From NCBI RefSeq assembly GCF_000176915.2, contig NC_014844.1:558001-622000 (forward strand): DNA of 64,000 bases, written 5' to 3'. Source of the DNA: Pseudodesulfovibrio aespoeensis Aspo-2. GTDB lineage: Bacteria > Desulfobacterota > Desulfovibrionia > Desulfovibrionales > Desulfovibrionaceae. Under the pieces are notes generated by a model. That model saw only the letters and a list, made by a program, of their open reading frames with translations. It did not search any database and was not told the origin of the DNA. Positions 1 through 64,000 of this stretch are shown in pieces. How positions within the stretch are numbered: the stretch's first letter is position 1; the number at the start of each line of letters is the position of its first letter. Position numbers and translations under genes: made by a program.

Positions 1-368
1 GTCTGCGCGTGGGTACGGTCCTGGGCGGGCGCTACTACCCCGGATTTGACGACGACACGCGGATATTCAAGCATCCGGTCACTTCCTATGACCTGAATTT
101 CAGGATGCTCTTGGCTGGGCGGATCGACGCCGTGGTCATGACCGAGACCGCCGGAGTGTATCGCGTGGCCCAGCTCGGGCTGGGCAACACGGTGGTCAAG
201 GCAACGTATGTCCACCGGGACCACCAGGATGTTTACATGGTGCTGTCCAAACGGTCGGTCCATGCTGACCGGCTTGAGGAATTCAGCCGGGTCATGGACG
301 AGCTGGTGCGCGAGGGCGCGCTGGACGCCGTGGCCGCGCGCTTTTTCAAGGAGACGGCCCCGCAATAG
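1..368 (+). CDS. Periplasmic solute-binding protein, C-terminal part (cut by window edge)
   Basis: The frame is open from base 3 to a TAG at 366-368, so only about the last 120 residues are present. The fragment reads like the second lobe and hinge return of a family 3 (SBP_bac_3) amino-acid-type binding protein: a segment of the type 'LLAGRIDAVVMTE' is typical of the ligand-dependent cross-over, followed by a helical tail and an 'ALDAVAARFF' end common in these proteins. Such proteins deliver polar ligands to ABC importers or serve as stand-alone sensors. The signal peptide and first lobe lie outside the window and no transporter gene follows, because the next gene is on the other strand. 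The ligand cannot be assigned. Confidence 0.7.
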   Translation, partial: LRVGTVLGGRYYPGFDDDTRIFKHPVTSYDLNFRMLLAGRIDAVVMTETAGVYRVAQLGLGNTVVKATYVHRDHQDVYMVLSKRSVHADRLEEFSRVMDELVREGALDAVAARFFKETAPQ

Positions 369-402
369 GTTTGGCTGTGGAGCCAACCCGGCCCGGAGTC
401 CG

Positions 403-1179
403 TCAGCCTCCCAGCAGTGCGAGTACGCGGGTCAGGGCCGCGTCCACGATGTCGGTTTCAGGCAGCGCGAGGACCGAGGCGTCGGTCATCTGCCGTCTGA
501 CAAGGCCGGGCAGGGGCGGCATGAGGATCGACCGCTCGGGCAGTCCGGGCAGGTCGGGCACCTCGCCCCCGGCGTGGCGGTTGACCACCAGCACCTGATT
601 GTTCAGGCCCAGGTCGCGGGCCATGCGTCCCACCTCGGCCCCGGTCAGCAGGCTGCGCATGCTCGGCTCGCTGACCACCACCAGCCCGTCCACATGGGCC
701 ACGGTGCCACGGCCCAGATGCTCCACCCCGGCTTCGAGGTCCACCAGCACCCATTCGTCGCGGTCCATGACCAGATGGGCCAGCACCGCCTTGAGCAGGG
801 CGTTGGCGTCGCATGCGCAGCCGCCGCCCGCGTTGGTCACCGCGCCCATGACCAGGAGCCGCTTGCGTCCCGCGGCCACGCCGGGCAGGGGCGCGCCGCC
901 CAGGGGCACGTCCACGGCCAGGGTCTCGGGCAGGTCGCCCACGTCCGGGTTGAGGTCAAGAAACCCGCCCGCGTGGATGCGTTCGCGCACGAGATCGGCC
1001 CGGCGCACCAGCGGCTCGGGCAACGCCCCGGCGGGCAGGCCCGACGCCTGCCCCAGCGACAGGGCGGTGTCGGCATCGATCATCCAGACGTTGTGGCCGC
1101 TGCGGGCCAGCAGGTCGGCCATCCAGGCGGCCAGCGAGGTCTTGCCCACCCCGCCCTTGCCCGCAAAGGCGATCTTCAT
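403..1179 (-). CDS. cooC: CooC, CO dehydrogenase nickel-insertion ATPase
   Basis: This 258-residue MinD/SIMIBI-type ATPase helps insert nickel into the C-cluster of CooS. A deviant Walker A (GKGGVGKT) occupies residues 7-14, an 'MIDAD' strand sits near residue 35, and a Cys-Ala-Cys motif at residues 121-123 matches the CxC pair that binds metal at the dimer interface in CooC1. The ATG is preceded by AGGAG on the minus strand. It lies 102 bp downstream of cooS on the same strand, with no evident terminator between, so the two are probably cotranscribed from the CooA-controlled promoter upstream of cooS. Length and motifs are normal for the family. Confidence 0.95.
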   Translation of the reverse strand: MKIAFAGKGGVGKTSLAAWMADLLARSGHNVWMIDADTALSLGQASGLPAGALPEPLVRRADLVRERIHAGGFLDLNPDVGDLPETLAVDVPLGGAPLPGVAAGRKRLLVMGAVTNAGGGCACDANALLKAVLAHLVMDRDEWVLVDLEAGVEHLGRGTVAHVDGLVVVSEPSMRSLLTGAEVGRMARDLGLNNQVLVVNRHAGGEVPDLPGLPERSILMPPLPGLVRRQMTDASVLALPETDIVDAALTRVLALLGG

Positions 1180-1281
1180 GCGCGCTCCTGTGTCCTTATC
1201 GAGGTTCAGCCAGCATGGCGGCGGGGGGGGCGCACGGGGTTTTCCCGCCGCCGCCCCTCCCGCCGTCGTCCGAAGTCATGC

Positions 1282-3159
1282 CTATTCGCTCAGCCCCAGC
1301 CCCTTGCGCTTGGCCCTGATGCGGATGTCAAAGAGTTCCGCTGCCTTGACCGGGTCGGGCTCGATGACAAAGCACGCACCCACCAGATCCTCCAGGCCGG
1401 AAACGGCCAGGTTGGTGACCGTCTCGGAGCCGAGGATGTTGGGCGGATGGCCCAGGTGGGTGTAGATGCCGCTGGCCACGGCGTAGAGCCCGATGGCCGC
1501 CGCCTTTTCCGAATACCACTCGGGCGAGGACGCGCCCACGGGCAGGTCCGAGATGTCCACGCCCAGCCCGTTGGCCAGGGCGGCGCAGAGCTGGAGAATG
1601 CGCGCATTGTCCACGCAGGAGCCGTAGTGCAGCACCGGCGGGATGCCCAGCGACCCGCAGATCTTGCGCAGGCCGGGACCGGCCTGATCGATGGCGCTGG
1701 GCAGGAGCAGCCCGGCCTTGCCCGCCGCCGTGGTCACGCAGCCGGTCACCAGGACCAGGATGTCCTTTTTGATCAGCTCTTTGGCCAGGCCCACGTTCAT
1801 GGAGTCCTGCTTGAACTTGGGGTTGTTGCAGCCCACGATGCCCACCGCGCCCCGGATGTCGCCGCTGGCAATGGCCTGGATCAGCGGGTCGAGCGAGCCG
1901 CCCAGGGCCTTGATGACCGCCTCGTTGGAGAATCCGGTCATGATGTCCACGGGTTCGCCTGGGATGTCCACCCGGCCCGGATCGCGCTCAACGAATCCCT
2001 GCACGGCCAGCCCGACGATCTTCCGTGCCTGTTCCATGGCGTTGTGCGGGTGGATGTCGAAGTGAATGGCCCCGGTGAAGCGCGCCTTGGCTGCGGTGTC
2101 GATGAACTTGGTGTGGTAGCAGCCCGAGATCTGGACCAGGCTCGGCATGATGCACTGGTAGTCCACCACCACGGCCTCTACCGCGCCGGTGATGATGGCC
2201 AGCTCGGTCATCAGGTGGTTGCCTGCCATGGGGATGCCCTGGCGCATGAGCAGCTCGTTGCCCGTGCAGCACAGTCCGGCCACGTTGATGCCCGTGGCCC
2301 CGAGCTTTTTGGCCTGCTCGATCAGCTCCGGCTCGCGGGCCGCGGCCAGGATCATCTCCGAGACCACAGGGTTGTGGCCGTGGACCAGGATGTTGACCTG
2401 ATCCTTCTTGATCACCGCGAGGTTGGCCGTGGACATCTTGGGCGTGGGAGTGCCGAAGATCACGTCCGACAGCTCGGTGCCGATCATGGACCCGCCCCAG
2501 CCGTCGGCCAGGGCAGTGCGCGCCGCATGGATCATGGTGTTGGGGGCGTCGTTGTCGCAGCCCATGTGGGTGCGGTGCATCATCTCCGCGATCTCGCGGT
2601 CCACGCCGCGCGGGGTCATGCCCAGCTTGGCCCAGATGGCCTTGCGCTTTTCGGGCACGCGGCACAGGAAGCTGATGGATTTGCGGCGGCTGCCGAAGTC
2701 GGCATAGAAGGCGTCCATGACATCGCGGGCCACCTCCATGACTGTCCGGCCCTCGGTGGCCACGCCGATCTCGGCGGCAATGGCCCTGAGCTTGGGCTCG
2801 TCGGTGATGCGGTAGTCCTTGGTCTCGCCCTCGACGATGGCCTCAAGCACTTCGATCAGGTCGCGGCCATGGTCCGAGTGGCCCGCCGCGCCGCCTGTCA
2901 CGAAGCGGCCAAAGTTGCGCGCCACCACCACGTCCGCGTCTGCGCCGCATACGCCTCGCGGGGCCTTTGCACTGATGCGGCAAGGCCCCATGGTACAGTT
3001 GCGGCAGGTGGTGCCCAGTTCGCAGAATTTGCAGTGGGGCGTCTGCTGGTCCAGCCGCTCGTGCACGGTCTCGATGCCTTCCTTCCTGGCCTTCCTGATC
3101 ATGGCCCTGGCATCTTCCCAGATGGAGAGTTCTTCGACGGGTCTTGGTTCCTTTGCCAT
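1282..3159 (-). CDS. cooS: CooS, anaerobic Ni-Fe carbon monoxide dehydrogenase catalytic subunit
   Basis: The 625-residue protein is a monofunctional Ni-CODH that oxidises CO to CO2 in the cytoplasm. The N-terminal cysteine cluster is clear: Cys43-X2-Cys46, then Cys52, Cys55, Cys60 and Cys71. In D. vulgaris CODH a Cys-X2-Cys pair replaces the longer spacing and holds a [2Fe-2S] D-cluster at the dimer interface, so the same is likely here. The downstream cysteines and histidines of the C-cluster region ('GLCCTGNELLMR', 'GCYHTKFIDT', 'GCNNPK', 'YGSCVDNAR') are present. A GGAGG ribosome site precedes the ATG. The gene lies between cooA and cooC on the same strand. No CooF ferredoxin or energy-converting hydrogenase lies in the window, so the electron acceptor is unknown. 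Confidence 0.97.
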   Translation of the reverse strand: MAKEPRPVEELSIWEDARAMIRKARKEGIETVHERLDQQTPHCKFCELGTTCRNCTMGPCRISAKAPRGVCGADADVVVARNFGRFVTGGAAGHSDHGRDLIEVLEAIVEGETKDYRITDEPKLRAIAAEIGVATEGRTVMEVARDVMDAFYADFGSRRKSISFLCRVPEKRKAIWAKLGMTPRGVDREIAEMMHRTHMGCDNDAPNTMIHAARTALADGWGGSMIGTELSDVIFGTPTPKMSTANLAVIKKDQVNILVHGHNPVVSEMILAAAREPELIEQAKKLGATGINVAGLCCTGNELLMRQGIPMAGNHLMTELAIITGAVEAVVVDYQCIMPSLVQISGCYHTKFIDTAAKARFTGAIHFDIHPHNAMEQARKIVGLAVQGFVERDPGRVDIPGEPVDIMTGFSNEAVIKALGGSLDPLIQAIASGDIRGAVGIVGCNNPKFKQDSMNVGLAKELIKKDILVLVTGCVTTAAGKAGLLLPSAIDQAGPGLRKICGSLGIPPVLHYGSCVDNARILQLCAALANGLGVDISDLPVGASSPEWYSEKAAAIGLYAVASGIYTHLGHPPNILGSETVTNLAVSGLEDLVGACFVIEPDPVKAAELFDIRIRAKRKGLGLSE

Positions 3160-3230
3160 TTCTACCTCCGAATTCCTGGAGCCGCACGAATCGCGCGGTC
3201 TGTTGATGATCGCAACCCAATTGAATCTTC

Positions 3231-3273
3231 AGGATAGGCGTCGGCGCGGCCTGTGTCTGTCGGATAGCCGACA
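3231..3273 (-). promoter_or_regulatory. CooA-type operator and putative cooS promoter
   Basis: Bases 3258-3273 form a perfect palindrome, TGTCGG-atag-CCGACA on the plus strand. It is identical in form to the known CooA half-sites TGTC(A/G)...(C/T)GACA. Reading toward cooS on the minus strand, a TATCCT -10-like hexamer lies at 3236-3231. The operator centre is 32 bp upstream of the centre of that hexamer, which puts it near -41.5. This is the class II activator position used by CRP-family proteins, overlapping the -35 region. It is 99 bp or more upstream of the cooS ATG and just downstream of the cooA stop codon, so it would drive cooS-cooC specifically. The operator is clear; the -10 assignment is tentative. 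Confidence 0.75.
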
Positions 3274-3304
3274 AAAGAGGTCGGAAAAGCGAAAAAGGGG
3301 CGGA

Positions 3305-3955
3305 TCAGCCTGCGGCGGCCCGTTTCAGGGCGTCGAGGCTGGGGATGTGGAAGCGTCCGCGTCCGCGTTTTTCCATGAATCCGGCCCGGACCATGTCGTT
3401 GAGCAGGGTGGAGACGGTCTGCCGGGTGGCCCCCAGGAGCTGGGCCAGCTGCTCCGTGGTCAGACCCAGGGAGATGGTCAGCCCGTCGCCCTCGGGCACG
3501 CCGTTGTCCTGGGCCTCGATGAGGATGTAGTCCATGAGCCGGTCGTAGATGTCCTTGAAGGCGAGGCCGCCGATGATGGAAAAAGTGTTCTGGAGGATGT
3601 TGCCCAGCACCCGGACCATGGTCCGGGTGAAGACCGGCATCTCGGTCATGCACCGTTTTACGGACTGCACGTCGGCCAGCAGCAGTCGGGTGTCGTCGAA
3701 TGCCTGCACATAGCACCCGGCGTGGGTGGCGTAGAGGTCGCCCGGCCCGAGGATGCCCAGGGTGAACTCCTTGTCCTCGTAGGCCAGGTAGACGCGCACC
3801 CGCCCCTCGGCGATGATGAAGACGAGGTTGTCCGTCTCGTCGGCGTCGAAGATGATGGCGCCCTTGGACCATGCCCGCTCTCGGAAGACATTCCGCAGCT
3901 CGCCAAGTTCGTCCCGCCCCAGCTCGTCGAGCAGGTTGACTCCCGTGAATTTCAT
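3305..3955 (-). CDS. cooA: CooA, heme-containing CO-sensing CRP/FNR-family activator
   Basis: This 216-residue protein has a cyclic-nucleotide-binding fold (about residues 10-120), a dimerisation helix and a C-terminal winged helix ('TTEQLAQLLGATRQTVSTLL', about 165-185). In Rhodospirillum rubrum CooA the heme is held by His77, with Cys75 as the ligand in the ferric state. Here the equivalent segment is 'DLYATHAGC', giving His78 at the heme-ligand position and Ala76 where the cysteine would be. The protein therefore keeps the ferrous-heme histidine but not the redox-switch thiolate, as in some other CooA homologues. It is upstream of cooS on the same strand, with a matching palindromic operator between them. 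An alternative reading as a generic CRP/FNR regulator is less likely given the context. Confidence 0.88.
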   Translation of the reverse strand: MKFTGVNLLDELGRDELGELRNVFRERAWSKGAIIFDADETDNLVFIIAEGRVRVYLAYEDKEFTLGILGPGDLYATHAGCYVQAFDDTRLLLADVQSVKRCMTEMPVFTRTMVRVLGNILQNTFSIIGGLAFKDIYDRLMDYILIEAQDNGVPEGDGLTISLGLTTEQLAQLLGATRQTVSTLLNDMVRAGFMEKRGRGRFHIPSLDALKRAAAG

Positions 3956-4085
3956 GCATGCCCTCCCGGATGTGGGTCACTGCCGCAATCATAGCACGGC
4001 GCGGGCCTGCGCGTCCAATGGACCTGGCTGTCCTGCCTTCTTCTTTTGTATTGAACTGGGGCGGGTCCTGGGCAAGGGTGGAGGC

Positions 4086-4142
4086 ATGACTGTTTCCGAC
4101 ATGAAATCCCTGCCCGCCATCCGGGGAGCCGGGCGGACCTGA
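4086..4142 (+). CDS. Possible 18-residue leader peptide coupled to the methyltransferase
   Basis: An ATG at 4086 preceded by AAGGG and GGAGG opens an 18-codon frame ending in TGA at 4140-4142. The stop overlaps the ATG of the following gene as TGATG. The short peptide resembles no domain known to me. The tight overlap and the better ribosome site on the small frame suggest translational coupling. The frame is open upstream as well, so the peptide could also be the accidental end of a non-coding frame. Confidence 0.3.
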   Translation: MTVSDMKSLPAIRGAGRT

Positions 4143-4765
4143 TGGACGAGTACGCCCGCATCGCTCCCCTGTACGACACGGTGGTCGGTCCGTTTCTGCG
4201 CCCGGTGCATGCGGCCCTGGTCGAGGCCCTGCGCGCAGTGGCCGGGGACGGCCCGGTGGTCGATCTGTGCTGCGGCACCGGGGTGGTGGCCGGTATGGTG
4301 GCCCGGACCGGTCGTGAGGCCATAGGCGTGGACCTTTCCCCGGCCATGCTCGACCGGGCGCGCGCCCGTCATGGCGGCGCGAGGTTCCTGCTCGGCGACG
4401 CCACGGCCACCGGGCTGGCTGGCGGCGCGTTTGCCGGGTGCGTGATCAGCTTTGCCCTGCACGAAAAGCCGCCGGAAACAGGGCTGGCCATGCTGGCCGA
4501 GGCGCGCCGGCTGGTCGTGCCGGGCGGGGCCATCCTGGTGGCCGACTATCGGGTGGTTCGGGGTGCATGGCTGACCGGGCTGGCCATAACCCTGGTCGAG
4601 CGGTTGGCCGGACGGGCGCACCACGACTGTTTCAGCCGCTATATGGCGGGCGGAGGCAGCGGTCCGTTTCTGCGCCGGGCCGGGCTGGCTGCCGGGCCTG
4701 CGCCGGGCGCGCTGCGCACCCGGTTCATGGGCGGCTGGGTCGGGCTGTATCAGGCCGTGGTCTGA
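4142..4765 (+). CDS. Class I SAM-dependent methyltransferase
   Basis: The 207-residue protein has the glycine-rich motif I 'VVDLCCGTGVVAG' (about residues 39-51), the acidic end of strand 2 in 'AIGVDLSPAMLDRAR' (about 61-75), motif II around 'LLGDATATGL' and 'VVPGGAILVADY' at strand 5. This is the Methyltransf_11/UbiE-like small-molecule or lipid methyltransferase pattern; the substrate cannot be deduced. Its own ribosome site is weak (GGAG about 15 bases upstream), and it overlaps a short upstream frame by one base, so translation may be coupled. Its 3' end overlaps the convergent TerC gene by 16 bp. Confidence 0.85.
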   Translation: MDEYARIAPLYDTVVGPFLRPVHAALVEALRAVAGDGPVVDLCCGTGVVAGMVARTGREAIGVDLSPAMLDRARARHGGARFLLGDATATGLAGGAFAGCVISFALHEKPPETGLAMLAEARRLVVPGGAILVADYRVVRGAWLTGLAITLVERLAGRAHHDCFSRYMAGGGSGPFLRRAGLAAGPAPGALRTRFMGGWVGLYQAVV

Positions 4766-5484
4766 CCGGCCCGGTCGCGCTTCTTCTTGATTCTGAGGTT
4801 GAGGAATTCGACGAAGAGCGAGAAGGCCATGGCAAAGTAGATGTAGCCCCGGTCGATGTGTTTGTGCATGCCCTCGGCCATGAGAAAGATGCCCACCAGG
4901 AGCAGGAAGGAGAAGGCGAGCATCTGGACCGTGGGATGTTTGGAGACGAACGCGCTGACCGGTCCGGCGAAGAAGAGCATGACCGCCACCGCGATGACGA
5001 TGGCCGCGACCATGACCGTCAGGTGCTTGGCCATGCCCACGGCGGTGATGACCGAATCGAGCGAAAAAACCATGTCGAGCAGGGCGATCTGGATGATGGC
5101 GCTGGCATAGGAGTAGCGGGTGCGGACCATGCCTCCCAGCCCGTTTGATTCCTCCAGCTTGTCGTGGATCTCGTGGGTGGCCTTGGCCAGCAGGAACAGC
5201 CCTCCGGCCAGCAGGACGATGTCGCGACCCGAGACCGCATGGTCGAAGACCGAGAACAGGGGCGCGGTCAGCCCCATGATGGCGCTGATGACCAGCAGCA
5301 GGGCCAGGCGCGTGACCATGGCCAGCCCGATGCCCAGCCGCCGGGCGTTGGCGCGCACCGCTTCGGGCAGTTTGTTGGTGATGACCACCACAAAGACGAT
5401 GTTGTCGATGCCGAGCACGATCTCAAGCCCGGCCAGGGTGACCAGGGCCACCATGTTTTCAAGGGTCCACAATCCTTCGAGCAT
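4750..5484 (-). CDS. TerC-family integral membrane protein
   Basis: This 244-residue protein with about seven or eight membrane helices carries the two acidic TerC signatures: 'LEIVLGIDNIVF' in the first helix (residues about 19-30) and 'LLDMVFSLDSVITA' near the middle. TerC/Alx/MeeY-type proteins are implicated in manganese export and metallation of exported proteins, and historically in tellurite resistance. I start it at the ATG at 5484, where homology begins. The frame is open for 270 further codons upstream, but that extension is the antisense of the pgl gene and has no TerC-like sequence. The 3' end overlaps the methyltransferase by 16 bp. It is divergent from pgl across a 180-bp region. 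Confidence 0.9.
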   Translation of the reverse strand: MLEGLWTLENMVALVTLAGLEIVLGIDNIVFVVVITNKLPEAVRANARRLGIGLAMVTRLALLLVISAIMGLTAPLFSVFDHAVSGRDIVLLAGGLFLLAKATHEIHDKLEESNGLGGMVRTRYSYASAIIQIALLDMVFSLDSVITAVGMAKHLTVMVAAIVIAVAVMLFFAGPVSAFVSKHPTVQMLAFSFLLLVGIFLMAEGMHKHIDRGYIYFAMAFSLFVEFLNLRIKKKRDRAGQTTA

Positions 5485-5664
5485 GCCTGCCTCCGCGTTT
5501 GATCCGTCATCGCGAACCATGCGCCCGGTGCCTGCGAAAATCAACGGGCGTTCCGCCTGGGGTCTTATAATTTCACGGGAAATCTTGACGCGACCGCGCT
5601 GGTGGTGCAAAGGTCCGGCCCATTGGCCGGGCGCATCTGTTGCCCAGGTCGCCGGAGGGAACCC

Positions 5665-6396
5665 ATGGCGGAATTTCATGTCTTCGCGGATGTCGAGGCC
5701 CAGAGCCGGGCGGCGGCGTCGCTCATCGTCGGTCTTTCCCACAGGGCGCTCGAGGCGCGGGGCCGGTTCACCCTGGCCCTGTCCGGGGGCAGCGGCCCGG
5801 TGCGGCTCATGGAGCTGCTGGCCGGGGAGCCTTGCCGGGGGTCGATTCCCTGGGACCGGACCCTGATATTCTGGGGCGACGACCGGGCCGTGGGGCCGGA
5901 ACACGAGCTGAGCAATTTCCGGCTGGCGCGCGAACGGCTCCTCTCCCGCGTGCCCGTGCCAGAGGCCAATCTCGTGCGTATCCGGGGCGAGCTGGGCGCG
6001 GTGGACGCGGCCCTGGAGCTGCGGCTTGATCTGGCCGAATGTTTTGGCGAGAGTGCCCCGCCCCGGTTCGATCTCGTCCTGCTGGGCATGGGGCTCGACG
6101 GCCACACCGCCTCGCTCTTTCCGGGCCGGCCCGAGCTGGACTCCGCCGCCTGGGCCGAGCCTGTACCCGCCCCGGACATGGAGCCGCGCGTGGAGCGCGT
6201 GACCATGACCCTGCCGGTGCTGGGCGCGGCCCGCACGGCCCTCTTTCTGGTGGCCGGGCAGGACAAGCGCGCCCTGGTCGATCAAATCAGGCACGATCCA
6301 ACAGCTCCGGCCCGCTACCCGGCGGCCCGCGTGGCCGCGGAGCAGACCCTCTGGTATCTCGACGAGGCCGCCGCCGGCCCCGGTCGGTCAGACTAG
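5665..6396 (+). CDS. pgl: 6-phosphogluconolactonase
   Basis: The 243-residue enzyme hydrolyses 6-phosphogluconolactone in the oxidative pentose phosphate pathway. It belongs to the NagB/Pgl (SugarP_isomerase) family: 'LALSGGSGPVRLMELL' forms the phosphate loop (about residues 38-53), 'IFWGDDRAV' follows, and 'LLGMGLDGHTASLFPG' carries the family's Asp and His residues. The ATG at 5665 was chosen because GGAGG at 5654-5658 lies seven bases upstream and homology begins there; the open frame extends 21 codons further without support. Neighbours are divergent (TerC) and convergent (AraC), so it is probably monocistronic. No glucose-6-phosphate dehydrogenase gene is visible nearby. Confidence 0.93.
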   Translation: MAEFHVFADVEAQSRAAASLIVGLSHRALEARGRFTLALSGGSGPVRLMELLAGEPCRGSIPWDRTLIFWGDDRAVGPEHELSNFRLARERLLSRVPVPEANLVRIRGELGAVDAALELRLDLAECFGESAPPRFDLVLLGMGLDGHTASLFPGRPELDSAAWAEPVPAPDMEPRVERVTMTLPVLGAARTALFLVAGQDKRALVDQIRHDPTAPARYPAARVAAEQTLWYLDEAAAGPGRSD

Positions 6397-6427
6397 ACCT
6401 GCACCGGGGCGGGCGGGGCTAGGCGCA

Positions 6428-7285
6428 TTATTTCAAGGGAACATAGACCTCGGTGCGCAGCTCTTCGGGCGCGGTCTTGTCCGGGGTGTTGAGGTATATC
6501 TCGATGCTTGCCCCGGCATCGGCCTCGCATCCGTTCTGCGGGGCCCATTGGCCGCACAGCTGGGCATAGGTCTTGTGGAGGTCCGAGTACGGCCCCTTGT
6601 GAAGGGTCTTGGCGTACCGCCCGCCAGCAATGGTTTTCATCCCGATGGGAGCCTGCACCTCTGTCTGTCCGGCGACCGTGATGCACGCGTCATAGCGGAT
6701 CTTGTCCTCGGGCGTGACATCGGGGTCGTCGTGGCAGAGGGCCAGTATCCGCGCATCGGCATTGACGAGCCCCCTGGGGCCGGCCCAGCCGCAGAGGGTG
6801 GACCAGGCATGGTTGCAATCCTTGTAGGGGCCGGTGTGGCGGACGAAAACGACGTTCATTTCCTCAAGATTCACGACTGATGCTTCCATGACAATCTCCT
6901 TCCAGTAGTTGCAGTGTTTGTGATCAAGGGTCCCATGGTGCGCCTGACGAAACCGCTGGGGAGAAAGGCCGAACATGGCGTTGAACGCGCGGGTGAAGGA
7001 CTCGTGGGTCTCGAACCCGGCCTGGAACGCGATGTCCGTCACCGGAGCCTCGCCGAGCTTCAGCGTGATGGCCGCCCGCTCCAGGCGAAGCCGCCTGATG
7101 TGGGATTTCACCGATTCGCCGATCATGCCGCTGAAGATGCGGTGAAAATGATACGGCGAGAAACAGGCGATGTCGGCCAGGTCAAGCAGTTGCATCGGGT
7201 CGTCGAGATGGGCCTGGATGTGTTCGAGCACCCGGTCCATCCGCTCCGCATGATCCTTCTTGGTTTCCTCTTTTGTCGTGCGCAT
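6428..7285 (-). CDS. AraC-family regulator with C-terminal GyrI-like effector domain
   Basis: The 285-residue protein begins with two AraC helix-turn-helix units (about residues 12-110: 'LLDLADIACFSPYHFHRIF' and 'VTDIAFQAGFETHESFTRAF'). It continues into a GyrI-like/SOUL-type small-molecule binding domain (about 125-285) with the 'RHTGPYKD' and 'GGRYAKTLHKGPY' segments. This N-HTH plus C-GyrI order is that of Rob/SbmC-like regulators that sense lipophilic compounds or drugs. The ATG at 7285 has AAGGAG six bases upstream; the longer open frame (to 7465) precedes it without any domain. It is convergent with pgl. The target genes are unknown, and the adjacent sigma-factor operon is divergent, so regulation of that operon is possible but unproven. 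Confidence 0.88.
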   Translation of the reverse strand: MRTTKEETKKDHAERMDRVLEHIQAHLDDPMQLLDLADIACFSPYHFHRIFSGMIGESVKSHIRRLRLERAAITLKLGEAPVTDIAFQAGFETHESFTRAFNAMFGLSPQRFRQAHHGTLDHKHCNYWKEIVMEASVVNLEEMNVVFVRHTGPYKDCNHAWSTLCGWAGPRGLVNADARILALCHDDPDVTPEDKIRYDACITVAGQTEVQAPIGMKTIAGGRYAKTLHKGPYSDLHKTYAQLCGQWAPQNGCEADAGASIEIYLNTPDKTAPEELRTEVYVPLK

Positions 7286-7628
7286 GGGTCTCCTTGTGTC
7301 ATGGCGTGGTCGCTGCCGCTTGACCGTTTTTGCGCATTCGCAGGCCCGGTCGAAGCGTGTCGGGATCGTGCCCTGCATTGCGCAAAAAATCACCCCGCTT
7401 CTCACTGACAAGGCCCCTGGATCAAGGGCTGGGAGGACGGGCCGTGGGAACGCGTGCCTTGACACCGGGCACGACGTTCACCACTGTATCTGCGCGACGA
7501 CTTAAATGAAATAAAGCGGTTCGCGGTGGAGGCGGATATGATCGTGCCGATTCCCTGGGGTGTCCCGGCCTGTGCGCGGGCGCGGCTGACAGGACTGCGC
7601 CGCGGCACCAGGTGCGGGGGAGGCTGCA
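7286..7628. other. Intergenic region between the AraC gene and the sigma-factor operon
   Basis: This 343-bp divergent region carries no convincing gene. A TTGACA hexamer at 7459-7464 and an AT-rich patch near 7499-7516 (taaatgaaataaag) may belong to the promoter of the sigma-factor operon, but no well-spaced -10 element is clear. GGGGGAGG at 7617-7624 is the ribosome site of the next gene. Confidence 0.5.
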
Positions 7629-8186
7629 TTGCCTGAACGCGCCAGGGACGACGCGCAGTTGATGCAGGCGGTCGCCCAGGGCGACCTGCACGCCTTTGGC
7701 GAGATCGTCCGGCGCCATCAGGCCTGGGCCTGGCGGGTGGCCCACCGCTTTCTGGGCGACGAGGCCGAGGCTGCGGACATCGTGCAGAGCGCCTTCCTGC
7801 GCCTGCTGGACGCGGCGGGCCGCTATCGCCACGAGGCGCGCTTTACGGGCTATCTGTCGCGCATCGTCACCCGCCTGTGCCTGGACCGGGTGAAGAAGAA
7901 AGAGCCGCTGTTCACGGACACGGTCCCAGATATCGCTGATCCAGCCCCGGACGGGCGCGAAGCCCTGATACAGCGGGAAACCGCCCTGGCCGTGCGCACC
8001 GCCCTCGACATCCTGGCCCCGAACCAGCGCATGGCCGTGGTCCTTCGCTACTACGAAGACCTGGCCTACGACGAAATCGCCATGGCCCTGGACACCACGC
8101 CCAAGGGCGTGGAACGGCTGTTGGCCAGGGCGCGTGAACGTTTGAAAACCCTGCTTTGCGACCAGCGCGATTTTTTTGCCCCCTGA
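7629..8186 (+). CDS. ECF-type RNA polymerase sigma factor
   Basis: This 185-residue sigma-70 family protein of ECF size has region 2 (about residues 24-90, with 'GDEAEAADIVQSAFLRLL' for core binding and -10 recognition) and region 4 (about 128-175, 'YYEDLAYDEIAMALDTTPKGV'). The start is a TTG at 7629 preceded by a strong GGGGGAGG five bases upstream; no ATG gives the full region 1.2/2 length. It heads a same-strand run of seven genes ending in an outer-membrane barrel, with its anti-sigma factor directly downstream, so it most likely controls this operon in response to envelope stress or a metal. A hairpin with a T-run immediately follows its stop. Confidence 0.93.
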   Translation: MPERARDDAQLMQAVAQGDLHAFGEIVRRHQAWAWRVAHRFLGDEAEAADIVQSAFLRLLDAAGRYRHEARFTGYLSRIVTRLCLDRVKKKEPLFTDTVPDIADPAPDGREALIQRETALAVRTALDILAPNQRMAVVLRYYEDLAYDEIAMALDTTPKGVERLLARARERLKTLLCDQRDFFAP

Positions 8187-8205
8187 CCGGGGGTTTTTCT
8201 TTTTT
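8179..8205 (+). terminator. Intrinsic terminator or attenuator between sigma and anti-sigma genes
   Basis: CCCCC (8179-8183) pairs with GGGGG (8189-8193) over a five-base loop that contains the TGA stop of the sigma gene. It is followed by TTTTTCTTTTTT. This is a compact rho-independent signal inside an operon, and would reduce transcription of the anti-sigma and transport genes relative to the sigma gene. The stem is only five pairs, so read-through should be substantial. Confidence 0.55.
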
Positions 8206-8234
8206 CAGTCGTTTACCCACAAGGATCGTGCATC

Positions 8235-8750
8235 ATGACAGGCTGTAACAAACACCGCGCCCGGCTCGGGGCCTACCTGGACGGCGAACTTGCCGACCAG
8301 GACCAGCGGGAGTGCGAACGTCATCTGGCCGGGTGTCCGGCCTGCCGGGCCGTCCTCGACGAGCTCAAGGGACTGGCTCCGGTCCTGCGCGCCCTTGGGG
8401 CAGCGCCCGTGCCCCACGGTCTGACCGCGCGCATACTGGCCGGGGCCGCCGACCGGCAACGGTCCTTCCTGCCCGCCGTTGTCCGGGCCTGGATCTATGA
8501 GATTCGCGCCGTCTCCTGGCTCGACGGCAGCCTGACCGCAGCCACCCTGTGCGCGGTCATCGTCATCGGCGGGTTCATGGGCTGGACCAGCCATGCGCCG
8601 GGCGAATCGGCCACGCAGACTGCCCATGAAGCCCGCCCGGAACTCTTTGACACGTTTGGCGCGCTGCCGGGCGCGTCCATCGAAGCCGCGACACTCGACC
8701 TGTTGACCGGCGACCTGTTGACCGGCGACCAGTCGGTCCGCGACCTGTGA
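8235..8750 (+). CDS. Zinc-finger (zf-HC2) membrane-anchored anti-sigma factor
   Basis: The 171-residue protein has an N-terminal ZAS/zf-HC2 module with the His-X3-Cys-X2-Cys signature ('RHLAGCPACR', about residues 30-39), a linker helix, one transmembrane segment (about residues 98-117) and a roughly 55-residue periplasmic tail. It should bind the preceding ECF factor in the cytoplasm and release it on an envelope signal. The tail ends in a direct repeat of 'LLTGD', encoded by a 13-bp tandem DNA repeat near 8698-8727. It is followed four bases later by a CpxP-like protein that could be the ligand for the periplasmic tail. Confidence 0.87.
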   Translation: MTGCNKHRARLGAYLDGELADQDQRECERHLAGCPACRAVLDELKGLAPVLRALGAAPVPHGLTARILAGAADRQRSFLPAVVRAWIYEIRAVSWLDGSLTAATLCAVIVIGGFMGWTSHAPGESATQTAHEARPELFDTFGALPGASIEAATLDLLTGDLLTGDQSVRDL

Positions 8751-8754
8751 GGAA

Positions 8755-9267
8755 ATGATGTCCACACTCATGCGAAGATCCCTGCTTGTCCTCTCCCTGT
8801 GCCTGAACATCGCCTTTGTCGCCTTCTGGGCGGTCCGGGCCATGCCGGACATGTTCGACCCGCCACCCGTGCTGCGCGGCACCGGCCACGGTCTGGTGGC
8901 CGTGGCCTTGTTCGACGAGCTGGACGCCACGCCTGAACAGCGGGAACAGCTCGCCGCCTTTGCCGCCCGATTCAGCGAGGAGGCGGGGGCGACGCGCCGG
9001 GTCGTGCGCATGGAGCGGGAGCGCCTGCTCGACCTGCTGGCCGCCGAGAATCTGGACAAGGCGGCCATCCAGGCCGCGCAGCAGCGGATACTCGACGGAC
9101 AGGCCCGGATGAAGGACGCGGTGGTGGACTTGCTCATCGAGGCGCGGGCCATGCTCTCCAGGGAGCAGTACCAGATCCTGATCGCCAGCATCCGCGCCCG
9201 CAGCGAACGCCCTGGGGCCGGGATGCCGGGAAGAGGGGGCTTGGGTTCCGGCATGGAACGGGAGTAG
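8755..9267 (+). CDS. Periplasmic CpxP/Spy-like metal-sensor protein
   Basis: The 170-residue protein has an N-terminal signal anchor (about residues 8-28) and a helical periplasmic domain. It contains 'TPEQREQLAAFAARF', the LTxxQ-type motif of the CpxP/Spy/ZraP family, then long charged helices, ending in a Gly-rich tail. Proteins of this type (heavy-metal resistance, CnrR/ZraP group) sense misfolded protein or metals and modulate membrane signalling. Position directly after an ECF/anti-sigma pair recalls CnrYXH, where a CpxP-like sensor binds the anti-sigma. Two ATGs (8755, 8758) are possible; the second has better spacing from AGGA. Confidence 0.75.
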   Translation: MMSTLMRRSLLVLSLCLNIAFVAFWAVRAMPDMFDPPPVLRGTGHGLVAVALFDELDATPEQREQLAAFAARFSEEAGATRRVVRMERERLLDLLAAENLDKAAIQAAQQRILDGQARMKDAVVDLLIEARAMLSREQYQILIASIRARSERPGAGMPGRGGLGSGMERE

Positions 9268-9370
9268 CCGTCCGCCGATTTGTTTCCCCTGACAACGAGA
9301 ATGGGGTATGATGCCCTGGAAATCCGTTGTCCTATTATGACCGCCCAACACGCAACCAGAGGAGCCGACC

Positions 9371-10081
9371 ATGGCGCTCATCGAACTTGACCACATTTCA
9401 AAAACATACGTTACCGGCGAAGTGGAGTCCGTGGCTCTGCGCGAGGTCACGGTCTCCATCGAGGCCGGGACGCTGGTGACCTTTGTGGGGCCGTCGGGCA
9501 GCGGCAAGACCACGCTGCTCAACATCCTCGGCTGCATGGACAAGCCCACTGCGGGCGAGGCGCGCATCGACGGGACCCTGCTCGGCTCTCTGGGCAGGCG
9601 GCAGGCCGCTGCCTTTCGCGGCGAACACCTGGGGTTCATCTTTCAGTCGTTCAACCTCATCCCGGTGCTGACGGTCTATGAAAACGTCGAATATCCCCTG
9701 CTGGTCATCCGCAAGACCCCGGCCCCGGAGCGGCGCGAGCGGGTGCTGCGCGTGCTGGAGGCCGTGGGCATGCTTGACCACAAGGACAAGCGGCCCGACC
9801 AGATATCGGGCGGGCAGAAACAGCGGGTGGCCGTGGCCAGGGCGCTGGTGACCAATCCGGCGGTGGTGCTGGCCGACGAGCCCACGGCCAACCTGGACCA
9901 CGACACCGCGCACCGGATCATCACCCTGATGCGCGAGATGCGCGACGCCTTTGGCACCACCTTTGTCTTTTCCACCCACGACCCGCGCATCGTGGAACAC
10001 GCCGACGTGGTTCACGGTATCGAGGACGGCAGGCTCACGGGCAATATTTCGGCAATGCAGGGAGGACACCACCATGGGTAG
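9371..10081 (+). CDS. ABC transporter ATPase, MacB/LolD family
   Basis: This 236-residue nucleotide-binding subunit carries Walker A 'GPSGSGKTT' (about residues 39-47), Q-loop 'IFQSFNL' (about 95), signature 'ISGGQKQR' (about 143-150), Walker B 'VVLADEPTANLD' (about 165-176) and H-loop 'STHD' (about 202). This is the LolD/MacB/FtsE-type subfamily that powers mechanotransmission by FtsX-like permeases rather than bulk membrane translocation. GAGGAG precedes the ATG. It overlaps the permease gene by 8 bp, so the two form one transporter. With the LolA-like and barrel genes behind, the substrate is expected to be a periplasmic or outer-leaflet lipid-like molecule. Confidence 0.93.
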   Translation: MALIELDHISKTYVTGEVESVALREVTVSIEAGTLVTFVGPSGSGKTTLLNILGCMDKPTAGEARIDGTLLGSLGRRQAAAFRGEHLGFIFQSFNLIPVLTVYENVEYPLLVIRKTPAPERRERVLRVLEAVGMLDHKDKRPDQISGGQKQRVAVARALVTNPAVVLADEPTANLDHDTAHRIITLMREMRDAFGTTFVFSTHDPRIVEHADVVHGIEDGRLTGNISAMQGGHHHG

Positions 10082-11324
10082 CATCCTCAAGATCGCGTTG
10101 CGCAACCTGACCCGCTACAAGCGCAGAACCGCCCTGACCTCGCTGCTCATCGTCCTGGGCGTGGCCCTGGTGGTGATCTTCTCCGGGCTGGCCGGGTCGT
10201 TCAAGTCCATGATGATCGGCATCATCACCGATTCGAGCCTGGGGCACATGCAGATCCACAAGCGCGGCTATGTCTCGTCCATCGACACCACGCCCCTGAA
10301 CATGAATCTCAAGGCCAAAGGCTACCAGCAGATGGCCGACATTCTCGACCAGACCGAGGGCGTGGCGGCCTATGCGCCCCGACTCAAGTTCGGGGCGGTG
10401 CTCAGCAACTATCTGGAAAGCACCAACATCCGGCTCTCGGCCATTGATCCGGAGAAAGAGGTCGCCGTGTGCACGGCCCTGCCAGGGCGCATCGCCGAGG
10501 GCGCGGCGCCGGGAGAACCCCTGCTCGGACGCGGGCAGGTGGTCATTCCCCAGAAGGTGGCCACCAGCCTCAAGATGAAGCCGGGCGACTCGGTGGTGCT
10601 CGTGGCCACCAACAAGGACGGCTCGGTCAACGGCATGGAGTTTGAGGTGGCCGGAATCATCGAGGACATCATGGGGCCGGGCGGCAAGGACGCCTACATG
10701 CACATCGAGGACGCGCGCTCCCTGCTGCGCACCGAACCGGGCGAGGTGACCGAGATCGTCATCCGCGCCGAGTCCTTTGACAAGCTCGACGCCCTGGCGG
10801 CCCGGCTGACCCGGCAGATCGACGCAATCACCAACCAGCAGGGCAAGCCCGCCCTGGAGCTGCACACCTGGGCCAAGCTCTCGCCGTTCGCCAACATCGC
10901 CAGCATGATCGACCTGATGCTCATCACCGTGAAGATCGTCATGGTCGCCATCGTGCTCATCAGCGTGCTCAACGTCATGCTCATGTCGGTGTTCGAGCGG
11001 GTGCGCGAGATCGGGACCATCGCGGCCATGGGCACCCAGCCCTCCACCATCATGGGGATGTTCGTGGCCGAAGGCGTCCTGCTCGGCATCCTGGGCACCG
11101 CGCTTGGCCTCCTGGTCGGCGTGGCCGGGCTGTTCGTCTTCAAGGTCTCCGGGGTCACCTTCTCCTTCGCGCGCATGGACAATCTTGTCCTGCAACCCGA
11201 AATCAACGTTCCGGAGCTGGCCCTGGTGGTCGCCATCGTCCTGGTCGCCTCGGCCCTGGCCGCCCTGCAGCCCGCCTGGAAGGCCAGCCGCATGGAGCCC
11301 GTGGACGCCCTGGGCCACGTATAA
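10074..11324 (+). CDS. FtsX/LolC-like ABC transporter permease
   Basis: The 416-residue protein starts at the ATG at 10074 after GGGAGG; the open frame upstream is the shadow of the ATPase gene. It has an N-terminal membrane helix ('LTSLLIVLGVALVVIF', about residues 19-34), a periplasmic MacB-type core domain (about 45-280) and a C-terminal FtsX block with three helices (about 285-415). A 'REIGTIAAMGTQPSTIMGMF' coupling segment contacts the ATPase. Length is that of LolC/E-type half permeases. It sits between its ATPase and a LolA-like protein, the same logic as the Lol pathway, but the chromosomal LolCDE genes are normally distinct from such ECF-linked sets. Confidence 0.92.
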   Translation: MGSILKIALRNLTRYKRRTALTSLLIVLGVALVVIFSGLAGSFKSMMIGIITDSSLGHMQIHKRGYVSSIDTTPLNMNLKAKGYQQMADILDQTEGVAAYAPRLKFGAVLSNYLESTNIRLSAIDPEKEVAVCTALPGRIAEGAAPGEPLLGRGQVVIPQKVATSLKMKPGDSVVLVATNKDGSVNGMEFEVAGIIEDIMGPGGKDAYMHIEDARSLLRTEPGEVTEIVIRAESFDKLDALAARLTRQIDAITNQQGKPALELHTWAKLSPFANIASMIDLMLITVKIVMVAIVLISVLNVMLMSVFERVREIGTIAAMGTQPSTIMGMFVAEGVLLGILGTALGLLVGVAGLFVFKVSGVTFSFARMDNLVLQPEINVPELALVVAIVLVASALAALQPAWKASRMEPVDALGHV

Positions 11325-11345
11325 CCGCATCCAAGGAGCCATCAT

Positions 11346-12098
11346 ATGCATGTCTTGTCCCGTCTTATTTTCGCCGTCCTTGCAGCGCTTGTCCTGGCCG
11401 CGCCGGTTGCCCCGGCCCTGGCCGGGATGACCCCGGAGGCCGTGCTTGAGGCCGTGGACCGCAATCTCGCCCCGGTCAGCTACGAATCGTACCGCAAGCT
11501 CATCAACATCGAGCCGGACGGCAGCCGACGCGAATACACCCTCTACACCGTCAAGAAGGGGCAGGACATGGTGGCCTCGGTCTTCCTGGAGCCGTCCAGC
11601 GAAAAGGGGCGGGCCACGCTCAGGCTTGGCGACAACATGTGGCTGCACATCCCCAGCGTGGGCAAGCCGGTGCGCATCACCAGCCTGCAATCCGTGACCG
11701 GCGGCATCTTCAACAACGCTGACATCATGCGCCTTGACTACAGCGTGGAGTACACGCCCGAATCCATGGACGAGCTGGACAACGCCTACCGGCTGCACCT
11801 CAAGGCCAAGAGCAACGAGATAGCCTACGACCGCCTGGAGATGCTGGTGGACAAGGAACGCCTCGTTCCCACCGAGATCAAGTGTCTGGCCGCGTCGGGC
11901 ATGCTCATCAAGACCCTGCGCTTCAAGAAGCCCACGGATTTTGGCGACGGCCTGGCCCGTCCGGCGGTGGTGGAGACCGACAGCCCCCTGCACAAGGGGT
12001 ATCTCTCGGTCATGATCTTCGCCAGGATGCAAGCCCGCGAGTTCAAGGACGAGGTTTTCACCCTGACCTATCTGCCGCGCATCGAATCCCTCAGGTAG
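11346..12098 (+). CDS. LolA-like periplasmic carrier (outer membrane lipoprotein-sorting protein family)
   Basis: This 250-residue protein has a cleavable signal peptide (about residues 1-26, ending 'APALA'). The mature part shows the LolA-like fold pattern: 'VLEAVDRNLAP', a strand set including 'YTLYTVKKGQDMVASVFLEPSSEKGRA', then 'NMWLHIPSVGKPVRI'. It matches the family named outer membrane lipoprotein-sorting protein, which resembles LolA but is not LolA. These proteins repeatedly occur with inner-membrane pumps and DUF1302-like barrels. It lies 21 bp after the permease and 16 bp before a barrel. Inference: it ferries a hydrophobic molecule from the ABC permease to the barrel. A second member lies at 52278-53072. 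Confidence 0.85.
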   Translation: MHVLSRLIFAVLAALVLAAPVAPALAGMTPEAVLEAVDRNLAPVSYESYRKLINIEPDGSRREYTLYTVKKGQDMVASVFLEPSSEKGRATLRLGDNMWLHIPSVGKPVRITSLQSVTGGIFNNADIMRLDYSVEYTPESMDELDNAYRLHLKAKSNEIAYDRLEMLVDKERLVPTEIKCLAASGMLIKTLRFKKPTDFGDGLARPAVVETDSPLHKGYLSVMIFARMQAREFKDEVFTLTYLPRIESLR

Positions 12099-12114
12099 GC
12101 AGGGAGTGAAGGGC

Positions 12115-13521
12115 ATGCACGAGGCGCAGTCTGCGTGGCGGTTCCTGGCCGTGATGGTCTGGGCCGCATTCTCGCCGCTCATGGCGCCGCTTATGGCAGC
12201 GGACTGGGCGCAGGCCCAGGACGCGGAGCACGACTACAGCATGGACTTTGCCATCCCTGAGCCAGAGGGGAGCCGGTTCGAGGTCTGGGGCCAGGCCGAG
12301 CTGCGCGCCGTGGGCCGGGTGATCAACGACACGTCCGCCATCTACCGGCAGCGTTACTACGACGATCCCCAGGAGGACACGGCAGCCGATTTCCTGGTCC
12401 GGGTCAAGCCCGAGCTTTCCTTTCATTACAACGACTTCAGCGCCTACGCCAGGCCGCGGGCGGATGTGGCCTGGAGCCAGCTGCCCCTGACCCAGACCGA
12501 CTACGACGACCCGTCGGTCACCCTGTTCAAGAAGGACAAGCACTGGGCAGGGGAGGTGCTGGCCGAGGAGGCCTTTGTCACCTGGCGACCGGCCCCTGCC
12601 TTCACCCTGGAGAGCGGCAAAAAGGTGCTCAAGTGGGGCAAGGGGTATGCCTGGAACCCGGTGGCCTTTGCCAGCCGGGCCAAGGACGTGGACGACCCGG
12701 ACCAGACCCGCGAAGGGTATGTCATGGCCTATGCCGACGCCATTGCCAGCTTTGACGGCCCGCTCAAGACCGTGGCCTTTACCCCGGTGGTCCTGCCGGT
12801 CACCGGCAGCGTCAACCAGGGACTGGCCGACGACTCGTCCCTGGTCTACGGGACCAAGGCGTATTTGCTGCTCTTTGATGTGGATATCGACATGCTGGTC
12901 ATGGCGGGAGATAACTACGACACGCGAGCTGGCGTGGATTTCGCCGCCAACCTGATGGAAAATCTCGCCATCCACGGCGAATTCTCGACCCGTTTCGACT
13001 TTGAGAAGACCACCATGGACCGGGCCGGGAACATCGGCAAGCGCAGGCAGGACGCCCTGAGCTTCCTCCTCGGCCTGCGCTATCTGACGGAGAACGACAC
13101 TACGTACCTCGCGGAATACTATCACAACGGCGAAGGGTATTCCCACGAAGAGCTGTCGGACTACTACGCCGCCATCGACGCAGGGTATGCGGATTTCACC
13201 GGCGGGGCAGGGGACTCGCTGCTCAAGAAGACGCGACAGGTCTCGAACAAATACAACAAGAGCAGTTCTGGTCAGGATTATTTATATTTCCGGGTGTCCC
13301 AGAAGGAGCCCTTTGGCATCCTCTACCTGACGCCGACCCTGACCACCATCCTCAACCTCGGTGACGGCAGCTTCACCCTCAATCCCGAGGCCACCTACAT
13401 GCTCACGCCCGCCCTGGAGATCCGCCCCCGCCTGATCATCCCGGTGGGCGGCGCGGGCAGCGAATACGGCGAAAAGCTCAATTCCCTGCGGGGCGAAATG
13501 CGCCTGACCTGGTATTTCTGA
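12115..13521 (+). CDS. Outer-membrane beta-barrel protein (DUF1302-like)
   Basis: The protein has about 468 residues with a signal peptide (hydrophobic segment about residues 8-28, cleavage near 'AQA'). The mature part alternates polar and hydrophobic residues and ends in 'RLTWYF', a C-terminal aromatic beta-signal for BAM assembly. The motif 'ESGKKVLKWGKGYAWNPVAF' resembles the 'LGRQTIIWGRADG' segment of the barrel at 53060-54328, suggesting the same family. I prefer the ATG at 12115 (AGGGAG eight bases upstream) to the GTG at 12106. It is the last gene of the ECF operon, and structured repeats follow it. Probable role: outer-membrane acceptor or exit channel for the ABC/LolA-like system. 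Confidence 0.75.
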   Translation: MHEAQSAWRFLAVMVWAAFSPLMAPLMAADWAQAQDAEHDYSMDFAIPEPEGSRFEVWGQAELRAVGRVINDTSAIYRQRYYDDPQEDTAADFLVRVKPELSFHYNDFSAYARPRADVAWSQLPLTQTDYDDPSVTLFKKDKHWAGEVLAEEAFVTWRPAPAFTLESGKKVLKWGKGYAWNPVAFASRAKDVDDPDQTREGYVMAYADAIASFDGPLKTVAFTPVVLPVTGSVNQGLADDSSLVYGTKAYLLLFDVDIDMLVMAGDNYDTRAGVDFAANLMENLAIHGEFSTRFDFEKTTMDRAGNIGKRRQDALSFLLGLRYLTENDTTYLAEYYHNGEGYSHEELSDYYAAIDAGYADFTGGAGDSLLKKTRQVSNKYNKSSSGQDYLYFRVSQKEPFGILYLTPTLTTILNLGDGSFTLNPEATYMLTPALEIRPRLIIPVGGAGSEYGEKLNSLRGEMRLTWYF

Positions 13522-13572
13522 CGGCCCGGCCAGCCAGGTTGTCCCGGCTCGCCCGCCTGCTCTCCACGGCCT

Positions 13573-13633
13573 AGAAGCTGATCCAAGCGGCTCCGTGATT
13601 CGAAGAGCCGTAGCCCTCGCTTGGTCAGCTTCT
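13573..13633. repeat. Imperfect nested inverted repeat downstream of the barrel gene
   Basis: AGAAGCTGATCCAAGCG at the left pairs with CGCTTGGTCAGCTTCT at the right, with a single bulged T. Inside, CGGCTC pairs with GAGCCG. The 61-bp element forms one long bulged hairpin. It has no T-run, so it is more likely a REP-like or RNA-structure element, or a 3'-end stabiliser for the operon, than a simple terminator. Confidence 0.6.
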
Positions 13634-13830
13634 GGACCTTAGGATGCTTAAGGGCTGGGGCTGGGTACGGGTGAAGGTGTGTGATTTTGGATGGTTGAAG
13701 CATATTTTGCCTGCGAAAAGAGGAGAGGGTTGTCTTGTCGTGCATCCAGGCCCTCTCCGCCGCTCTCCGTTGTCTGGCTCTCGCAGTCTCGCCTTGCGGC
13801 GGAGCGCCAAAAAGTTCTGGAAGGGGGAGT

Positions 13831-13872
13831 CCAGAGGGGGGAAACCTCTTGCAAGAGGTTTCCCCCCTCTGG
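13831..13872. terminator. Perfect 42-bp palindrome, probable bidirectional terminator or repeat
   Basis: The left arm CCAGAGGGGGGAAACCTCTT (13831-13850) is the exact reverse complement of 13853-13872, with GC between. It lies between the convergent ends of the barrel gene and the acyl-CoA ligase gene, 19 bp from the ligase stop codon. Similar G-rich/AAACC palindromes are, from memory, common at gene ends in Desulfovibrio. Without a long T-run it may act through RNA structure rather than as a classical terminator. Confidence 0.6.
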
Positions 13873-13891
13873 CCGCCGGAGGCATTGATGG

Positions 13892-15529
13892 TCAGTTGGC
13901 GTATTTTTGCAGGTCCGCTTCGCGGATTTCCTTGCGTTTGATCTTGCCGCTGATGGTCTTGGGCAGTTCGGGGACGTATTCGATGATGCGCGGGTATTTG
14001 TAGGGCGCGGTGAGTTCTCGGACGAACGTTTGGAGGGTCTTGGTCAGCTCGTCGGAGCCTTGGTATCCGGCGGAGAGGACCACTGTGGCCTTGACGATCT
14101 GGCCGCGCACCTCGTCGGGCACGCCGGTGACGGCGGCTTCGACCACGGCGTCGTGGGCGACCAGGGCGGATTCGACCTCAAAGGGGCCGATGCGGTAGCC
14201 CGAGCTTTTGATGAGGTCGTCGGTGCGGCCCATGAACCAGAGGTAGCCGTCCTCGTCGGCCCAGGCCTTGTCGCCGGTGTGGTACCAGCCGTCGAACTTG
14301 ACCGAGGCGGTTTTTTCCGGCTCGTCCATGTAGTTGTCGAACAGGCCGAGCACGGGGGAGTCTATGTTGATGCAGATCTCGCCTTCCTCGCCTTGGGGGA
14401 CGGGCTGGCCGGCTTCGTCGAGCAGGGCGATGTTCCAGCCGGGCACGGGCTTGCCGATGGAGCCGGGCTTGGGGGTCATGAACTTGAAGGTGGCCACCTG
14501 GAGCGTGGTCTCGGTCTGGCCGTAGCCTTCATAGATGGGCATGCCGAGCGCCTTGTGCCAGGCGTGGTAGACCGAATCATTGAGCAGCTCGCCCGCGGTG
14601 GTGCAGTGGCGCAGGGCCGAGAGGTCGTATTTGGCGAGATCCTCGCGGACCAGGAAGCGGTAGACCGTGGGCGGCGCGCAAAAGGTGGTGATGCGGTTGT
14701 CGGCGATGATGCGCAGCAGGGCGTCGGCGTCGAACTTGCCCCGGAAGTCCCAGACAAAGACCACGGCATCGGCCATCCACTGGCCGTAGAACTTGCCCCA
14801 CACGGACTTGCCCCAGCCGGTGTCGGACAGGGTCAGGTGGATGTCGCTTGGGGTCAGGTCGTGCCAGACCGCGGCCGTGGTGTAGTGGCTGTAGGGGTAC
14901 TTGTGGTTGTGCAGCACCATCTTGGGCAGGCCGGTGGTGCCGGAGGAGAAGAAGATGACCAAGGGGTCGTTGCCGCCGGGCGTGGCCTTTGTGCGCGGGC
15001 ACTGGGGCGCGGCCTGGGCCATGATCGCCTCGAAGTCGAGCCAGCCCTCGGCAGGGGAGCCGTCCACCTGGATGCGCAGGCCCAGGCCGGGGCAGTCAGG
15101 CAGGGCCGCGTCCACGCGCGCGGTGATGGAATCCTCGCAGATGATGGTGGTGATCCTGGCGTAGTTGACGCGCTGGGTGATGTCCTTGGCGGTCAGCAGG
15201 GACGGCGAGGGGATGGGCACAGCCCCGATGCGATGCAGGGCGAGCATGGCGGTCCAGTATTCCACCCGGCGGTAGAGGATGAGCATGACCCGGTCGCCGG
15301 GGCCGACCCCGCGCGCCAGGAGCGCGTTGGCCAAACGGTGGGAAGTCTGCTGGAAGAAGCCGAAATCGAGATCGCGCCGGGTTCCGGTGTCGTCCACGTG
15401 GATCATGGCGGGCTGGTCCGGGTTCTTGGCGTCGAGCACGTCGTAGGCGAAGTTGAAGTCGTCGGGGCAGTCGAGGCAGTAGTTGGCCCGCATGTCGTCG
15501 TAGCTGGTGAACGTGGGTTTGGTGTGCAT
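13892..15529 (-). CDS. AMP-forming acyl-CoA/aryl-CoA ligase (first paralogue)
   Basis: This 545-residue ANL-superfamily enzyme activates a carboxylic acid with ATP and transfers it to CoA. It shows the P-loop-like 'FFSSGTTGLPKMVLHNH' (about residues 188-204), 'YGQTETT' (A5, about 330), 'YHTGDKAWADEDGYLWFMGRTDDLIKSSG' elements (A7-A8) and 'PKTISGKIKRKEIR' with the catalytic Lys near the C-terminus. The 'CLDCPDDFNFAYDVLD' N-terminal region resembles acyl-CoA synthetases of the benzoate/medium-chain group. The chosen ATG is at 15529; the frame extends upstream through the regulator gene without homology. It follows an XRE-cupin regulator on the same strand and repeats the cassette at 16238-18448. 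Confidence 0.9.
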   Translation of the reverse strand: MHTKPTFTSYDDMRANYCLDCPDDFNFAYDVLDAKNPDQPAMIHVDDTGTRRDLDFGFFQQTSHRLANALLARGVGPGDRVMLILYRRVEYWTAMLALHRIGAVPIPSPSLLTAKDITQRVNYARITTIICEDSITARVDAALPDCPGLGLRIQVDGSPAEGWLDFEAIMAQAAPQCPRTKATPGGNDPLVIFFSSGTTGLPKMVLHNHKYPYSHYTTAAVWHDLTPSDIHLTLSDTGWGKSVWGKFYGQWMADAVVFVWDFRGKFDADALLRIIADNRITTFCAPPTVYRFLVREDLAKYDLSALRHCTTAGELLNDSVYHAWHKALGMPIYEGYGQTETTLQVATFKFMTPKPGSIGKPVPGWNIALLDEAGQPVPQGEEGEICINIDSPVLGLFDNYMDEPEKTASVKFDGWYHTGDKAWADEDGYLWFMGRTDDLIKSSGYRIGPFEVESALVAHDAVVEAAVTGVPDEVRGQIVKATVVLSAGYQGSDELTKTLQTFVRELTAPYKYPRIIEYVPELPKTISGKIKRKEIREADLQKYAN

Positions 15530-15624
15530 GGCGGTGAGTCTCCGTGCTTGCGTGTCTGAAGGGGTGTCCGTTGTCCTTGGATTCGACACTGTGGTCCGGG
15601 CGGGCCGAAGTCTTCCGGCCAGCC

Positions 15625-16173
15625 CTAGAGAATCACGTCGATGAACTTCGCGTCCCTGTTGTCCAGGCCGCGCATGGCGTGGGGCGTCTCCGAGTCGAAG
15701 TAGACCGAGTCCCCGGCTTCGAGGATGAGCGGTTCGCCGGCCAGCCTGAGTTCGAGGCGGCCTTCGAGCATGTAAATGAATTCCTGGCCCCGGTGGCTGG
15801 TCTCGGTCATGGTTTCGCCGTCCTTGGGCGGCACGCTGATGAGAAAGGGCTCCATCTGCCGCCCGGCGAACTTGTAGCCCAGGCTCTTGTAGTCGTAGTC
15901 CTTGCGCCGGTCCACGGCGAAGCCCTCGCCCTTGCGCACCAGGGCGTGGGACTTGAGGTGCGGCTCGCGGCCCGAGATGAGGGTGGTCAGGTCCACTCGG
16001 CACAGGCGCGAGACATCGAGCAGGTAGCCCACCGGGATCTCGTTGGTGGCCGACTCGTAGCCGACCACGGTCTGCTCGCTCACGCCCAGCAGGTCGGCCA
16101 TTTCCTTGACGGTCCAGCCGATGCTCTCGCGCAGCCCAATCAGTCGTGGCGCTATTTCCTTGTATTGGTCCAT
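15625..16173 (-). CDS. XRE-family regulator with C-terminal cupin domain (first copy)
   Basis: The 182-residue protein has an HTH_3 domain (about residues 8-62, 'IGWTVKEMADLLGVSEQTVVGYE') and a double-stranded beta-helix cupin (about 105-182, 'RGQEFIYMLEGRLELRLAGEPLILEAGDSVYFDSETPHAMRG' region). The ATG at 16173 has GGAGG four bases upstream; a start four codons earlier is possible. It sits between two acyl-CoA ligase genes on the same strand, 95 bp before one and 64 bp after the other. The cupin probably senses the acid or CoA product handled by the adjacent ligase. It is similar in plan to the second copy at 17888-18448 but clearly diverged. Confidence 0.9.
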   Translation of the reverse strand: MDQYKEIAPRLIGLRESIGWTVKEMADLLGVSEQTVVGYESATNEIPVGYLLDVSRLCRVDLTTLISGREPHLKSHALVRKGEGFAVDRRKDYDYKSLGYKFAGRQMEPFLISVPPKDGETMTETSHRGQEFIYMLEGRLELRLAGEPLILEAGDSVYFDSETPHAMRGLDNRDAKFIDVIL

Positions 16174-16237
16174 GGTTCCTCCCATCGGCTGTTGAAAAAT
16201 GCCCGATTGCGGCCACGGGCGACGGTCAACGTCTCTC

Positions 16238-17878
16238 CTACGCGTCGGGCCACAGTTCGGCGGCCAGTTCGCGCAGCTTGTATTTCTGGATCTTGCCCGA
16301 CGCGGTCATGGGGTAGGCGGTCAGGAAGGTCACGTATTTTGGCGTCTTGTAGCGGGCGATATTGCCCCGGCAGTAGTCGATGACATCCTCGGGCTCCATG
16401 GTCGCGCCGTCCTTGAGGATGATGAAGGTGCCCACTTCCTCGCCGAATTTCTGGCTGGGCACGCCCGCCACCTGCACGTCGCGGATGCCGTCCATGGCGT
16501 AGAGGAATTCCTCGATCTCGCGCGGGTAGACGTTCTCGCCGCCCCGGATGATCATGTCCTTGAGCCTGCCGGTGATGGACAGGTAGCCGTCGTCGTCCAT
16601 GACGCCGAGGTCGCCGGAGTGGAGCCAGCCTCTGTCGTCGATGGCACCCTCGGTGGCCTTGGGGTTGTTGTAGTAGCCGACCATGACGCTGTAGCCCCTA
16701 CAGCAGATCTCGCCCTGGGTGCCGTTTGGCACGCGCCTGCCCGAGTCCGGGTCCACGATCTTGATCTCCACCTCGGGCATGGCCTGGCCCACGGTCTCGG
16801 TCATCTGGCGGATGGAGTCGCCGATCTTGGTCTGGCTCATGACCGGGCTTGATTCGGTCAGGCCGTAGCAGATGGTGATCTCCTTCATGTTCATCCTGTC
16901 CATGACCCGTTTCATGACCTCCACCGGGCAGGGCGATCCGGCCATGATGCCGGTGCGCAGGCTCGAATAGTCGAACCGCTCGAAGAGCGGGTGGTCGAGG
17001 ATGGCGATGTACATGGTGGGCACGCCGTACAGGGCGGTGCACTTTTCCTGATCCACGGCGGCCATGACGTCGAGGGGGACGTAGTCCTCCAGGATGACCA
17101 TGGTCACCCCGTGGTTGACGCAGGCGAGCACGCCGAGCACGCAGCCGAAGCAGTGGAAGAGGGGCACGGGCAGGCACAGCCGCTCACCGGGTTTGAAATC
17201 CTGGTTCTTGCCGATCCAGTAGCCGTTGTTGGCGATGTTGTAGTGGGTCAGCTGCACGCCCTTGGGAAAGCCGGTGGTGCCGGAGGTGTACTGCATGTTG
17301 ACCACGTCGTGGGGGTCGAGCTCCCCCTGGCGGGCGCGGTACTGGGCGTCGGTGACCATGGCGGCCATGGCCTGCAACTCGGGGATGGAGTACATGCCCC
17401 GGTGCTTCTCGTGGCCGAGGTAGAAGAGCCGCTTGAGCTTCGGATACTTGTTGGTGCGCAGTTGGCCACGTTCCTGGGTCTTCAGTTCCGGGATCAGCTC
17501 GTTGATCGTGGCCAGGTAGTCGTGGTCGCGGTAGTTGCCGATGATGAAGAGGTTCTCGGTCTCTGAGTTCTCAAGCAGGTACTTGAATTCGTGGGAGCGG
17601 TAGTGGGTGTTGACCGTGAGCAGGATGGCTCCGATCTTGGCCGTGGCGAACTGGAGCGCCACCCAGTAGGGGACGTTGTTGGCCCACAGGGCCACCTTTT
17701 CGCCCCTTTGCACGCCAAGGGCCATCAGCCCCTTGGCCAGGGTGTCCACCAGCGCGCCGAACTCGCGGTAGGTCAGGTGGAAATCGCGGTCCACGTAGAC
17801 CACGGCCTCGGTGTCCGGGTATTTGGCCACGGTCTCGTCCAGGAGCGCGCCCAGGGTGATTTCTCGGATTGCTGCCAT
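16238..17878 (-). CDS. AMP-forming fatty/aryl acyl-CoA ligase (second paralogue)
   Basis: This 546-residue ANL-family acyl-CoA synthetase has 'MQYTSGTTGFPKGVQLTHYN' (about residues 190-209), 'PLFHCFG', 'YGLTESSPV' (A5), 'LHSGDLGVMDDDGYLSITGRLKDMIIRGGENV' elements and the C-terminal 'PMTASGKIQKYKLRE' with the adenylation Lys. It is closer to the FadD-like medium/long-chain ligase branch than the paralogue at 13892-15529. It starts 9 bp after the XRE-cupin regulator at 17888-18448, so the pair is one transcription unit. Substrate is not identifiable from sequence. Confidence 0.93.
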   Translation of the reverse strand: MAAIREITLGALLDETVAKYPDTEAVVYVDRDFHLTYREFGALVDTLAKGLMALGVQRGEKVALWANNVPYWVALQFATAKIGAILLTVNTHYRSHEFKYLLENSETENLFIIGNYRDHDYLATINELIPELKTQERGQLRTNKYPKLKRLFYLGHEKHRGMYSIPELQAMAAMVTDAQYRARQGELDPHDVVNMQYTSGTTGFPKGVQLTHYNIANNGYWIGKNQDFKPGERLCLPVPLFHCFGCVLGVLACVNHGVTMVILEDYVPLDVMAAVDQEKCTALYGVPTMYIAILDHPLFERFDYSSLRTGIMAGSPCPVEVMKRVMDRMNMKEITICYGLTESSPVMSQTKIGDSIRQMTETVGQAMPEVEIKIVDPDSGRRVPNGTQGEICCRGYSVMVGYYNNPKATEGAIDDRGWLHSGDLGVMDDDGYLSITGRLKDMIIRGGENVYPREIEEFLYAMDGIRDVQVAGVPSQKFGEEVGTFIILKDGATMEPEDVIDYCRGNIARYKTPKYVTFLTAYPMTASGKIQKYKLRELAAELWPDA

Positions 17879-17887
17879 GGGTGCCGC

Positions 17888-18448
17888 CTATTCGGGGAAG
17901 TAGAGGACTGCGTATATTTCGGCCTTCTCGTCTCCGGCGCAGGCCACGTTGTGCGGGACCACGGAGTTGAAGTAGGCGGAATCGCCGGGCGAGAGAATGG
18001 ACTCCTCCTGGCCGTAGCGCAGGCGCATGCTGCCGGACTGGACCACGATGAACTCCTCGCCCTCGTGGGAGGAGAGGGTGTCGTCCAGGCCGGACTTGGG
18101 CAGCAGCTCGATGAAGAACGGCTCCATGTGGCGGTCGGTCTTGCCCCGGCCTAAGGAATGGAAAACCACGCCCGGCTCCTTGCCGTCGGGGTGCATGGTC
18201 AGCTCCTCCTCGCGGTCGGCCAGCCGGACCACGAGCGGATCGCTCGACACCTGATCGTCGAGAAAGGTGCCAAGACGCACGCCTAGAGCGCGGGCCAGCT
18301 TCACCAGCGGGCGCAGGGACGGGTACATGTCGGTCCCCTCCACCGCCTGGATGAACTCCTCTGTCAGGCCCGTGCGCTCGGCCAGATCCTCGATGCTCAG
18401 TTTCTGCCGCTCCCTGTAGGACCGTATCCTGGTGCCGATGCTGCTCAT
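17888..18448 (-). CDS. XRE-family regulator with C-terminal cupin domain (second copy)
   Basis: The 186-residue protein has an N-terminal HTH_3 (about residues 5-62, 'LSIEDLAERTGLTEEFIQAVEG') and a C-terminal cupin (about 110-184, with 'HEGEEFIVVQSGSMRLRYG' and 'PGDSAYFNSVVPH'). AAGGAG lies upstream of the ATG on the minus strand. It heads the four-gene run of two regulator-ligase cassettes and is divergent from the TPR gene, with about 250 bp of shared upstream DNA. Probable local regulator of the ligase genes. Confidence 0.9.
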   Translation of the reverse strand: MSSIGTRIRSYRERQKLSIEDLAERTGLTEEFIQAVEGTDMYPSLRPLVKLARALGVRLGTFLDDQVSSDPLVVRLADREEELTMHPDGKEPGVVFHSLGRGKTDRHMEPFFIELLPKSGLDDTLSSHEGEEFIVVQSGSMRLRYGQEESILSPGDSAYFNSVVPHNVACAGDEKAEIYAVLYFPE

Positions 18449-18627
18449 GAAAAGTGCTCCTTGCGTGCATGTCCCTGGCTTGTGGCCGTAATATCTTCAG
18501 AAATTCCCTGCGAACCGGGATGCCGATTTGCCGCCCATGCGTGTACCCGAAACAGCGGCAAATGTCACCTTCCCATGAACAACGGGGGCTTGCGGGCAAA
18601 ATGCCATGCTTGGGCAGAGCGGTTTGG

Positions 18628-18656
18628 TTGCCTTCATATGTCGGTCGGTGTAGAAT
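18628..18656 (+). promoter_or_regulatory. Putative sigma-70 promoter for the TPR-FetAB operon
   Basis: TTGCCT at 18628-18633 and TAGAAT at 18651-18656 are separated by exactly 17 bases, giving 4/6 and 5/6 matches to the -35 and -10 consensus. A start near 18663 would leave about 35 bases of leader before the TPR gene ATG. Confidence 0.5.
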
Positions 18657-18697
18657 ATGAACATGCCCACAGCCAGCCAAGAGCAGCGAGGACGCAG

Positions 18698-19525
18698 ATG
18701 ACCGAACAGGAACGAGTGACCGGGACCAAGGTGTCGCAGGACGCGTCCATGCCGGAGGTGGAGAGACCCGCCTCCGTGAACCGGCATCGGATATCGGGCG
18801 TGTTTTCGAGCCAGTCCGTGGTCAGGGTCGGCACTGGCACCACCTCGCGCAAGGTCATTCAGAAGGCGTACTGGTATGCCCAGGAAACGGATCCGGACGA
18901 GGACGGCAGCGTCATGGTCATGGTCCGGCCCCTGAATAAGAACAACGTTCCGTCCGGCCAGGCCGAGGCCGTGCCCAAGGCGGACTTCCTGGAGCGGTAC
19001 AGCCCGGAGCTGGAATATTACCAGAAGGAAGTCTTTCCAAGGATGAAGGAGCTTGACGCCACCCTCAAGCGCGCCGAGACCCAGCGCGAGCAGGGCGCGC
19101 TCTATTCGGCCCAGTTCGAGTACGAGGCCGCGCTGAACGTGGACGAGGAGAACGTGCGTGCCAACTTCGGCCTGGGGCTGACCTACATGGAGCGCGGGGA
19201 CACGGGCAAGGCGAGCGACATCTTCACGCGCGTGGTCGCCCTGGACGCGGCCTTTGCCCCGGAGCACAAGCATTTGTTCAACGAGTTCGGCATCAACTTG
19301 CGCAAGTCAAAGCTCCTGGATCAGGCCGTGGAATACTACGAGCGCGCCCTCAAGATCACCGACAACGACGAAAATCTCTACTACAACATTGCCCGCGCCT
19401 ATTTCGAGCGCGGCGACCGCCAGGAGTGTCTGGACACCCTGCACAGGGCGCTTGAGCTCAACCCCGGTTTCGAGGAGGCGCAGAAGTTCCTGACCTATCT
19501 CGAAAAAGAAGGGAACCGGGCGTGA
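18698..19525 (+). CDS. TPR-repeat protein
   Basis: This 275-residue cytoplasmic protein has no signal peptide. The first 80 residues are low-similarity and include a 'SGVFSSQSVVRVGTGTTSRKV' segment seen in deltaproteobacterial TPR proteins. Residues about 115-265 form four or five TPR units ('AQFEYEAALNVDEENVRANFGLGLTYMERGD', 'AVEYYERALKITDNDENLYYNIARAYFERGD' regions). The ATG at 18698 lies 42 bp after the -10 element; the frame runs upstream without support. It overlaps the next gene as GTGA, so it is cotranslated with the FetA-like ATPase. It may be a scaffold for that transporter or an independent protein. Confidence 0.8.
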   Translation: MTEQERVTGTKVSQDASMPEVERPASVNRHRISGVFSSQSVVRVGTGTTSRKVIQKAYWYAQETDPDEDGSVMVMVRPLNKNNVPSGQAEAVPKADFLERYSPELEYYQKEVFPRMKELDATLKRAETQREQGALYSAQFEYEAALNVDEENVRANFGLGLTYMERGDTGKASDIFTRVVALDAAFAPEHKHLFNEFGINLRKSKLLDQAVEYYERALKITDNDENLYYNIARAYFERGDRQECLDTLHRALELNPGFEEAQKFLTYLEKEGNRA

Positions 19526-20175
19526 CCCTGGCCCTTGACCGGGTGGGGTTCGCCTATCCGGGCCGCGATGCGCTCTTTGAGAACGCCTCGCTGACCATCG
19601 CGGACGGTTCGTTCGTGCTGGTGCGCGGGGCTTCGGGTGCGGGCAAATCCACCCTGCTGCGGCTGCTGTGCCGTCTGGAAGAGGCGCAGGCAGGGCGCAT
19701 CCTGCTCGATGGCGTGCCCATCGACGCCATGGACCCCGCCGACCTGCGCCGGAGCGTGGCCTATGTTCAGCAGATGCCGATACTCCTGCCCGGCACGGTG
19801 CGCGACAACCTGCTGCTCCCGTTTTCCTTCAAGGCCAACAATGCGCTGATCCCGCCAACCGACGAGGCGCTGGCCGCCATGCTCGGCGGGTTCTTGCTCG
19901 ACGGGGTGACGCCGGAGAGCCGGGCCGACACCCTGTCCGTGGGGCAGGCCCAGCGCGTGTGCCTCATCCGCAGCCTGCTGCTCGGCCCCGGAGCCGTGCT
20001 CATGGACGAGCCCACGGCCTCGCTCGACGCGGACAGCGCTGGCGTGGTGCTGGCCAAGGCTGCGGAACTCAGCCGCCAGGGCATGACCGTGATCATGGTC
20101 TCCCACTCGCCGGACACCCCGGCCGGGATCACCCATGTGGTCCGGGTGACGGGCCGCGCCCTGGAGTACGCATGA
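19522..20175 (+). CDS. fetA: FetA/YbbL-like ABC transporter ATPase
   Basis: The 217-residue ATPase has Walker A 'GASGAGKST' (about residues 35-43), a Q-loop region 'VQQMPILLPGTVRDNLLLPF', Walker B 'AVLMDEPTASLD' and H-loop 'SHS'. The signature is 'LSVGQ' rather than LSGGQ; this non-glycine variant is also seen in other YbbL/FetA-type proteins. The start is GTG at 19522, overlapping the TGA of the TPR gene. It overlaps the permease gene by ATGA. E. coli FetAB exports iron and protects against peroxide stress, so an iron-export role is plausible but inferred from family only. Confidence 0.85.
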   Translation: MTLALDRVGFAYPGRDALFENASLTIADGSFVLVRGASGAGKSTLLRLLCRLEEAQAGRILLDGVPIDAMDPADLRRSVAYVQQMPILLPGTVRDNLLLPFSFKANNALIPPTDEALAAMLGGFLLDGVTPESRADTLSVGQAQRVCLIRSLLLGPGAVLMDEPTASLDADSAGVVLAKAAELSRQGMTVIMVSHSPDTPAGITHVVRVTGRALEYA

Positions 20176-20954
20176 CGCCGTCCATCATCGAGATCGGCCC
20201 GTGGCAACTTGTCTTATGTCTGGGGTTCGTGCTCCTGGCCGGGGGCGTGTCCCTGTACCATCGGCTGGGCCTGGAGCGCGACCTGCTGGTGGGCACGGTG
20301 CGCACCTTTGCCCAGCTCTTTCTCATGGGCTATGTGCTCACCTTTGTCTTCGAGGTGCGGCTCGCCTGGGTGGTGCTGCTCCTGTTCACGGTCATGGTGG
20401 CCGCCGCGGTCCACATCATACGGGGACGGGTCAAGGAGCGCAGCGTGCCCTTTGTCATCCCCACCTTCGTCTCCATGCTCCTGACCTACGCCCTGGTCTC
20501 CTGGGTGGTCACCGGAGTCATCGTGGGGGCCAGCCCGTGGTGGGCGCCGCAATATTTCATCCCCCTGGCGGGCATGATCGTGGGCAACTCCATGACCGCC
20601 ATCTCCCTGTCGCTGGAGCGACTCTTTGCCGATCTCAAGGCGCGCCGCGCCGAGGTGGAGATGTGTCTGGCCCTGGGCGCGAGCCCGGTAGAGGCGTCGC
20701 GCGACATCCTGCGCGGGGCGATCCGGGCGGCCATGACCCCGTCCATCAACTCGCTCATGGCCGTGGGGCTGGTTTCCCTGCCCGGCATGATGACGGGCCA
20801 GATCCTTTCCGGCACCGACCCGCTCATCGCCATTCGCTACCAGATCGTGGTCATGCTCATGCTCGTGGCTTCCACCGCCCTGGGGGCCATCCTGGTCACC
20901 GGGCTGGTGCGCAGGCGATGCTTCACCAGGGCGCACAGTCTGGCTCTGCGCTGA
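20172..20954 (+). CDS. fetB: FetB/YbbM-like ABC transporter permease (UPF0014)
   Basis: This 260-residue membrane protein with about seven helices contains the UPF0014 signatures 'RTFAQLFLMGYVL' (about residues 44-56), 'PLAGMIVGNSMTAISLSLERL' and 'LVSLPGMMTGQILSG'. The ATG at 20172 overlaps the stop of the ATPase gene; the open frame upstream is a shadow. It is the partner of the FetA-like ATPase and the last gene of the TPR-fetAB operon. Confidence 0.9.
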   Translation: MTPSIIEIGPWQLVLCLGFVLLAGGVSLYHRLGLERDLLVGTVRTFAQLFLMGYVLTFVFEVRLAWVVLLLFTVMVAAAVHIIRGRVKERSVPFVIPTFVSMLLTYALVSWVVTGVIVGASPWWAPQYFIPLAGMIVGNSMTAISLSLERLFADLKARRAEVEMCLALGASPVEASRDILRGAIRAAMTPSINSLMAVGLVSLPGMMTGQILSGTDPLIAIRYQIVVMLMLVASTALGAILVTGLVRRRCFTRAHSLALR

Positions 20955-20988
20955 TTCGCCCCGGACAATCCCAGCCTTGAAAAACATG

Positions 20989-21018
20989 AAGGCCGTCCTC
21001 CCTGCGGAAGTCGGCCTT
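20989..21018. terminator. Hairpin between convergent fetB and sigma-54 regulator genes
   Basis: AAGGCCG (20989-20995) pairs with CGGCCTT (21012-21018), with an inner TCC/GGA stem. It lies between two convergent genes and can serve either strand. There is no strong T-run, so termination is only likely, not certain. Confidence 0.4.
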
Positions 21019-21042
21019 GCTCGTCGATGACGCGGGGGGATG

Positions 21043-22494
21043 CTACACGTCGATGCCCTGCAACTTGTATTCGTTGAGCTTGTTGCGCAGGGTGCGCACC
21101 GAGATGCCCAGCAGCTCGGCGGCGCGGGTGCGGTTGCCCGTGGTTTCCTCCAGGCTCTTGAGGATGAGGCGTTTCTCCATCTCGTGCAGGGGCATGACCG
21201 AGAGGGCCTCGTCCATGGAGGCTGGCGGCGCGGCCTCGCTGGCGGCCTTCTGGTCCGCGCTCACCCCGGCCAGATCGTCGGGCGTCCACTGCTCGTCGCC
21301 CATGAGGAAGTGGCGGGTCTGGATCGGTCCGGTTCCGGCCAGGAGCACGGCGCGCTCCATGAGGTTCTGCAACTCGCGCACGTTGCCGGGCCAGTCGTAG
21401 TCCATGAGCCATTGCTTGGCACTCTCGGTGAAGGCGAGTTGGCCCAGGCCGTAGGTGGCGCAGAATTTGTTGACGAAGAATTCGGCCAGCAGGGTGACAT
21501 CGTCGCCCCGCTCCGTGAGGGAGGGCAGCTTGAGCGGGATGACGTTGAGGCGGTAGAAGAGATCCTGGCGGAACTTGCCCTCGCGGACCACGTTCTCGAT
21601 GTCCCGGTTGGTGGTGGCCAGCACGCGCACGTCCACGCTGACCGTCTCCACGCCGCCCACCCGGTCAAACTCGGACTCCTGAAGCACGCGCAGCAGCTTG
21701 GCCTGGAGGCCGAGGTCCATCTCGGTGATTTCGTCGAGCAGCATGGTGCCGCCGTGGGCCAGCTCGAATTTGCCGAGCTTGCGGCTGATGGCCCCGGTGA
21801 AGGCGCCCTTTTCGTGGCCGAAGAGTTCCGACTCCAGCAGATGCTCGGGCAGGGCCGCGCAGTTGATAGCCACAAAGGGCTTGTCCGTCCGGTCCGAGTT
21901 GTGGTGCAGGTAGCGGGCAAACATCTCCTTGCCGGTGCCGGACTCGCCGGAGATGAGCACCGTGGCCCTGGAGCGGGCCACCTGTCTGGCCAGGGCGAGC
22001 ACGCGCAGGACCGCGTCGTGGCGGCCAATGATGTGAAATCTGCCGGGTGCGGAGGATGCCCCGGAGGCCTGGGACGCTGCCGGGGCGCGGTGCCCCTGGG
22101 GCGTTGCGCTGCGGGGCGCGTCGGGGTTCGGCCTGTCGGCGGGTTCGGGCGGGAGCACCAGCCTGATCTTGTCCCAGACCAGCGGCTCCACCCAGTAGTC
22201 GCGTGCGCCGTTGCCCAGGAACCGGGTCGCCTCCTCGGCATTGCCGTTGGCTGTGAAGATGACCACCGGCGGGAACCCGTCGATCTTCTGCGCCTGTTCG
22301 AGCAGGGCCATGGCGTCAAACCCCTGCAGGGTGGGGCGGCAGAAGATGAGGCAGGGGTGCGATTTCCTGATGAAGCCGAGCGCCCCGTTCAGGTTGTCAG
22401 CCAGTCCGGCCTGCAACCCGGCCTCCTTGAGGGTGGGGAAGACAGCGGCAACGGACTGCGGTTCCGCGATGAAAAGCACGGTTCTGGCTGACAT
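21043..22494 (-). CDS. Sigma-54-dependent activator with degenerate receiver domain
   Basis: The 483-residue NtrC-type protein has a receiver-like domain (residues 1-115), a low-complexity linker (115-150), an AAA+ domain (152-390) with Walker A GESGTGKE (183-190), GAFTGA (230-235) and Walker B MLLDE (251-255), and a C-terminal Fis HTH (about 440-480). The receiver lacks the phosphorylation site: the aspartate position is Arg53, the conserved lysine position is Glu103, and only one of the N-terminal acidic residues remains (Glu11). Thr81 is kept. It is therefore expected to be controlled by something other than phosphotransfer. The start is the ATG at 22494 rather than 16 codons upstream. No partner kinase is adjacent. 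Confidence 0.93.
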   Translation of the reverse strand: MSARTVLFIAEPQSVAAVFPTLKEAGLQAGLADNLNGALGFIRKSHPCLIFCRPTLQGFDAMALLEQAQKIDGFPPVVIFTANGNAEEATRFLGNGARDYWVEPLVWDKIRLVLPPEPADRPNPDAPRSATPQGHRAPAASQASGASSAPGRFHIIGRHDAVLRVLALARQVARSRATVLISGESGTGKEMFARYLHHNSDRTDKPFVAINCAALPEHLLESELFGHEKGAFTGAISRKLGKFELAHGGTMLLDEITEMDLGLQAKLLRVLQESEFDRVGGVETVSVDVRVLATTNRDIENVVREGKFRQDLFYRLNVIPLKLPSLTERGDDVTLLAEFFVNKFCATYGLGQLAFTESAKQWLMDYDWPGNVRELQNLMERAVLLAGTGPIQTRHFLMGDEQWTPDDLAGVSADQKAASEAAPPASMDEALSVMPLHEMEKRLILKSLEETTGNRTRAAELLGISVRTLRNKLNEYKLQGIDV

Positions 22495-22708
22495 GATCCT
22501 GTCTATTAACGGTAAGTTGATTTGTTTACAAGAGGTTCGCATGGCCGTGCGGCATCTTGCCCGCTTGAAACCCTGTCAAGCGTCTTCTGTATGCCTTTTC
22601 CGCCTGTTTTCATCCCTCTGGCGCCCATTCTCATCCCGGGCCAAAAGTAGGGGATATGGTTTTGGGAAACAACCAATATGGCTTCAAACAGTGAAAGGAG
22701 AAAGACGC

Positions 22709-23281
22709 ATGGCGAAGAGAAACGTGCAACATATCGGCGATGATCAACTGGTGTATGGATTGCCCAAGCATATGGTTGGAAGCCCCTCGCAAAAGAACGC
22801 AAAGAGAGAAAACAGTCCTGGTTCGAGAGATTCACCCGACAAGCCGGACACACAAGTATTCTGGACTGTTCACCCCAAGGACAAAGCCTGCGACGCTTGC
22901 AAGGCCATGGAAGGCATCAAGTTCGCGGAAGAACCGGAACGACCGCATCCGAATTGTAAGTGCGAGATCAGGCGGCATGAGCATACTCCCGGAAAGAGGC
23001 GTCTCGGCGGCTTCATTAAAGGGTATGATGGCAATGCCGTGGAGCAGTTCTTCGGGCTAGGGCTTGTCAGGGTAACAATCAGGCACGTAACGGGAGCGTT
23101 GGGATCAGGCGTTCATGTCTATTCAAATCTGGATGGAGTAAGACAGGGGCATACGCTCGGAAAGGAGGTCGTCTTTACCTTTGGCGCGTTGACGGATACA
23201 CCTATTCTCTGGAACATCCATATAGTTCAAAAGGGTGCAGACAACACGCTGGTAAAATACGAGATCGAGTATGAACAATAA
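22709..23281 (+). CDS. Small protein with MuF-like CxxC...HPxCxC zinc motif
   Basis: The 190-residue protein has AAAGGAG eight bases upstream of the ATG at 22709; the frame upstream is a shadow of the sigma-54 gene. Residues about 49-88 read 'DKACDACKAMEG' then 'RPHPNCKCEI'. The order Cys-X2-Cys, then His-Pro-X-Cys-X-Cys is the conserved end of phage Mu F-type minor head proteins, which also forms the N-terminal module of MuF polymorphic toxins. The last 90 residues are unlike anything I recognise. No signal peptide. Base composition is lower in G+C than the neighbours, suggesting transfer. It overlaps by 11 bp a gene for a secreted protein, an arrangement typical of effector-immunity pairs. 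Function is unproven. Confidence 0.7.
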   Translation: MAKRNVQHIGDDQLVYGLPKHMVGSPSQKNAKRENSPGSRDSPDKPDTQVFWTVHPKDKACDACKAMEGIKFAEEPERPHPNCKCEIRRHEHTPGKRRLGGFIKGYDGNAVEQFFGLGLVRVTIRHVTGALGSGVHVYSNLDGVRQGHTLGKEVVFTFGALTDTPILWNIHIVQKGADNTLVKYEIEYEQ

Positions 23282-23702
23282 ACAACTCCTTCAATGGGTT
23301 TTGATCCTGGTACTGTTAGCTTTCTCAACAGGGCGGGCTCGAGCCGGAGAGCTCGCTCCTTTTGCCATTTCGTGCGAGGATGTGAAGCGCGTGATCGTTG
23401 AACTTGTCGATGAGTTTGGGAAATCTGAACGTTTAGTCGTTGGATGCCAGGTCGAGTTGACTTCAGCAGCCGGGAACAGGCTGGATACGCATTGCGCCAA
23501 GTGGTTTGGCGAAATGTTTCCTGTCACTGCCGGTGGTCGTCAAATTGTCATGTACGACAGCACCACTCGATCGATTCCGCCTAAGTTGTTCTTCATGGAA
23601 GAGACTTGGGAAGACATCAAGGCAAAGCTCATGGCAATATGCCCGGACAAGATGCCTGAGATTCCCCAACGTGTGTTGGATCATCGACCGGCAGAACAAT
23701 GA
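23271..23702 (+). CDS. Small secreted protein, possible immunity partner
   Basis: The 143-residue protein has a clear signal peptide (residues 1-26: 'MNNKQ' charged start, hydrophobic core, 'ARA' cleavage). The mature part has four cysteines and no recognised domain. It overlaps the MuF-motif gene by 11 bp, so the two are translationally coupled, and it is followed by an intrinsic terminator, making the pair a closed two-gene unit. If the upstream protein is a periplasm-acting effector, this would be the immunity protein; equally it could be an unrelated periplasmic protein. Confidence 0.7.
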   Translation: MNNKQLLQWVLILVLLAFSTGRARAGELAPFAISCEDVKRVIVELVDEFGKSERLVVGCQVELTSAAGNRLDTHCAKWFGEMFPVTAGGRQIVMYDSTTRSIPPKLFFMEETWEDIKAKLMAICPDKMPEIPQRVLDHRPAEQ

Positions 23703-23731
23703 AAGAGCCGCTTCTTGTGAGAGCGGCTCTT
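23703..23731 (+). terminator. Intrinsic terminator after the two-gene MuF-like unit
   Basis: AAGAGCCGCT (23703-23712) pairs with AGCGGCTCTT (23722-23731) over a nine-base loop, followed by a pyrimidine-rich CTTCCCTGTCTC. It begins one base after the stop codon of the secreted-protein gene. Confidence 0.75.
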
Positions 23732-23962
23732 CTTCCCTGTCTCAATTGGGTGCCGTGTCCAATTTTCATATTCGCCGGAATGTCCGTGTTTGCCGTCAAA
23801 AAGGGTCTTTGTTGTTGAAATGCCCCGGTGTCGGTGGTAACAATGAAAAGGCTGGAATCCGACAGCAAGGAGCGGCATGGACAGCGGACAGGGCTGGGCG
23901 AAACAGAACCGGACCGGGCGGGCGGGCGCACTGCCGGGGCGACCTGCGAGCGGGAGCCGCGA

Positions 23963-26611
<2,649 letters not shown>

Positions 26612-26695
26612 TCCGTCCCGTTCGCATCCTCACTCCTTCTTGCCCTGCCCCGGCCCATCTGCTACCACTCGATTGCCCATGCAAGCGAGAAAACC

Positions 26696-28822
26696 ATGAT
26701 CCTCCCTCTGCGTCCTTCCGTCCCGGTCCTGTGCTACCACAATGTCAGCGAGGTGGACGGCCACACGCCCGCGCGCTTTTGCGAGCATCTCGACGCCATT
26801 GCCGACGCCGGGTACCGCACCCTTTCGGCCAGCGAGCTGCTGGCCGTGACGCGGGGCGAACTGAAGCCGCCGCCCAAGGGCGTGGTCCTGACCTTTGACG
26901 ACGGTCATGTGAGCAACTGGCTGACCGTGGTGCCGGAGCTTGAGCGGCGGGACATGGCCGGCACCTTCTTCATCCTGACCGATTTCACGGACCCCGGCGC
27001 GGCACGCTGTTGTGCCGACGCCCCGGCCATGCGGCCCATGCCCGAGGCGCTCAAGGCCGCCCTGCAGGGCGGCGATCACTCCCAGTTCGTCAACGAGGGC
27101 GAGGTGCGGGCCATGCTCGACAGAGGCATGGAGGTCTTTTCCCACGGCTGCCGCCACCAGGGCGCGTTCCGCTCCCTGCGCCCCCTGGCCCGCATGGGCG
27201 AGGCCCTGGCCCGCTGGCCCGCCTGGTCCATCTATCCGGGCTTTGACCCGGACTGGCCCACCTTCGAGGACGGCAGCGGCTATGTTTACGACGGCTTCTG
27301 GCCGCGTATCGACCATGCCGGGCAAGTGCGCATGGTCCAGCGGTCCACGGCCGAGCGGCTCGCCTTCTGCCGCGAGGATTTCGCCCGCAGTTGTGCCCGC
27401 ATCCGTGAGTTGAACGGGCTGAAAACGCAACTTTTCTGCTGGCCCTGGGGCCATTTCTGCGACGATGCCGAGGCCGAGCTGAAGCGGGCCGGATACGCCG
27501 GGGCCTTCACCCTGGAGCGGTGGGTCAACGCGCGCGGGACCGATCCCTTCCGCCTCAACCGCATCGGCGTGGGGCGGCCCAAGACCGGCGACTGGGTCCA
27601 GGCCCGGCTGCGCATGTACGGCTCCGACCCCACGGCCCGCGTCTTCTTCAAATTTTGGCGCAAGCGGCCCGAGATCAAACGGGTGCTCTACGTCTCGGAC
27701 TCCCTGCGCCTGTCCGGCGGCAGCCGCCAGATGCTCAACAACATAGCGGCCATGCGGGCCATGGGCGTGGACGCCTGCGCCGTGCTCGACCCGGCCTCGC
27801 CCCTGGTGGGCGCGCTGGAGGGGAGCGGGGCCAGGGTCTTTCCCTTTGCCCGGTTCAAGGAGTATCTGGCCGCCGGATCGTTCCTGAAGCAACTGGTCCG
27901 CGACCAGGGCATCGACGTGGTCCACACCTTCCACAACCGGGCCTACAAGATGGGCGCGCTGGCCCGGCTCATGGGCGCGAAGTTCCGGCTGTTCATCAAC
28001 CGGGGCGTCATCTCGCGGCCCAACGCCATCTTCTTTCTCTGGGCGGCCCTGGCCCACGGCGTGGTCTGCAACTCGGCCAAGTGCGCCGAGGTCCTGCGCG
28101 GACACCGGGTGGGGGAGGGACGCCTGAGCGTGGTCTACAACGCCTATTGCGGCCCGGATTTTGGCGAGCCAAAACCGCGCCGGAAGCGGGGGGCGCGGCT
28201 GATCTACGTGGGCAACGGTGCGCCCATCAAGGGATTCGACGTGTTCCTGCGCGCCGCGGCCCGGTTCTGCGAGACCGGCGATTACCGCGATGTGGAATTT
28301 GCCGTGGTGGGCGTGCGGCCCGACGAGATGGACCGCTACGACGCCATCCTCACCCCGGCGGTGCGCGAGCGGCTGCATGTGACCGGGGAGCTGGCCCACG
28401 AGGCGGTGCTGGACGAACTGCGCTTCTCGGACGTGCTGTGCGTGACCTCGCGTCTGGAGAGCCTGCCCAACACCCTGCTCGAAGCCTTTGACCTCGGCCT
28501 GCCTGCCGTGGGCACCAGGGTGGGCGGGGTGCCCGAGCTGGTGGTGGACGGGGTCAGCGGGTACCTATGCGAGAGCGGCGACCACGAATGCCTGGCCGCC
28601 AAGATGCGGCTGCTGGTGGAAGACCCGGCGGCCCGGTTCGCCATGGGCCGGGCGGGCCGCGCCGTGGTCCGCACCCTGCTCACGCCCGAGGCCAAGGGGC
28701 GCGCCCTGATGCGCGTCTACATGGGCGAGCGGCTGCGCGACCCGCTGCCCGTGGCCGAGCTGGCCCGGTCCCTGTCCCCGCTGGACCCGGAAACCCTGTT
28801 CGGCGGGAACTCCCATGACTGA
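26696..28822 (+). CDS. Fusion of polysaccharide deacetylase and GT4-type glycosyltransferase
   Basis: The 708-residue protein has two enzymes in one chain. Residues about 5-320 form a NodB-type polysaccharide deacetylase with 'VLTFDDGHVSNW' (catalytic and metal Asp pair, about 63-74) and the metal-binding 'FSHGCRHQG' (about 148-156). Residues about 330-690 form a GT-B glycosyltransferase of family 4: 'SGGSRQMLNN', 'HTFHNRAYKMG', 'VGNGAPIKGFDVFLRA' and the nucleotide-sugar 'SRLESLPNTLLEAFDLGLPAVGTRVGG'. No signal peptide, so deacetylation would act on a cytoplasmic, lipid-linked glycan. It overlaps the GT2 gene by 8 bp, indicating a glycan or lipopolysaccharide assembly pair. Confidence 0.9.
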   Translation: MILPLRPSVPVLCYHNVSEVDGHTPARFCEHLDAIADAGYRTLSASELLAVTRGELKPPPKGVVLTFDDGHVSNWLTVVPELERRDMAGTFFILTDFTDPGAARCCADAPAMRPMPEALKAALQGGDHSQFVNEGEVRAMLDRGMEVFSHGCRHQGAFRSLRPLARMGEALARWPAWSIYPGFDPDWPTFEDGSGYVYDGFWPRIDHAGQVRMVQRSTAERLAFCREDFARSCARIRELNGLKTQLFCWPWGHFCDDAEAELKRAGYAGAFTLERWVNARGTDPFRLNRIGVGRPKTGDWVQARLRMYGSDPTARVFFKFWRKRPEIKRVLYVSDSLRLSGGSRQMLNNIAAMRAMGVDACAVLDPASPLVGALEGSGARVFPFARFKEYLAAGSFLKQLVRDQGIDVVHTFHNRAYKMGALARLMGAKFRLFINRGVISRPNAIFFLWAALAHGVVCNSAKCAEVLRGHRVGEGRLSVVYNAYCGPDFGEPKPRRKRGARLIYVGNGAPIKGFDVFLRAAARFCETGDYRDVEFAVVGVRPDEMDRYDAILTPAVRERLHVTGELAHEAVLDELRFSDVLCVTSRLESLPNTLLEAFDLGLPAVGTRVGGVPELVVDGVSGYLCESGDHECLAAKMRLLVEDPAARFAMGRAGRAVVRTLLTPEAKGRALMRVYMGERLRDPLPVAELARSLSPLDPETLFGGNSHD

Positions 28823-30503
28823 TTTCGACCCGGCCACCCGGCCCATTGTCTCGTTCTGGGGCGTGCTGCCCGAACCGTTGCGCCACAAGCTGCTGCTCGG
28901 ATTCACCGGCAGGCTCCACCTGCTCGACATGGCGGGCTGGTGCCTGCGCAGCAATGATCCGGGCCTTGGCCCGGTGGCTGCCGGGGCCATTCAGACGGCC
29001 TTTGGCGAAAATCCCCTGGACGGGGGTATGGCCGGAGAGCTGGCCGCCCTGGCCCCGCTGCGCGACCTGTTGCCAGAGACCACGCGCCTCTCCCTGGCCG
29101 CCCTGGCCGCCAACTGGCGCAGGCCGGACAGCTCCGGATATTATGAGCGGCTGCTGGCCCGGCGCGATTTCGAGAAGATCCTGGATTTCATCGAAAAGTC
29201 CGTGGCCCGCGAGCCGGACAACCTCTATTGGCGCGAGCAGGCCGTGACCATGGGGTTGATCGGCAACGCGCCCGACCGGGCCGAGTCCCTGGCCCTGGAC
29301 GGTTTTCCTTCCCTGCCGGCCCTGGCGGGCGTCAGGGATTGCGTGGCCGCACGCCTCTATGCCGTGCGCGGGCGCGGTGCGGACGCGGCCCGGCTCTTCC
29401 AGCGCACAGGCGATGTCTTTGGACCGGCCTTTGGCTCCCTGAATGCCGGGCTGTGCATGCTCGGCGAGGGCGACCGCGCCTCGGCCCATCTCCTGCTCCT
29501 CGACGCCGTGCGCCGCGCGCCCTGGAACACCAGCCTGCTGCTGCGCGCGCACGACCTGCTGGCCGGACACAGCGAGGAGCAGCGCAGCCTGGGCGGCTCC
29601 ACCGCCATTCTGCTCTATTCGTGGAACAAGGGCGTGGAACTGGACGCCACCCTGCGCTCGCTCATGCAATCCGAGCTGGCCGGGTCGTCGCTCTTTGTCC
29701 TGGACAACGGCTCCACCGACGACACGCCCCAGGTGCTCCGGTCTTGGCAGGGGCGGTTCGACGCCCGGCTCGGATCGGGCCGGTTCACGGTCATCACCCT
29801 GCCGGTGAACATCGGCGCGCCCGCCGCACGCAACTGGCTCATGCGCCTTGAGGCGGTGGGGCGGCACGACTATGCCTGCTATCTCGACGACGACGTGGAG
29901 GTGCCGACCGACTGGCTGCTGCGTCTTGGCGCGGCGGCCCATCACTATCCGGACGCGGGCGTGTGGGGGTGCAAGGTGGTGGACCATGCCAATCCGGCCC
30001 TGATCCAGAGCGCGGACAGCCACCTGCTGGTGGAGCCGGACGCAGGCCCGCTCGACCTGTCGCGCATGGCCCCCAACCCCTTCCGGCTCTCGGACCTGCA
30101 CATCCAGACCCTGGACAGCGGGCTGTTCGACATCCTGCGTCCCTGTGCCTCGGTCACGGGCTGCTGCCACCTCTTCCGCATCCGGACCCTGCTCGAAACC
30201 GGGGATTTCGCCATCCACCTCTCACCCTCCCAGTACGATGACATGGAGCGCGATCTGCGGCTGTGCGAGGCCGGGAAGTTCCCTGTCTACCAGGGGCACC
30301 TGACCGTGCGCCACAAGAAGCGCACGGGCGCGGCCTCGCGCGTGTCGGGTCAGGAGGAGGGCAACGCCCTGGGCAACCGGTACAAGATGCAGACCATGCA
30401 CGACCGCGACGCCCTGCTGGCCGCCATGCGCGCCGAGCGCGACCTGCTCGACGCCGACCTGCGGCGCAAGCTCGGGCTGGTGGAACGGGCCGTGCTCGAC
30501 TGA
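28815..30503 (+). CDS. Family 2 glycosyltransferase with long N-terminal region
   Basis: In this 562-residue protein, residues about 255-480 are a GT-A family 2 domain ('AILLYSWNKGVELDATLRSL', 'VLDNGSTDDT', 'NIGAPAARN', then the metal-binding 'LDDDVEVP'). Residues 1-250 look helical and TPR-like ('PDNLYWREQAVTMGLIGNAPDRAES'), which could hold an acceptor or partner. The C-terminal tail (about 500-562) is predicted helical. It overlaps the end of the deacetylase-GT4 gene (ATG within its last codons), so they act together on one glycan. Confidence 0.88.
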   Translation: MTDFDPATRPIVSFWGVLPEPLRHKLLLGFTGRLHLLDMAGWCLRSNDPGLGPVAAGAIQTAFGENPLDGGMAGELAALAPLRDLLPETTRLSLAALAANWRRPDSSGYYERLLARRDFEKILDFIEKSVAREPDNLYWREQAVTMGLIGNAPDRAESLALDGFPSLPALAGVRDCVAARLYAVRGRGADAARLFQRTGDVFGPAFGSLNAGLCMLGEGDRASAHLLLLDAVRRAPWNTSLLLRAHDLLAGHSEEQRSLGGSTAILLYSWNKGVELDATLRSLMQSELAGSSLFVLDNGSTDDTPQVLRSWQGRFDARLGSGRFTVITLPVNIGAPAARNWLMRLEAVGRHDYACYLDDDVEVPTDWLLRLGAAAHHYPDAGVWGCKVVDHANPALIQSADSHLLVEPDAGPLDLSRMAPNPFRLSDLHIQTLDSGLFDILRPCASVTGCCHLFRIRTLLETGDFAIHLSPSQYDDMERDLRLCEAGKFPVYQGHLTVRHKKRTGAASRVSGQEEGNALGNRYKMQTMHDRDALLAAMRAERDLLDADLRRKLGLVERAVLD

Positions 30504-30532
30504 GCCGGGCCAGGGCCTACTGGGCCGGGCTC
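30502..30532. terminator. G+C-rich hairpin between convergent glycosyltransferase and RNA methyltransferase genes
   Basis: GAGCC-GGGCCAG and CTGGGCC-GGGCTC pair with one bulge around a short GGCCTA loop. It starts at the GT2 stop codon and ends 6 bp before the convergent gene's stop. No long T-run follows on either strand. Confidence 0.35.
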
Positions 30533-30537
30533 CCTTG

Positions 30538-31713
30538 TCACTTCTGCTTGCGGGTGCCCTCGTAGAGCTCGTATTCGAGCAGGCGGCATTCGATCTTGGC
30601 GTTGTAGAGGATGTGCCTGCGCTTGGCCTTGAGGCCCACGCACTTGGACAGGGCGGGGTTGCCGGTGAAGATGAACCCCTTCTTGCCCCCGCACCGCTGC
30701 TTGAAGAAATCCCCGATGGCCTGGTAGACCGGCTCCAGCGCCTTGGCGTCGCCCATCCGCTCGCCGTATTCCGGGTTGAGCATGACCACGCCCGGTCCGT
30801 CCGGCACCTCGGTCTGGCTGAAATCGCAGACCGCGAACTCGATGAAATCCCCCACCCCTGCGTTGCGGGCGTTGTCGCGCGCCGCCTCGATGGCCGTCGG
30901 ATCATGGTCCGTGGCGATGATGCGTCCGCCGAAATCCGGGGTCTCTGCATCCTCGGCCTCGTTGGTCAGCCGCTCCCACAGGGCGGGATCGTATCCGGGC
31001 AGGCGCATGAAGGCGAAGTCGTCGCGCAGCAGGCCGGGCGCGCCGTGCATGGCCATGAGCGCAGCCTCGATGGCCAGGGTGCCGGACCCGCACATGGGCG
31101 CGATGAAGTGGCCGCCCTGCGCGGCCAGCTCTGGCCAGTCCGAGGCCATGACGCAGGCGGCGGCCAGGGTCTCCTGCATGGGTGCGGTGTGAGGCCGCTT
31201 GCGATAGCCCCGGCGCGGCAGCGGCTCGCCCGTGGTGTCGAGATAAAGGGTGGCCAGCCGTCCCCGCCAGTGGAGGAAGAGGCAGACCCCGCGCGTTTCC
31301 GGCCCGGAATCCGGGCGGCTGCCGAACCGCTCCATGAACCGGTCGGCCACCGCGTCCTTGACCCGCACGGAGGCGAATCGCGAGTCCGTGACCGCGGTGT
31401 CGCGGATGGAGGCGTCCACCCGGAAGTAGCCGTCCTTGCGGATGTGCTCCTCCCAGGGGATGGATCTGACCGCTCGGTACAGCTCGTCCGGGCCTGGGGC
31501 ATCGAACCGTTTCAACTCGTAAAGCACCCGGTGGCCGGTGCGCACCTGCAGGTTGAGGCGCATGCAGTCCTCAAGGGTGCCGCTGCCCAGCGCCCCCGCT
31601 TCGAGAATCTCGCCGCTGGTCAGGCCCAGGCCGGCCAGTTCGGTTGCCAGGAATCCGGACATGCCCTTGGGGCAGGTCACGAGGATGGGGGCTGTATCGG
31701 AAAATTTGGTCAT
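30538..31713 (-). CDS. THUMP-domain class I RNA methyltransferase (RlmL/YpsC family)
   Basis: The 391-residue protein has an N-terminal ferredoxin-like/THUMP region (about residues 10-165) for RNA binding and a C-terminal SAM domain (about 170-385), with 'PMCGSGTLAIEAALMA' as motif I and 'IIATDHDPTAIEAARDNARNAG' as motif II. This group makes N2-methylguanosine in 23S rRNA. The catalytic motif IV, usually NPPY, reads 'LNPEYGER' here, so its second proline is Glu. The Asn and Tyr are retained. Convergent with the glycan genes and followed on the minus strand by no obvious partner. Confidence 0.88.
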   Translation of the reverse strand: MTKFSDTAPILVTCPKGMSGFLATELAGLGLTSGEILEAGALGSGTLEDCMRLNLQVRTGHRVLYELKRFDAPGPDELYRAVRSIPWEEHIRKDGYFRVDASIRDTAVTDSRFASVRVKDAVADRFMERFGSRPDSGPETRGVCLFLHWRGRLATLYLDTTGEPLPRRGYRKRPHTAPMQETLAAACVMASDWPELAAQGGHFIAPMCGSGTLAIEAALMAMHGAPGLLRDDFAFMRLPGYDPALWERLTNEAEDAETPDFGGRIIATDHDPTAIEAARDNARNAGVGDFIEFAVCDFSQTEVPDGPGVVMLNPEYGERMGDAKALEPVYQAIGDFFKQRCGGKKGFIFTGNPALSKCVGLKAKRRHILYNAKIECRLLEYELYEGTRKQK

Positions 31714-31740
31714 GGTGTACCTGGGCGTGAAAGGGTGGTG

Positions 31741-33012
31741 TTACAGGGGACGCAGATCCCACTCGCTGACCGGGTCAGGCGCGGGTTCTACGGTATGGAT
31801 CGGGTGGGGCGTGGGGATGTCGGCCTTCGGTTTGGGCCTGCCAAGGGCCAGGATGAAGGCCAGGCCCACCGGGGCGGCCATGGCCGGGTCGTAGAGCAGG
31901 GGGGTGGACATGCCCTGGGCGAACAGGGCCGCGGTCAACCCCGCGCCCAGCCGGGTGGGGCGGCGCAGGAGCATGGGAAGGAGCGTTGCCAGCACGAGCA
32001 CGGGCGCGGCAAGGCCCCAGGCCAGCACCGAGCGCAGCCAGAAGGACGGAACCTGCGAGACCGAAACCCCGAACAGGGTCGAGGTGCCCGTGGCCGTCTC
32101 CCACACGGCGGTCATGCCCTCCGGGAACTCGATGGGCAGGGGGACGGACAGGGAAAAGCCGGTCAGGAGCGTGGCCGGGTCCGTGCCCCACAGCCTGAGG
32201 GCTTCGATCCACAGCCAGGAATCCACGAAGCGGGCCGAGTCCGAGGCGGTGAGCGGGAGCAGGAATGTCCCGGCCAGCAGGGCGGCGCACGCGCCGCTGT
32301 ACAGGGCGCGCCGTCCGAGGCTCCCCCGGCCAAAGCACAAGACGACCCAGGCCCCGGCAAAGAGTCCGGGCCGAGACAGGCAGGCGAGCAGGCCGAGCAT
32401 GACCAGCCCGCGCCACAGAGGGCGCCCCTGATCCGGCTCGCGCATGCCGCGCTCGCCCTGGCCCGGCCTGAGCCCGGCGCACAGGGAGACGAGGAGCAGC
32501 CCGGCCAGCACGTCCGCATTGCCGATCAGGCGCACGGCGGGCACGGCTCGGAACATGGCTGCCTCGATGGCAAGGTCGATGATGCACAGCGCGCCCAGGA
32601 ACGCGCCGAAGCGTTGCAGGTCGGCCCGGTCCGGCAGCCCGCAGGTGGCACCCCACAGGACGCACAGCAGCAGCATGACCAGCGGGGAGAGCTCGCGCAG
32701 ATGGGGCAGGGCCGGGGCCAGGGCAGCCACCAGTCCCGGCGCGTAAGAAGCAAGCCCGGCAGCGAAGAGCGCGAAGAGCGCGGCGTTGAACACGCGCCCG
32801 GTGCGCGCGGGTGCGCCGGGGAAAGGGCGGAACATGGCGGTCAGCGTGCCGATGGCGGCCAGGATCAGCCAGGGAAGGAACAGGGATACATCGACCGACA
32901 TCCCGGCCAGGCCGGTGAAGGCCATGGCCAGCGGGACCGCCCCGTAGGAGACGGCCAGGGGCAGTCCGGTCAATCCGGTCCGTCCGGGCTGTTGCGCTCG
33001 CGTGCTGTGCAT
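31741..33012 (-). CDS. Polytopic membrane protein, O-antigen-ligase/polymerase-like
   Basis: This 423-residue protein with about ten to twelve hydrophobic segments over most of its length is very rich in Leu, Ala and Gly. A central large loop ('SWLWIEALRLWGTDPATLLTGFSLSVP' region, about residues 275-320) resembles the periplasmic loop of Wzy/WaaL-type O-antigen polymerases and ligases, but no decisive motif is visible. I start it at the ATG at 33012; 24 further codons upstream are open. The location beside glycosyltransferase genes supports a surface glycan role. It is 27 bp upstream of the RNA methyltransferase gene on the same strand, so the two may be cotranscribed. Confidence 0.65.
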   Translation of the reverse strand: MHSTRAQQPGRTGLTGLPLAVSYGAVPLAMAFTGLAGMSVDVSLFLPWLILAAIGTLTAMFRPFPGAPARTGRVFNAALFALFAAGLASYAPGLVAALAPALPHLRELSPLVMLLLCVLWGATCGLPDRADLQRFGAFLGALCIIDLAIEAAMFRAVPAVRLIGNADVLAGLLLVSLCAGLRPGQGERGMREPDQGRPLWRGLVMLGLLACLSRPGLFAGAWVVLCFGRGSLGRRALYSGACAALLAGTFLLPLTASDSARFVDSWLWIEALRLWGTDPATLLTGFSLSVPLPIEFPEGMTAVWETATGTSTLFGVSVSQVPSFWLRSVLAWGLAAPVLVLATLLPMLLRRPTRLGAGLTAALFAQGMSTPLLYDPAMAAPVGLAFILALGRPKPKADIPTPHPIHTVEPAPDPVSEWDLRPL

Positions 33013-33344
33013 CAGGGTTGTCGAATACCCCGTTGCCGCACCAAGGTAAAGGCGTGAGCCGCCCGGCCAGCGGCGCGCACGCACGGTTGCCGTTTAATTT
33101 TCTCAAGTATTTCAAGATAAATTTTTCAACTTTCTGCTTTTCCTGGATAAAAAAGTCGCGCAAAATGAACATAATAACAGTTTGTTTTTATTGAGTTTTG
33201 TCGGGCATAAAAATGATTAATTTCTCAAGTGCTCTAAATGCTTCGTAAACATTGTCCGATAGGAAAAAAGAGTGTAGGGTGGCAATGCGTTATCCGGCTC
33301 ATTGGGGAATGAGGGTGGTCAACGAAATACCTGTGGGGGTGACC
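33013..33344. other. AT-rich divergent intergenic region
   Basis: The stretch 33100-33260 is strikingly A+T-rich compared with the rest of the window (runs such as ataaatttttcaa and cataaaaatgatta). It separates the divergent membrane-protein gene and the lipoprotein gene. It probably holds promoters for both; no single -35/-10 pair is convincing. A TTG-initiated frame runs through it into the lipoprotein gene but lacks a ribosome site. Confidence 0.5.
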
Positions 33345-33932
33345 ATGAAAGGAAGCGCACGGGCCGTTTTGAGGAAAACGGCCATCATCATTCTGCTGGC
33401 GGTCGGCCTGTCCGGCCTGCCTGGCTGCGCGGTCGTGGGCCCGCTCTTAAGCGTTGGCGGCATGGCCGGTCTCGCGCCGCTTCAGTACGCCTCGTCGGTG
33501 TACACTGTGGGCGAGTTCACCTATGAGTACGCGGCCAACGACAAGGACCCCGGCGAGGTCATCCAGGCCAAGATCGACGGCGTGGTCACTGGCGACGCCT
33601 TTACCCTGCCTGATTCGGCCAGGGGCTACGACGCGCCCAAACGGTATGAGGCGCCACGGCCCATGCCCGACGCCATGCTGGCCCGTGTCGAGACCGGCCC
33701 GTCAGCCGGGGAACGGGACGTGGACAGTAATCCGAGCCTGTCGGCCAGCGCGCGCCAGAAGCGGGTCGAGCAACTGCTTGGCCGCCGCACGCTCCAGTTC
33801 GAGCGGCTGGAGACCCGGCGCATGGCCTTTCAGCAGTCCCGCTCCAGAGGGCGGCTGACCCTGCGCCAGACAGCCATGGCCTCGACCCCGAACCTCTTCC
33901 AGGGTGCCAAGGGCGAGACCACGTTGCGCTAG
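33345..33932 (+). CDS. Putative outer- or inner-membrane lipoprotein of unknown function
   Basis: The protein has 195 residues from the ATG at 33345. A basic start ('KGSARAVLRK'), a hydrophobic core and the lipobox 'LPGC' put Cys28 as the lipidated residue. The mature part has a Gly-rich start, then 'VYTVGEFTYEYAANDKDPGEVIQAKID' and a basic, Gln/Arg-rich C-terminal third that looks helical. I recognise no family. It is flanked by a divergent membrane protein gene and a structured repeat, so it is monocistronic. Confidence 0.65.
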   Translation: MKGSARAVLRKTAIIILLAVGLSGLPGCAVVGPLLSVGGMAGLAPLQYASSVYTVGEFTYEYAANDKDPGEVIQAKIDGVVTGDAFTLPDSARGYDAPKRYEAPRPMPDAMLARVETGPSAGERDVDSNPSLSASARQKRVEQLLGRRTLQFERLETRRMAFQQSRSRGRLTLRQTAMASTPNLFQGAKGETTLR

Positions 33933-34056
33933 CAGGCTGTTGACAAACGGTGATCTGCTGCGTTGCTGCAAAAAGCTCAAATCCTCGCGTACAGGGAGTA
34001 CGTTTCGGCCTTGAGCTTTTTTTGCGCCTAGCACTCGAACCTTTCTCAACAGCCTG
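33933..34056. repeat. 124-bp nested inverted-repeat element
   Basis: The outer arms are CAGGCTGTTGA at 33933 and TCAACAGCCTG ending at 34056. An inner pair AAAAAGCTCAA / TTGAGCTTTTT flanks a central GTAC-agg-gaGTAC loop region. The architecture is a MITE/IRU-like element that folds almost end to end, and I recall near-identical sequences at many loci in deltaproteobacterial genomes. It begins immediately after the lipoprotein gene and includes a T7 run, so it may also end that transcript. Confidence 0.7.
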
Positions 34057-34371
34057 TCAGAGCTGGCTTTGTCAATGCTCTGGGACGCCCTGCGGCGTCC
34101 CTCTTTCATGAAAAAAGACGGCCCGGACATGCGGGCGGCACAGGAGGACAGGCATGGCCGAGGCAGCCATCAGGCGCATGGCCCTGATCGGCGGGCGGAT
34201 GGCGGCCCGGTTGGGAGCACAGGCAGGAACGCCCAGCAGGGAGAACTGACAGGCCCACACCAGTAACTGCCGACCTTGGCCGGGTATGCCGGACTGCCTG
34301 AGGCAGAGAAGGGGTGAACGGGTTTTGGGCTGCGCCCTGCCCCATCGGGCGGGCATATGCCGCCAGGACGA
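34057..34371. other. Intergenic region between the repeat and the partner-switch operon
   Basis: No credible gene. A hairpin at 34082-34101 is noted separately. Otherwise I see only G+C-rich sequence; short open frames here have no ribosome sites. Confidence 0.5.
34082..34101 (+). terminator. Hairpin with TCTTTC tail
   Basis: GGGACGCC (34082-34089) and GGCGTCCC (34094-34101) pair perfectly around CTGC, followed by TCTTTC. It could terminate transcription leaving the lipoprotein gene and repeat. Confidence 0.5.
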
Positions 34372-34704
34372 CTACATCCCGGAGACGGCACCCTCCCTGT
34401 CGCGGAACAGGGGGAATATCTTGTCATAGCCCGAAACCTCGAACACTTCCTGGATGTAGTCCTTGACCCCACAGATGGCGACCCGGCCCGAGGACTTCTT
34501 GAGCCGCTGGTAGGCCAGCACCAGGATGCGCAATCCGGAGCTGTTGATATAGTCCAGCTCGGAGAAGTCGAAGAGCAGGCATTTTTCCCCGGCTTCGAGC
34601 AGGGCAAGGACCTTCTCCTCCATGGCCTGGGTGCCTTCGGCGTCGAGGTTGCCGTTCACGGTCAGAATGATGATTTCGTTTTCCTTGGATTCTATCAGTG
34701 CCAC
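34372..34704 (-). CDS. STAS-domain anti-sigma factor antagonist (RsbV-like)
   Basis: This 110-residue single STAS domain contains 'LLFDFSELDYINSSGLRILVLAYQRL', with the phosphorylatable Ser-Ser pair before Gly-Leu. A GTG start at 34704 is chosen because AGGGAGG lies six bases upstream on the minus strand and the STAS fold begins there; the 14 codons before it overlap the preceding gene's end. It is the last gene of the SpoIIE-phosphatase/HATPase/STAS set, so the phosphatase upstream should dephosphorylate this serine and let it capture the RsbW-like protein. Confidence 0.93.
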   Translation of the reverse strand: MALIESKENEIIILTVNGNLDAEGTQAMEEKVLALLEAGEKCLLFDFSELDYINSSGLRILVLAYQRLKKSSGRVAICGVKDYIQEVFEVSGYDKIFPLFRDREGAVSGM

Positions 34705-34715
34705 AGTAGACCTCC

Positions 34716-35186
34716 CTATGCGGGCTTTTCCCCTTCGGGGAAGCACTCGTTGCAGATGCGTTTCTTGAGCAGCAGGATGTTCCTGCCGTTTTCCCTTGCG
34801 TATTCGATCTGATCCATCATCCTCTTGACCAGGTGGATGCCCATGCCGCCGATGGGGCGCAGCCGATCCTCAAGAGGCACCTCCAGCTCAGGGTCCGGGG
34901 CTTCGAGGAGGTTGAACGGCTCGGCGTCGTCCTCGATGCGGATGGTGACACAGTCGCCGTCCAGGCTGATGGTCACGTCGATGGGGTGCTCGTCAAAGTC
35001 GGCATACCCGTAGTCGATGATGTTGGTGACCAGCTCGTCCAGGCACAGTGTCAGGTGGAACACGGCCTTGGGGGGCAGCCCGTGGGTCAGGCCGAATTGT
35101 TCAACCTCGGGCTGGAACCGCCTGAAGCAGTTCATTTTGTTTGTCATTCGAAAGGATGTGACGTATTTGGTCATGCCCTGTTCCAT
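34716..35186 (-). CDS. HATPase_c anti-sigma/serine kinase (RsbW-like)
   Basis: The 156-residue GHKL ATPase of the HATPase_c_2 type has an N-box 'CLDELVTNIIDYGY' (about residues 48-61), 'IEDDAEPFNLLEAPDP' with the G1 Asp, and 'IGGMGIHLVKRMMD' as the G2 region. It is the serine kinase that binds a sigma factor or other partner and phosphorylates the STAS antagonist. ATG at 35186 or 35174 (GGAACAGG upstream) are both possible. It is 11 bp before the STAS gene. No sigma-B-like factor is adjacent, so the output may be a different protein. Confidence 0.92.
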   Translation of the reverse strand: MEQGMTKYVTSFRMTNKMNCFRRFQPEVEQFGLTHGLPPKAVFHLTLCLDELVTNIIDYGYADFDEHPIDVTISLDGDCVTIRIEDDAEPFNLLEAPDPELEVPLEDRLRPIGGMGIHLVKRMMDQIEYARENGRNILLLKKRICNECFPEGEKPA

Positions 35187-35249
35187 GCGCTGCCGTGCCG
35201 GTGTCCCATGGTCTCCGGGCGGACGCCCGACCCGCTGGTGTCCCGTTTC

Positions 35250-37370
35250 TCAGCCATTGAGTGTCTTCCTGATCACCACCACGGCCATGTCGTCCTCCTG
35301 GCCGCCGGCCTGATGCCGGGTGGCGGCCTGCATGAGCGCGGTCCGGATGTCTTCGGGACATTTATGAGCGTTCTCCCGGACTAAGGCAAGCACTCTCTGC
35401 TTGCCGAACATCTCTCCGGCCTCGTCGCGGGCCTCCCACACGCCGTCCGTCGCCAGGACGAGCAACTCGCCCTCCTCAAGCACGGTGTGCTCCTCCACAT
35501 ACACGAAATCGCTGGCAACCCCCAGGGGCAGGCCCGCGCCGTCCAGCTCGCCGAACTCGTCCCTGTCCGGCGAGTAGCGGATGGCCGGGTCGTGTCCGGC
35601 GCGCACCCAGCGGACCGAGCCCGAGCCGTCGAGCAGTTCCAGGTAGAACAGGGTCAGGAACCGTCCGGTGCCGTCCAGGTCGCGGGCGAGGCTGGCGTTG
35701 ACCGTGGAGATTCGCGCCTCGGCGCTCATGGGTACCTCGGTCAGGCTGTGCATCTGGCCTCTGGCCGAGGCCATGATCAGGGCCGAGGGCACGCCGTGGC
35801 CCGACACGTCGCCCAGCAGCACGCCCAGGGCGCGGCCATGCTCCACTCTGGTGTCGAGGAAATCGTAGTAGTCGCCGCCGGTCTGGTCGCAGTAGACGAT
35901 GCCTCCGGCGATCTCGTAGCCGGGCAGGGTCGGCACGCTGCCGGGCAGGAGCAGCCCCTGCACCTCCTCGGCCAGGGCCAGGTCGCGCGACAGGCGCACA
36001 TGCTCGGCCAGCTTGGGCACCATGTTGTTGAAGGAGTCGGTCAGCACGTCGCGTTCGTCGCCGGTCCTGACGGTGTCCATTCTGGCCGAAAAGTCCCCAC
36101 GCGACAGCCGCTCGGCGGCCTCGGTCATGCGGATGATGGGCCGGGTGATGGCCCTGGAGCCGAACCAGGCGATGAGCCCGGTGGCCACGAGCATGATGGC
36201 CGAGATGATGGCCGAGACCGACCTGATCCTGTTGAACATGGTGGTCAGCGATCCGGACACCTCGTCCGGGAGTCGGGCCACCACGCTCTCGGGCGCGATG
36301 AGCAGAAAACTGAAGTTCGGGTTGGAGGCAAAGGCCCAGACGCTGTCCTCGCCGTGGTAAGGCAACCGCATGGCCCCGCTGTCGGACGCGTCCATGGCGG
36401 CCAGCAGACGGGCAAACGCCTCGGAATCGTCCGAGGCCATCCGCTCCGGCTCGATGCCCGCCCGCCAGTGCTGGCTCTTCGTGGCCTCATAGGATTGCTG
36501 GGCCAGGATGAGCAGGCCGCCCCCGGGATCGCGTGCGACCATGAACGAGCGGGTGTCCTCGCTCCAGCGCGAGGTGATATCCGTCTCGTGCAGCACGGAC
36601 TGGATGGGGATGTCGATGGCCGCCACCCCGGCGAATCCGCCGGAGGCGTCATGCACCGGATGGGCGATGGTGGCCATCACCTGTCGGGTGGTGGGGTCGA
36701 TCTGGGGCAGGGTCCAGACGGCATGTCCACTGGCCTTGACGTTTTCATACCACGGCTGGTCGCGGTGGTCGTAGACCATGGGGAAACTGTCCAGGCCGGG
36801 ATAGCGCACGAGCAGGCCGGATTCGAGCCCCACCTGGACCCAGGTGGCGCTGGAGTCCAGCTGGGCATAGACATCGGCAAAGGTGGGGAGCAGCCCGTGG
36901 AGTCGGTCCACCTGGGACAGGACCGACGTGTCGCGCACAAAGGGCGAGACGTGGAAGGTCTGGGCCTCGAAGTCCACGAGCAGCGAAATGGTCGCGCCGT
37001 GCATGATCTGCTTGTCGTAGCGGCCCTTGGGCGCGGTGATCTTTTGGGCCAGGGGCCAGGGGGAGGGGGGCCGGGCCGAGGTCAGGCTCTCCGGCTTGGT
37101 CTCGTCCAGCAGGCTCCCGGCTTGGCGGGCCAGCATCATGGTCCCGAGCCTGAGGGCCTGGCCGCGACCCTCCACGGTGCGCAGAATGGACATGGCGCTG
37201 TGCTGCAACTCGGCGGTGACGATGTCGAGCAGTTCGGTCCGGGTTCTGTCCGAGAGGGTCTCGGCCATGGTCGTGGCGGTGTGGCTGGTGACGGTGCGCG
37301 AGAGGAACAGCGGCAGCAGGCTGAACGCGACAAGCACGAGGAATATTTTTATGCGGATGGACAGGTTCAT
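35250..37370 (-). CDS. Membrane SpoIIE-type Ser/Thr phosphatase with Cache sensor and HAMP
   Basis: The 706-residue protein has a membrane helix (about residues 8-28), a large periplasmic dCache-type sensor (about 40-355) containing 'YDHRDQPWYENVKASGHAVW', a second helix (about 372-392), HAMP (about 392-445) and a PP2C/SpoIIE catalytic domain (about 475-706) with 'GGDYYDFLD', 'GDVSGHGVPSALIM' and 'ATDGVWEARDEAGEMFG'. It is the RsbU-like input of the partner-switch operon: an external ligand would activate it to dephosphorylate the STAS protein. Gene order sensor phosphatase, kinase, antagonist on one strand supports this. Confidence 0.93.
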   Translation of the reverse strand: MNLSIRIKIFLVLVAFSLLPLFLSRTVTSHTATTMAETLSDRTRTELLDIVTAELQHSAMSILRTVEGRGQALRLGTMMLARQAGSLLDETKPESLTSARPPSPWPLAQKITAPKGRYDKQIMHGATISLLVDFEAQTFHVSPFVRDTSVLSQVDRLHGLLPTFADVYAQLDSSATWVQVGLESGLLVRYPGLDSFPMVYDHRDQPWYENVKASGHAVWTLPQIDPTTRQVMATIAHPVHDASGGFAGVAAIDIPIQSVLHETDITSRWSEDTRSFMVARDPGGGLLILAQQSYEATKSQHWRAGIEPERMASDDSEAFARLLAAMDASDSGAMRLPYHGEDSVWAFASNPNFSFLLIAPESVVARLPDEVSGSLTTMFNRIRSVSAIISAIMLVATGLIAWFGSRAITRPIIRMTEAAERLSRGDFSARMDTVRTGDERDVLTDSFNNMVPKLAEHVRLSRDLALAEEVQGLLLPGSVPTLPGYEIAGGIVYCDQTGGDYYDFLDTRVEHGRALGVLLGDVSGHGVPSALIMASARGQMHSLTEVPMSAEARISTVNASLARDLDGTGRFLTLFYLELLDGSGSVRWVRAGHDPAIRYSPDRDEFGELDGAGLPLGVASDFVYVEEHTVLEEGELLVLATDGVWEARDEAGEMFGKQRVLALVRENAHKCPEDIRTALMQAATRHQAGGQEDDMAVVVIRKTLNG

Positions 37371-37460
37371 AAATCGTCACCTCGCCGGGCGGGCCTGGGC
37401 GGCGCGGAATCGCGCCCCTTGCCGCCGTGTGCGCCTATCCGAATATAGCACACTTTGCGC

Positions 37461-37489
37461 TTGGAAAAGAACTATATTCCGTTTATAGG
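37461..37489 (+). promoter_or_regulatory. Putative sigma-70 promoter of the ABC exporter
   Basis: TTGGAA (37461-37466) and TATAGG (37484-37489) are 17 bases apart, each matching 4/6 of consensus, in a locally A+T-rich patch. The spacing leaves about 33 bases of leader to the ATG at 37529. Confidence 0.4.
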
Positions 37490-37528
37490 TTTGTGGCGTT
37501 CAAATTCTTCCATCGCAGGGAACCTATC

Positions 37529-40060
37529 ATGCCACATCCCAACGAAACCAAGCGGATCACCAAGACCTCCCTCTATTCCTGGGTCCTCTTCAGGAATCTC
37601 CACCTCCAGCTCATCGTGGTCGGCATTATCGTGGTCACGGTGGTCATGCGCGTGCTGCCGCTTGAGATGCAAAAGCGGATCATCAACGAAGCCATAGGCA
37701 TGAAGGATCTGCACGCCCTGTACCTCTACTGCGGCCTGTACATAGGCACGGTCACCCTGGCGGGCATCCTCAAATATGTCATCAACCTGATGCAGAACTA
37801 CATTGGCGAAAAAACGCTGATGACCGTGCGCGAGCGGCTCTACGAGCACCTGCTCTCCCTGCCCATCCAGTTCTACCGCCGCACCTCGCCGGGCAACGTC
37901 ATCTCCTACATCATCACCGAGTTCATCCCGGTGGCCACCTTCATCGGTCAGGCCGTGGCCGTGCCCGCTGTCAACATTCTGACCTTCTTCGCCATGGCCG
38001 GGTACATGATCTACCTCAACCCGACCATCGGGATCATCTCCATCACCCTGTATCCCATCGAACTCATTCTCCTGCCGCGCATCCAGAAATATTTCCGCCG
38101 GGCCAACCGGCAGCGCATCAAGCACACCCAGCGCCTCTCCGGGCTGGTGGGCGAGGCAGTCACCGGCGTGCATGAGGTCCATTCCAACGCCTCCATTCCC
38201 CTTGAAAAGGCGCGGTTCAAGAATATCCTGACCAAGCTCTACAAGGCCACCCTGATGCAGAACGCGCTGCGGTTCGGCATCAAGTTCATCAACAACTTCT
38301 TCATGAGCCTTGGGCCGTTCATCCTTTTTCTCATCGGCGGCTACTACGCCATCAAGGGCCAATTCGACGTGGGCGCCATCGTCGCCTTCCTCTCGGCCTA
38401 CGAGAAGCTCTACGACCCGTGGAAGGAGTTGATGGAGTTCTGGCAGGTCTATCAGGACAGCTCGGTGCGCTACAAGCAGATCATGCGCGCCTTTGACCAC
38501 GCCCCGGAGTTCGCCCAGGCCGTGGAGGGCCGCGAACCCTACCGGCTCGACAACGACATCGAGGTGCGCGACCTTTCGTTCGTGGTCGGCGGCAACATCA
38601 AGCTGCTCGACCGGGTGTCGCTCTCGGTCAAGGGCGGCGAACACGTGGCCCTGGTTGGCTTCTCCGGCTCGGGCAAGTCCACCCTGGCCCTGTGCGTTGC
38701 CCAACTCTACAAGTACACCGGCGGCAGCATCCTGGTGGGCGGGCGCGAGGTCACGGAGCTGACCAAGCCCGATATCTCGTTCAACCTGGGCATGGTGGCC
38801 CAGCATCCCTTCATCTTCGACGGCACGGTGCGCGACAACCTGCTCTATTCCTGCCGCGCGCTGTCCATGCAGGGCGGCGGCTGTACCGAATCGGGCGGAG
38901 AGCCGGATCTCGATACCCTGATCAAGCTCACCCAGCAGGTGGGGCTGTTCACCGATATCCTCGCCTTTGCCCTGCGCGCCCGGCTGGGCGAGGAGGCGAA
39001 GAACCCCGGCCTGCGCGACATCATCGTGGCCTCGCGCCGCGAGTTCCAGCAGGGCGAGACCGGCATGTTTGCCGATGTGGCCGAACACATCGAATTCTTC
39101 GACCAGGGTACCTACAGCCGCTACATGACGGTGGTCGAAAACATCGCCTTTGGCGCGCCCGTCAAGGATGAATTCGACCAGGAACACCTGCCCATGCTGC
39201 CCTGGTTCATCGAGTTCCTGGAGAGCCACGGCCTCATGGCCCACCTCATGGTGCTGGGTGAAACCCTGGCCAGGGTCGTCACCGACGAGATGGGGCCCGA
39301 ACCCGCCCACGATGCCTTTGCCGGCTGCCCCATCCCCGAGGCGCGCTACGGCGACTATCTGATGGTCGCCAACCGTCTCGATTCGGGCGAGCCGCTGAAC
39401 AAGGAGGAGACCGGGCTGATCATCAGGCTGGCTCTCGGCTTCATCCCCGGCGTGCATCGGCAGATGGACCTGGACAAGGGGTTCGTCAGCCGCGTGGTCA
39501 ATTCGCGCCGCGACTTCATCGCCCTGGCCGGGCAGGATTTCCCGGACGCCTTCAGCTTCTTCCTCGCCGACTCCTACATCGAGAGCCTCAACATCCAGGA
39601 CAACATCCTCTTTGGTCGTGTGCGCACCGATTCGCCCGGAGCCGAGGACGAGATCAACCACCGCATCATGCAGGCCCTGATCATGCAAGGCGCGCTCGAA
39701 CCCGTGGCCGAGATCGGCCTGGGATTTGAGGTGGGCTCCATGGGCGACCGCCTCTCGGGCGGACAGCGCCAGAAGATCGCCCTGGCGCGCACCTTCCTCA
39801 AGAGCCCGCCCGTGCTCATCCTCGACGAGGCCACTGCCGCTCTGGACAACAAGTCCCAGGGCCGGGTGCAGAACATCATCACCTCCAACCTCAAGGGCAA
39901 GTCCACCGTGCTCGCGGTCATCCACCGCCTGGACATGCTCCCCTATTACGACAAGGTCGTGGTGCTCAAGGCGGGAAAGATCGTGGAACAGGGACCATAC
40001 GAGGAACTGCTCGAGCAAAAGGGCGCGCTCTACACCCTCATCCACGGCAGGGAAGAATAG
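37529..40060 (+). CDS. ABC exporter with a roughly 240-residue insertion inside its ATPase domain
   Basis: The 843-residue fused exporter has a six-helix transmembrane domain (about residues 20-320) and a nucleotide-binding domain with Walker A GFSGSGKST (377-385), Q-loop Gln425, signature LSGGQ (742-746), Walker B LILDEA (763-768) and H-loop His799. The gap from Q-loop to signature is about 317 residues, against about 75-80 in ordinary exporters. The segment of about 445-680 is extra. The post-Q-loop motif occurs three times: 'TVRDNLLYS' (433-441), 'TVVENIAFGAP' (534-544) and 'NIQDNILFGRV' (688-698), as if the helical subdomain had been multiplied. The ATG at 37529 follows a promoter-like element. 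Substrate unknown. Confidence 0.9.
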   Translation: MPHPNETKRITKTSLYSWVLFRNLHLQLIVVGIIVVTVVMRVLPLEMQKRIINEAIGMKDLHALYLYCGLYIGTVTLAGILKYVINLMQNYIGEKTLMTVRERLYEHLLSLPIQFYRRTSPGNVISYIITEFIPVATFIGQAVAVPAVNILTFFAMAGYMIYLNPTIGIISITLYPIELILLPRIQKYFRRANRQRIKHTQRLSGLVGEAVTGVHEVHSNASIPLEKARFKNILTKLYKATLMQNALRFGIKFINNFFMSLGPFILFLIGGYYAIKGQFDVGAIVAFLSAYEKLYDPWKELMEFWQVYQDSSVRYKQIMRAFDHAPEFAQAVEGREPYRLDNDIEVRDLSFVVGGNIKLLDRVSLSVKGGEHVALVGFSGSGKSTLALCVAQLYKYTGGSILVGGREVTELTKPDISFNLGMVAQHPFIFDGTVRDNLLYSCRALSMQGGGCTESGGEPDLDTLIKLTQQVGLFTDILAFALRARLGEEAKNPGLRDIIVASRREFQQGETGMFADVAEHIEFFDQGTYSRYMTVVENIAFGAPVKDEFDQEHLPMLPWFIEFLESHGLMAHLMVLGETLARVVTDEMGPEPAHDAFAGCPIPEARYGDYLMVANRLDSGEPLNKEETGLIIRLALGFIPGVHRQMDLDKGFVSRVVNSRRDFIALAGQDFPDAFSFFLADSYIESLNIQDNILFGRVRTDSPGAEDEINHRIMQALIMQGALEPVAEIGLGFEVGSMGDRLSGGQRQKIALARTFLKSPPVLILDEATAALDNKSQGRVQNIITSNLKGKSTVLAVIHRLDMLPYYDKVVVLKAGKIVEQGPYEELLEQKGALYTLIHGREE

Positions 40061-40104
40061 CGGGCAGGATCGCCGGAAACGGTTTTTCCAAAAGGAAAGC
40101 AGTT

Positions 40105-40146
40105 GCAGCCGATTTTGCCCAGCTTGGCGAAATCGGCTGCTTTTTT
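40105..40146 (+). terminator. Strong intrinsic terminator after the ABC exporter
   Basis: GCAGCCGATTT (40105-40115) pairs with AAATCGGCTGC (40130-40140) and is followed by six Ts (40141-40146). The shape is classical rho-independent. Confidence 0.9.
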
Positions 40147-40270
40147 GAGAAAATGCGCAATAAAATTCTTGGAATTTGAAAAAACAGCGTGGGAATTTCG
40201 CTTTACAGGGTGTTTTTTTGGATGTAGTCCCTGATCTCCCAATCGGGACTCTCTCCCTCTCATAGATACT

Positions 40271-40299
40271 CCGGCTCCGGGGATGGCCCCCGGAGCCGG
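40271..40299. repeat. Perfect 12-bp hairpin upstream of the AhpD-like gene
   Basis: CCGGCTCCGGGG (40271-40282) pairs with CCCCGGAGCCGG (40288-40299) over a five-base loop. It has no T-run and lies 73 bp before the ATG of the next gene, so it may be a leader structure or a REP-like repeat. Confidence 0.6.
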
Positions 40300-40371
40300 G
40301 GGATCCGAAGGCGCTCGACAACGCTGCCAGCCTGAACAGCTTCTCCCACAGTACCTTTCAAGGAGGCGATC

Positions 40372-40701
40372 ATGTCCGAACCCGCAGAAAAGGCCACCGA
40401 ACTCTTTCGCCAGATGAACAAGAACCGCCGGGATGTCTTCAAGGCATACCAGGGGTTCACCGCCACCATCAAGAAGGGCAGCGCCATCGAGGACAAATAT
40501 CAGTCCCTCATCCTCATCGCCTGCTCCATCCTCTCCCAATGCGACATGTGCATCTCGCTCCACGTGCAGAACGCCGCCACCCACGGTGCCAGCCGCGACG
40601 AAATCATCGACGCCGGACTCCTCGCAGTCGCCATGGGCGGCTCACCCAAGATGATGTACATGCGCTACGTCTACGAAGAAGTGGACAAACTCTTCGACTA
40701 A
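40372..40701 (+). CDS. Carboxymuconolactone decarboxylase/AhpD-like protein
   Basis: This 109-residue all-helical protein has the AhpD-type redox motif Cys57-X2-Cys60 followed by His64 ('SQCDMCISLH') and the following 'GASRDEIIDAGLLAVAMGG' segment. Such proteins reduce peroxides or act as thiol-disulfide partners; many are annotated only as CMD-domain proteins. AAGGAGG precedes the ATG. Strong hairpins bracket it, so it is a single-gene unit. Confidence 0.9.
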   Translation: MSEPAEKATELFRQMNKNRRDVFKAYQGFTATIKKGSAIEDKYQSLILIACSILSQCDMCISLHVQNAATHGASRDEIIDAGLLAVAMGGSPKMMYMRYVYEEVDKLFD

Positions 40702-40720
40702 CCCCCACGCACCAGCACAT

Positions 40721-40760
40721 GAAACGGCTGGCCTGTCCACACGGACAGGCCAGCCGTTTC
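40721..40760. terminator. Perfect 18-bp hairpin after the AhpD-like gene
   Basis: GAAACGGCTGGCCTGTCC (40721-40738) pairs completely with 40743-40760 around ACAC. It starts 20 bp after the stop codon. Very stable, but without a T-run on the plus strand. Confidence 0.7.
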
Positions 40761-40860
40761 ATATGGGAGGGGCTGGGTGTGGGTGGGAGATTCCGGGGGG
40801 AAAACTTTTGGAAATAGCCGCCACCTTGTGTGGGACTATCGGCTCTTGCCTTCTGTTTTC

Positions 40861-40892
40861 AACGGGTTGCGACCGATTGGTCGCAGCCCGTT
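40861..40892. repeat. 14-bp hairpin next to the integrase gene
   Basis: AACGGGTTGCGACC and GGTCGCAGCCCGTT pair with a single G-T over GATT. It lies 34 bp beyond the integrase stop codon. It could be the integrase terminator or part of an attachment region; the core site cannot be identified without an empty-site comparison. Confidence 0.5.
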
Positions 40893-40925
40893 GATCTTTG
40901 TGTGTGACTGCCGTGTGTGAATCTG

Positions 40926-41993
40926 TCAGGCAACCTGGCGACTTTGGGCTTCATAGATTGCCATGGCGTCCCGTTCCACGTTCCGCAGCTTTTCCAGATA
41001 GATCTCGGTGCTCCGTCGGTCGGCATGCCCCAGCAGATGCTGAATGCCCGAGATGAGCGCGCCGTTGTTGTCCATCACCGAAGCGCCCGATGCCCGGAAT
41101 CGATGGAAGGAATAGTAGCCGACACCGGCTTTCTCGCATGCCGTCTTGAGCATGGAGTAGCGACCCTTGGTGTACGGCCCGACCACCATCCGTTTCTGCT
41201 TGTGGCTGTAGCTGCGGCACCAGAACACCCATTCCTTTTCAGGGTCGCGCCTGGCATACAGCTCACTGAGCACCTCGTAGAGCTTGTCGGTCATCGGTAC
41301 CTGCCTGAGCACGGGCTTGCGGTCCTTGTTCTTGAAGGTCTTCAACTCCACGTACCGCTCTTCGAAGTTGACCCGCTTCCATTTCAGCCGATGCACCTCG
41401 ACGCTTCGAGCCAGGGTCTCGCGGATCACCCACAGGTATGGCTGGTCTTCAGGTTTGGCCGCCGCAATGATCCGGTCCAGTGCCTGGGAATCCGGTGTCC
41501 GCTTCTTCTTCTCGGCCAAATGGCTTGGAAACGATTCTAGCCCGGCAAAGGGGTTGTCGGCGATGAACCGCTGTCCCCTTTTCATGGCCCAGGCGAATGT
41601 TGCCCGCAGTAGCAGCAGATCGGCATTGGCCGCCACGGGCGTCGACGACCTGGACCGGGACAGCAGGTAATCGTCAGCCATTCTGCTGGTGATGGTGCTG
41701 CACGGCACGTCGCCAAAGTGCCTGAGCAGCCGCTGGGCGGCGTAGCGGGTGTTCTTGTAATATTGGGTCGAAAAGCAGCGCTCCAGCAGCGCATCAAGTC
41801 GCCTGTTGAGCATGTCAAGCAAGTCCATGTCGTTCCTTTCGGCCATCCCGTCTGCCTTCGCCACCTCCTTTTTTCTTTGCGCCTGCGCCGCCTGCGCTTC
41901 GCGTTTTGTCCCAAACCACGCCTTGGTGTAGCGCTTGCCCTTCACCATGAAGTCGTACCGGAACCCTTTTCCGGCTTTGGAATAGATGGTCAT
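40926..41993 (-). CDS. int: Tyrosine recombinase (phage/island integrase)
   Basis: The 355-residue integrase from the ATG at 41993 (GGAGGG upstream on the minus strand) has an N-terminal arm-binding-like segment ('FRYDFMVKGKRYTKAWFGTKREA'), a core-binding SAM-like domain (about residues 65-160) and a catalytic domain (about 185-345). Catalytic residues are visible: the first Arg in 'LARSVEVHRLKW', His-X2-Arg in 'FHRFRASGA', the second His in 'LLGHADRRS' and the nucleophile Tyr in 'TEIYLEKL'. It is intact. The start overlaps the excisionase-like gene on the same strand. It marks the left boundary of a mobile or formerly mobile segment. Confidence 0.92.
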   Translation of the reverse strand: MTIYSKAGKGFRYDFMVKGKRYTKAWFGTKREAQAAQAQRKKEVAKADGMAERNDMDLLDMLNRRLDALLERCFSTQYYKNTRYAAQRLLRHFGDVPCSTITSRMADDYLLSRSRSSTPVAANADLLLLRATFAWAMKRGQRFIADNPFAGLESFPSHLAEKKKRTPDSQALDRIIAAAKPEDQPYLWVIRETLARSVEVHRLKWKRVNFEERYVELKTFKNKDRKPVLRQVPMTDKLYEVLSELYARRDPEKEWVFWCRSYSHKQKRMVVGPYTKGRYSMLKTACEKAGVGYYSFHRFRASGASVMDNNGALISGIQHLLGHADRRSTEIYLEKLRNVERDAMAIYEAQSRQVA

Positions 41994-42150
41994 AAATGTC
42001 CCTCCGGGAAGGGAAGAACCATGACCCACCGCGTTTGACGCCGCCGATGTCTTCGGCATGGCCGTAGACCCAGTCCACGCTTTTGCCCAGATAGTCTGCG
42101 ACATCCTTCACGGTGAGTATGCTCAGTTCCGCTTCGTTGTCAAAGCCCAC
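41815..42150 (-). CDS. Excisionase-like helix-turn-helix protein overlapping the integrase
   Basis: The 111-residue frame starts at a GTG (42150; GGGGAAG upstream). Its first 60 residues are an HTH_17/MerR-like excisionase domain ('ILTVKDVADYLGKSVDWVYGHAE' and 'GGSWFFPSRRDIYDHL'). The last 50 residues are encoded by DNA that is also the N-terminus of the integrase in another frame, so the functional protein may need only the first part. The 179-bp overlap suggests translational coupling or an evolving fusion. It probably controls directionality of the neighbouring integrase. Confidence 0.75.
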   Translation of the reverse strand: MGFDNEAELSILTVKDVADYLGKSVDWVYGHAEDIGGVKRGGSWFFPSRRDIYDHLFQSRKRVPVRLHGEGQALHQGVVWDKTRSAGGAGAKKKGGGEGRRDGRKERHGLA

Positions 42151-42515
42151 AATTCTTCCCCGGTCTTTTCATTGAATCTCTCGCCCTGTCCGCCGTGAGC
42201 CGACATGGATTGTCGCCCCACAGGTCAGTTTGACACTCCCGGAATATGAAAACGCAAGCTCGGCAAGGGGGAAAATTTCAGAAAGTGACATTTTTCCCGG
42301 TGGCACTCGGGCCTCCTTGCTTTCGAGTACCATTTTTGGTGCAGAGACTGGCACCATCGGTCTGATGCCAGAGCGCTGCCGGATTGAATGAACGAGTCAA
42401 TCTCAACCGCTGCGCCTCGCAACCTCATCTGACGAAATCGACATTCGTTCCCAGGTAGCGGACCTCATTTGGCGACCTCACGCCCGAAAGGAAACCCCGC
42501 CGAAGCGGGGTTCTG
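42151..42515. other. Intergenic region upstream of the excisionase gene
   Basis: The 365-bp region holds the terminator at 42493-42512 and, by position, the promoter for the excisionase-integrase pair. A TTTTTCCCGGTGG patch at about 42291 weakly resembles the tandem operator found in the uptake locus but is a single degenerate copy. No gene supported. Confidence 0.45.
42493..42512 (-). terminator. UUCG-loop terminator of the small integrase-domain gene
   Basis: On the minus strand AACCCCGC-TTCG-GCGGGGTT forms an eight-pair stem with the very stable UUCG tetraloop, followed by TCCTTTC. It lies 3 bp past the stop codon of the gene at 42516-42812, indicating that the small gene ends naturally rather than by truncation. 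Confidence 0.75.
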
Positions 42516-42812
42516 TCAATGGCTGTTGCCAAGGCAGGCATCGGACACGTCACGGCGGGCGGGGGAATGGCCGGCAGTGACTTTGATGTCGTCACGGGCC
42601 GCCGGAAAAACTTCGGCGATGCACCCGTCACCCCTGCCATCGTCTTTCATTTGCCGGGCAACTGCCGCAAAATGCGTGCTCGTGATATTGGTCCATTTGC
42701 GAACACCCAAGCCCGCACGGCGAAGCCGCCTGGCAAAGGCCTTGGCGTTTTGGTGGGTCCTGTACTGTTTCGATTTGGGGCCGGACAGGGTTGCCCTGTT
42801 CGCGCACTTCAT
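42516..42812 (-). CDS. 98-residue integrase N-terminal (SAM-like) domain protein
   Basis: The start ATG at 42812 has AAGGAG nine bases upstream on the minus strand, and a terminator follows the stop, so this is a complete small gene despite a longer open frame upstream. Residues about 18-70 ('AKAFARRLRRAGLGVRKWTNITSTHF') resemble the N-terminal core-binding domain of the integrase-domain proteins with a Phage_int_SAM_2 module, where 'LGY...K..SLKPKHVEALV' is usual. The catalytic domain is missing. It may be a decayed integrase that kept its signals or a stand-alone DNA-binding or recombination-modulating protein. Confidence 0.6.
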   Translation of the reverse strand: MKCANRATLSGPKSKQYRTHQNAKAFARRLRRAGLGVRKWTNITSTHFAAVARQMKDDGRGDGCIAEVFPAARDDIKVTAGHSPARRDVSDACLGNSH

Positions 42813-43529
42813 ATGGATCTCCTTCCTGAAGTTCGGGGCAGCGCCCCGGGACAAAGCAGGTCGGACCTTCCCCGTTTGCCGGGGAATGACCTGCCTATGG
42901 CGCGAATGCGCCACACAACAACCGACACGAGACAAATCAATGTCCGTTTCCCACAGAAGAAAAAATCCTGAAAATCCAGTCAATAAGGGGTGCCACCACG
43001 CAGGCTCGTTCGTCCTGCGCATAAAGCGGTGGCCGTGGGGGAATTTTGACAACGGCAGATTTCTAGACATCTACCGTTTGTCCGGCGGGGGTGCTGTGTT
43101 CCAGCCTGGCGTTTGGATGTGAAACTGTGCCGTTTGGAAATGAACGGCAGCGAAGTGCTCGGTGTTACGGCATGTTAGTGCCACTTTAAGCGTTCATCAG
43201 TTTAGACTTCGTCAAAACTTATGAACGCGCCTTGGTTGCGTCATACCTCCTTTTGATTACGAAATTATCCAACGGATATGCCCTACCATATGACGCCGCA
43301 AAACCTTCGCGCAAGCTTCAGCGAAGGGATATTTCCCCCTCCCGCCGTTTTTTCCGCGAGCGTGACGCAAGCAGCCGCCGGGGCAAGGCCGAGCCCTTCG
43401 GGCGTCCGTCTTCGCCGGACGGCCTTGCCCCAGCGACTTTGCTTGCGTCGTCATCCACGCAGGCGACGGCGAGAGGGATGGCGGAGGCGGCTCCGGCTCA
43501 AGGGATTGAAGGGCGCATGCAAGCCAGCA
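42813..43529. other. Long non-coding stretch in the integration scar
   Basis: About 700 bp without a credible gene. It contains a small TGGCGC-gaat-GCGCCA hairpin at 42898-42913, a CCTTCGC/GCGAAGG hairpin at 43304-43327 and the large nested palindrome at 43364-43449. Codon use and frame length in all frames look random. Confidence 0.5.
43364..43449. repeat. 86-bp nested palindromic element
   Basis: The outer arms GACGCAAGCA and TGCTTGCGTC are perfectly complementary if one extra T is bulged. The inner arms GGGGCAAGGCCG and CGGCCTTGCCCC are perfect over 12 pairs. Two mini-hairpins, GCCCttcgGGC and GTCCG/CGGAC, fill the middle. This cruciform-like element lies 5' of the transposase remnant and could be a REP-type target or an IS-associated structure. 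Confidence 0.65.
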
Positions 43530-43830
43530 GAGCTTGAAGTGGCTGAAAATCTTTGCGCTGATGCGGGATATGCAGGTGAGGGGCCGCGAAATGCTATCGA
43601 AAAAGCAGGGTATGCTCCGCATGTTCGGCCACGAGGAGAAGAGGTTGCGGAAAAAGAGCGCAACCCTGACTTCAAACCTCGGATGGGTCGTTGATGTGAG
43701 CCTGTCTTGGCTCAACCGTTTCAGATACTCTTGGTTAGATTTGATAACTTCTTTCATCTCACATGGCTTTGACTCATTTGGCTGCTGCTATCTTCACCTT
43801 GATAAAAACAGGAGTTATTGACGGATACAT
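43530..43830 (+). pseudogene. IS5-family transposase C-terminal remnant with frameshifts
   Basis: Three frames together recover a continuous IS5-type DDE transposase end. 'ENLCADAGYAGEGPRNAIEKAGYAPHVRPRGEE' and 'ERNPDFKPR' lie in one frame up to about 43685, 'WVVDVSLSWLNRFR' in the next, then 'ALTHLAAAIFTLIK' in the third from about 43766. The order matches the usual 'ADAGY...RPRGEE...NPD.KARRWVVE..HSWFNRFR...HLAAA' of IS5 members. At least two frameshifts and loss of the 5' half make it non-functional. It marks past transposition next to the uptake locus. Confidence 0.8.
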
Positions 43831-43876
43831 TCTAAAAATGATCTGCCATGATCGCTTGACAGTGCAACACCTTGTT

Positions 43877-43895
43877 GATAATGAAATTCAAAATC
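43877..43895 (+). promoter_or_regulatory. Fur-box-like site upstream of the AraC regulator
   Basis: GATAATGAAATTCAAAATC matches 15 of 19 positions of the classical Fur box GATAATGATAATCATTATC, including the entire left eight bases. It is 105 bp upstream of the AraC gene's ATG. This suggests iron repression of the regulator. Confidence 0.55.
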
Positions 43896-43999
43896 ACGAA
43901 AGATGGGGGCTGTTTCCCATGCCTGGGCGCAGGCTTTGCTTTTCTTTTTGTTCTGCGGATTGTTCCTAAACGCCTTGTTGAGGCTGTGAGGTTTGTGCC

Positions 44000-45055
44000 A
44001 TGTTCATGGATTTGGACCAGGGCGCGGGGGTCGGGGACCCCTCTCCCATGGTTGCCCGGCATCGGGAATATTACGGCAGCCTCGGTATGTTCGAGGAGAT
44101 GCCCCGGCCTGCACAGCCGCTTTGCTCTGGCTGCCGCTGGGAGGTGGTCCAGGGGTTTGGCGCGGGATTCACCGAGGTGCTGCATCTTGGCAGCGGCCCC
44201 AACGTGGGTATATGCGGCTACAAGTTCGACACCGCACCGGAAGGTGACTACAGGAAGTATTGCTCATCCCTTCAGTTCAGCATCATGCTGACGGGATCAT
44301 TCAGAATATCTTCCCTGGGCGACGGGAGGTCGGAGACCGTGCGCGCCGGTGATGTCTGGTTCTCTGCCGAAGGGGCGGAGGACGAGGTCCGTTGCACCCA
44401 TCCCGCCGGTGAGCTCATCAGCGGCGTATCGGTCGAAGTGTCGAGGAGCATGCTGGACCATTGGCTCGGCACAGCCTCCTGCAAGCTCAGCCGGACTCTC
44501 GAACGGATGGTGGACAAGCGTCTCAGCCACAGGGAGTTCATGGTGTGCGGGTCGTTCCCCAGGATGCGCTGCCTGTCAGCCTGCCATCCACTCATGCAGG
44601 TTGCCCGCAGCCTGCTCATGACCGAGCATGACACCGTTTGCGGGCGCTTGATGTTCGAGTCGCGCGCCCTGGATTATCTGAGCCAGGCTCTTGCGCTTGA
44701 TGGCTCTTTGCCGGAGCGCATGCAGGAAGACCGGTCGCAGCGACGGAAGGCCGTGGAGGCGGCGGTGGACATCCTTGACGAAGAGTGGGGCGCGCCGCCC
44801 ACCATCTCCGCGTTGTCGCGCCGGGTCGGGGTCAACGAGTGCTACCTCAAGACGGATTTCCGTGAGCGCACCGGGCTGTCCATCGGCGAGTATGTCCGAA
44901 GAATCCGGATGGAAAGCGCCCTGGCCCTCATTGAGTCCAGTCGCTGCTCGGTGCTCCAGGCGGCCACCTTTGTCGGGTATTCCAATCCCAGCCATTTCAG
45001 CCGCGCGTTCAAGCGGTTCCACGGCTATCTGCCATCCTCCTGCCTCTGCCGATGA
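44000..45055 (+). CDS. AraC-family regulator of the PchR/YbtA type
   Basis: The 351-residue protein has an N-terminal ligand-binding region without a known fold name (about residues 30-230, including 'SSLQFSIMLTGSFRIS' and 'AGDVWFSAEG') and a C-terminal double helix-turn-helix (about 255-350: 'TISALSRRVGVNECYLKTDFRERTGLSIGEYVRRIRME' region, then 'VLQAATFVGYSNPSHFSRAFKR'). The layout and the segment 'CYLKTDFRE' resemble PchR and YbtA, which activate siderophore receptor and transporter genes when the ferric ligand enters the cell. It begins the uptake locus, downstream of a Fur-box-like site. It is the best candidate to bind the tandem TTCCCG-type boxes nearby. Confidence 0.88.
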   Translation: MFMDLDQGAGVGDPSPMVARHREYYGSLGMFEEMPRPAQPLCSGCRWEVVQGFGAGFTEVLHLGSGPNVGICGYKFDTAPEGDYRKYCSSLQFSIMLTGSFRISSLGDGRSETVRAGDVWFSAEGAEDEVRCTHPAGELISGVSVEVSRSMLDHWLGTASCKLSRTLERMVDKRLSHREFMVCGSFPRMRCLSACHPLMQVARSLLMTEHDTVCGRLMFESRALDYLSQALALDGSLPERMQEDRSQRRKAVEAAVDILDEEWGAPPTISALSRRVGVNECYLKTDFRERTGLSIGEYVRRIRMESALALIESSRCSVLQAATFVGYSNPSHFSRAFKRFHGYLPSSCLCR

Positions 45056-45309
45056 GGAGAAACGCCTCCCCCGGATATGGATCGCGAGGATCGGGGCGGG
45101 GCTGTTTTCTGAATCTTTCTTTCTGACCGTAGCTGCCTGCCCGTGAATCCCGGTGGAGTTTTTCCCGGTCGCGATTCAGTTATTACCGATCGGGGTGGAA
45201 TTCCCGCCCTGGCCCCTGCATTGTCCTCGTGTTCCGCTCCAATGCGGCGATCAAAGCGGATCGGGGACGCCATGCCCGGCGTCTCCTTCTTTGCCAAGCG
45301 AGGTATTCA
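45056..45309. other. Intergenic region carrying tandem operator A
   Basis: The 254-bp gap between the AraC gene and the first ABC gene contains the two-copy box at 45162-45199 and no gene. A third partial copy (GAATCCCGGTGGAG) lies just upstream at about 45146. Confidence 0.6.
45162..45199 (+). promoter_or_regulatory. Tandem operator box A
   Basis: TTCCCGGTCGCG (45162-45173) and TTACCGATCGGG (45183-45194), with starts 21 bases apart, followed by GTGGA. It shares the pattern with boxes at 48941-48979 and 62918-62952. It sits 111 bp before the first ABC transporter ATG. The two helical-turn spacing of near-identical sites is typical of AraC-family binding. Confidence 0.6.
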
Positions 45310-47127
45310 ATGCGATCACAGGAAGATTGTTCGGGCTGCGGGCAGGAACATGTCGGTTCCGCCCGGCATCGGGAAGAACGGATTCCCGGCATTTGGGAGC
45401 TGATGCGCCCGGTGCGGGCGGGCATCCGCACGGCCATAGCCATGTCGGCCATTGGCTCGGTGGCCGGGTTGGCCGGAGTGGCCGCGCTGGCCCTGGTGGT
45501 CACGGCGTTGCTGGGTCACGATCCCCGGCTCTGGGTCTGGGTGTGCCTGTCCATCGGGCTGACCCTGGTCAGCATCCTGCTGCGGGTGCAGGCATTCACC
45601 GTCTCCCACCTGGCGGCCTTCAAGCTGGAGGTCAGGCTGCGTACCGGACTGACGGACCACCTGGCCCGGATTCCCCTGGGCTATCTTCTGGGGCAGGGGT
45701 CCGGGGTCATCACCAAGGTGGTGCAGGACGATGTCAAGAACCTGCACGCGTTCGTGGCGGACAGCACGCCGTTGTTGGGCCGGGGCGTGGCTACGCCCGT
45801 GGTCACGCTGGCCCTGCTGCTGGCCATAGACTGGCGGCTGGCGCTGGTGGCGCTCGGCGTGCTGCTGGTCGGCGCCCTGGCGGTGTGCCTGTGCATGCGC
45901 GGCAAGACCGAGCTGCAACGCCGCTATGACGCGGAGCGGGAACGGATCAACGGCACGGTGGTTGAGTTTGTCCAGGCCATGCCCGTGGTGCGGACCTTTG
46001 ACGACGGCGCCGCCTCCTTTGGCCGCTACCAGGCCGCCCTGGACGGATTCAAGGCGACCATGTCCGAGTGGCTTCGGGTCTCCGGCACCAGCGGCAAGCT
46101 GGCCATCACGGTGCTTGCCCCTATGCCCACCCTGCTGGCCCTGACGCTGGGCGGGCTGATGCTCTACCACGGCGGTGATCTGGATTTCGCCTCCTGGGCC
46201 GCAGTCCTCCTGCTTGGAACAGGCATGGCCGAATCCCTGGCCCCGCTCATGTGGCTCAACTTCTTCATCCGCAAGGCCAACGCCAGCGCGCGCCGCATCC
46301 ATGAGCTCATGGCCGTGCCCGAGCTGCCCGCCTCGGTCAGGGAGACCCTGCCGCAGGACGCGTCCGTGACCTTTGAGAACGTCAGCTTTGCCTACGAAGG
46401 CCGGGATGACGACGCCCTGATCGACATCGGCTTCACGGTGCCAACCGGGACCGTGACAGCCCTGGTCGGTCCGTCGGGCGCGGGCAAGAGCACGGTGGCG
46501 CGGCTGATCCCTCGTTTCTGGGACGTGCGCCGGGGCGCGGTACGGATCGGCGGGGCAGACGTGCGCGACATGACCCCGCAGACCCTGATGGGCAACGTCT
46601 CCTTCGTCTTTCAGGACGCATTTCTTTTCCACGACACCATTGCCGCCAACATCCGCATGGGCCGTCCCGACGCCTCCATGGAGGAGGTGGAACAGGCCGC
46701 CCGCGCCGCCCAGGCGCACGACTTCATCAGCGAACTGCCCAACGGATACGAGGCCATGGCCGGGGAGCGCGGCACCCGGCTCTCGGGCGGACAGCGCCAG
46801 CGCATCACCATCGCCCGCGCCATCCTGCAGGGTTGCCCTGTGGTGGTCCTGGACGAGGCCACGGCCTTTGCCGATCCGGAAAATGAGGCGGCGCTCATCG
46901 CGGCGCTGGCCAACCTGATGAAGGGACGCACGGTGATCATCATCGCACACCGTCTCTCCACCATCCGCGACGCCGATCAGATCGTGGTTCTGGACTATGG
47001 GCGGGTGGCGGAATCAGGCCGCCATGACGGCCTTGTGGCGGCGGGCGGTGTCTACGCCCGCCTTTGGGACAGTTACGAGCGGGCGCGCGGCTGGACATTG
47101 GGCCGCGGCGTCGATGCAGAAGCCTGA
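45310..47127 (+). CDS. ABC half-transporter of the YbtP/IrtA siderophore group
   Basis: The 605-residue protein from the ATG at 45310 (GAGG upstream) has six membrane helices (about residues 30-310) and an ATPase domain (about 345-585) with Walker A 'GPSGAGKST', Q-loop 'VFQDAFLFHDTIAANI', signature 'LSGGQRQR' and Walker B 'VVLDEATAFADPENE'. The 'DEATAFADPENE' phrasing is characteristic of YbtP, YbtQ and IrtA, which are exporter-fold proteins that import ferric siderophores. A short Cys-rich N-terminus ('CSGCGQEH') is odd. It is followed by its partner 13 bp later. Together they should form the inner-membrane heterodimer for the ligand taken up by the TonB receptor. Confidence 0.9.
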   Translation: MRSQEDCSGCGQEHVGSARHREERIPGIWELMRPVRAGIRTAIAMSAIGSVAGLAGVAALALVVTALLGHDPRLWVWVCLSIGLTLVSILLRVQAFTVSHLAAFKLEVRLRTGLTDHLARIPLGYLLGQGSGVITKVVQDDVKNLHAFVADSTPLLGRGVATPVVTLALLLAIDWRLALVALGVLLVGALAVCLCMRGKTELQRRYDAERERINGTVVEFVQAMPVVRTFDDGAASFGRYQAALDGFKATMSEWLRVSGTSGKLAITVLAPMPTLLALTLGGLMLYHGGDLDFASWAAVLLLGTGMAESLAPLMWLNFFIRKANASARRIHELMAVPELPASVRETLPQDASVTFENVSFAYEGRDDDALIDIGFTVPTGTVTALVGPSGAGKSTVARLIPRFWDVRRGAVRIGGADVRDMTPQTLMGNVSFVFQDAFLFHDTIAANIRMGRPDASMEEVEQAARAAQAHDFISELPNGYEAMAGERGTRLSGGQRQRITIARAILQGCPVVVLDEATAFADPENEAALIAALANLMKGRTVIIIAHRLSTIRDADQIVVLDYGRVAESGRHDGLVAAGGVYARLWDSYERARGWTLGRGVDAEA

Positions 47128-47140
47128 GGGAGGATGAGCC

Positions 47141-48931
47141 ATGACTATAAGAACTGACGCGGTGCCGCCGTTGGCCGAAACGTGGAAAAGGATGCAACTG
47201 GCCAGCGGGGACCAGGTGGGGGCGCTGCGGACGTGCATGCTCTTCTCCATCCTGTCCGCCGTGGCCCAGGGGCTGGGCTTCGCCTGCTTCTATCCGCTGC
47301 TGGGGAATCTTCTGGCCACGCCCTCGGACTGGGACACGGTCTGCCTTTGGGCGGGCGCGCTGGCCGTGTGCGCCGTGCTCGACACGGCCTTTGTCTGGAT
47401 GTCCCGCCGTTTCGACTACACCGGCTGCATTGCCGAAGTGACCCACCAACTGCGGATCAGGCTGGGCGAGCAGCTTCGCCGGATGCCCCTGGAGAATCTC
47501 TACGACAGGCGCACAGGGGAGCTCTCCGCCGTGCTGACCGGCAACGTTGACGAGGTGGTCACGCCCATGGGGATTCTCTCCTCGGCCTTCCTGACCATCC
47601 TTATCACCCCGGCGGTGTCGGTGGCGGCCACGGCGCTGGTGGACTGGCGGCTGGCCCTGGCCATGGCCGCGGTCTTCCCGCTGGCCCTGCCGCTCTATTA
47701 TTGGCGGCGTCGCAGCTCGGGCCGGTCCATGCGCACCCTTGCGGCGGCCCACGCCAGAACCAACTCCGAGATGATCGAATATGTCCAGGGGCTGCCTGTG
47801 CTCAGGGCCACCAACCAGGTGGGCGGGCGGTTCGAGCGGCTGCGGGCCGCCCTGGCGCATCTGCAAGAGGTCCAGAAAGAGGCGCAGCTGCGGGCCGTGT
47901 GGCCGGGCGTGCTTTTCTCCTCCCTGGTCCAGATCGGGATCATCGTGGCCCTCTCCCTTGGCGTGTGGTTCATCCTGGCCGGGACGCTGGACGTGGCCGT
48001 GCTGGTGGCGCTGCTCATCGTGGTCGTGCGTTTCAGCGAGCCTCTGGCACTGATCTACGGGCTCAGTCCGGTGTTCGACTACATGGAGGCAGGCTTCGAG
48101 CAACTGGAAAAGCTGTTTTCCGTGAGACCCCTGCCCGTGCCTGAATCCGCCAAGACCCCGCAGCGGTTCGATGTGGCCTTTGAGGGAGTCCGGTTCCGGT
48201 ATGCCGACACCGACGTGGACGTGCTGCAAGAGGTGAGCTTCAGGCTGCCCGAACGCTCCCTCACCGCACTGGTCGGGCCGTCGGGTTCCGGCAAGACCAC
48301 CATCACCAAGCTGATCATGCGCTACGCCGACCCCCAGGCGGGGCATGTCCGCATCGGCGGGGTGGACGTGCGGGACATGGAACCCAGGGCGCTGATGGGC
48401 TGCGTTTCCGTGGTGTTTCAGGATGTCTACCTGTTTGACGACACCATCCACGCCAACATCCTCATGGGTCGGCCCGGAGCCACCGACGCCGAGGTGGAGA
48501 CCGCGGCCAGGGCCGCGCACTGCCACGAATTTATCACCCGACTGCCCGACGGCTACCGGACACGGGTCGGCGATATCGGCGGCTGCCTGTCCGGCGGCGA
48601 GCGTCAGCGCATCAGCATCGCACGGGCCATTCTCAAGGATGCCCCCATCGTCATGCTGGACGAGCCCACGGCCGCCCTGGACACCGAGAGCGAGGTAGCG
48701 GTGCAGCAGGCCATCGACACGCTGGTGCGGGACAAGACCGTGGTTGTCATCGCGCATCGGCTTTCAACCATTGTCGGTGCCGACACCATCCTGGTCATTG
48801 ATGATGGAAAGCTCGTCCAGCAGGGCGGGCACGCCGAACTGCTGGCTCAGGCCGGACGGTATCGCAGCATGTGGGAGGCGCAGCAGGGCGTCAAGGACTG
48901 GCACTTTGTCAAGGCGGCCAAGGCCCGATAG
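47141..48931 (+). CDS. ABC half-transporter of the YbtQ/IrtB siderophore group
   Basis: This 596-residue exporter-fold ABC protein has transmembrane helices (about residues 25-310) and an ATPase domain with Walker A 'GPSGSGKTT' (about 380-388), 'VVFQDVYLFDDTIHANI', signature 'LSGGERQR' and Walker B 'IVMLDEPTAALDTESE'. GGGAGGATG precedes the ATG. Non-identical to its upstream partner, consistent with a heterodimer. Context between operators A and B, with a TonB receptor following, supports a metallophore import role. Export of a toxic metabolite is the alternative. Confidence 0.9.
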   Translation: MTIRTDAVPPLAETWKRMQLASGDQVGALRTCMLFSILSAVAQGLGFACFYPLLGNLLATPSDWDTVCLWAGALAVCAVLDTAFVWMSRRFDYTGCIAEVTHQLRIRLGEQLRRMPLENLYDRRTGELSAVLTGNVDEVVTPMGILSSAFLTILITPAVSVAATALVDWRLALAMAAVFPLALPLYYWRRRSSGRSMRTLAAAHARTNSEMIEYVQGLPVLRATNQVGGRFERLRAALAHLQEVQKEAQLRAVWPGVLFSSLVQIGIIVALSLGVWFILAGTLDVAVLVALLIVVVRFSEPLALIYGLSPVFDYMEAGFEQLEKLFSVRPLPVPESAKTPQRFDVAFEGVRFRYADTDVDVLQEVSFRLPERSLTALVGPSGSGKTTITKLIMRYADPQAGHVRIGGVDVRDMEPRALMGCVSVVFQDVYLFDDTIHANILMGRPGATDAEVETAARAAHCHEFITRLPDGYRTRVGDIGGCLSGGERQRISIARAILKDAPIVMLDEPTAALDTESEVAVQQAIDTLVRDKTVVVIAHRLSTIVGADTILVIDDGKLVQQGGHAELLAQAGRYRSMWEAQQGVKDWHFVKAAKAR

Positions 48932-48940
48932 ACGCAGGGT

Positions 48941-48979
48941 TTCCCGGTCGGGGCTGGTGTTTTTCCCGATCCGGGTGGA
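48941..48979 (+). promoter_or_regulatory. Tandem operator box B
   Basis: TTCCCGGTCGGG (48941-48952) and TTCCCGATCCGGG (48963-48975), starts 22 bases apart, followed by TGGA. It lies 64-102 bp upstream of the TonB-receptor ATG and directly after the end of the second ABC gene. The first copy is nearly a perfect palindrome, CCCGGTCGGG. Confidence 0.65.
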
Positions 48980-49042
48980 CCCGTGCCCCTCCACGCCACT
49001 ACACCTGCCGAATTATCCATAACCTGAGGAGGATTAATAAGG

Positions 49043-51208
49043 ATGAAACAGATATCGACTCGCTCCGCCACAGGGCGACCCGCTGGCCTGCCTTCGCGGC
49101 TGGCGGTCCTGGCCTTGCCGGTACTCGCCTTGTTCCTGTTGTGCGGGGGCGCGCTGGCGGCAGAGAGCGAAACGCGGCAGGAGGGCGCGGTCACGCTGGA
49201 GGCGGTCAAGGTCACGGCCAACAAGATGGAGGAAGACCCCATGGACGTGCCTCAGAACATCACCGTGATCAGCGAAATGGACATTGAGGAAAAGGGGATG
49301 AAGGACATCACGGATATCATCAAGACCGTTCCGGGCATGTCGTGCTCTCCGGACCACGGCGTAGCGGTCAACTTTCGCGGTCTGAACGCCTCGATGTTCA
49401 CCAACAACAACCCCGTGGCTCTGTATGTCGACGGCGTGGGGCAAAGCTCCCGCTACGGATTCGACACCTCCCTGGTCAATGTGCAGCGCGTGGAGGTGCT
49501 GCACGGCGCGCAGTCGACCCTGTGGGGCAAGGACGCCATGGGTGCGGTCATCAACGTCGTCACCAAGGATCCCACCAACACCTGGGATGGCAAGGTCGGC
49601 GGCGAGTACGGCAGCTGGCAGTATGGCAAGGGCATGGCCAGCCTCAACGGCCCCCTGGTTGAGGACAACCTGTTTTTCGGCTTCGGAGCCCAGTATCAGC
49701 GGGACCAGGGTTGGATCAAGAACGACTACCCCGGCACGGAGAAGGACGCCAACCGCCAGCGGCAGATGCGCGGCAACAGCTACCTGCTCTGGACGCCCGA
49801 AGGCAACCAGGATTTGAAGGTGCGCCTCTCTGTGCGTCATGACGAAGACAAGCGTTACTGGGGCGACATGTACAACATGGGCGCTGGCAAGACCCTGTCC
49901 TCGTTCAGCGCTTCCGATGCCAAGCACGTCAGCTATGAAGTGGACACCTGGACCAAGACCACTGATGATGTCCAAAGTGTGAAGGTTGACAATGAATTCA
50001 AAAGGTTCAACCTCGAATCCATCACCGCGCACAAGACCCAGAAGATTAAAGGCGTCTGGGACGGGGATCACGCCGATATCGCCGCCAACCTGGGGTTGAG
50101 AATGTTCGATGAGAACCACTCGGAGACCTGGTCCCAGGAGTTCCGGTTCTCCAGCCCCGAAACCAAAGGATTCCGGTGGACGGGCGGTGTGTATGCCGAC
50201 TCCGAGCGGCGCACCCAGGGGCCTTACGGCCAGCAGATGATCTCCGGTGGCATTCCCTATGACTACGATGCCCGCTCCAAGGCGCACAGCGATACCATGG
50301 CGACCTTCGGCCAGGCCATGGTCCCGTTGTGGGAGCGTTTCGAGCTGACGCTGGGCGGCAGGGCCCAGCGCATCAACAAGGGCATGGACATGACCTTCAA
50401 CCAGACCGATCTCTCCACCGGGACGCTGGTGTATTCCTATCACATGAGGGGAGACAAGACCGAGAACGCCCTGCTGCCCAAGGCCGCGCTGACCTACGAC
50501 TTCAATGACAACTGGGCCACCTATGTGTCCTACTCGCACGGATACATGCCCGGCGGATTCAACTACTTCGCCATGGCAGGCTCGGCGGACGAAAACTCCT
50601 TCAAGCCGGAGAAATCCATCAACTACGAGTGGGGTATCAAGGCCGGGCATGATTCGTTCCGTATGTCTGCGGATGTCTTTTACATGGATATCAAGGATAT
50701 CCATGTCTACAAGGTGGTGGGCGGCATGTTCGTCACGGACAACGCCAAGAAGGCGCACTCCACGGGAGCCGAATTCCAGGCCACCTATCTGCCCTGGGAG
50801 ACGGTGGAGTTGAGCGCCTCGGCCAGCGTGATCCGGGCCAGGTACGACGATTACGACACCGGCTCGCAGCAATTCAAGGGCTATCGGATCGAGCAAACTC
50901 CCGATTATTCCATTATGCTTGGTGCCGCCTACCATGATCCCAGTGGCTTCTATGCTCGGGTGGATGGCCGCCACTATGGCATTCGGACATTCTACAACGG
51001 GACCTCCATGGACTTCACCACAGCCGACCCGTACTCCGTGGTCGACGGCAGGATCGGCTACCGCGTTGATGGCTTTGATGTCTATGCCTACATGAAGAAC
51101 ATGTTCAACGAAGGCTATGTCACTGCGTATCGCGCCAACAGCCTGATGACCATCGCCGGCGTCGGGGAACCCCGGAACATGGGCGTCGGCGTGCTCTACA
51201 GCTTCTGA
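49043..51208 (+). CDS. TonB-dependent outer-membrane receptor
   Basis: The 721-residue receptor has an N-terminal signal (hydrophobic segment about residues 20-40, 'ALAAES'), a TonB-box-like 'LEAVKVTANK' (about 52-61), a plug domain (about 70-190, 'VPQNITVISEMDIEEKGMKDITDIIKTVPGM' region and 'VNVQRVEVLHGAQSTLWGKDAMGAVINVVTK') and a 22-strand barrel ending in 'GVLYSF'. AGGAGG precedes the start. It falls in the siderophore/cobalamin receptor class; the ligand is not evident. It is preceded by operator B and followed by DUF4198 and the LolA-like/barrel/RND genes, so it is the outer-membrane entry point of the locus. Confidence 0.95.
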   Translation: MKQISTRSATGRPAGLPSRLAVLALPVLALFLLCGGALAAESETRQEGAVTLEAVKVTANKMEEDPMDVPQNITVISEMDIEEKGMKDITDIIKTVPGMSCSPDHGVAVNFRGLNASMFTNNNPVALYVDGVGQSSRYGFDTSLVNVQRVEVLHGAQSTLWGKDAMGAVINVVTKDPTNTWDGKVGGEYGSWQYGKGMASLNGPLVEDNLFFGFGAQYQRDQGWIKNDYPGTEKDANRQRQMRGNSYLLWTPEGNQDLKVRLSVRHDEDKRYWGDMYNMGAGKTLSSFSASDAKHVSYEVDTWTKTTDDVQSVKVDNEFKRFNLESITAHKTQKIKGVWDGDHADIAANLGLRMFDENHSETWSQEFRFSSPETKGFRWTGGVYADSERRTQGPYGQQMISGGIPYDYDARSKAHSDTMATFGQAMVPLWERFELTLGGRAQRINKGMDMTFNQTDLSTGTLVYSYHMRGDKTENALLPKAALTYDFNDNWATYVSYSHGYMPGGFNYFAMAGSADENSFKPEKSINYEWGIKAGHDSFRMSADVFYMDIKDIHVYKVVGGMFVTDNAKKAHSTGAEFQATYLPWETVELSASASVIRARYDDYDTGSQQFKGYRIEQTPDYSIMLGAAYHDPSGFYARVDGRHYGIRTFYNGTSMDFTTADPYSVVDGRIGYRVDGFDVYAYMKNMFNEGYVTAYRANSLMTIAGVGEPRNMGVGVLYSF

Positions 51209-51291
51209 CGATTTTTTTTGTCAGTGCGGTGATTTTGATTGTCGCCCTCATGATGGGCTGTGTCGGATAACCTGCAATCATAGGAGAAAAC

Positions 51292-52179
51292 ATGAAAAAG
51301 CTACTTTTTGTCCTCTTCTGCCTGGTCTTTGGTACAGCGGTCAGCGCGCAGGCGCATTCGGTCTGGATCAACAACTTTGTGTCCGAGGCGCACCAGCCGC
51401 CCCATTCCATTGTCTCCATCGGCTGGGGGCATGCCATGCCCATGGACGACATCCCCAACTCCCCCAACGGGCGCATCCTGCTGGAGAGCTTCCAGGTGAT
51501 CGATCCGGACCTGAACCGGACCGACTTGCGCACGCCTGCCGCGGACGAGAGCAAGCCGTCGCAGGTCACGGCCAATTTTGACGTCTTCCCCGGTGATCTG
51601 GCCGTGCAGAAGGTCGCGCTGAAGAAAGAGAGCAAGCCCGGCGTATACCAATTCAGCGCGGTTTCCGTGCCCACCTTCTACACGCAGTATCTGGACAAGG
51701 GCGGTCGCCAGCGTATCGCCCTCAAGCCCCGCGACCAGGTCAAGGACATCGACAAGCTACTCATGTCGGTCAAGTTCCAGGCCTTTGCCAAGTCCTATAT
51801 GACCGTGGGTGGCCAGTGGACCCAGCCCAAGCCCCTCGGGCACGGCCTGGAGATCACTCCGGTCACGGACCTGAGCAACCTTCGCGTGGGTGACCTGGTC
51901 CAGGTGGAGGTGCTGTTCAACGGCGAACCTCTGAGCGTCACGGCCAAGAGCGTTGACTACATCACGGCCTACAGCGCCGGGTTTGGTCAGAGCGATCATT
52001 TCTCCCTGCAATCCTACATCATGCAGGGCAAGGCCCAGTTCCGCGTGCAGTGCGCCGGGCAGTGGATGGTCAGCGTCAACCACAAGGAAGACGTGACCAG
52101 CGACGGCCCCATGAAGGAACTCTCCGGCAAGGCGGACCAAGTGTACCACGGCGCGAGCCTGACCTTCACCGTCAAGTAG
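51292..52179 (+). CDS. Periplasmic DUF4198-like protein
   Basis: This 295-residue protein has a signal peptide (about residues 1-21, ending 'SAQAHS'). The mature protein begins with His and Trp ('HSVWINNF'), as in DUF4198/NikM-like proteins thought to bind metal ions or metal complexes through the exposed N-terminal His. 'RVGDLVQVEVLFNGEPLSVTAKSV' is a typical beta-sandwich strand set. It follows the TonB receptor by 83 bp, suggesting it handles the metal or ligand in the periplasm. A UUCG hairpin follows. Confidence 0.85.
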   Translation: MKKLLFVLFCLVFGTAVSAQAHSVWINNFVSEAHQPPHSIVSIGWGHAMPMDDIPNSPNGRILLESFQVIDPDLNRTDLRTPAADESKPSQVTANFDVFPGDLAVQKVALKKESKPGVYQFSAVSVPTFYTQYLDKGGRQRIALKPRDQVKDIDKLLMSVKFQAFAKSYMTVGGQWTQPKPLGHGLEITPVTDLSNLRVGDLVQVEVLFNGEPLSVTAKSVDYITAYSAGFGQSDHFSLQSYIMQGKAQFRVQCAGQWMVSVNHKEDVTSDGPMKELSGKADQVYHGASLTFTVK

Positions 52180-52192
52180 CCTCCTCCCTCTG

Positions 52193-52214
52193 GCCGGGGG
52201 CTTCGGCCCCCGGC
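52193..52214 (+). terminator. UUCG-loop hairpin after the DUF4198 gene
   Basis: GCCGGGGGC-TTCG-GCCCCCGGC, nine perfect pairs, begins 14 bp after the stop codon. It lacks a T-run, so it may be an RNA processing or partial termination site separating the receptor unit from the LolA-like/RND unit. Confidence 0.55.
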
Positions 52215-52277
52215 TCCTCCGGGGAGACCCGGTTTTCATTCGACCCTCAGCTTATATCCGACAAGGAGACGTGCGAC

Positions 52278-53072
52278 ATGTCGAGATACGCACTCCCGAT
52301 TCTGGCCTTGATGCTGGCTATTGTCGCGGTTCCGGCCCTGGCCGGGGATCTTTCTGTGGACCTGCCCGGCACGGACATCATGACCCTGGTGCACGACCGG
52401 CCCGACGGCGATGATCGGTCCTCGGTCATCATCATGACCCTGCTCAACAAGCGGGGCAGCAAGCGCGTGCGCGAAGTGAAGAGTTATTCCAAGGACTTCG
52501 GCAAGGACAAGCAGTCGATCATGGTGTTTCTTGAGCCAGCCGATGTCCGGAAGACGGCCTACCTTTCCTGGGAGTACGACGAGCCGGGCAGAGAGGATGA
52601 CAAATGGCTGTACATGCCTGCAATGCGCAAGACCCGGCGCATCAGCGGGGCGTCCAGGAACGAGTATTTCATGGGCACGGACTTCACCTACGACGACATG
52701 GGCAAGCGCCGCGTGGACGAGGACACCCACCGGCTGCTGGGAGAGGAGTCCGTAGACGGGCTTGATTGCTGGAAGGTCGAGTGCGTCCCCGTGGACTCGG
52801 AGGACATGTACACCCGCCGGGTCGTCTGGGTGCGCAAGGACGCCTGCGTGGTGATCAAGGCCGAGTATTACGACAAGGACGGGTTATTGAAGATATTCAG
52901 GGTGTTGGACGTACGCAACCAGGACGGAATCTGGACGGTGTTCCGCTCCGAGATGGAAAACGTGGTTCGCGAACATCGGACCGTCATGGAAACCACGACC
53001 ATCGCCTATGACACCGGACTTGAAGACAGCCTGTTCCGCGTTGCCACCATTGAACGGGGATGGATGCAGTAG
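52278..53072 (+). CDS. LolA-like periplasmic carrier (outer membrane lipoprotein-sorting protein family), second member
   Basis: The protein has 264 residues from the ATG at 52278 (AAGGAG nine bases upstream). Signal peptide about residues 1-22 ('VPALAG'). The mature part has the LolA-like family pattern ('SVIIMTLLNKRGSKRVREVKSYSKDF', 'QSIMVFLEPADVRKTAYLSWEYDE', 'DDKWLYMPAMRKTRRISG', 'RRVVWVRKDACVVIKAEYYDKDG'). It overlaps the barrel gene by 13 bp and precedes an RND pump. This is the same module as at 11346-13521 but driven by a different pump. Inference: it carries a hydrophobic ligand between the RND pump and the barrel. Confidence 0.87.
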   Translation: MSRYALPILALMLAIVAVPALAGDLSVDLPGTDIMTLVHDRPDGDDRSSVIIMTLLNKRGSKRVREVKSYSKDFGKDKQSIMVFLEPADVRKTAYLSWEYDEPGREDDKWLYMPAMRKTRRISGASRNEYFMGTDFTYDDMGKRRVDEDTHRLLGEESVDGLDCWKVECVPVDSEDMYTRRVVWVRKDACVVIKAEYYDKDGLLKIFRVLDVRNQDGIWTVFRSEMENVVREHRTVMETTTIAYDTGLEDSLFRVATIERGWMQ

Positions 53073-54328
53073 GCATGGGACGCCTGTTTGCTGCCGTTGT
53101 GCTGATCATCCTGCTGGCTGGCGCGGAAGCCATGGCGGCGGAGGTTCCGGAGTGGCTTGAGCGCGTGGCCTTATCCGGGTGGATCGAGGGGGTCCAGTCA
53201 GCTGCGGTGAAGGCTCCCCACGACCCGGTGACCTCGCGGGCGCGGATGCGCCTGATAGCCGAGGCGGATTGGGACGCCGTGTACGCCAATGTGTCGGTGG
53301 ACGCCGAGAAGAACTGGAAGATCGATGGGCAAAAGGCCCTGAGCCTGCACGAGGGCTGGCTGGAGCACGTCGGGCAGGGGTGGGATGTGCGGCTGGGGCG
53401 GCAGACCATCATCTGGGGCAGGGCGGACGGTGTGCAGATCACGGACGTGATCTGCCCGCCGGACTATACCGAGTCCATCACCAGAGACCTGGACGAGATC
53501 CGCATTCCGGTGGAGGCGGCCAAGGTGCGCCTGCTCGGCTCGTCCATGGACCTGGAGATGATCTGGATTCCCGTGTTTCAGTCCGCGACGCTGCCTGGCA
53601 GGGACAACCCCTGGGGCAGCGAGACCTCCTGGCCGGCCGGAATGACCGTGGTCCAGAACGACACGAAGAAGCCGGACCTGTCTCTGGGCAACAGCGAGGT
53701 GGCCATGAAGCTCGCGGCCTACCGATCAGGGTACGACATGTCCGCGTCCGTGTTTTACACCTGGGACGACTTCGCGGCCAACCACCGCACCGTGTCCACC
53801 GTGGGGCCGTCCTCGGTCGAGTTTTCGCCCCGCTACCACCGGATGACAGTGCTGGGTCTGGACTTCGCTCGCCCCTGGTCGGATTTTGTCTTTCGCTTCG
53901 AGACCGCGGGCTACCTGGGCAGATACTTTGAAACCCGGCAACTGGCCATCGACCCCAAGCGGAAGAATTCGGTGAAGTGGCTGGGAGGCATGGACTGGAC
54001 GCCGGGCGGGGACTGGTCGGTAATCGCGCAGCTCTACGGGGAGCATCTGCTCAACCACGAGTCCTGCCTGGTGGCCGAGCGGGACGAGGTTTCCACCACG
54101 CTGCACGTTTCGAAAAAGGTTCTGCGCCAGACCCTGACCCTGTCCGGCATGGTCTACTACAGCGTGAACGACCAGGACACCTTCTTTCGGGCCAAGGCGG
54201 ACTATGAGTGGTCTGACGGGCTTCATTTCCTGGTCGGGGCCGATTTGTTCAACGGGCGGCACAGCGGCAGCTACGGTCGGTATGAGGACAACTCCCAGCT
54301 GTGGGTGAAGGTCAAATACAGTTTCTAA
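53060..54328 (+). CDS. Outer-membrane beta-barrel protein (DUF1302-like), second member
   Basis: The 422-residue protein has a signal peptide (about residues 7-27, 'EAMAAE'). A DUF1302-like signature 'LGRQTIIWGRADGVQITDV' (about residues 109-127) and a C-terminal 'VKVKYSF' ending in Phe fit a BAM-assembled barrel. Starts at 53060 or 53075 (ATG) are possible; the first overlaps the LolA-like gene by 13 bp. It lies 9 bp upstream of the RND gene. It shares the G-[KR]-x3-WG motif with the barrel at 12115-13521, so the two loci contain homologous outer-membrane parts. Confidence 0.78.
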   Translation: MDAVGMGRLFAAVVLIILLAGAEAMAAEVPEWLERVALSGWIEGVQSAAVKAPHDPVTSRARMRLIAEADWDAVYANVSVDAEKNWKIDGQKALSLHEGWLEHVGQGWDVRLGRQTIIWGRADGVQITDVICPPDYTESITRDLDEIRIPVEAAKVRLLGSSMDLEMIWIPVFQSATLPGRDNPWGSETSWPAGMTVVQNDTKKPDLSLGNSEVAMKLAAYRSGYDMSASVFYTWDDFAANHRTVSTVGPSSVEFSPRYHRMTVLGLDFARPWSDFVFRFETAGYLGRYFETRQLAIDPKRKNSVKWLGGMDWTPGGDWSVIAQLYGEHLLNHESCLVAERDEVSTTLHVSKKVLRQTLTLSGMVYYSVNDQDTFFRAKADYEWSDGLHFLVGADLFNGRHSGSYGRYEDNSQLWVKVKYSF

Positions 54329-54337
54329 GGAGCGGAT

Positions 54338-56674
54338 ATGTTGAACATAGGCAGGATCAACGCGTGGTTTCATTCTTTTGGCGGGTCGGTCATCCGGTTC
54401 AGGTGGCTGGTGTTCGCCGCCTGCGCCGTCCTGACGATCGCAGCCGGGTCCGGGCTGCCGCAACTCAAGGCGGATGTGGACCAGGACAACTGGTTCATGG
54501 AGGACGACGCCCTGCTCAAGGCCAAGGAGCGCATGGAACACATCTTCGGCAACGAGGACTTCTGCGCGGCCCTGGTCACGGTGGACGACATCTTTACTCC
54601 GGAGAACCTGGGGCTGCTCAGGGAGTTGGGTGACGAACTCCTGGAGCGCGTGCCTTACGCGGACGATGTCATGTCCCTGGCGGACATGGAGTTCACCGAA
54701 GGCGTTGAGGGCGGCATCAGCATCGAGGATCTCGTGCCGGAGAGGATCCCCACGGACCCGGCAACCCTTGAGGCCCTGCGGCACAAGGCGCTGTCCAAGA
54801 CCTCGCTGAAAAACCGGATGGTCTCGGCGGACAGCACCGAGACCTGGCTCATCCTGCGGCTGAAGCCGCTGCCCGGCAACCTCGACGGAGAGGATCCGGT
54901 CGTGACCGTGGGGCGGCTCTTCAGCGAGGTGGTTAACCAGCCCCGGTACGCACCCCTGAACATCAAGGCCGCCGGGCTGCCCGTCGTCTTTGTGGACAAG
55001 ATGGACTTCTTTGCCAAGGAGACGCCCCGTCTGATGGGCATTTCCCTTCTGTTCACCGTGGTGGTGCTCTTCGTCCTTCTGCGCAACCTGCGGGGAATCC
55101 TCTTCCCTCTGGTCACGGTTCTGTGCGTGCTGGGCATCGTTTTCGGGGTGCAGGGCTGGCTGGGCATCCGTACAGACCCGTCGGTCATTTTCATGCCGGT
55201 GTTCATCACCCTGGCGGTGTCCATCGGGTATTCCATCCACCTGTTCAACCACTTTAACGTCGAGTTCCGCAGGACAGGGCGCAGACGGGAATCCCTGATC
55301 CTGGCCGTGGAGGAGGTGGGCTGGCCGTTGGTGTTCAGCGCGCTGACTACGGTGGCGGCGCTGGTCTCATTCCTGTTCATTCCGCTTCGGCCCATCCGCT
55401 GGGTGGGCCTGACCTCCGCCTCACTGGTTTTTCTCGCCTGCGTGATCGTCCTGACCCTGCTCCCCGCGCTGCTCAGTTTTGGCAGGGACGGGACGCCGGA
55501 GGCTGAAAAGGCTGATGCTCGCGAAAGCCGCATCCAGCGGCTCATGGGGTGGCTGGCCGGTGTCTCCCTGAGGCGGCAGAAGCTCGCTCTGATTGTCCTT
55601 GCCGTCGGCATGGGCGTATGCTTGGTCGGCACAAGCCGTATCGACGTGTCCTTTGACGTTCTCAAGACGTTCGGGCGCAAGGTTCCCTACGTGGACCGCA
55701 TCTACAGCGTCGGCCAGTCCCAGGTGGGCTCGCTCTATTCCTACAATCTGGCCTTGGAGTTCGACCAGCCAGGCGCGGCAAAGGATCCGGACAACCTGCA
55801 AAAGTTCGACCAGCTGGTGGCAGAAATAGACAACCTGGAACTGACCAAGAAGACCACGTCCCTGCTCCAGATTCTCAAGGATCTCAATCAGGTCATGCAC
55901 GAGGGCGATCCTGTCTGGTACAGGCTGCCCGAGAGCCGCGACATGGTGGCCCAATTGCTTCTGCTCTACGAGAACGCCGGCGGCGACGAGGTCGAGCGCT
56001 GGATCGACTATGACTACCAACGTCTCAAGCTTCAGGTGGAGATGGGGCACTACAACTCCGGGGAGGCGGCTCGCGAACTTCACTGGATCAGGGAGGAAGC
56101 CGCTAGGCTCTTTCCGGACGCCCATGTGGTGCTGACCGGCTCAATCTCGCAATACACGGTCATGCAGGACTATGTCTCCTTTGGCCAGATCAAGTCCTTC
56201 TTCATCGCCTTCACAGTGGTCACGCTGCTGCTGATGATCGTCTTCGGCAGCCTGCGCATCGGGCTTATCGCCATGATCCCGAACATCGCCCCGGTCCTTG
56301 TGGTGGGGGCGATCATGGGGTTTGCGGACATCCCGCTCGATCTGGTCACCGTGACCATCATGCCCATGCTGCTCGGGCTGGCAGTGGATGACACGATCCA
56401 TTTCATCAACCATAGCCAGCTCGAATTCGAGCGATGCCGCGACTATGCGCTGAGCAATCGCCGGACGTTCCTCGCCGTGGGCGGGGCGTTGCTGATGACC
56501 ACCGTGGTGCTGACCCTCAACTTCTCGGCCTACATGGTCTCGGTGGTCAATATATTCGTCAGCATGGGGTTCCTGGTGGGGGCCGGTCTGTTCGCCGCCC
56601 TGGCAGCCGACTTTTTCATCACCCCGGTGCTGCTCTCCATGACCAAGCCCTTTGGTCCTGAGCGGCGAGGGTGA
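54338..56674 (+). CDS. MMPL/RND-family inner-membrane pump
   Basis: The 778-residue protein has two repeated halves, each with a large periplasmic loop (about residues 45-215 and 445-620) and six helices, the last five after each loop. Charged or polar residues in helix 4 and 10 regions ('AVSIGYSIHLFNHFN' and 'LAVDDTIHFINHSQ') are the proton-relay positions of MMPL proteins. No adaptor (MFP) or TolC gene is adjacent. Instead a LolA-like protein and a barrel precede it, so it probably hands a lipid-like substrate to the LolA-like carrier. The distance between this pump and the TonB2-type operon is 143 bp with a Fur-box-like site. Confidence 0.92.
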   Translation: MLNIGRINAWFHSFGGSVIRFRWLVFAACAVLTIAAGSGLPQLKADVDQDNWFMEDDALLKAKERMEHIFGNEDFCAALVTVDDIFTPENLGLLRELGDELLERVPYADDVMSLADMEFTEGVEGGISIEDLVPERIPTDPATLEALRHKALSKTSLKNRMVSADSTETWLILRLKPLPGNLDGEDPVVTVGRLFSEVVNQPRYAPLNIKAAGLPVVFVDKMDFFAKETPRLMGISLLFTVVVLFVLLRNLRGILFPLVTVLCVLGIVFGVQGWLGIRTDPSVIFMPVFITLAVSIGYSIHLFNHFNVEFRRTGRRRESLILAVEEVGWPLVFSALTTVAALVSFLFIPLRPIRWVGLTSASLVFLACVIVLTLLPALLSFGRDGTPEAEKADARESRIQRLMGWLAGVSLRRQKLALIVLAVGMGVCLVGTSRIDVSFDVLKTFGRKVPYVDRIYSVGQSQVGSLYSYNLALEFDQPGAAKDPDNLQKFDQLVAEIDNLELTKKTTSLLQILKDLNQVMHEGDPVWYRLPESRDMVAQLLLLYENAGGDEVERWIDYDYQRLKLQVEMGHYNSGEAARELHWIREEAARLFPDAHVVLTGSISQYTVMQDYVSFGQIKSFFIAFTVVTLLLMIVFGSLRIGLIAMIPNIAPVLVVGAIMGFADIPLDLVTVTIMPMLLGLAVDDTIHFINHSQLEFERCRDYALSNRRTFLAVGGALLMTTVVLTLNFSAYMVSVVNIFVSMGFLVGAGLFAALAADFFITPVLLSMTKPFGPERRG

Positions 56675-56710
56675 CGGCGGACTTTACATCAAATCAAAAT
56701 GGGCATAGGT

Positions 56711-56729
56711 GATGTTGAAAGTCATTATC
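56711..56729 (+). promoter_or_regulatory. Fur-box-like site upstream of the TonB2-type operon
   Basis: GATGTTGAAAGTCATTATC matches 15 of 19 bases of the classical Fur box, with the right nine bases nearly intact. It is 89-107 bp upstream of the DUF3450 gene ATG and in the only A+T-rich intergenic stretch of the area, so it probably overlaps the operon promoter. Confidence 0.6.
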
Positions 56730-56817
56730 GTCAGTGGTGGTGTCAAAGATATATGCCCAACCGTTCGGTAATTGAAGCAATAAACGTGGCGGTTCGTCAC
56801 TCGCAACTGAGGTGGAT

Positions 56818-57573
56818 ATGAATGTGGGGAAAATGGTGGCAGTGGCCGCACTGCTGTTGATGCCGGTCCTGGCCCGGGGGGCGGACACGCCTGTGGCGGT
56901 GCATGCGCAGATGGCCGGGGCCGTGGCGTCCGAGGCTGGCGCACAGGCGGCGTACAACCGCTGGTCCGACGAGAAGGCGGGAGTGGCCGACGAGATCCGG
57001 GACATGAAGGCTATGGACGACTGGCTGGAGTTCCAGAACAGAAAGTATGTAAAATACATAGAGAAACAACGCGCCACAATCGCCGAATTGGAGCGGCGGA
57101 AGGAAGAGGTCAAGCGGATCGCCATGGAGCTTGAGCCGTTTCTGGAGACCGTGGTCGATCGCCTGGAGGAGTTCGTGAACAGCGACCTGCCGTTTTTGGC
57201 TGAGGAACGCCGTCAGCGCATCGTCTTCCTGCGCGCCTCTCTGGACGACTACCACCTGAGTCTCAGCGAAAAACTGCGCCGCGTGTTCGAGGCGCTGCTT
57301 GTGGAGACGGAGTACGGGCGCAACGTGGCCACCGTTTCCCAGGCGCTGGAACTCGACGGGATCCCGACCCAGGTCACGGTCTTCCGGCTGGGGCGGACCG
57401 CGCTCTTCTATCAGGCTGCCGACGGGTCTTCCGCCGGATTCTGGGACCAGGAATCCCAGTCCTGGAGTCCGCTGGACCAGGGGGTGGCCCGCACCCTGCG
57501 CCGGGCTCGGGAAATGGCCGAGCGCAAGCGCGCCGTTGAACTTCTCGAACTGCCGATCGGAGCCGCACAATGA
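56818..57573 (+). CDS. DUF3450 periplasmic coiled-coil protein (TtpB-like)
   Basis: The protein has 251 residues from ATG 56818 (GAGGT five bases upstream; a GTG two codons earlier is less likely). Signal peptide about residues 1-20. The mature part has long heptad-rich helices ('YIEKQRATIAELERRKEEVKRIAMELEPFLE') and 'DLPFLAEERRQRI', characteristic of DUF3450. In Vibrio-type TonB2 systems a DUF3450 protein precedes TtpC, ExbB2, ExbD2 and TonB2, and the same order is seen here. It overlaps the TtpC gene by 4 bp. Its exact job is unknown; it is thought to help the TonB2 complex reach large substrates. Confidence 0.9.
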   Translation: MNVGKMVAVAALLLMPVLARGADTPVAVHAQMAGAVASEAGAQAAYNRWSDEKAGVADEIRDMKAMDDWLEFQNRKYVKYIEKQRATIAELERRKEEVKRIAMELEPFLETVVDRLEEFVNSDLPFLAEERRQRIVFLRASLDDYHLSLSEKLRRVFEALLVETEYGRNVATVSQALELDGIPTQVTVFRLGRTALFYQAADGSSAGFWDQESQSWSPLDQGVARTLRRAREMAERKRAVELLELPIGAAQ

Positions 57574-58997
57574 AGACCATCATCATGACCTTTGTCGCCG
57601 CCGTGTTTCTGGCGATTCCGGCCCAGGCCCAGGCCCCGTGGCAGCAGGTGGCCCAGCAGGTGGCCGCAGTGGCCCGGCAGGCCCGGGAAAACGCCGACCA
57701 GACCAAGACCATCATCGAGGGAGAGCGCCGGGAGATCATGGCGGAACAGGACTCCCTCAAGGCGTCCATCAACGCGCGCCAGAAGCGGTTCGACGCCCTC
57801 AAGGCAGAGTACGAGAGCTTGCTGGCGCGGGAAAGGGAGTTGCAGGAGGAGCTGGCAGCGCAGGATCACGAGTTGAAGACCATCGACGGGGCCATCCGCA
57901 CCGCTGCCAAGCAGGCGCGCGACTACTTTCACGAGAGCCTGACCACGCCTGAATTCCCGGAGCGCGGGACCGTGCTGGCCACCGTGCTGGAACCGGACAA
58001 GTTTCCCGGCCTTCAGGGCATTCAGAGCCTGCTCACCCTGTTCCTGGACGAGTTGCGGGCCTCGGGTTCCGTGACGCGGCGCACAGGCGGGTTCATCGGC
58101 CCGGACGGCAAGGACAGGAGCGGCGAGCTGCTGCGGGTGGGTACTTTCACCATGGCTTATCGCCAGCCCGACGGACACATCGGTTTTTTGCGGCCCAACA
58201 GCGACGGCAGCAGGCTGACCGCAGTGCAGGGCGATCCGGGATGGACTCTTTCCGACATGATGGCCGATTATTTCGACGGCAAGGGGCTGTTGTTCCCGGT
58301 GGACATCTCCAACGGCGCGGTGTTCAGCCGCCTGGCCCGCCAGCAAACAGGCGTGCTGGAGTGGCTGAGCTCCGGCGGGTTGCTGGTGTGGCCCATCATT
58401 CTGGTGGGCGTGGCCGCCCTGATCCTGGTGGTGGAGCGTTTCTATTCCCTGAGCCGGATCCGGGGCAACTCGGCCCGGAACATGACCACCATCCTGGAAA
58501 TGGTCAACAGGGGGCAGTGGAAGGAATGCCGCAGGTTCTGCCAGGAGCAGAGCAGCTATCCAACCTGCCGGATCATAAACCACACACTTCAGTATCTGGG
58601 GAACACGCGTGAGATCATCGAGAACGCCTTTCAGGAAGGGTTGCTCAAGGAGCTGCCCATGCTGGAGCGGTTCCTGCCCACCCTGAACGTGCTCGCGGCC
58701 GTGGCGCCGTTGCTCGGACTGCTGGGCACCGTGACCGGCATGATCAACACCTTCCAGATCATCACGGTGTATGGCACCGGCGATCCGCGCATGATGTCCG
58801 GCGGTATTTCCGAGGCCCTGATCACCACCCAGCTCGGCTTGGCCGTGGCAGTGCCCATCATGATCCTGCACCATGTGCTGGAGAGGCGGGTGGACAGGAT
58901 CGTCGGCGACATGGAGGAGAAGGGAACCGGTTTTGCCGTGGCGCTCATGAAGGTCGGCAAGATCAAGACGCGGGAGGAACTTGATGTCGCTGCATAA
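57570..58997 (+). CDS. TtpC-like MotA/TolQ/ExbB-family protein with periplasmic N-domain
   Basis: This 475-residue protein has a signal peptide (about residues 1-20), a coiled-coil periplasmic domain (about 25-260), then an ExbB-like three-helix membrane part (first helix about 268-290, later helices about 375-400 and 415-440: 'LNVLAAVAPLLGLLGTVTGMINTF', 'SEALITTQLGLAVAVPIMIL'). This long-N form is TtpC of TonB2 systems, needed in Vibrio for TonB2 function. It overlaps the ExbB gene by 14 bp. Confidence 0.92.
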   Translation: MKTIIMTFVAAVFLAIPAQAQAPWQQVAQQVAAVARQARENADQTKTIIEGERREIMAEQDSLKASINARQKRFDALKAEYESLLARERELQEELAAQDHELKTIDGAIRTAAKQARDYFHESLTTPEFPERGTVLATVLEPDKFPGLQGIQSLLTLFLDELRASGSVTRRTGGFIGPDGKDRSGELLRVGTFTMAYRQPDGHIGFLRPNSDGSRLTAVQGDPGWTLSDMMADYFDGKGLLFPVDISNGAVFSRLARQQTGVLEWLSSGGLLVWPIILVGVAALILVVERFYSLSRIRGNSARNMTTILEMVNRGQWKECRRFCQEQSSYPTCRIINHTLQYLGNTREIIENAFQEGLLKELPMLERFLPTLNVLAAVAPLLGLLGTVTGMINTFQIITVYGTGDPRMMSGGISEALITTQLGLAVAVPIMILHHVLERRVDRIVGDMEEKGTGFAVALMKVGKIKTREELDVAA

Positions 58998-59604
58998 TCT
59001 TGGCGAACAATTGGTGGATTATTTTCAGGCCGGGGGCAGCATCATGCTTCCCCTGCTGGTCATCTCGCTTGTCATGTGGACCCTGGCCATTGTCAAGGGG
59101 CTGCGCTTTCTGAGCGAACGTCGCAGGGAAAGAACCCCGGAGCGCTGTCTCGACTTGTTCAGAGGGGAAGCCGGTGTGTGCAAGGCAGGACTGGCGCAGT
59201 GGCAGTGGGACATCCTCTCCCAGTATCTGGAGCAGCGGTGCGACGATCCTGAACTCAACCGCGACATGCTCGATGCCATGCGCATGCGCCAGGAGATCAA
59301 GGCCATGCGCTACATCGGCACCATCTTGCTCCTGTCTGCTGTGGCGCCGCTGCTTGGGCTGCTCGGTACCGTGACCGGCATGATCACCACCTTTGATGTC
59401 ATCTCCGAGCTGGGGACCGGCAATGCGCGCGCCCTGGCCTCGGGCATCTCCGAGGCCCTGGTGACCACGCAGAGCGGTTTGGTGGTTGCGGTTCCGGGGT
59501 TGGTGCTCGGCGGCTTCCTGTTTCAGCGGGCGCAGAAGATGAAGGGCCGCATGGAACTCTTCTGCATCGGCCTGCAGCACCAGACTGAAGTGACGCCAAA
59601 CTAG
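58984..59604 (+). CDS. exbB: ExbB-family proton-channel protein
   Basis: The 206-residue protein from the ATG at 58984 (GGGAGG six bases upstream) has three helices of the ExbB/TolQ type: about residues 18-38, 117-140 ('AVAPLLGLLGTVTGMI') and 155-175 ('SEALVTTQSGLVVAVPGL'). It couples the proton gradient to TonB together with the ExbD after it (8 bp gap). The TTG codon just before the ATG is not needed. Confidence 0.95.
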   Translation: MSLHNLGEQLVDYFQAGGSIMLPLLVISLVMWTLAIVKGLRFLSERRRERTPERCLDLFRGEAGVCKAGLAQWQWDILSQYLEQRCDDPELNRDMLDAMRMRQEIKAMRYIGTILLLSAVAPLLGLLGTVTGMITTFDVISELGTGNARALASGISEALVTTQSGLVVAVPGLVLGGFLFQRAQKMKGRMELFCIGLQHQTEVTPN

Positions 59605-59612
59605 GAGGATCC

Positions 59613-60023
59613 ATGCGCAGTATCCGGTATTCGCGCAGCAGGGGGTCGCGCCGTAGCGAGATCAACATGACCCCGCTCATCGACATGGTGTTTATCCTGC
59701 TTATCTTCTTTATCGTCACCACCAGCTTCGTTCGCGAATCCGGAGTGGACGTGGAGCGGCCTTCGGCCGAGTCCGTCGAGACCAAGGAAAAAGCCAATGT
59801 CCTGTTGGGACTGACCAGTGACGGGCAGATATTCGTCGAGGGCCGCCCTCTCGACATCCGGTCCGTGCGCGCCTACATGGAGCGTTTCCTGGCTGAGGTT
59901 CCCAACGGCTCGGTGGTCATCGTGGCCGACAAGGAAAGCTCCACCGGCAACGCCGTGCAGGTGCTGGACCAGTGCCGCATGGCCGGGGTCAAGAACATCA
60001 GCATCGCGGCAAGGAAGCAGTGA
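59613..60023 (+). CDS. exbD: ExbD-family proton-channel protein
   Basis: This 136-residue protein has a short cytoplasmic N-terminus and one membrane helix (about residues 22-45) bearing the essential Asp24 ('MTPLIDMVFILLIFF'), then a periplasmic domain. AGGAGG precedes the ATG. Its TGA overlaps the ATG of tonB, so translation is coupled. Confidence 0.96.
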   Translation: MRSIRYSRSRGSRRSEINMTPLIDMVFILLIFFIVTTSFVRESGVDVERPSAESVETKEKANVLLGLTSDGQIFVEGRPLDIRSVRAYMERFLAEVPNGSVVIVADKESSTGNAVQVLDQCRMAGVKNISIAARKQ

Positions 60024-60682
60024 TGGCCGTGCGCGACAGGGGCGCGGGGGAGTTCATGCTGTCCTGCCTGCTGGCCGTCTTTGTGGCCGGTCTGCTGTAT
60101 GTGGGAGTCCTTCTGCTCAACGAGGCCCCGCCGCCTGACGGGATGATCGTGGTCGAGGGGGCTGTCCGCCTGGCCCAGCCGGAGCGCGACCGGACCGAGC
60201 CCGAACTGCGACGCAAGAAGCTCGATGAGGCCAAGCCGCCTGAAGAGTTGCCCAAGACCTTCACTTCCCGGTCGGACAACCGGCCTGCCAAGCCGCTCAT
60301 GACCATGAGCGTCCCAGGTTTTTCGGCAGACCTTCATCCGGGTATCATGGGTGGCGTCGCCCTCCCTGCGGGCGGTTTCGGCAGTATCGGCTTTTCCATG
60401 GACGAGGTGGACGACATCCCGCAGGTGGTCAGGAGCGTTCCGCCGGACTATCCCTATGTGGCCAAGCGCAACCGGGTGGAGGGCGAGGTCGTGGTCCGCA
60501 TGCTGGTGGACAGCGAGGGTCGCCCGCAGAAGCTGTCCGTTCATTCCTCAACCCCGGCAGGGGTGTTTGACGAGGCCGCCCTGGGCGCGGCTGGACGTTG
60601 GCGCTTCAAGCCGGGCCGGTACAAGGGGAAGGCCGTGGACACCTGGGTTCTTCTTCCCTTTGTTTTTGAGTTGAAGCCATGA
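60023..60682 (+). CDS. tonB: TonB energy transducer (TonB2-type, short spacer)
   Basis: The 219-residue protein has an N-terminal membrane helix (about residues 11-33), a short linker lacking the long Pro-Glu/Pro-Lys repeats of E. coli TonB, and a C-terminal TonB domain (about 135-219: 'DYPYVAKRNRVEGEVVVRMLVDSEGRPQ', 'RWRFKPGRYKGKAVDTWV'). The short spacer is typical of TonB2 partners, which rely on TtpC to bridge the periplasm. It overlaps ExbD by three bases and the TPR gene by four bases. Confidence 0.93.
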   Translation: MAVRDRGAGEFMLSCLLAVFVAGLLYVGVLLLNEAPPPDGMIVVEGAVRLAQPERDRTEPELRRKKLDEAKPPEELPKTFTSRSDNRPAKPLMTMSVPGFSADLHPGIMGGVALPAGGFGSIGFSMDEVDDIPQVVRSVPPDYPYVAKRNRVEGEVVVRMLVDSEGRPQKLSVHSSTPAGVFDEAALGAAGRWRFKPGRYKGKAVDTWVLLPFVFELKP

Positions 60683-61851
60683 GCATGAAACGCATCCTTT
60701 TCTTGGTGTTGGCCATTGTTGTTGCCGCCGTGCCCGCATACGCCGGGGAGAGTCTTCCCCCGCTGGCCCGGCAGGCTCTGCACACGGCGCAGGTGCGGAT
60801 GGACGCCGGGCAGTTTGCCGACGCCGCGCTGGTCCTGCGCGAATACATGGCCCAGGCCGGGGAGACGGTCCCCAGCCACATCTACCTCATGCTGGGGAGT
60901 GCCCACCATCAGAACAACGACAGAAAGAAAACCCTGGACGCCTTTCAGGCCGGCCTGAAAGCCTACCCGGACAATGACCAGCTTGCCCGCAACTGCGCCG
61001 TGGCCTGCTACGAGCTGGGGCGCCATGCCGATGCAGGCCGCCTGTTCGAGAAAGCCTACGCGCTCAAGACGCCAAGAGATCCGGCCCTGTTGTTCCATGC
61101 GGGATCGGCCTACTACAGCGGGGAGGATTTCTCCGCAGCGGCCCGGGTGCTGGAACGTCTCCTGGCGGATCAGGCGCAGCCCGAAAAAGACTGGGTGCGC
61201 CTGGCGGTCCACGCCCACCTGGAGGCAGGCCTGTCCGAAAAAACCGAGGCGATTTTGAGCCGCTATCTGGCGATCAATCCCGATGAGGCTCCCTATTGGG
61301 AACTGCTGGCCAAGCTGCACATGGACCGGGAGGAATACGCCAAGGCGGGTGCGGCCCTGGAAATCTGCTACCGTCTGCGCGAGCCTTCGGGCAAGGAGTT
61401 GGAACGGCTGGCCTCGCTGTACGCCTATTCCGATGCTCCGCTCATGGCTTCGGCCACGCTGCTGCGGGCCAGGCCCGACTCCGCGGACATGGAGTACGGA
61501 ACCAGAATCGCCCGCCTGTACACCGCTGCCGGACGACCGGATGAGGCCATGCGCCTGCTTTCCAGATATGACCGATCAGCCTCGCTGGCAGGGAAGAAGG
61601 GAAGGATTCTCTACGACGCCCGCCGGTTCCGGGAGGCCGAGGCCGAACTGGGCGAGGCGCTGGGCCAGGGCGATGGAGCTGCCGAGAACGTGTACCTACT
61701 CGGCATGTGCGCCTGGGAGCGGCGGGATTGGGGGGCCGCCAGGGACAATTTCATGAAACTGCTGGGTGACAAGTCCTATTCACGGCTGGTCAAGGTCCCG
61801 CTTGTCGTGATCGAGGACATAGAGACCGCCCGCAGGGAGAGCGGCGACTAG
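60679..61851 (+). CDS. Periplasmic TPR protein of the TonB2-type operon
   Basis: The 390-residue protein has a signal peptide (about residues 1-22, 'VPAYAGE') and eight or more TPR-like helical pairs ('ADAALVLREYMAQAGETVPSHIYLMLGSAHHQNND', 'AGRLFEKAYALKTPRDPALLFHAGSAYYSGED'). Vibrio TonB2 loci carry an equivalent TPR gene at the same end. It probably scaffolds TtpC-TonB or the receptor. It overlaps tonB by 4 bp and ends the operon. Confidence 0.9.
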   Translation: MSMKRILFLVLAIVVAAVPAYAGESLPPLARQALHTAQVRMDAGQFADAALVLREYMAQAGETVPSHIYLMLGSAHHQNNDRKKTLDAFQAGLKAYPDNDQLARNCAVACYELGRHADAGRLFEKAYALKTPRDPALLFHAGSAYYSGEDFSAAARVLERLLADQAQPEKDWVRLAVHAHLEAGLSEKTEAILSRYLAINPDEAPYWELLAKLHMDREEYAKAGAALEICYRLREPSGKELERLASLYAYSDAPLMASATLLRARPDSADMEYGTRIARLYTAAGRPDEAMRLLSRYDRSASLAGKKGRILYDARRFREAEAELGEALGQGDGAAENVYLLGMCAWERRDWGAARDNFMKLLGDKSYSRLVKVPLVVIEDIETARRESGD

Positions 61852-61854
61852 CGA

Positions 61855-61890
61855 AGACAAGCCCCGGAACCATGGTTCCGGGGCTTGTCT
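61855..61890. terminator. Bidirectional 16-bp terminator between convergent operons
   Basis: AGACAAGCCCCGGAAC (61855-61870) pairs with 61875-61890 around CATG. It is followed by TTTGG on the plus strand and by CTTCGC on the minus strand. It separates the TonB2-type operon from the convergent methyltransferase. Confidence 0.85.
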
Positions 61891-61894
61891 TTGG

Positions 61895-62719
61895 TCATGC
61901 TCCGGCGGGGTTCATCTGATAGTGCAGGATTCTGAACGCCTTGGCAAAGGCGGGGATGCGGGCCATGACCCTGCTCAGGAAGTCCCAACGGCGCGGTTCC
62001 TTGTCCATATAGTATTCCACGCTGTTCAGTGAAAGGTTGTAGGCCCACAGCTCCAGGCGCTTGTCCTCGTCCATGGCCCACAAAAACCGCGCCCTGGTGT
62101 GTTTGATCGTGTCGTGCCGGGAGGAGATCCGGCAGCCAAAACCGGTGCAGGCGTCAAAGAGCAGCTCCCCCGGAGCCAGGACCTCCGCGATCCGTTTGAT
62201 GAGCGGTCGGACCGCGTCTTCGGAGAAGTACATGAGGACGCCCTCGGACAGGACCAGGATGGGCGCGTGCGGGTGTTTGTCCCTGATCTCCCGCATCCAG
62301 GCCGGGTCGAACATGGAGCGGCGCACCGAGATGTTGCGCTCGTCTGGGGGCAGGAGCTGGTCGCGCAGCGCCATGACCTCCGGGAGGTCGAGGTTGTAGA
62401 AAATCCCCCTGCCAGGGCCCAGGCGGTTGGCGCGGCTGTCCAGCCCGCAGCCGATGCTGACGATCACGGGATCGTCGTGGGCGTCGATGAACCTCCGGGT
62501 GATCCCGTCGAAGTGTTTGACGCGCAGGCACACGCCCACCTGGCTGCGCGTGGCCTTGTCGTATTTGGAGAAGTCGTAATCCAGGCTGCCCACGATGCGG
62601 CAGGCGTCGGGGTCCGAGATGATGGCGTCCGGCCTCCCAGTCTCCAGGCATCGCATGTACAGGGGTATGAAGAGGGTGTCCGCCACTGCGTCCGTGATGT
62701 TGGTGGTGATGGCTTGCAT
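61895..62719 (-). CDS. LCM-family class I methyltransferase associated with the uptake locus
   Basis: The protein has 274 residues from the ATG at 62719 (AAAGGAG upstream on the minus strand; the frame upstream has no homology). It has the LCM/PCMT-type motif 'VSIGCGLDSRANRLG' (about residues 88-102), 'YNLDLPEVMALRDQLLP' and 'LVLSEGVLMYFSEDAVRPLIKRI', as in leucine-carboxyl and polyketide O-methyltransferase proteins. It faces the TonB2-type operon and has the Fur-like palindrome and operator box C upstream. Being an orphan without a synthase, it may modify an imported ligand or tag it for release of metal. The target is unknown. Confidence 0.88.
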   Translation of the reverse strand: MQAITTNITDAVADTLFIPLYMRCLETGRPDAIISDPDACRIVGSLDYDFSKYDKATRSQVGVCLRVKHFDGITRRFIDAHDDPVIVSIGCGLDSRANRLGPGRGIFYNLDLPEVMALRDQLLPPDERNISVRRSMFDPAWMREIRDKHPHAPILVLSEGVLMYFSEDAVRPLIKRIAEVLAPGELLFDACTGFGCRISSRHDTIKHTRARFLWAMDEDKRLELWAYNLSLNSVEYYMDKEPRRWDFLSRVMARIPAFAKAFRILHYQMNPAGA

Positions 62720-62842
62720 GTCTGCTCCTTTGACGCGCGCACAGGGGGCGTTGCGTCTGCTCTGTCGTGATGAAACCCGAAATGCTCTGCACAAAACACA
62801 GCTGAGGTCGTCGTGGTCAGCTGTTCTCAACAGCCAATGGCC

Positions 62843-62873
62843 GCATTTGAAAATGACATTCGAAATCAAATGC
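62843..62873. promoter_or_regulatory. Interrupted palindrome, weak Fur-box-like site
   Basis: GCATTTGA (62843-62850) and TCAAATGC (62866-62873) are perfect inverted arms around a core with AATGACATT. The 19-mer at 62849-62867 matches 13 of 19 Fur-box bases. It lies about 125-155 bp upstream of the methyltransferase ATG. Confidence 0.4.
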
Positions 62874-62917
62874 TGTCAACGGCCACAGGGTTGAAACAAG
62901 GGTAGGGCGCAGAAATA

Positions 62918-62952
62918 TTCCCGATCGGGTCAGCCGATTCCCGACCGGGTGG
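62918..62952. promoter_or_regulatory. Tandem operator box C
   Basis: TTCCCGATCGGG (62918-62929) and TTCCCGACCGGG (62938-62949), starts 20 bases apart, followed by TGG. The first copy contains the perfect palindrome CCCGATCGGG. It is the same element as boxes A and B, here lying upstream of the methyltransferase in inverted orientation relative to that gene. Confidence 0.65.
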
Positions 62953-63070
62953 TTTGCCAGCAGGCATTCACACCGGTTTCACTGCCCGAAGAGGGGATCT
63001 CTGGCCGATTTGAAGCCGGTTGTCAGCGGCCTCGCGATCAAGACCCTTCGGATCAGGCGCCGTGGCGCGA

Positions 63071-63667
63071 TTATGCTGTCAGTGTGATGGGGCTGTGGTC
63101 GATGGAGATGGTCCGGCATTGGAAGGCGTCCAGGTACCGCTCCTGGTGGCTGACCAGGAGCACGGCACCGCCAGCCAGCCGATGGGCCTCAATGAGCATG
63201 GCCGTAGTGGTCTGCCATTGATCGTCGAGAAAGGCGAACGGCTCGTCCAGCAGCAGGATATCCGGCTTCACGGCAAAGGCCCTGGCCAGGGAGAGACGCC
63301 TGCGCATGCCGCCGCTCATTCGGGGCGGGCGCATTCCGGGGTCGAGTCCGAACCGGTCCAGCCAGCAGCCCGCTCCGGTCTTTGCGTGCGCCGTTGGCTT
63401 GGCCATGACCAGGAGCAGATTGTCGAGCGCGGTCAGCCATGGGACGAGGATGTCGTCCTGAAAGGCGCAGCCGATCCGTGTCGAGCCGAGGGCCACGGTG
63501 CCGCTGTCCGGGGCGGTCAGTCCGGCGGCGATCTCAAGGAGCGTGGTCTTGCCTATCCCCGAGGGGCCGCACAGGCAGACGGCCTCACGGGCGGCCACGT
63601 GCAGCGTCGTGTCGTGGATCAGGGGTGTGCCGCTGATGGCAAAGGTCACGTTGTTCAGCGCTATCAT
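63071..63667 (-). CDS. ABC transporter ATPase of the nitrate/sulfonate/taurine type
   Basis: The 198-residue ATPase, shorter than the usual 250 or so of SsuB/TauB proteins, has Walker A 'GPSGIGKTT' (about residues 34-42), Q-loop 'CAFQDDILVPWLTALDNL', signature 'MSGGMRRR' in place of LSGGQ, Walker B 'ILLLDEPFAFLD' and H-loop 'SHQ'. It overlaps the permease gene by 4 bp. Binding protein and the rest of the permease lie beyond the window. Ligand not identifiable; it may belong to the uptake regulon by proximity. Confidence 0.88.
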   Translation of the reverse strand: MIALNNVTFAISGTPLIHDTTLHVAAREAVCLCGPSGIGKTTLLEIAAGLTAPDSGTVALGSTRIGCAFQDDILVPWLTALDNLLLVMAKPTAHAKTGAGCWLDRFGLDPGMRPPRMSGGMRRRLSLARAFAVKPDILLLDEPFAFLDDQWQTTTAMLIEAHRLAGGAVLLVSHQERYLDAFQCRTISIDHSPITLTA

Positions 63668-64000
63668 GCCTGCTCCCGTATCTTTCCGGTGAAGGTCTCT
63701 GCGGATTTGCGCAACGGGGCAATGACAAGCAGCTCCAGGGCGACGCCGAGCAGGATGACGATGCCGGCCCAGGCGAAGAGCCTGGGGATTTCGAGCATGC
63801 GGTAGGCCCAGAACACCTTGGCCCCGATGCCGGTGGACGAGCCGAGGAACTCCGCGACTGCCGTTATCTTCCAGCTGGTCGCCGCCGCATAGGACAGCCC
63901 GGCCAGCAGATAGGGCGCGAGGCCGGGCAGGACCACGCGGGCGAGCATGCGGACCTTGGGAATGCGGTAGAGCCGGGCCATGTCGAACAGCCGTCTGTCC
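63664..64000 (-). CDS. ABC transporter permease, C-terminal part (cut by window edge)
   Basis: The frame is open to the right edge. The visible 110 or so residues carry the BPD_transp_1 EAA-loop region of SsuC/TauC-type permeases: a 'LYRIPKVRMLARVVLPGLAPYLLAGLSYAAATSW' stretch, then 'AVAEFLGSSTGIGAKVFWA' and a last membrane helix ('LFAWAGIVILLGVALELLV'). It pairs with the ATPase after it by a 4-bp overlap. The N-terminal helices are outside the window. Confidence 0.85.
   Translation of the reverse strand, partial: DRRLFDMARLYRIPKVRMLARVVLPGLAPYLLAGLSYAAATSWKITAVAEFLGSSTGIGAKVFWAYRMLEIPRLFAWAGIVILLGVALELLVIAPLRKSAETFTGKIREQA

Follow-up and report, generated by a model that had tools for sequence, protein, structure and literature searches.

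A tandem direct-repeat operator predicted for an AraC-type regulator at a siderophore uptake locus of Pseudodesulfovibrio aespoeensis Aspo-2

Which protein reads the paired short repeats that occur at three places in one uptake locus of Pseudodesulfovibrio aespoeensis Aspo-2, and how far does its regulon extend? The window analysed here is a stretch of 64,000 nucleotides of this genome (NC_014844.1, positions 558,001 to 622,000), and coordinates are window positions unless stated otherwise. We consider it probable (roughly 80%) that the boxes are DNA-binding sites of the AraC-type regulator encoded at 44000..45055, which would activate a metal-siderophore uptake locus of the YbtPQ-FyuA kind in the manner of YbtA, PchR or FoxR.

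Paired repeats in the uptake locus

A preliminary description of the window had reported three doublets of near-identical 12-mers, and all were found at 45162, 48941 and 62918 with the spacings (21, 22 and 20 bp) and trailing bases (GTGG, GTGG and TGG) given there. Site 1 (45162..45199, plus strand; predicted direct-repeat operator TTCCCGGTCGCG-N9-TTACCGATCGGGGTGGA) consists of TTCCCGGTCGCG at 45162 and TTACCGATCGGG at 45183, each with one mismatch to TTCCCGRTCGGG. Site 2 (48941..48979, plus strand; predicted direct-repeat operator TTCCCGGTCGGG-N10-TTCCCGATCCGGGTGGA), located 5' of a TonB-dependent receptor gene, has an exact copy at 48941 and a copy with one mismatch at 48963. Site 3 (62918..62952, plus strand) is a variant doublet without the T-tract and with one base fewer before TGG; its copies start at 62918 (exact) and 62938 (one mismatch).

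Lone 12-mers are not rare: the window holds 27 with up to two mismatches against 21.4 expected, a number equalled in 13 of 100 shuffles, and the genome holds 52 with up to one mismatch. From these 52, about 0.0025 same-strand pairs at spacings of 18–24 would be expected genome-wide, compared with three observed. The exact pair pattern matched twice in the window, leaving out site 1 with its mismatches, and never in 100 shuffles. A looser pattern, composed after the three sites were known, had exactly three matches in the 3.63-Mb genome, all at the uptake locus, and none in the reversed control; the outcome that the preliminary description named as refuting, many random copies genome-wide, did not occur. 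The doublets are genuine and not a product of chance; it is the pairing, not the single 12-mers, that is significant.

The candidate box binder is a 351-aa AraC-family protein (44000..45055, plus strand) with the C-terminal double helix-turn-helix domain of the AraC/XylS family, as detected by the Pfam models HTH_18 (E 2.2e-19, 69.9 bits, cut-off 33.6, residues 272-347) and HTH_AraC (38.3 bits, cut-off 26.6). Its gene directly precedes those of a siderophore-type importer and receptor. The YbtP-like ABC importer subunit (45310..47127, plus strand) has as its best solved sequence 6p6i_A (E 2.3e-175, 588 bits; runner-up 423), a chain that we take to be YbtP. The open reading frame list starts this gene at GTG 45229, but comparison of upstream regions makes ATG 45310, which follows a conserved AGCGAGG-type ribosome site, the more likely start. 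The YbtQ-like subunit (47141..48931, plus strand) is best matched by 6p6i_B (E 1.2e-172) and 8vsi_B (E 2.5e-172; named YbtQ), with 579 bits versus 446 for the next. The nearest solved relative of the TonB-dependent receptor (49043..51208, plus strand) is 4epa, the pesticin receptor known as FyuA (E 6e-35; next 1.4e-20), and its NCBIfam TonB-siderophor score of 188 bits lies under the cut-off of 223.5. By these comparisons, transporter and receptor most closely resemble YbtP, YbtQ, and FyuA.

The remaining uptake operon (51292..61851, plus strand) encodes proteins with the Pfam domains DUF4198, LolA-like, DUF1302, MMPL (RND), DUF3450, ExbB (twice), ExbD, TonB, and TPR. This gene order is complete in relative G021, extends to MMPL in G016 and to LolA in G013, where the contig stops, and is rearranged in G063 and G070. 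No NRPS condensation domain was found in the Aspo-2 genome, so that the locus probably serves uptake without an NRPS siderophore made by the host itself; seven of ten genomes examined lack the domain and so probably take up metallophores of other organisms. Beyond the operon, on the minus strand, lies the gene of a SAM-dependent methyltransferase of the LCM/TIGR00027 type (61895..62719; likely start ATG 62717-62719 after AAAGGAG), which was recognised by Pfam LCM (E 7.9e-13) and scored 56.9 bits with TIGR00027, under the cut-off of 93.55. A homologue lies near the locus in five relatives (G021, G034, G016, G063, and G070). Sites 1 and 2 precede the ABC pair and the receptor gene on the plus strand, as the preliminary description had it; its placement of site 3 needed correction, with this doublet lying 198 bp upstream of the minus-strand methyltransferase gene and in opposite orientation to it.

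Conservation of the boxes across the order

Orthologues of the AraC protein (E <= 1e-30) were present in ten of 345 sampled genomes of the order, that of Aspo-2 included. Among them, 47 of 94 residues at the C-terminal end are invariant versus 35 of 257 in the first part, and the predicted DNA-binding half thus appears strongly conserved. At E <= 1e-40, a phylum-level sample of 395 genomes yielded the Aspo-2 protein alone; the nine known relatives score better than this threshold and are therefore absent from that sample. A scan of genome contigs for named relatives gave a single distant match, in Alkanindiges (37% over 66 residues). A search of plasmid records with the AraC protein gave 564 matching records, and the 25 listed had 22-32% identity and labels that were AraC-type or absent. 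None of the viral contigs searched for the ABC gene carried it.

A box profile was trained on 14 boxes of relatives, without any window site. These came from eight of the ten genomes with the AraC orthologue, so that only G000 and G051, which gave none, are fully blind. Applied to the Aspo-2 genome (150 of 1656 first-look candidates scored, seven matches listed), the profile ranked site 2 (35.4 bits) and site 1 (34.9 bits) on top, with the next match at 14.8 bits. Neither profile nor loose pair pattern revealed a further strong site in this genome, in line with the claim of a specific tandem operator and a regulon limited to the uptake locus. Profile matches of at least 22 bits occurred in the same ten of 345 genomes as the AraC orthologue, which bears out the proposed link to this gene. 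The ten genomes contain 25 sites of at least 18.9 bits, and for all 11 of these that were outside the model the next downstream gene is a locus gene, save for two sites that lie reversed upstream of their LCM-type genes. A box is located ahead of the ABC pair in 10/10 genomes with the AraC gene and ahead of the receptor in all eight, Aspo-2 counted, for which the receptor start was retrieved; boxes of relatives precede the same gene types as in the window. In G051, the AraC gene is on a contig too short to include the ABC genes, and the box is on another contig, ahead of ABC1.

When aligned, the boxes show a half-site repeated in the same direction at a distance of about two helix turns, as in AraC/XylS operators; the proposed two-turn spacing holds in the window (20–22 bp) and in relatives (19–24 bp). 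Since strong matches are confined to the ten AraC genomes and precede like genes, a lineage-specific regulon is well supported by these comparisons, and the AraC protein most likely runs it.

Predicted promoters

The conserved form of the box is a direct repeat of about 21 bp that ends in GTGGA, and GTGGA falls at the expected -35 position. The promoter predicted at site 1 has GTGGA at -35 and CATTGT (45219-45224) at the expected -10, and that predicted at site 2 has TGGACC at -35. In 19 of 20 boxes an A or T stands 20 positions past GTGGA, a number that none of 2000 shuffles reached, and the best fit to TATAAT starts 19 bases past GTGGA, with an equally good fit in 1% of shuffles. Matches to -10 are poor in individual promoters, e.g., CTACAC at site 2.

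A putative araC promoter (43856..43896, plus strand) combines TTGACA (43856-43861) with a predicted Fur-type box, TTGATAATGAAATTCAAAATCA (43875-43896); both are conserved in the five aligned genomes, i.e., Aspo-2 and its four closest relatives. The Fur-type box resembles the tandem dFUR boxes given for Desulfovibrio in the published excerpts (PMC545781), and none was noticed by eye before araC in four more distant relatives (G062, G073, G051, and G063). The profile found no tandem box before araC in the window, and autoregulation through the box is therefore not indicated. The putative methyltransferase promoter (62849..62879, minus strand) has TTGACA (62874-62879) with a Fur-type box over the -10 region (62849-62869); TTGACA and GAATGTCATTTTCA are conserved in G021 and G034.

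Alternative readings of the boxes

The preliminary description had regarded a palindromic core as the recognised feature, which we reject: in the 14 boxes of relatives, inverted pairs were matched in 76.8% of cases versus 77.3% in shuffled columns, with no pair changed on both sides, so that the inverted symmetry is not maintained. The true register of inverted pairs did beat slid registers, as a register derived from a consensus tends to. The same figures bear on whether the CCCGATCGGG-type palindromic units are RNA hairpins (attenuator or terminator) or a mobile repeat instead of protein-binding DNA. Although these units are self-complementary and sites 1 and 2 lie shortly upstream of genes, we rejected the hairpin because its arms are not maintained and boxes are found in both orientations relative to their genes; a mobile repeat would hardly be confined to three pairs at a single locus of the genome, and the entire proposal is highly improbable. 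It is also unlikely, though less remote, that the boxes belong to another regulator, such as a paralogous AraC protein, and that the neighbouring AraC gene travels along for other reasons. Full-length ABC1 was found in nine of 342 genomes, every one an AraC genome; an ABC gene without the AraC gene, sought as a control, was met in none of the 342, and co-occurrence alone therefore cannot distinguish AraC from the other genes of the locus. Moreover, a paralogous AraC gene is encoded about 6 kb past the window (genome positions 627961-628998, minus strand), and the weak 14.8-bit box with a AGGGGTGG half-site lies immediately downstream of it, so that paralogues may share half-sites. Against this, the AraC protein is the sole transcription factor among the window proteins scanned with Pfam from 44000 on. 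In G063 and G070 the boxes persist despite about 12 kb of other cluster genes between the AraC and ABC genes, and G034 has lost most of the ABC pair and receptor genes from the locus but kept the AraC gene and a box. Tandem repeats of about 21 bp also suit AraC dimers, and recognition of the direct repeat by the AraC protein of the locus remains our preferred reading.

Whether site 3 belongs to this regulon is a separate matter. As judged from its sequence, it is a divergent, reversed, and weaker variant of the predicted operator, located 38 bp upstream of the TTGACA of the methyltransferase. It may instead be a chance or degenerate doublet, or a paralogue's site, upstream of a Fur-controlled methyltransferase, an explanation that we hold possible but not favoured. 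With the profile from relatives, its two units reach no more than 7.4 and 3.5 bits, and the site is absent from the seven listed genome-wide matches; its spacing is 20, and it is reversed. The arrangement is the same in G021 and G034, but a box ahead of the methyltransferase was found in neither. Reversed boxes do precede this gene in G063 (20.9 bits) and G070 (18.9 bits), at nearly equal distances from a TTGACA (43 and 42 bp), which argues against exclusion. Their assignment is by position, because at least 10 listed matches in genomes without the AraC gene reach 19.0-20.5 bits and their scores are thus near the level of chance matches. Also in favour of inclusion, site 3 pairs an exact with a one-mismatch 12-mer, a pairing that occurs nowhere in the genome outside this locus.

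Discussion

With a half-site of about 21 bp (TTTCCCG-N3/4-CGGGGTGGA) directly repeated in each box, an AraC dimer would occupy two half-sites on the same helix face. The second half-site of sites 1 and 2 merges into the predicted -35 in forward orientation, as expected for class II activation, and the reversed box about 40 bp upstream of the methyltransferase TTGACA would be class I-like. Under iron starvation, Fur would leave the araC and methyltransferase promoters, and the AraC protein would then activate the importer and receptor genes, its effector probably being the metal-siderophore taken up.

MarA acts as a monomer on a single marbox, whereas the two tandem half-sites here suggest a dimer. 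The placement of boxes at predicted promoters, forward across the -35 (sites 1 and 2) and reversed further upstream (site 3, G063, and G070), is like that of MarA/SoxS/Rob. By the rule given for MarA (PMC12052159), a class II site overlaps the -35 in forward orientation and a class I site lies upstream of the -35 in reverse.

Excerpts on the yersiniabactin locus describe YbtA as AraC-type, with repeated sequences (RS) in the irp2, fyuA, and irp6/ybtA promoters (PMC5634559, PMC8725597). The present locus is similar in genes and site placement: an AraC-type gene lies beside a YbtPQ-like importer and a FyuA-like receptor, repeated sites precede the importer and receptor genes, and a Fur-type box is predicted. 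It differs in lacking an NRPS condensation domain in the genome and in the long additional operon that carries RND and TonB components. PchR of Pseudomonas aeruginosa, as described in the same partial source (PMC8725597), is an AraC-type activator under Fur with a siderophore effector, and here the likeness is in the kind of siderophore-regulon activator. FoxR of D. vulgaris and D. desulfuricans is an AraC-type protein predicted to regulate an ABC/ExbBD/TonB cluster under Fur control, and its authors found no known siderophore pathway in FoxR-bearing Desulfovibrio, according to the passages available (PMC545781). In gene content the present locus resembles it, with an AraC gene under predicted Fur control tied to an ABC/ExbB/ExbD/TonB cluster; unlike here, the FoxR cluster opens with pqqL in these passages, which give no FoxR motif.

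We found no published description of the box in the literature searched, to which subscription papers mostly did not belong. It looks like a new sequence for a known type of operator, working like the YbtA/PchR/FoxR systems, i.e., familiar biology without a new mechanism. More tentatively, a single dimeric AraC activator may read its tandem operator in two ways at this locus: at importer and receptor, forward and continuous with the -35, and at the methyltransferase, reversed and upstream. The orientation rule for MarA classes I and II would then extend to a dimer on direct repeats, and the locus would serve uptake only, scavenging and perhaps methylating a metallophore of the yersiniabactin type that other organisms produce. 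The boxes supply a concrete operator and gene list for a predicted regulon type, AraC-controlled siderophore uptake as in Desulfovibrio FoxR, for which we had met no motif in the literature passages (PMC545781). Use of the same box forward and reversed would offer a clean test of how an AraC dimer gains access to RNA polymerase.

Tandem doublets in the window and the genome

The preliminary description placed two near-identical 12-mers at each of three window positions, 45162 (site 1), 48941 (site 2) and 62918 (site 3), and interpreted them as a palindromic tandem operator of one uptake locus, bound by the AraC-type protein encoded at 44000–45055 (plus strand). The window sequence bears out the three doublets, their spacings of 21, 22 and 20 bp, and the trailing GTGG, GTGG and TGG, respectively. 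The GC-rich window holds 27 single 12-mers with at most two mismatches, an unremarkable number (21.4 expected; 13 of 100 shuffles were as high); the exact pair pattern occurs twice (sites 2 and 3) versus never in 100 shuffles. In the complete Pseudodesulfovibrio aespoeensis Aspo-2 genome (3,629,109 bases), 52 places match the 12-mer with at most one mismatch, a density from which about 0.0025 same-strand pairs with a spacing of 18–24 would be expected. Three were seen, all at this locus, which together with the shuffled controls confirms the doublets. A looser pair pattern, composed after sites 1–3 were known, matched exactly these three sites genome-wide, and its reversed control matched none. 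One correction applies: the LCM-type methyltransferase gene (61895–62719, likely ATG at 62717–62719) is on the minus strand, with site 3 reversed and 198 bp upstream of it.

Gene content of the locus

Downstream of the AraC gene are two half-size ABC transporters (45310–48931), whose closest solved sequences are 6p6i_A, which we take to be YbtP (588 bits; next solved sequence 423), and YbtQ (579 bits; next 446). The following TonB-dependent receptor (49043–51208, plus strand) is closest to 4epa, the 'pesticin receptor', known as FyuA (E 6e-35; next 1.4e-20). After it come genes for DUF4198, LolA-like, DUF1302, MMPL/RND and DUF3450 proteins, two ExbB, ExbD, TonB and a TPR protein, beyond which the convergent methyltransferase ends the block. 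Siderophore synthesis was searched for by the NRPS condensation domain only, in the ten genomes with the AraC gene; it was present in three (G013, G051, G063) and was not found in Aspo-2, so the Aspo-2 locus most likely imports metallophores that other organisms produce.

Of 345 Desulfovibrionales genomes sampled, ten, Aspo-2 among them, encode an AraC orthologue (E <= 1e-30), with identities of 41–58%. Four cysteines are invariant across all ten: 72, 161 and 214, which lie outside the DNA-binding domain, and 281; a role in metal or metallophore sensing is conceivable. A phage-type integrase gene (40926–42104) lies ~1.9 kb before the AraC gene, and no tRNA gene was found in window 38000–64000. 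The locus may be an island that is or once was mobile, in agreement with its patchy distribution.

Boxes in related genomes

A profile of sequence only, built from 14 boxes of relatives' loci with the window sites left out, ranked sites 2 and 1 highest in the Aspo-2 genome, at 35.4 and 34.9 bits, respectively, and the third match had 14.8 bits. Across the 345 genomes, under stricter filters that lose weak matches, matches of at least 22 bits were confined to exactly the ten AraC-gene genomes; the best match elsewhere had 20.5 bits (E 0.0024 per genome), which is chance level for that many genomes. The odds of this agreement are ~2e-19 under random placement. Because the genomes share ancestry and the model drew its boxes from eight of the ten, the fair claim is limited to two genomes recovered blind, with no site in the model (G000, G051), and no listed match of at least 22 bits among the other 335. 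Eleven of the 25 sites of at least 18.9 bits in the ten genomes were outside the model. Nine of these are forward and ahead of locus genes, namely the ABC pair (G000, G051, G063, G070), the receptor (G000, G063), DUF4198 (G070) and a second methyltransferase (G062, G070), the last two G070 sites being near copies of G063 model sites; two are reversed, ahead of the LCM-type methyltransferase (G063, G070).

Five relatives (G021, G016, G013, G062, G073) have one box ahead of the ABC pair and one ahead of the receptor. G034 retains the ABC box, with most of the ABC pair and the receptor gone at this locus (L062:7408–8624); the deletion runs from inside the first ABC subunit (residue 268) to inside the MMPL protein (residue 619) and leaves AraC, the box, Exb/Ton genes and methyltransferase. 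G063 and G070 have boxes ahead of the ABC pair, receptor, DUF4198 gene and second methyltransferase gene (Pfam Methyltransf_2), and a further, reversed box ahead of the LCM-type gene; G062 has one ahead of its corresponding Methyltransf_2 gene as well. This gene sits just ahead of LolA with its own box in all three (G063 L080:1087–1132, G062 L124:9117–9155, G070 L086:496–538), which suggests that the pathway includes methylation. G062 also has, in this region, a second DUF1302–LolA–MMPL set (L124:15203–19999).

The 14.8-bit match in Aspo-2, a weak related box ending AGGGGTGG (L067:11917–11951, genome 627916–627950, minus strand), lies ~5.9 kb past the window end, just downstream of a second AraC gene (L067:11962–12999). 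It is followed by genes for a CobW-type GTPase, an ABC ATPase, a solute-binding protein and another TonB receptor. Gene and box possibly represent a paralogous regulon with a shared half-site.

Form of the putative operator and promoter fit

Aligned boxes comprise two tandem units, TTTTCCCG-N3/4-CGGGG, and the end of the second unit, GTGGA, is the best-kept part. The proposed palindromic core is not a conserved feature, as inverted pairs occur in 76.8% of cells versus 77.3% after shuffling, and none has changed on both sides. The result argues against RNA hairpins and in favour of direct-repeat operators, the form used by AraC proteins.

Of 20 forward boxes (23 minus three G070 copies of G063 sites), 19 have A or T at the 20th position after GTGGA, a count reached by none of 2000 shuffles. 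The best fit of TATAAT is at offset 19, where 1% of shuffles did as well. This offset and a 17-bp spacer place TGGA plus two bases at −35; the GTGG or TGG therefore probably serves both as the −35 element and as the close of the second half-site, as in class II activation. Individual −10 hexamers fit poorly (CATTGT at site 1, CTACAC at site 2).

Site 3 deviates from the other boxes. Its units score 7.4 and 3.5 bits, it is unlisted in the profile run of its own genome, and it departs in its spacing of 20, an absent T-tract and one base less before TGG. No box was found ahead of the LCM-type methyltransferase in G021 and G034, where the putative promoter is conserved (TTGACA plus a Fur-type box over −10), and none was seen in G016, where the gene comes after MMPL in the same orientation. 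Site 3 nevertheless pairs one exact with one 1-mismatch unit, which is unmatched in its genome outside this locus. The reversed boxes of G063 (20.9 bits) and G070 (18.9 bits) score near chance by themselves, since ten listed matches in genomes without the AraC gene reach 19.0–20.5 bits, and their support is positional: the distance from box to TTGACA is 43 bp in G063, 42 bp in G070 and 38 bp at site 3. Orientations would also fit the MarA rule, by which class II sites are forward over −35 and class I sites reversed upstream (PMC12052159): sites 1 and 2 are forward over the putative −35, and site 3 and its G063 and G070 counterparts are reversed upstream. Overall, site 3 is likely to belong to the putative regulon.

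Relation to known systems and proposed regulation

AraC-type activators with repeated sites are known from Fur-controlled siderophore loci, among them YbtA (PMC5634559, PMC8725597) and PchR (PMC8725597). A 2004 paper (PMC545781) predicted a FoxR for Desulfovibrio; no motif for it was found in the accessible text. No description of the present box was found in the literature searched, mostly outside subscription journals. What is new here is therefore the proposed operator sequence and regulon, while the kind of system is already known; the mixed orientation of boxes within one locus is the most interesting part. Blocks resembling tandem dFUR boxes (PMC545781) are conserved ahead of araC in five genomes and ahead of the methyltransferase in three; ahead of araC in G062, G073, G051 and G063, none was seen by eye. 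Based on these blocks we propose a Fur-then-AraC scheme, in which the AraC and methyltransferase genes would be freed from Fur, presumably in response to iron limitation, and AraC, together with a putative effector, would upregulate the importer and receptor.
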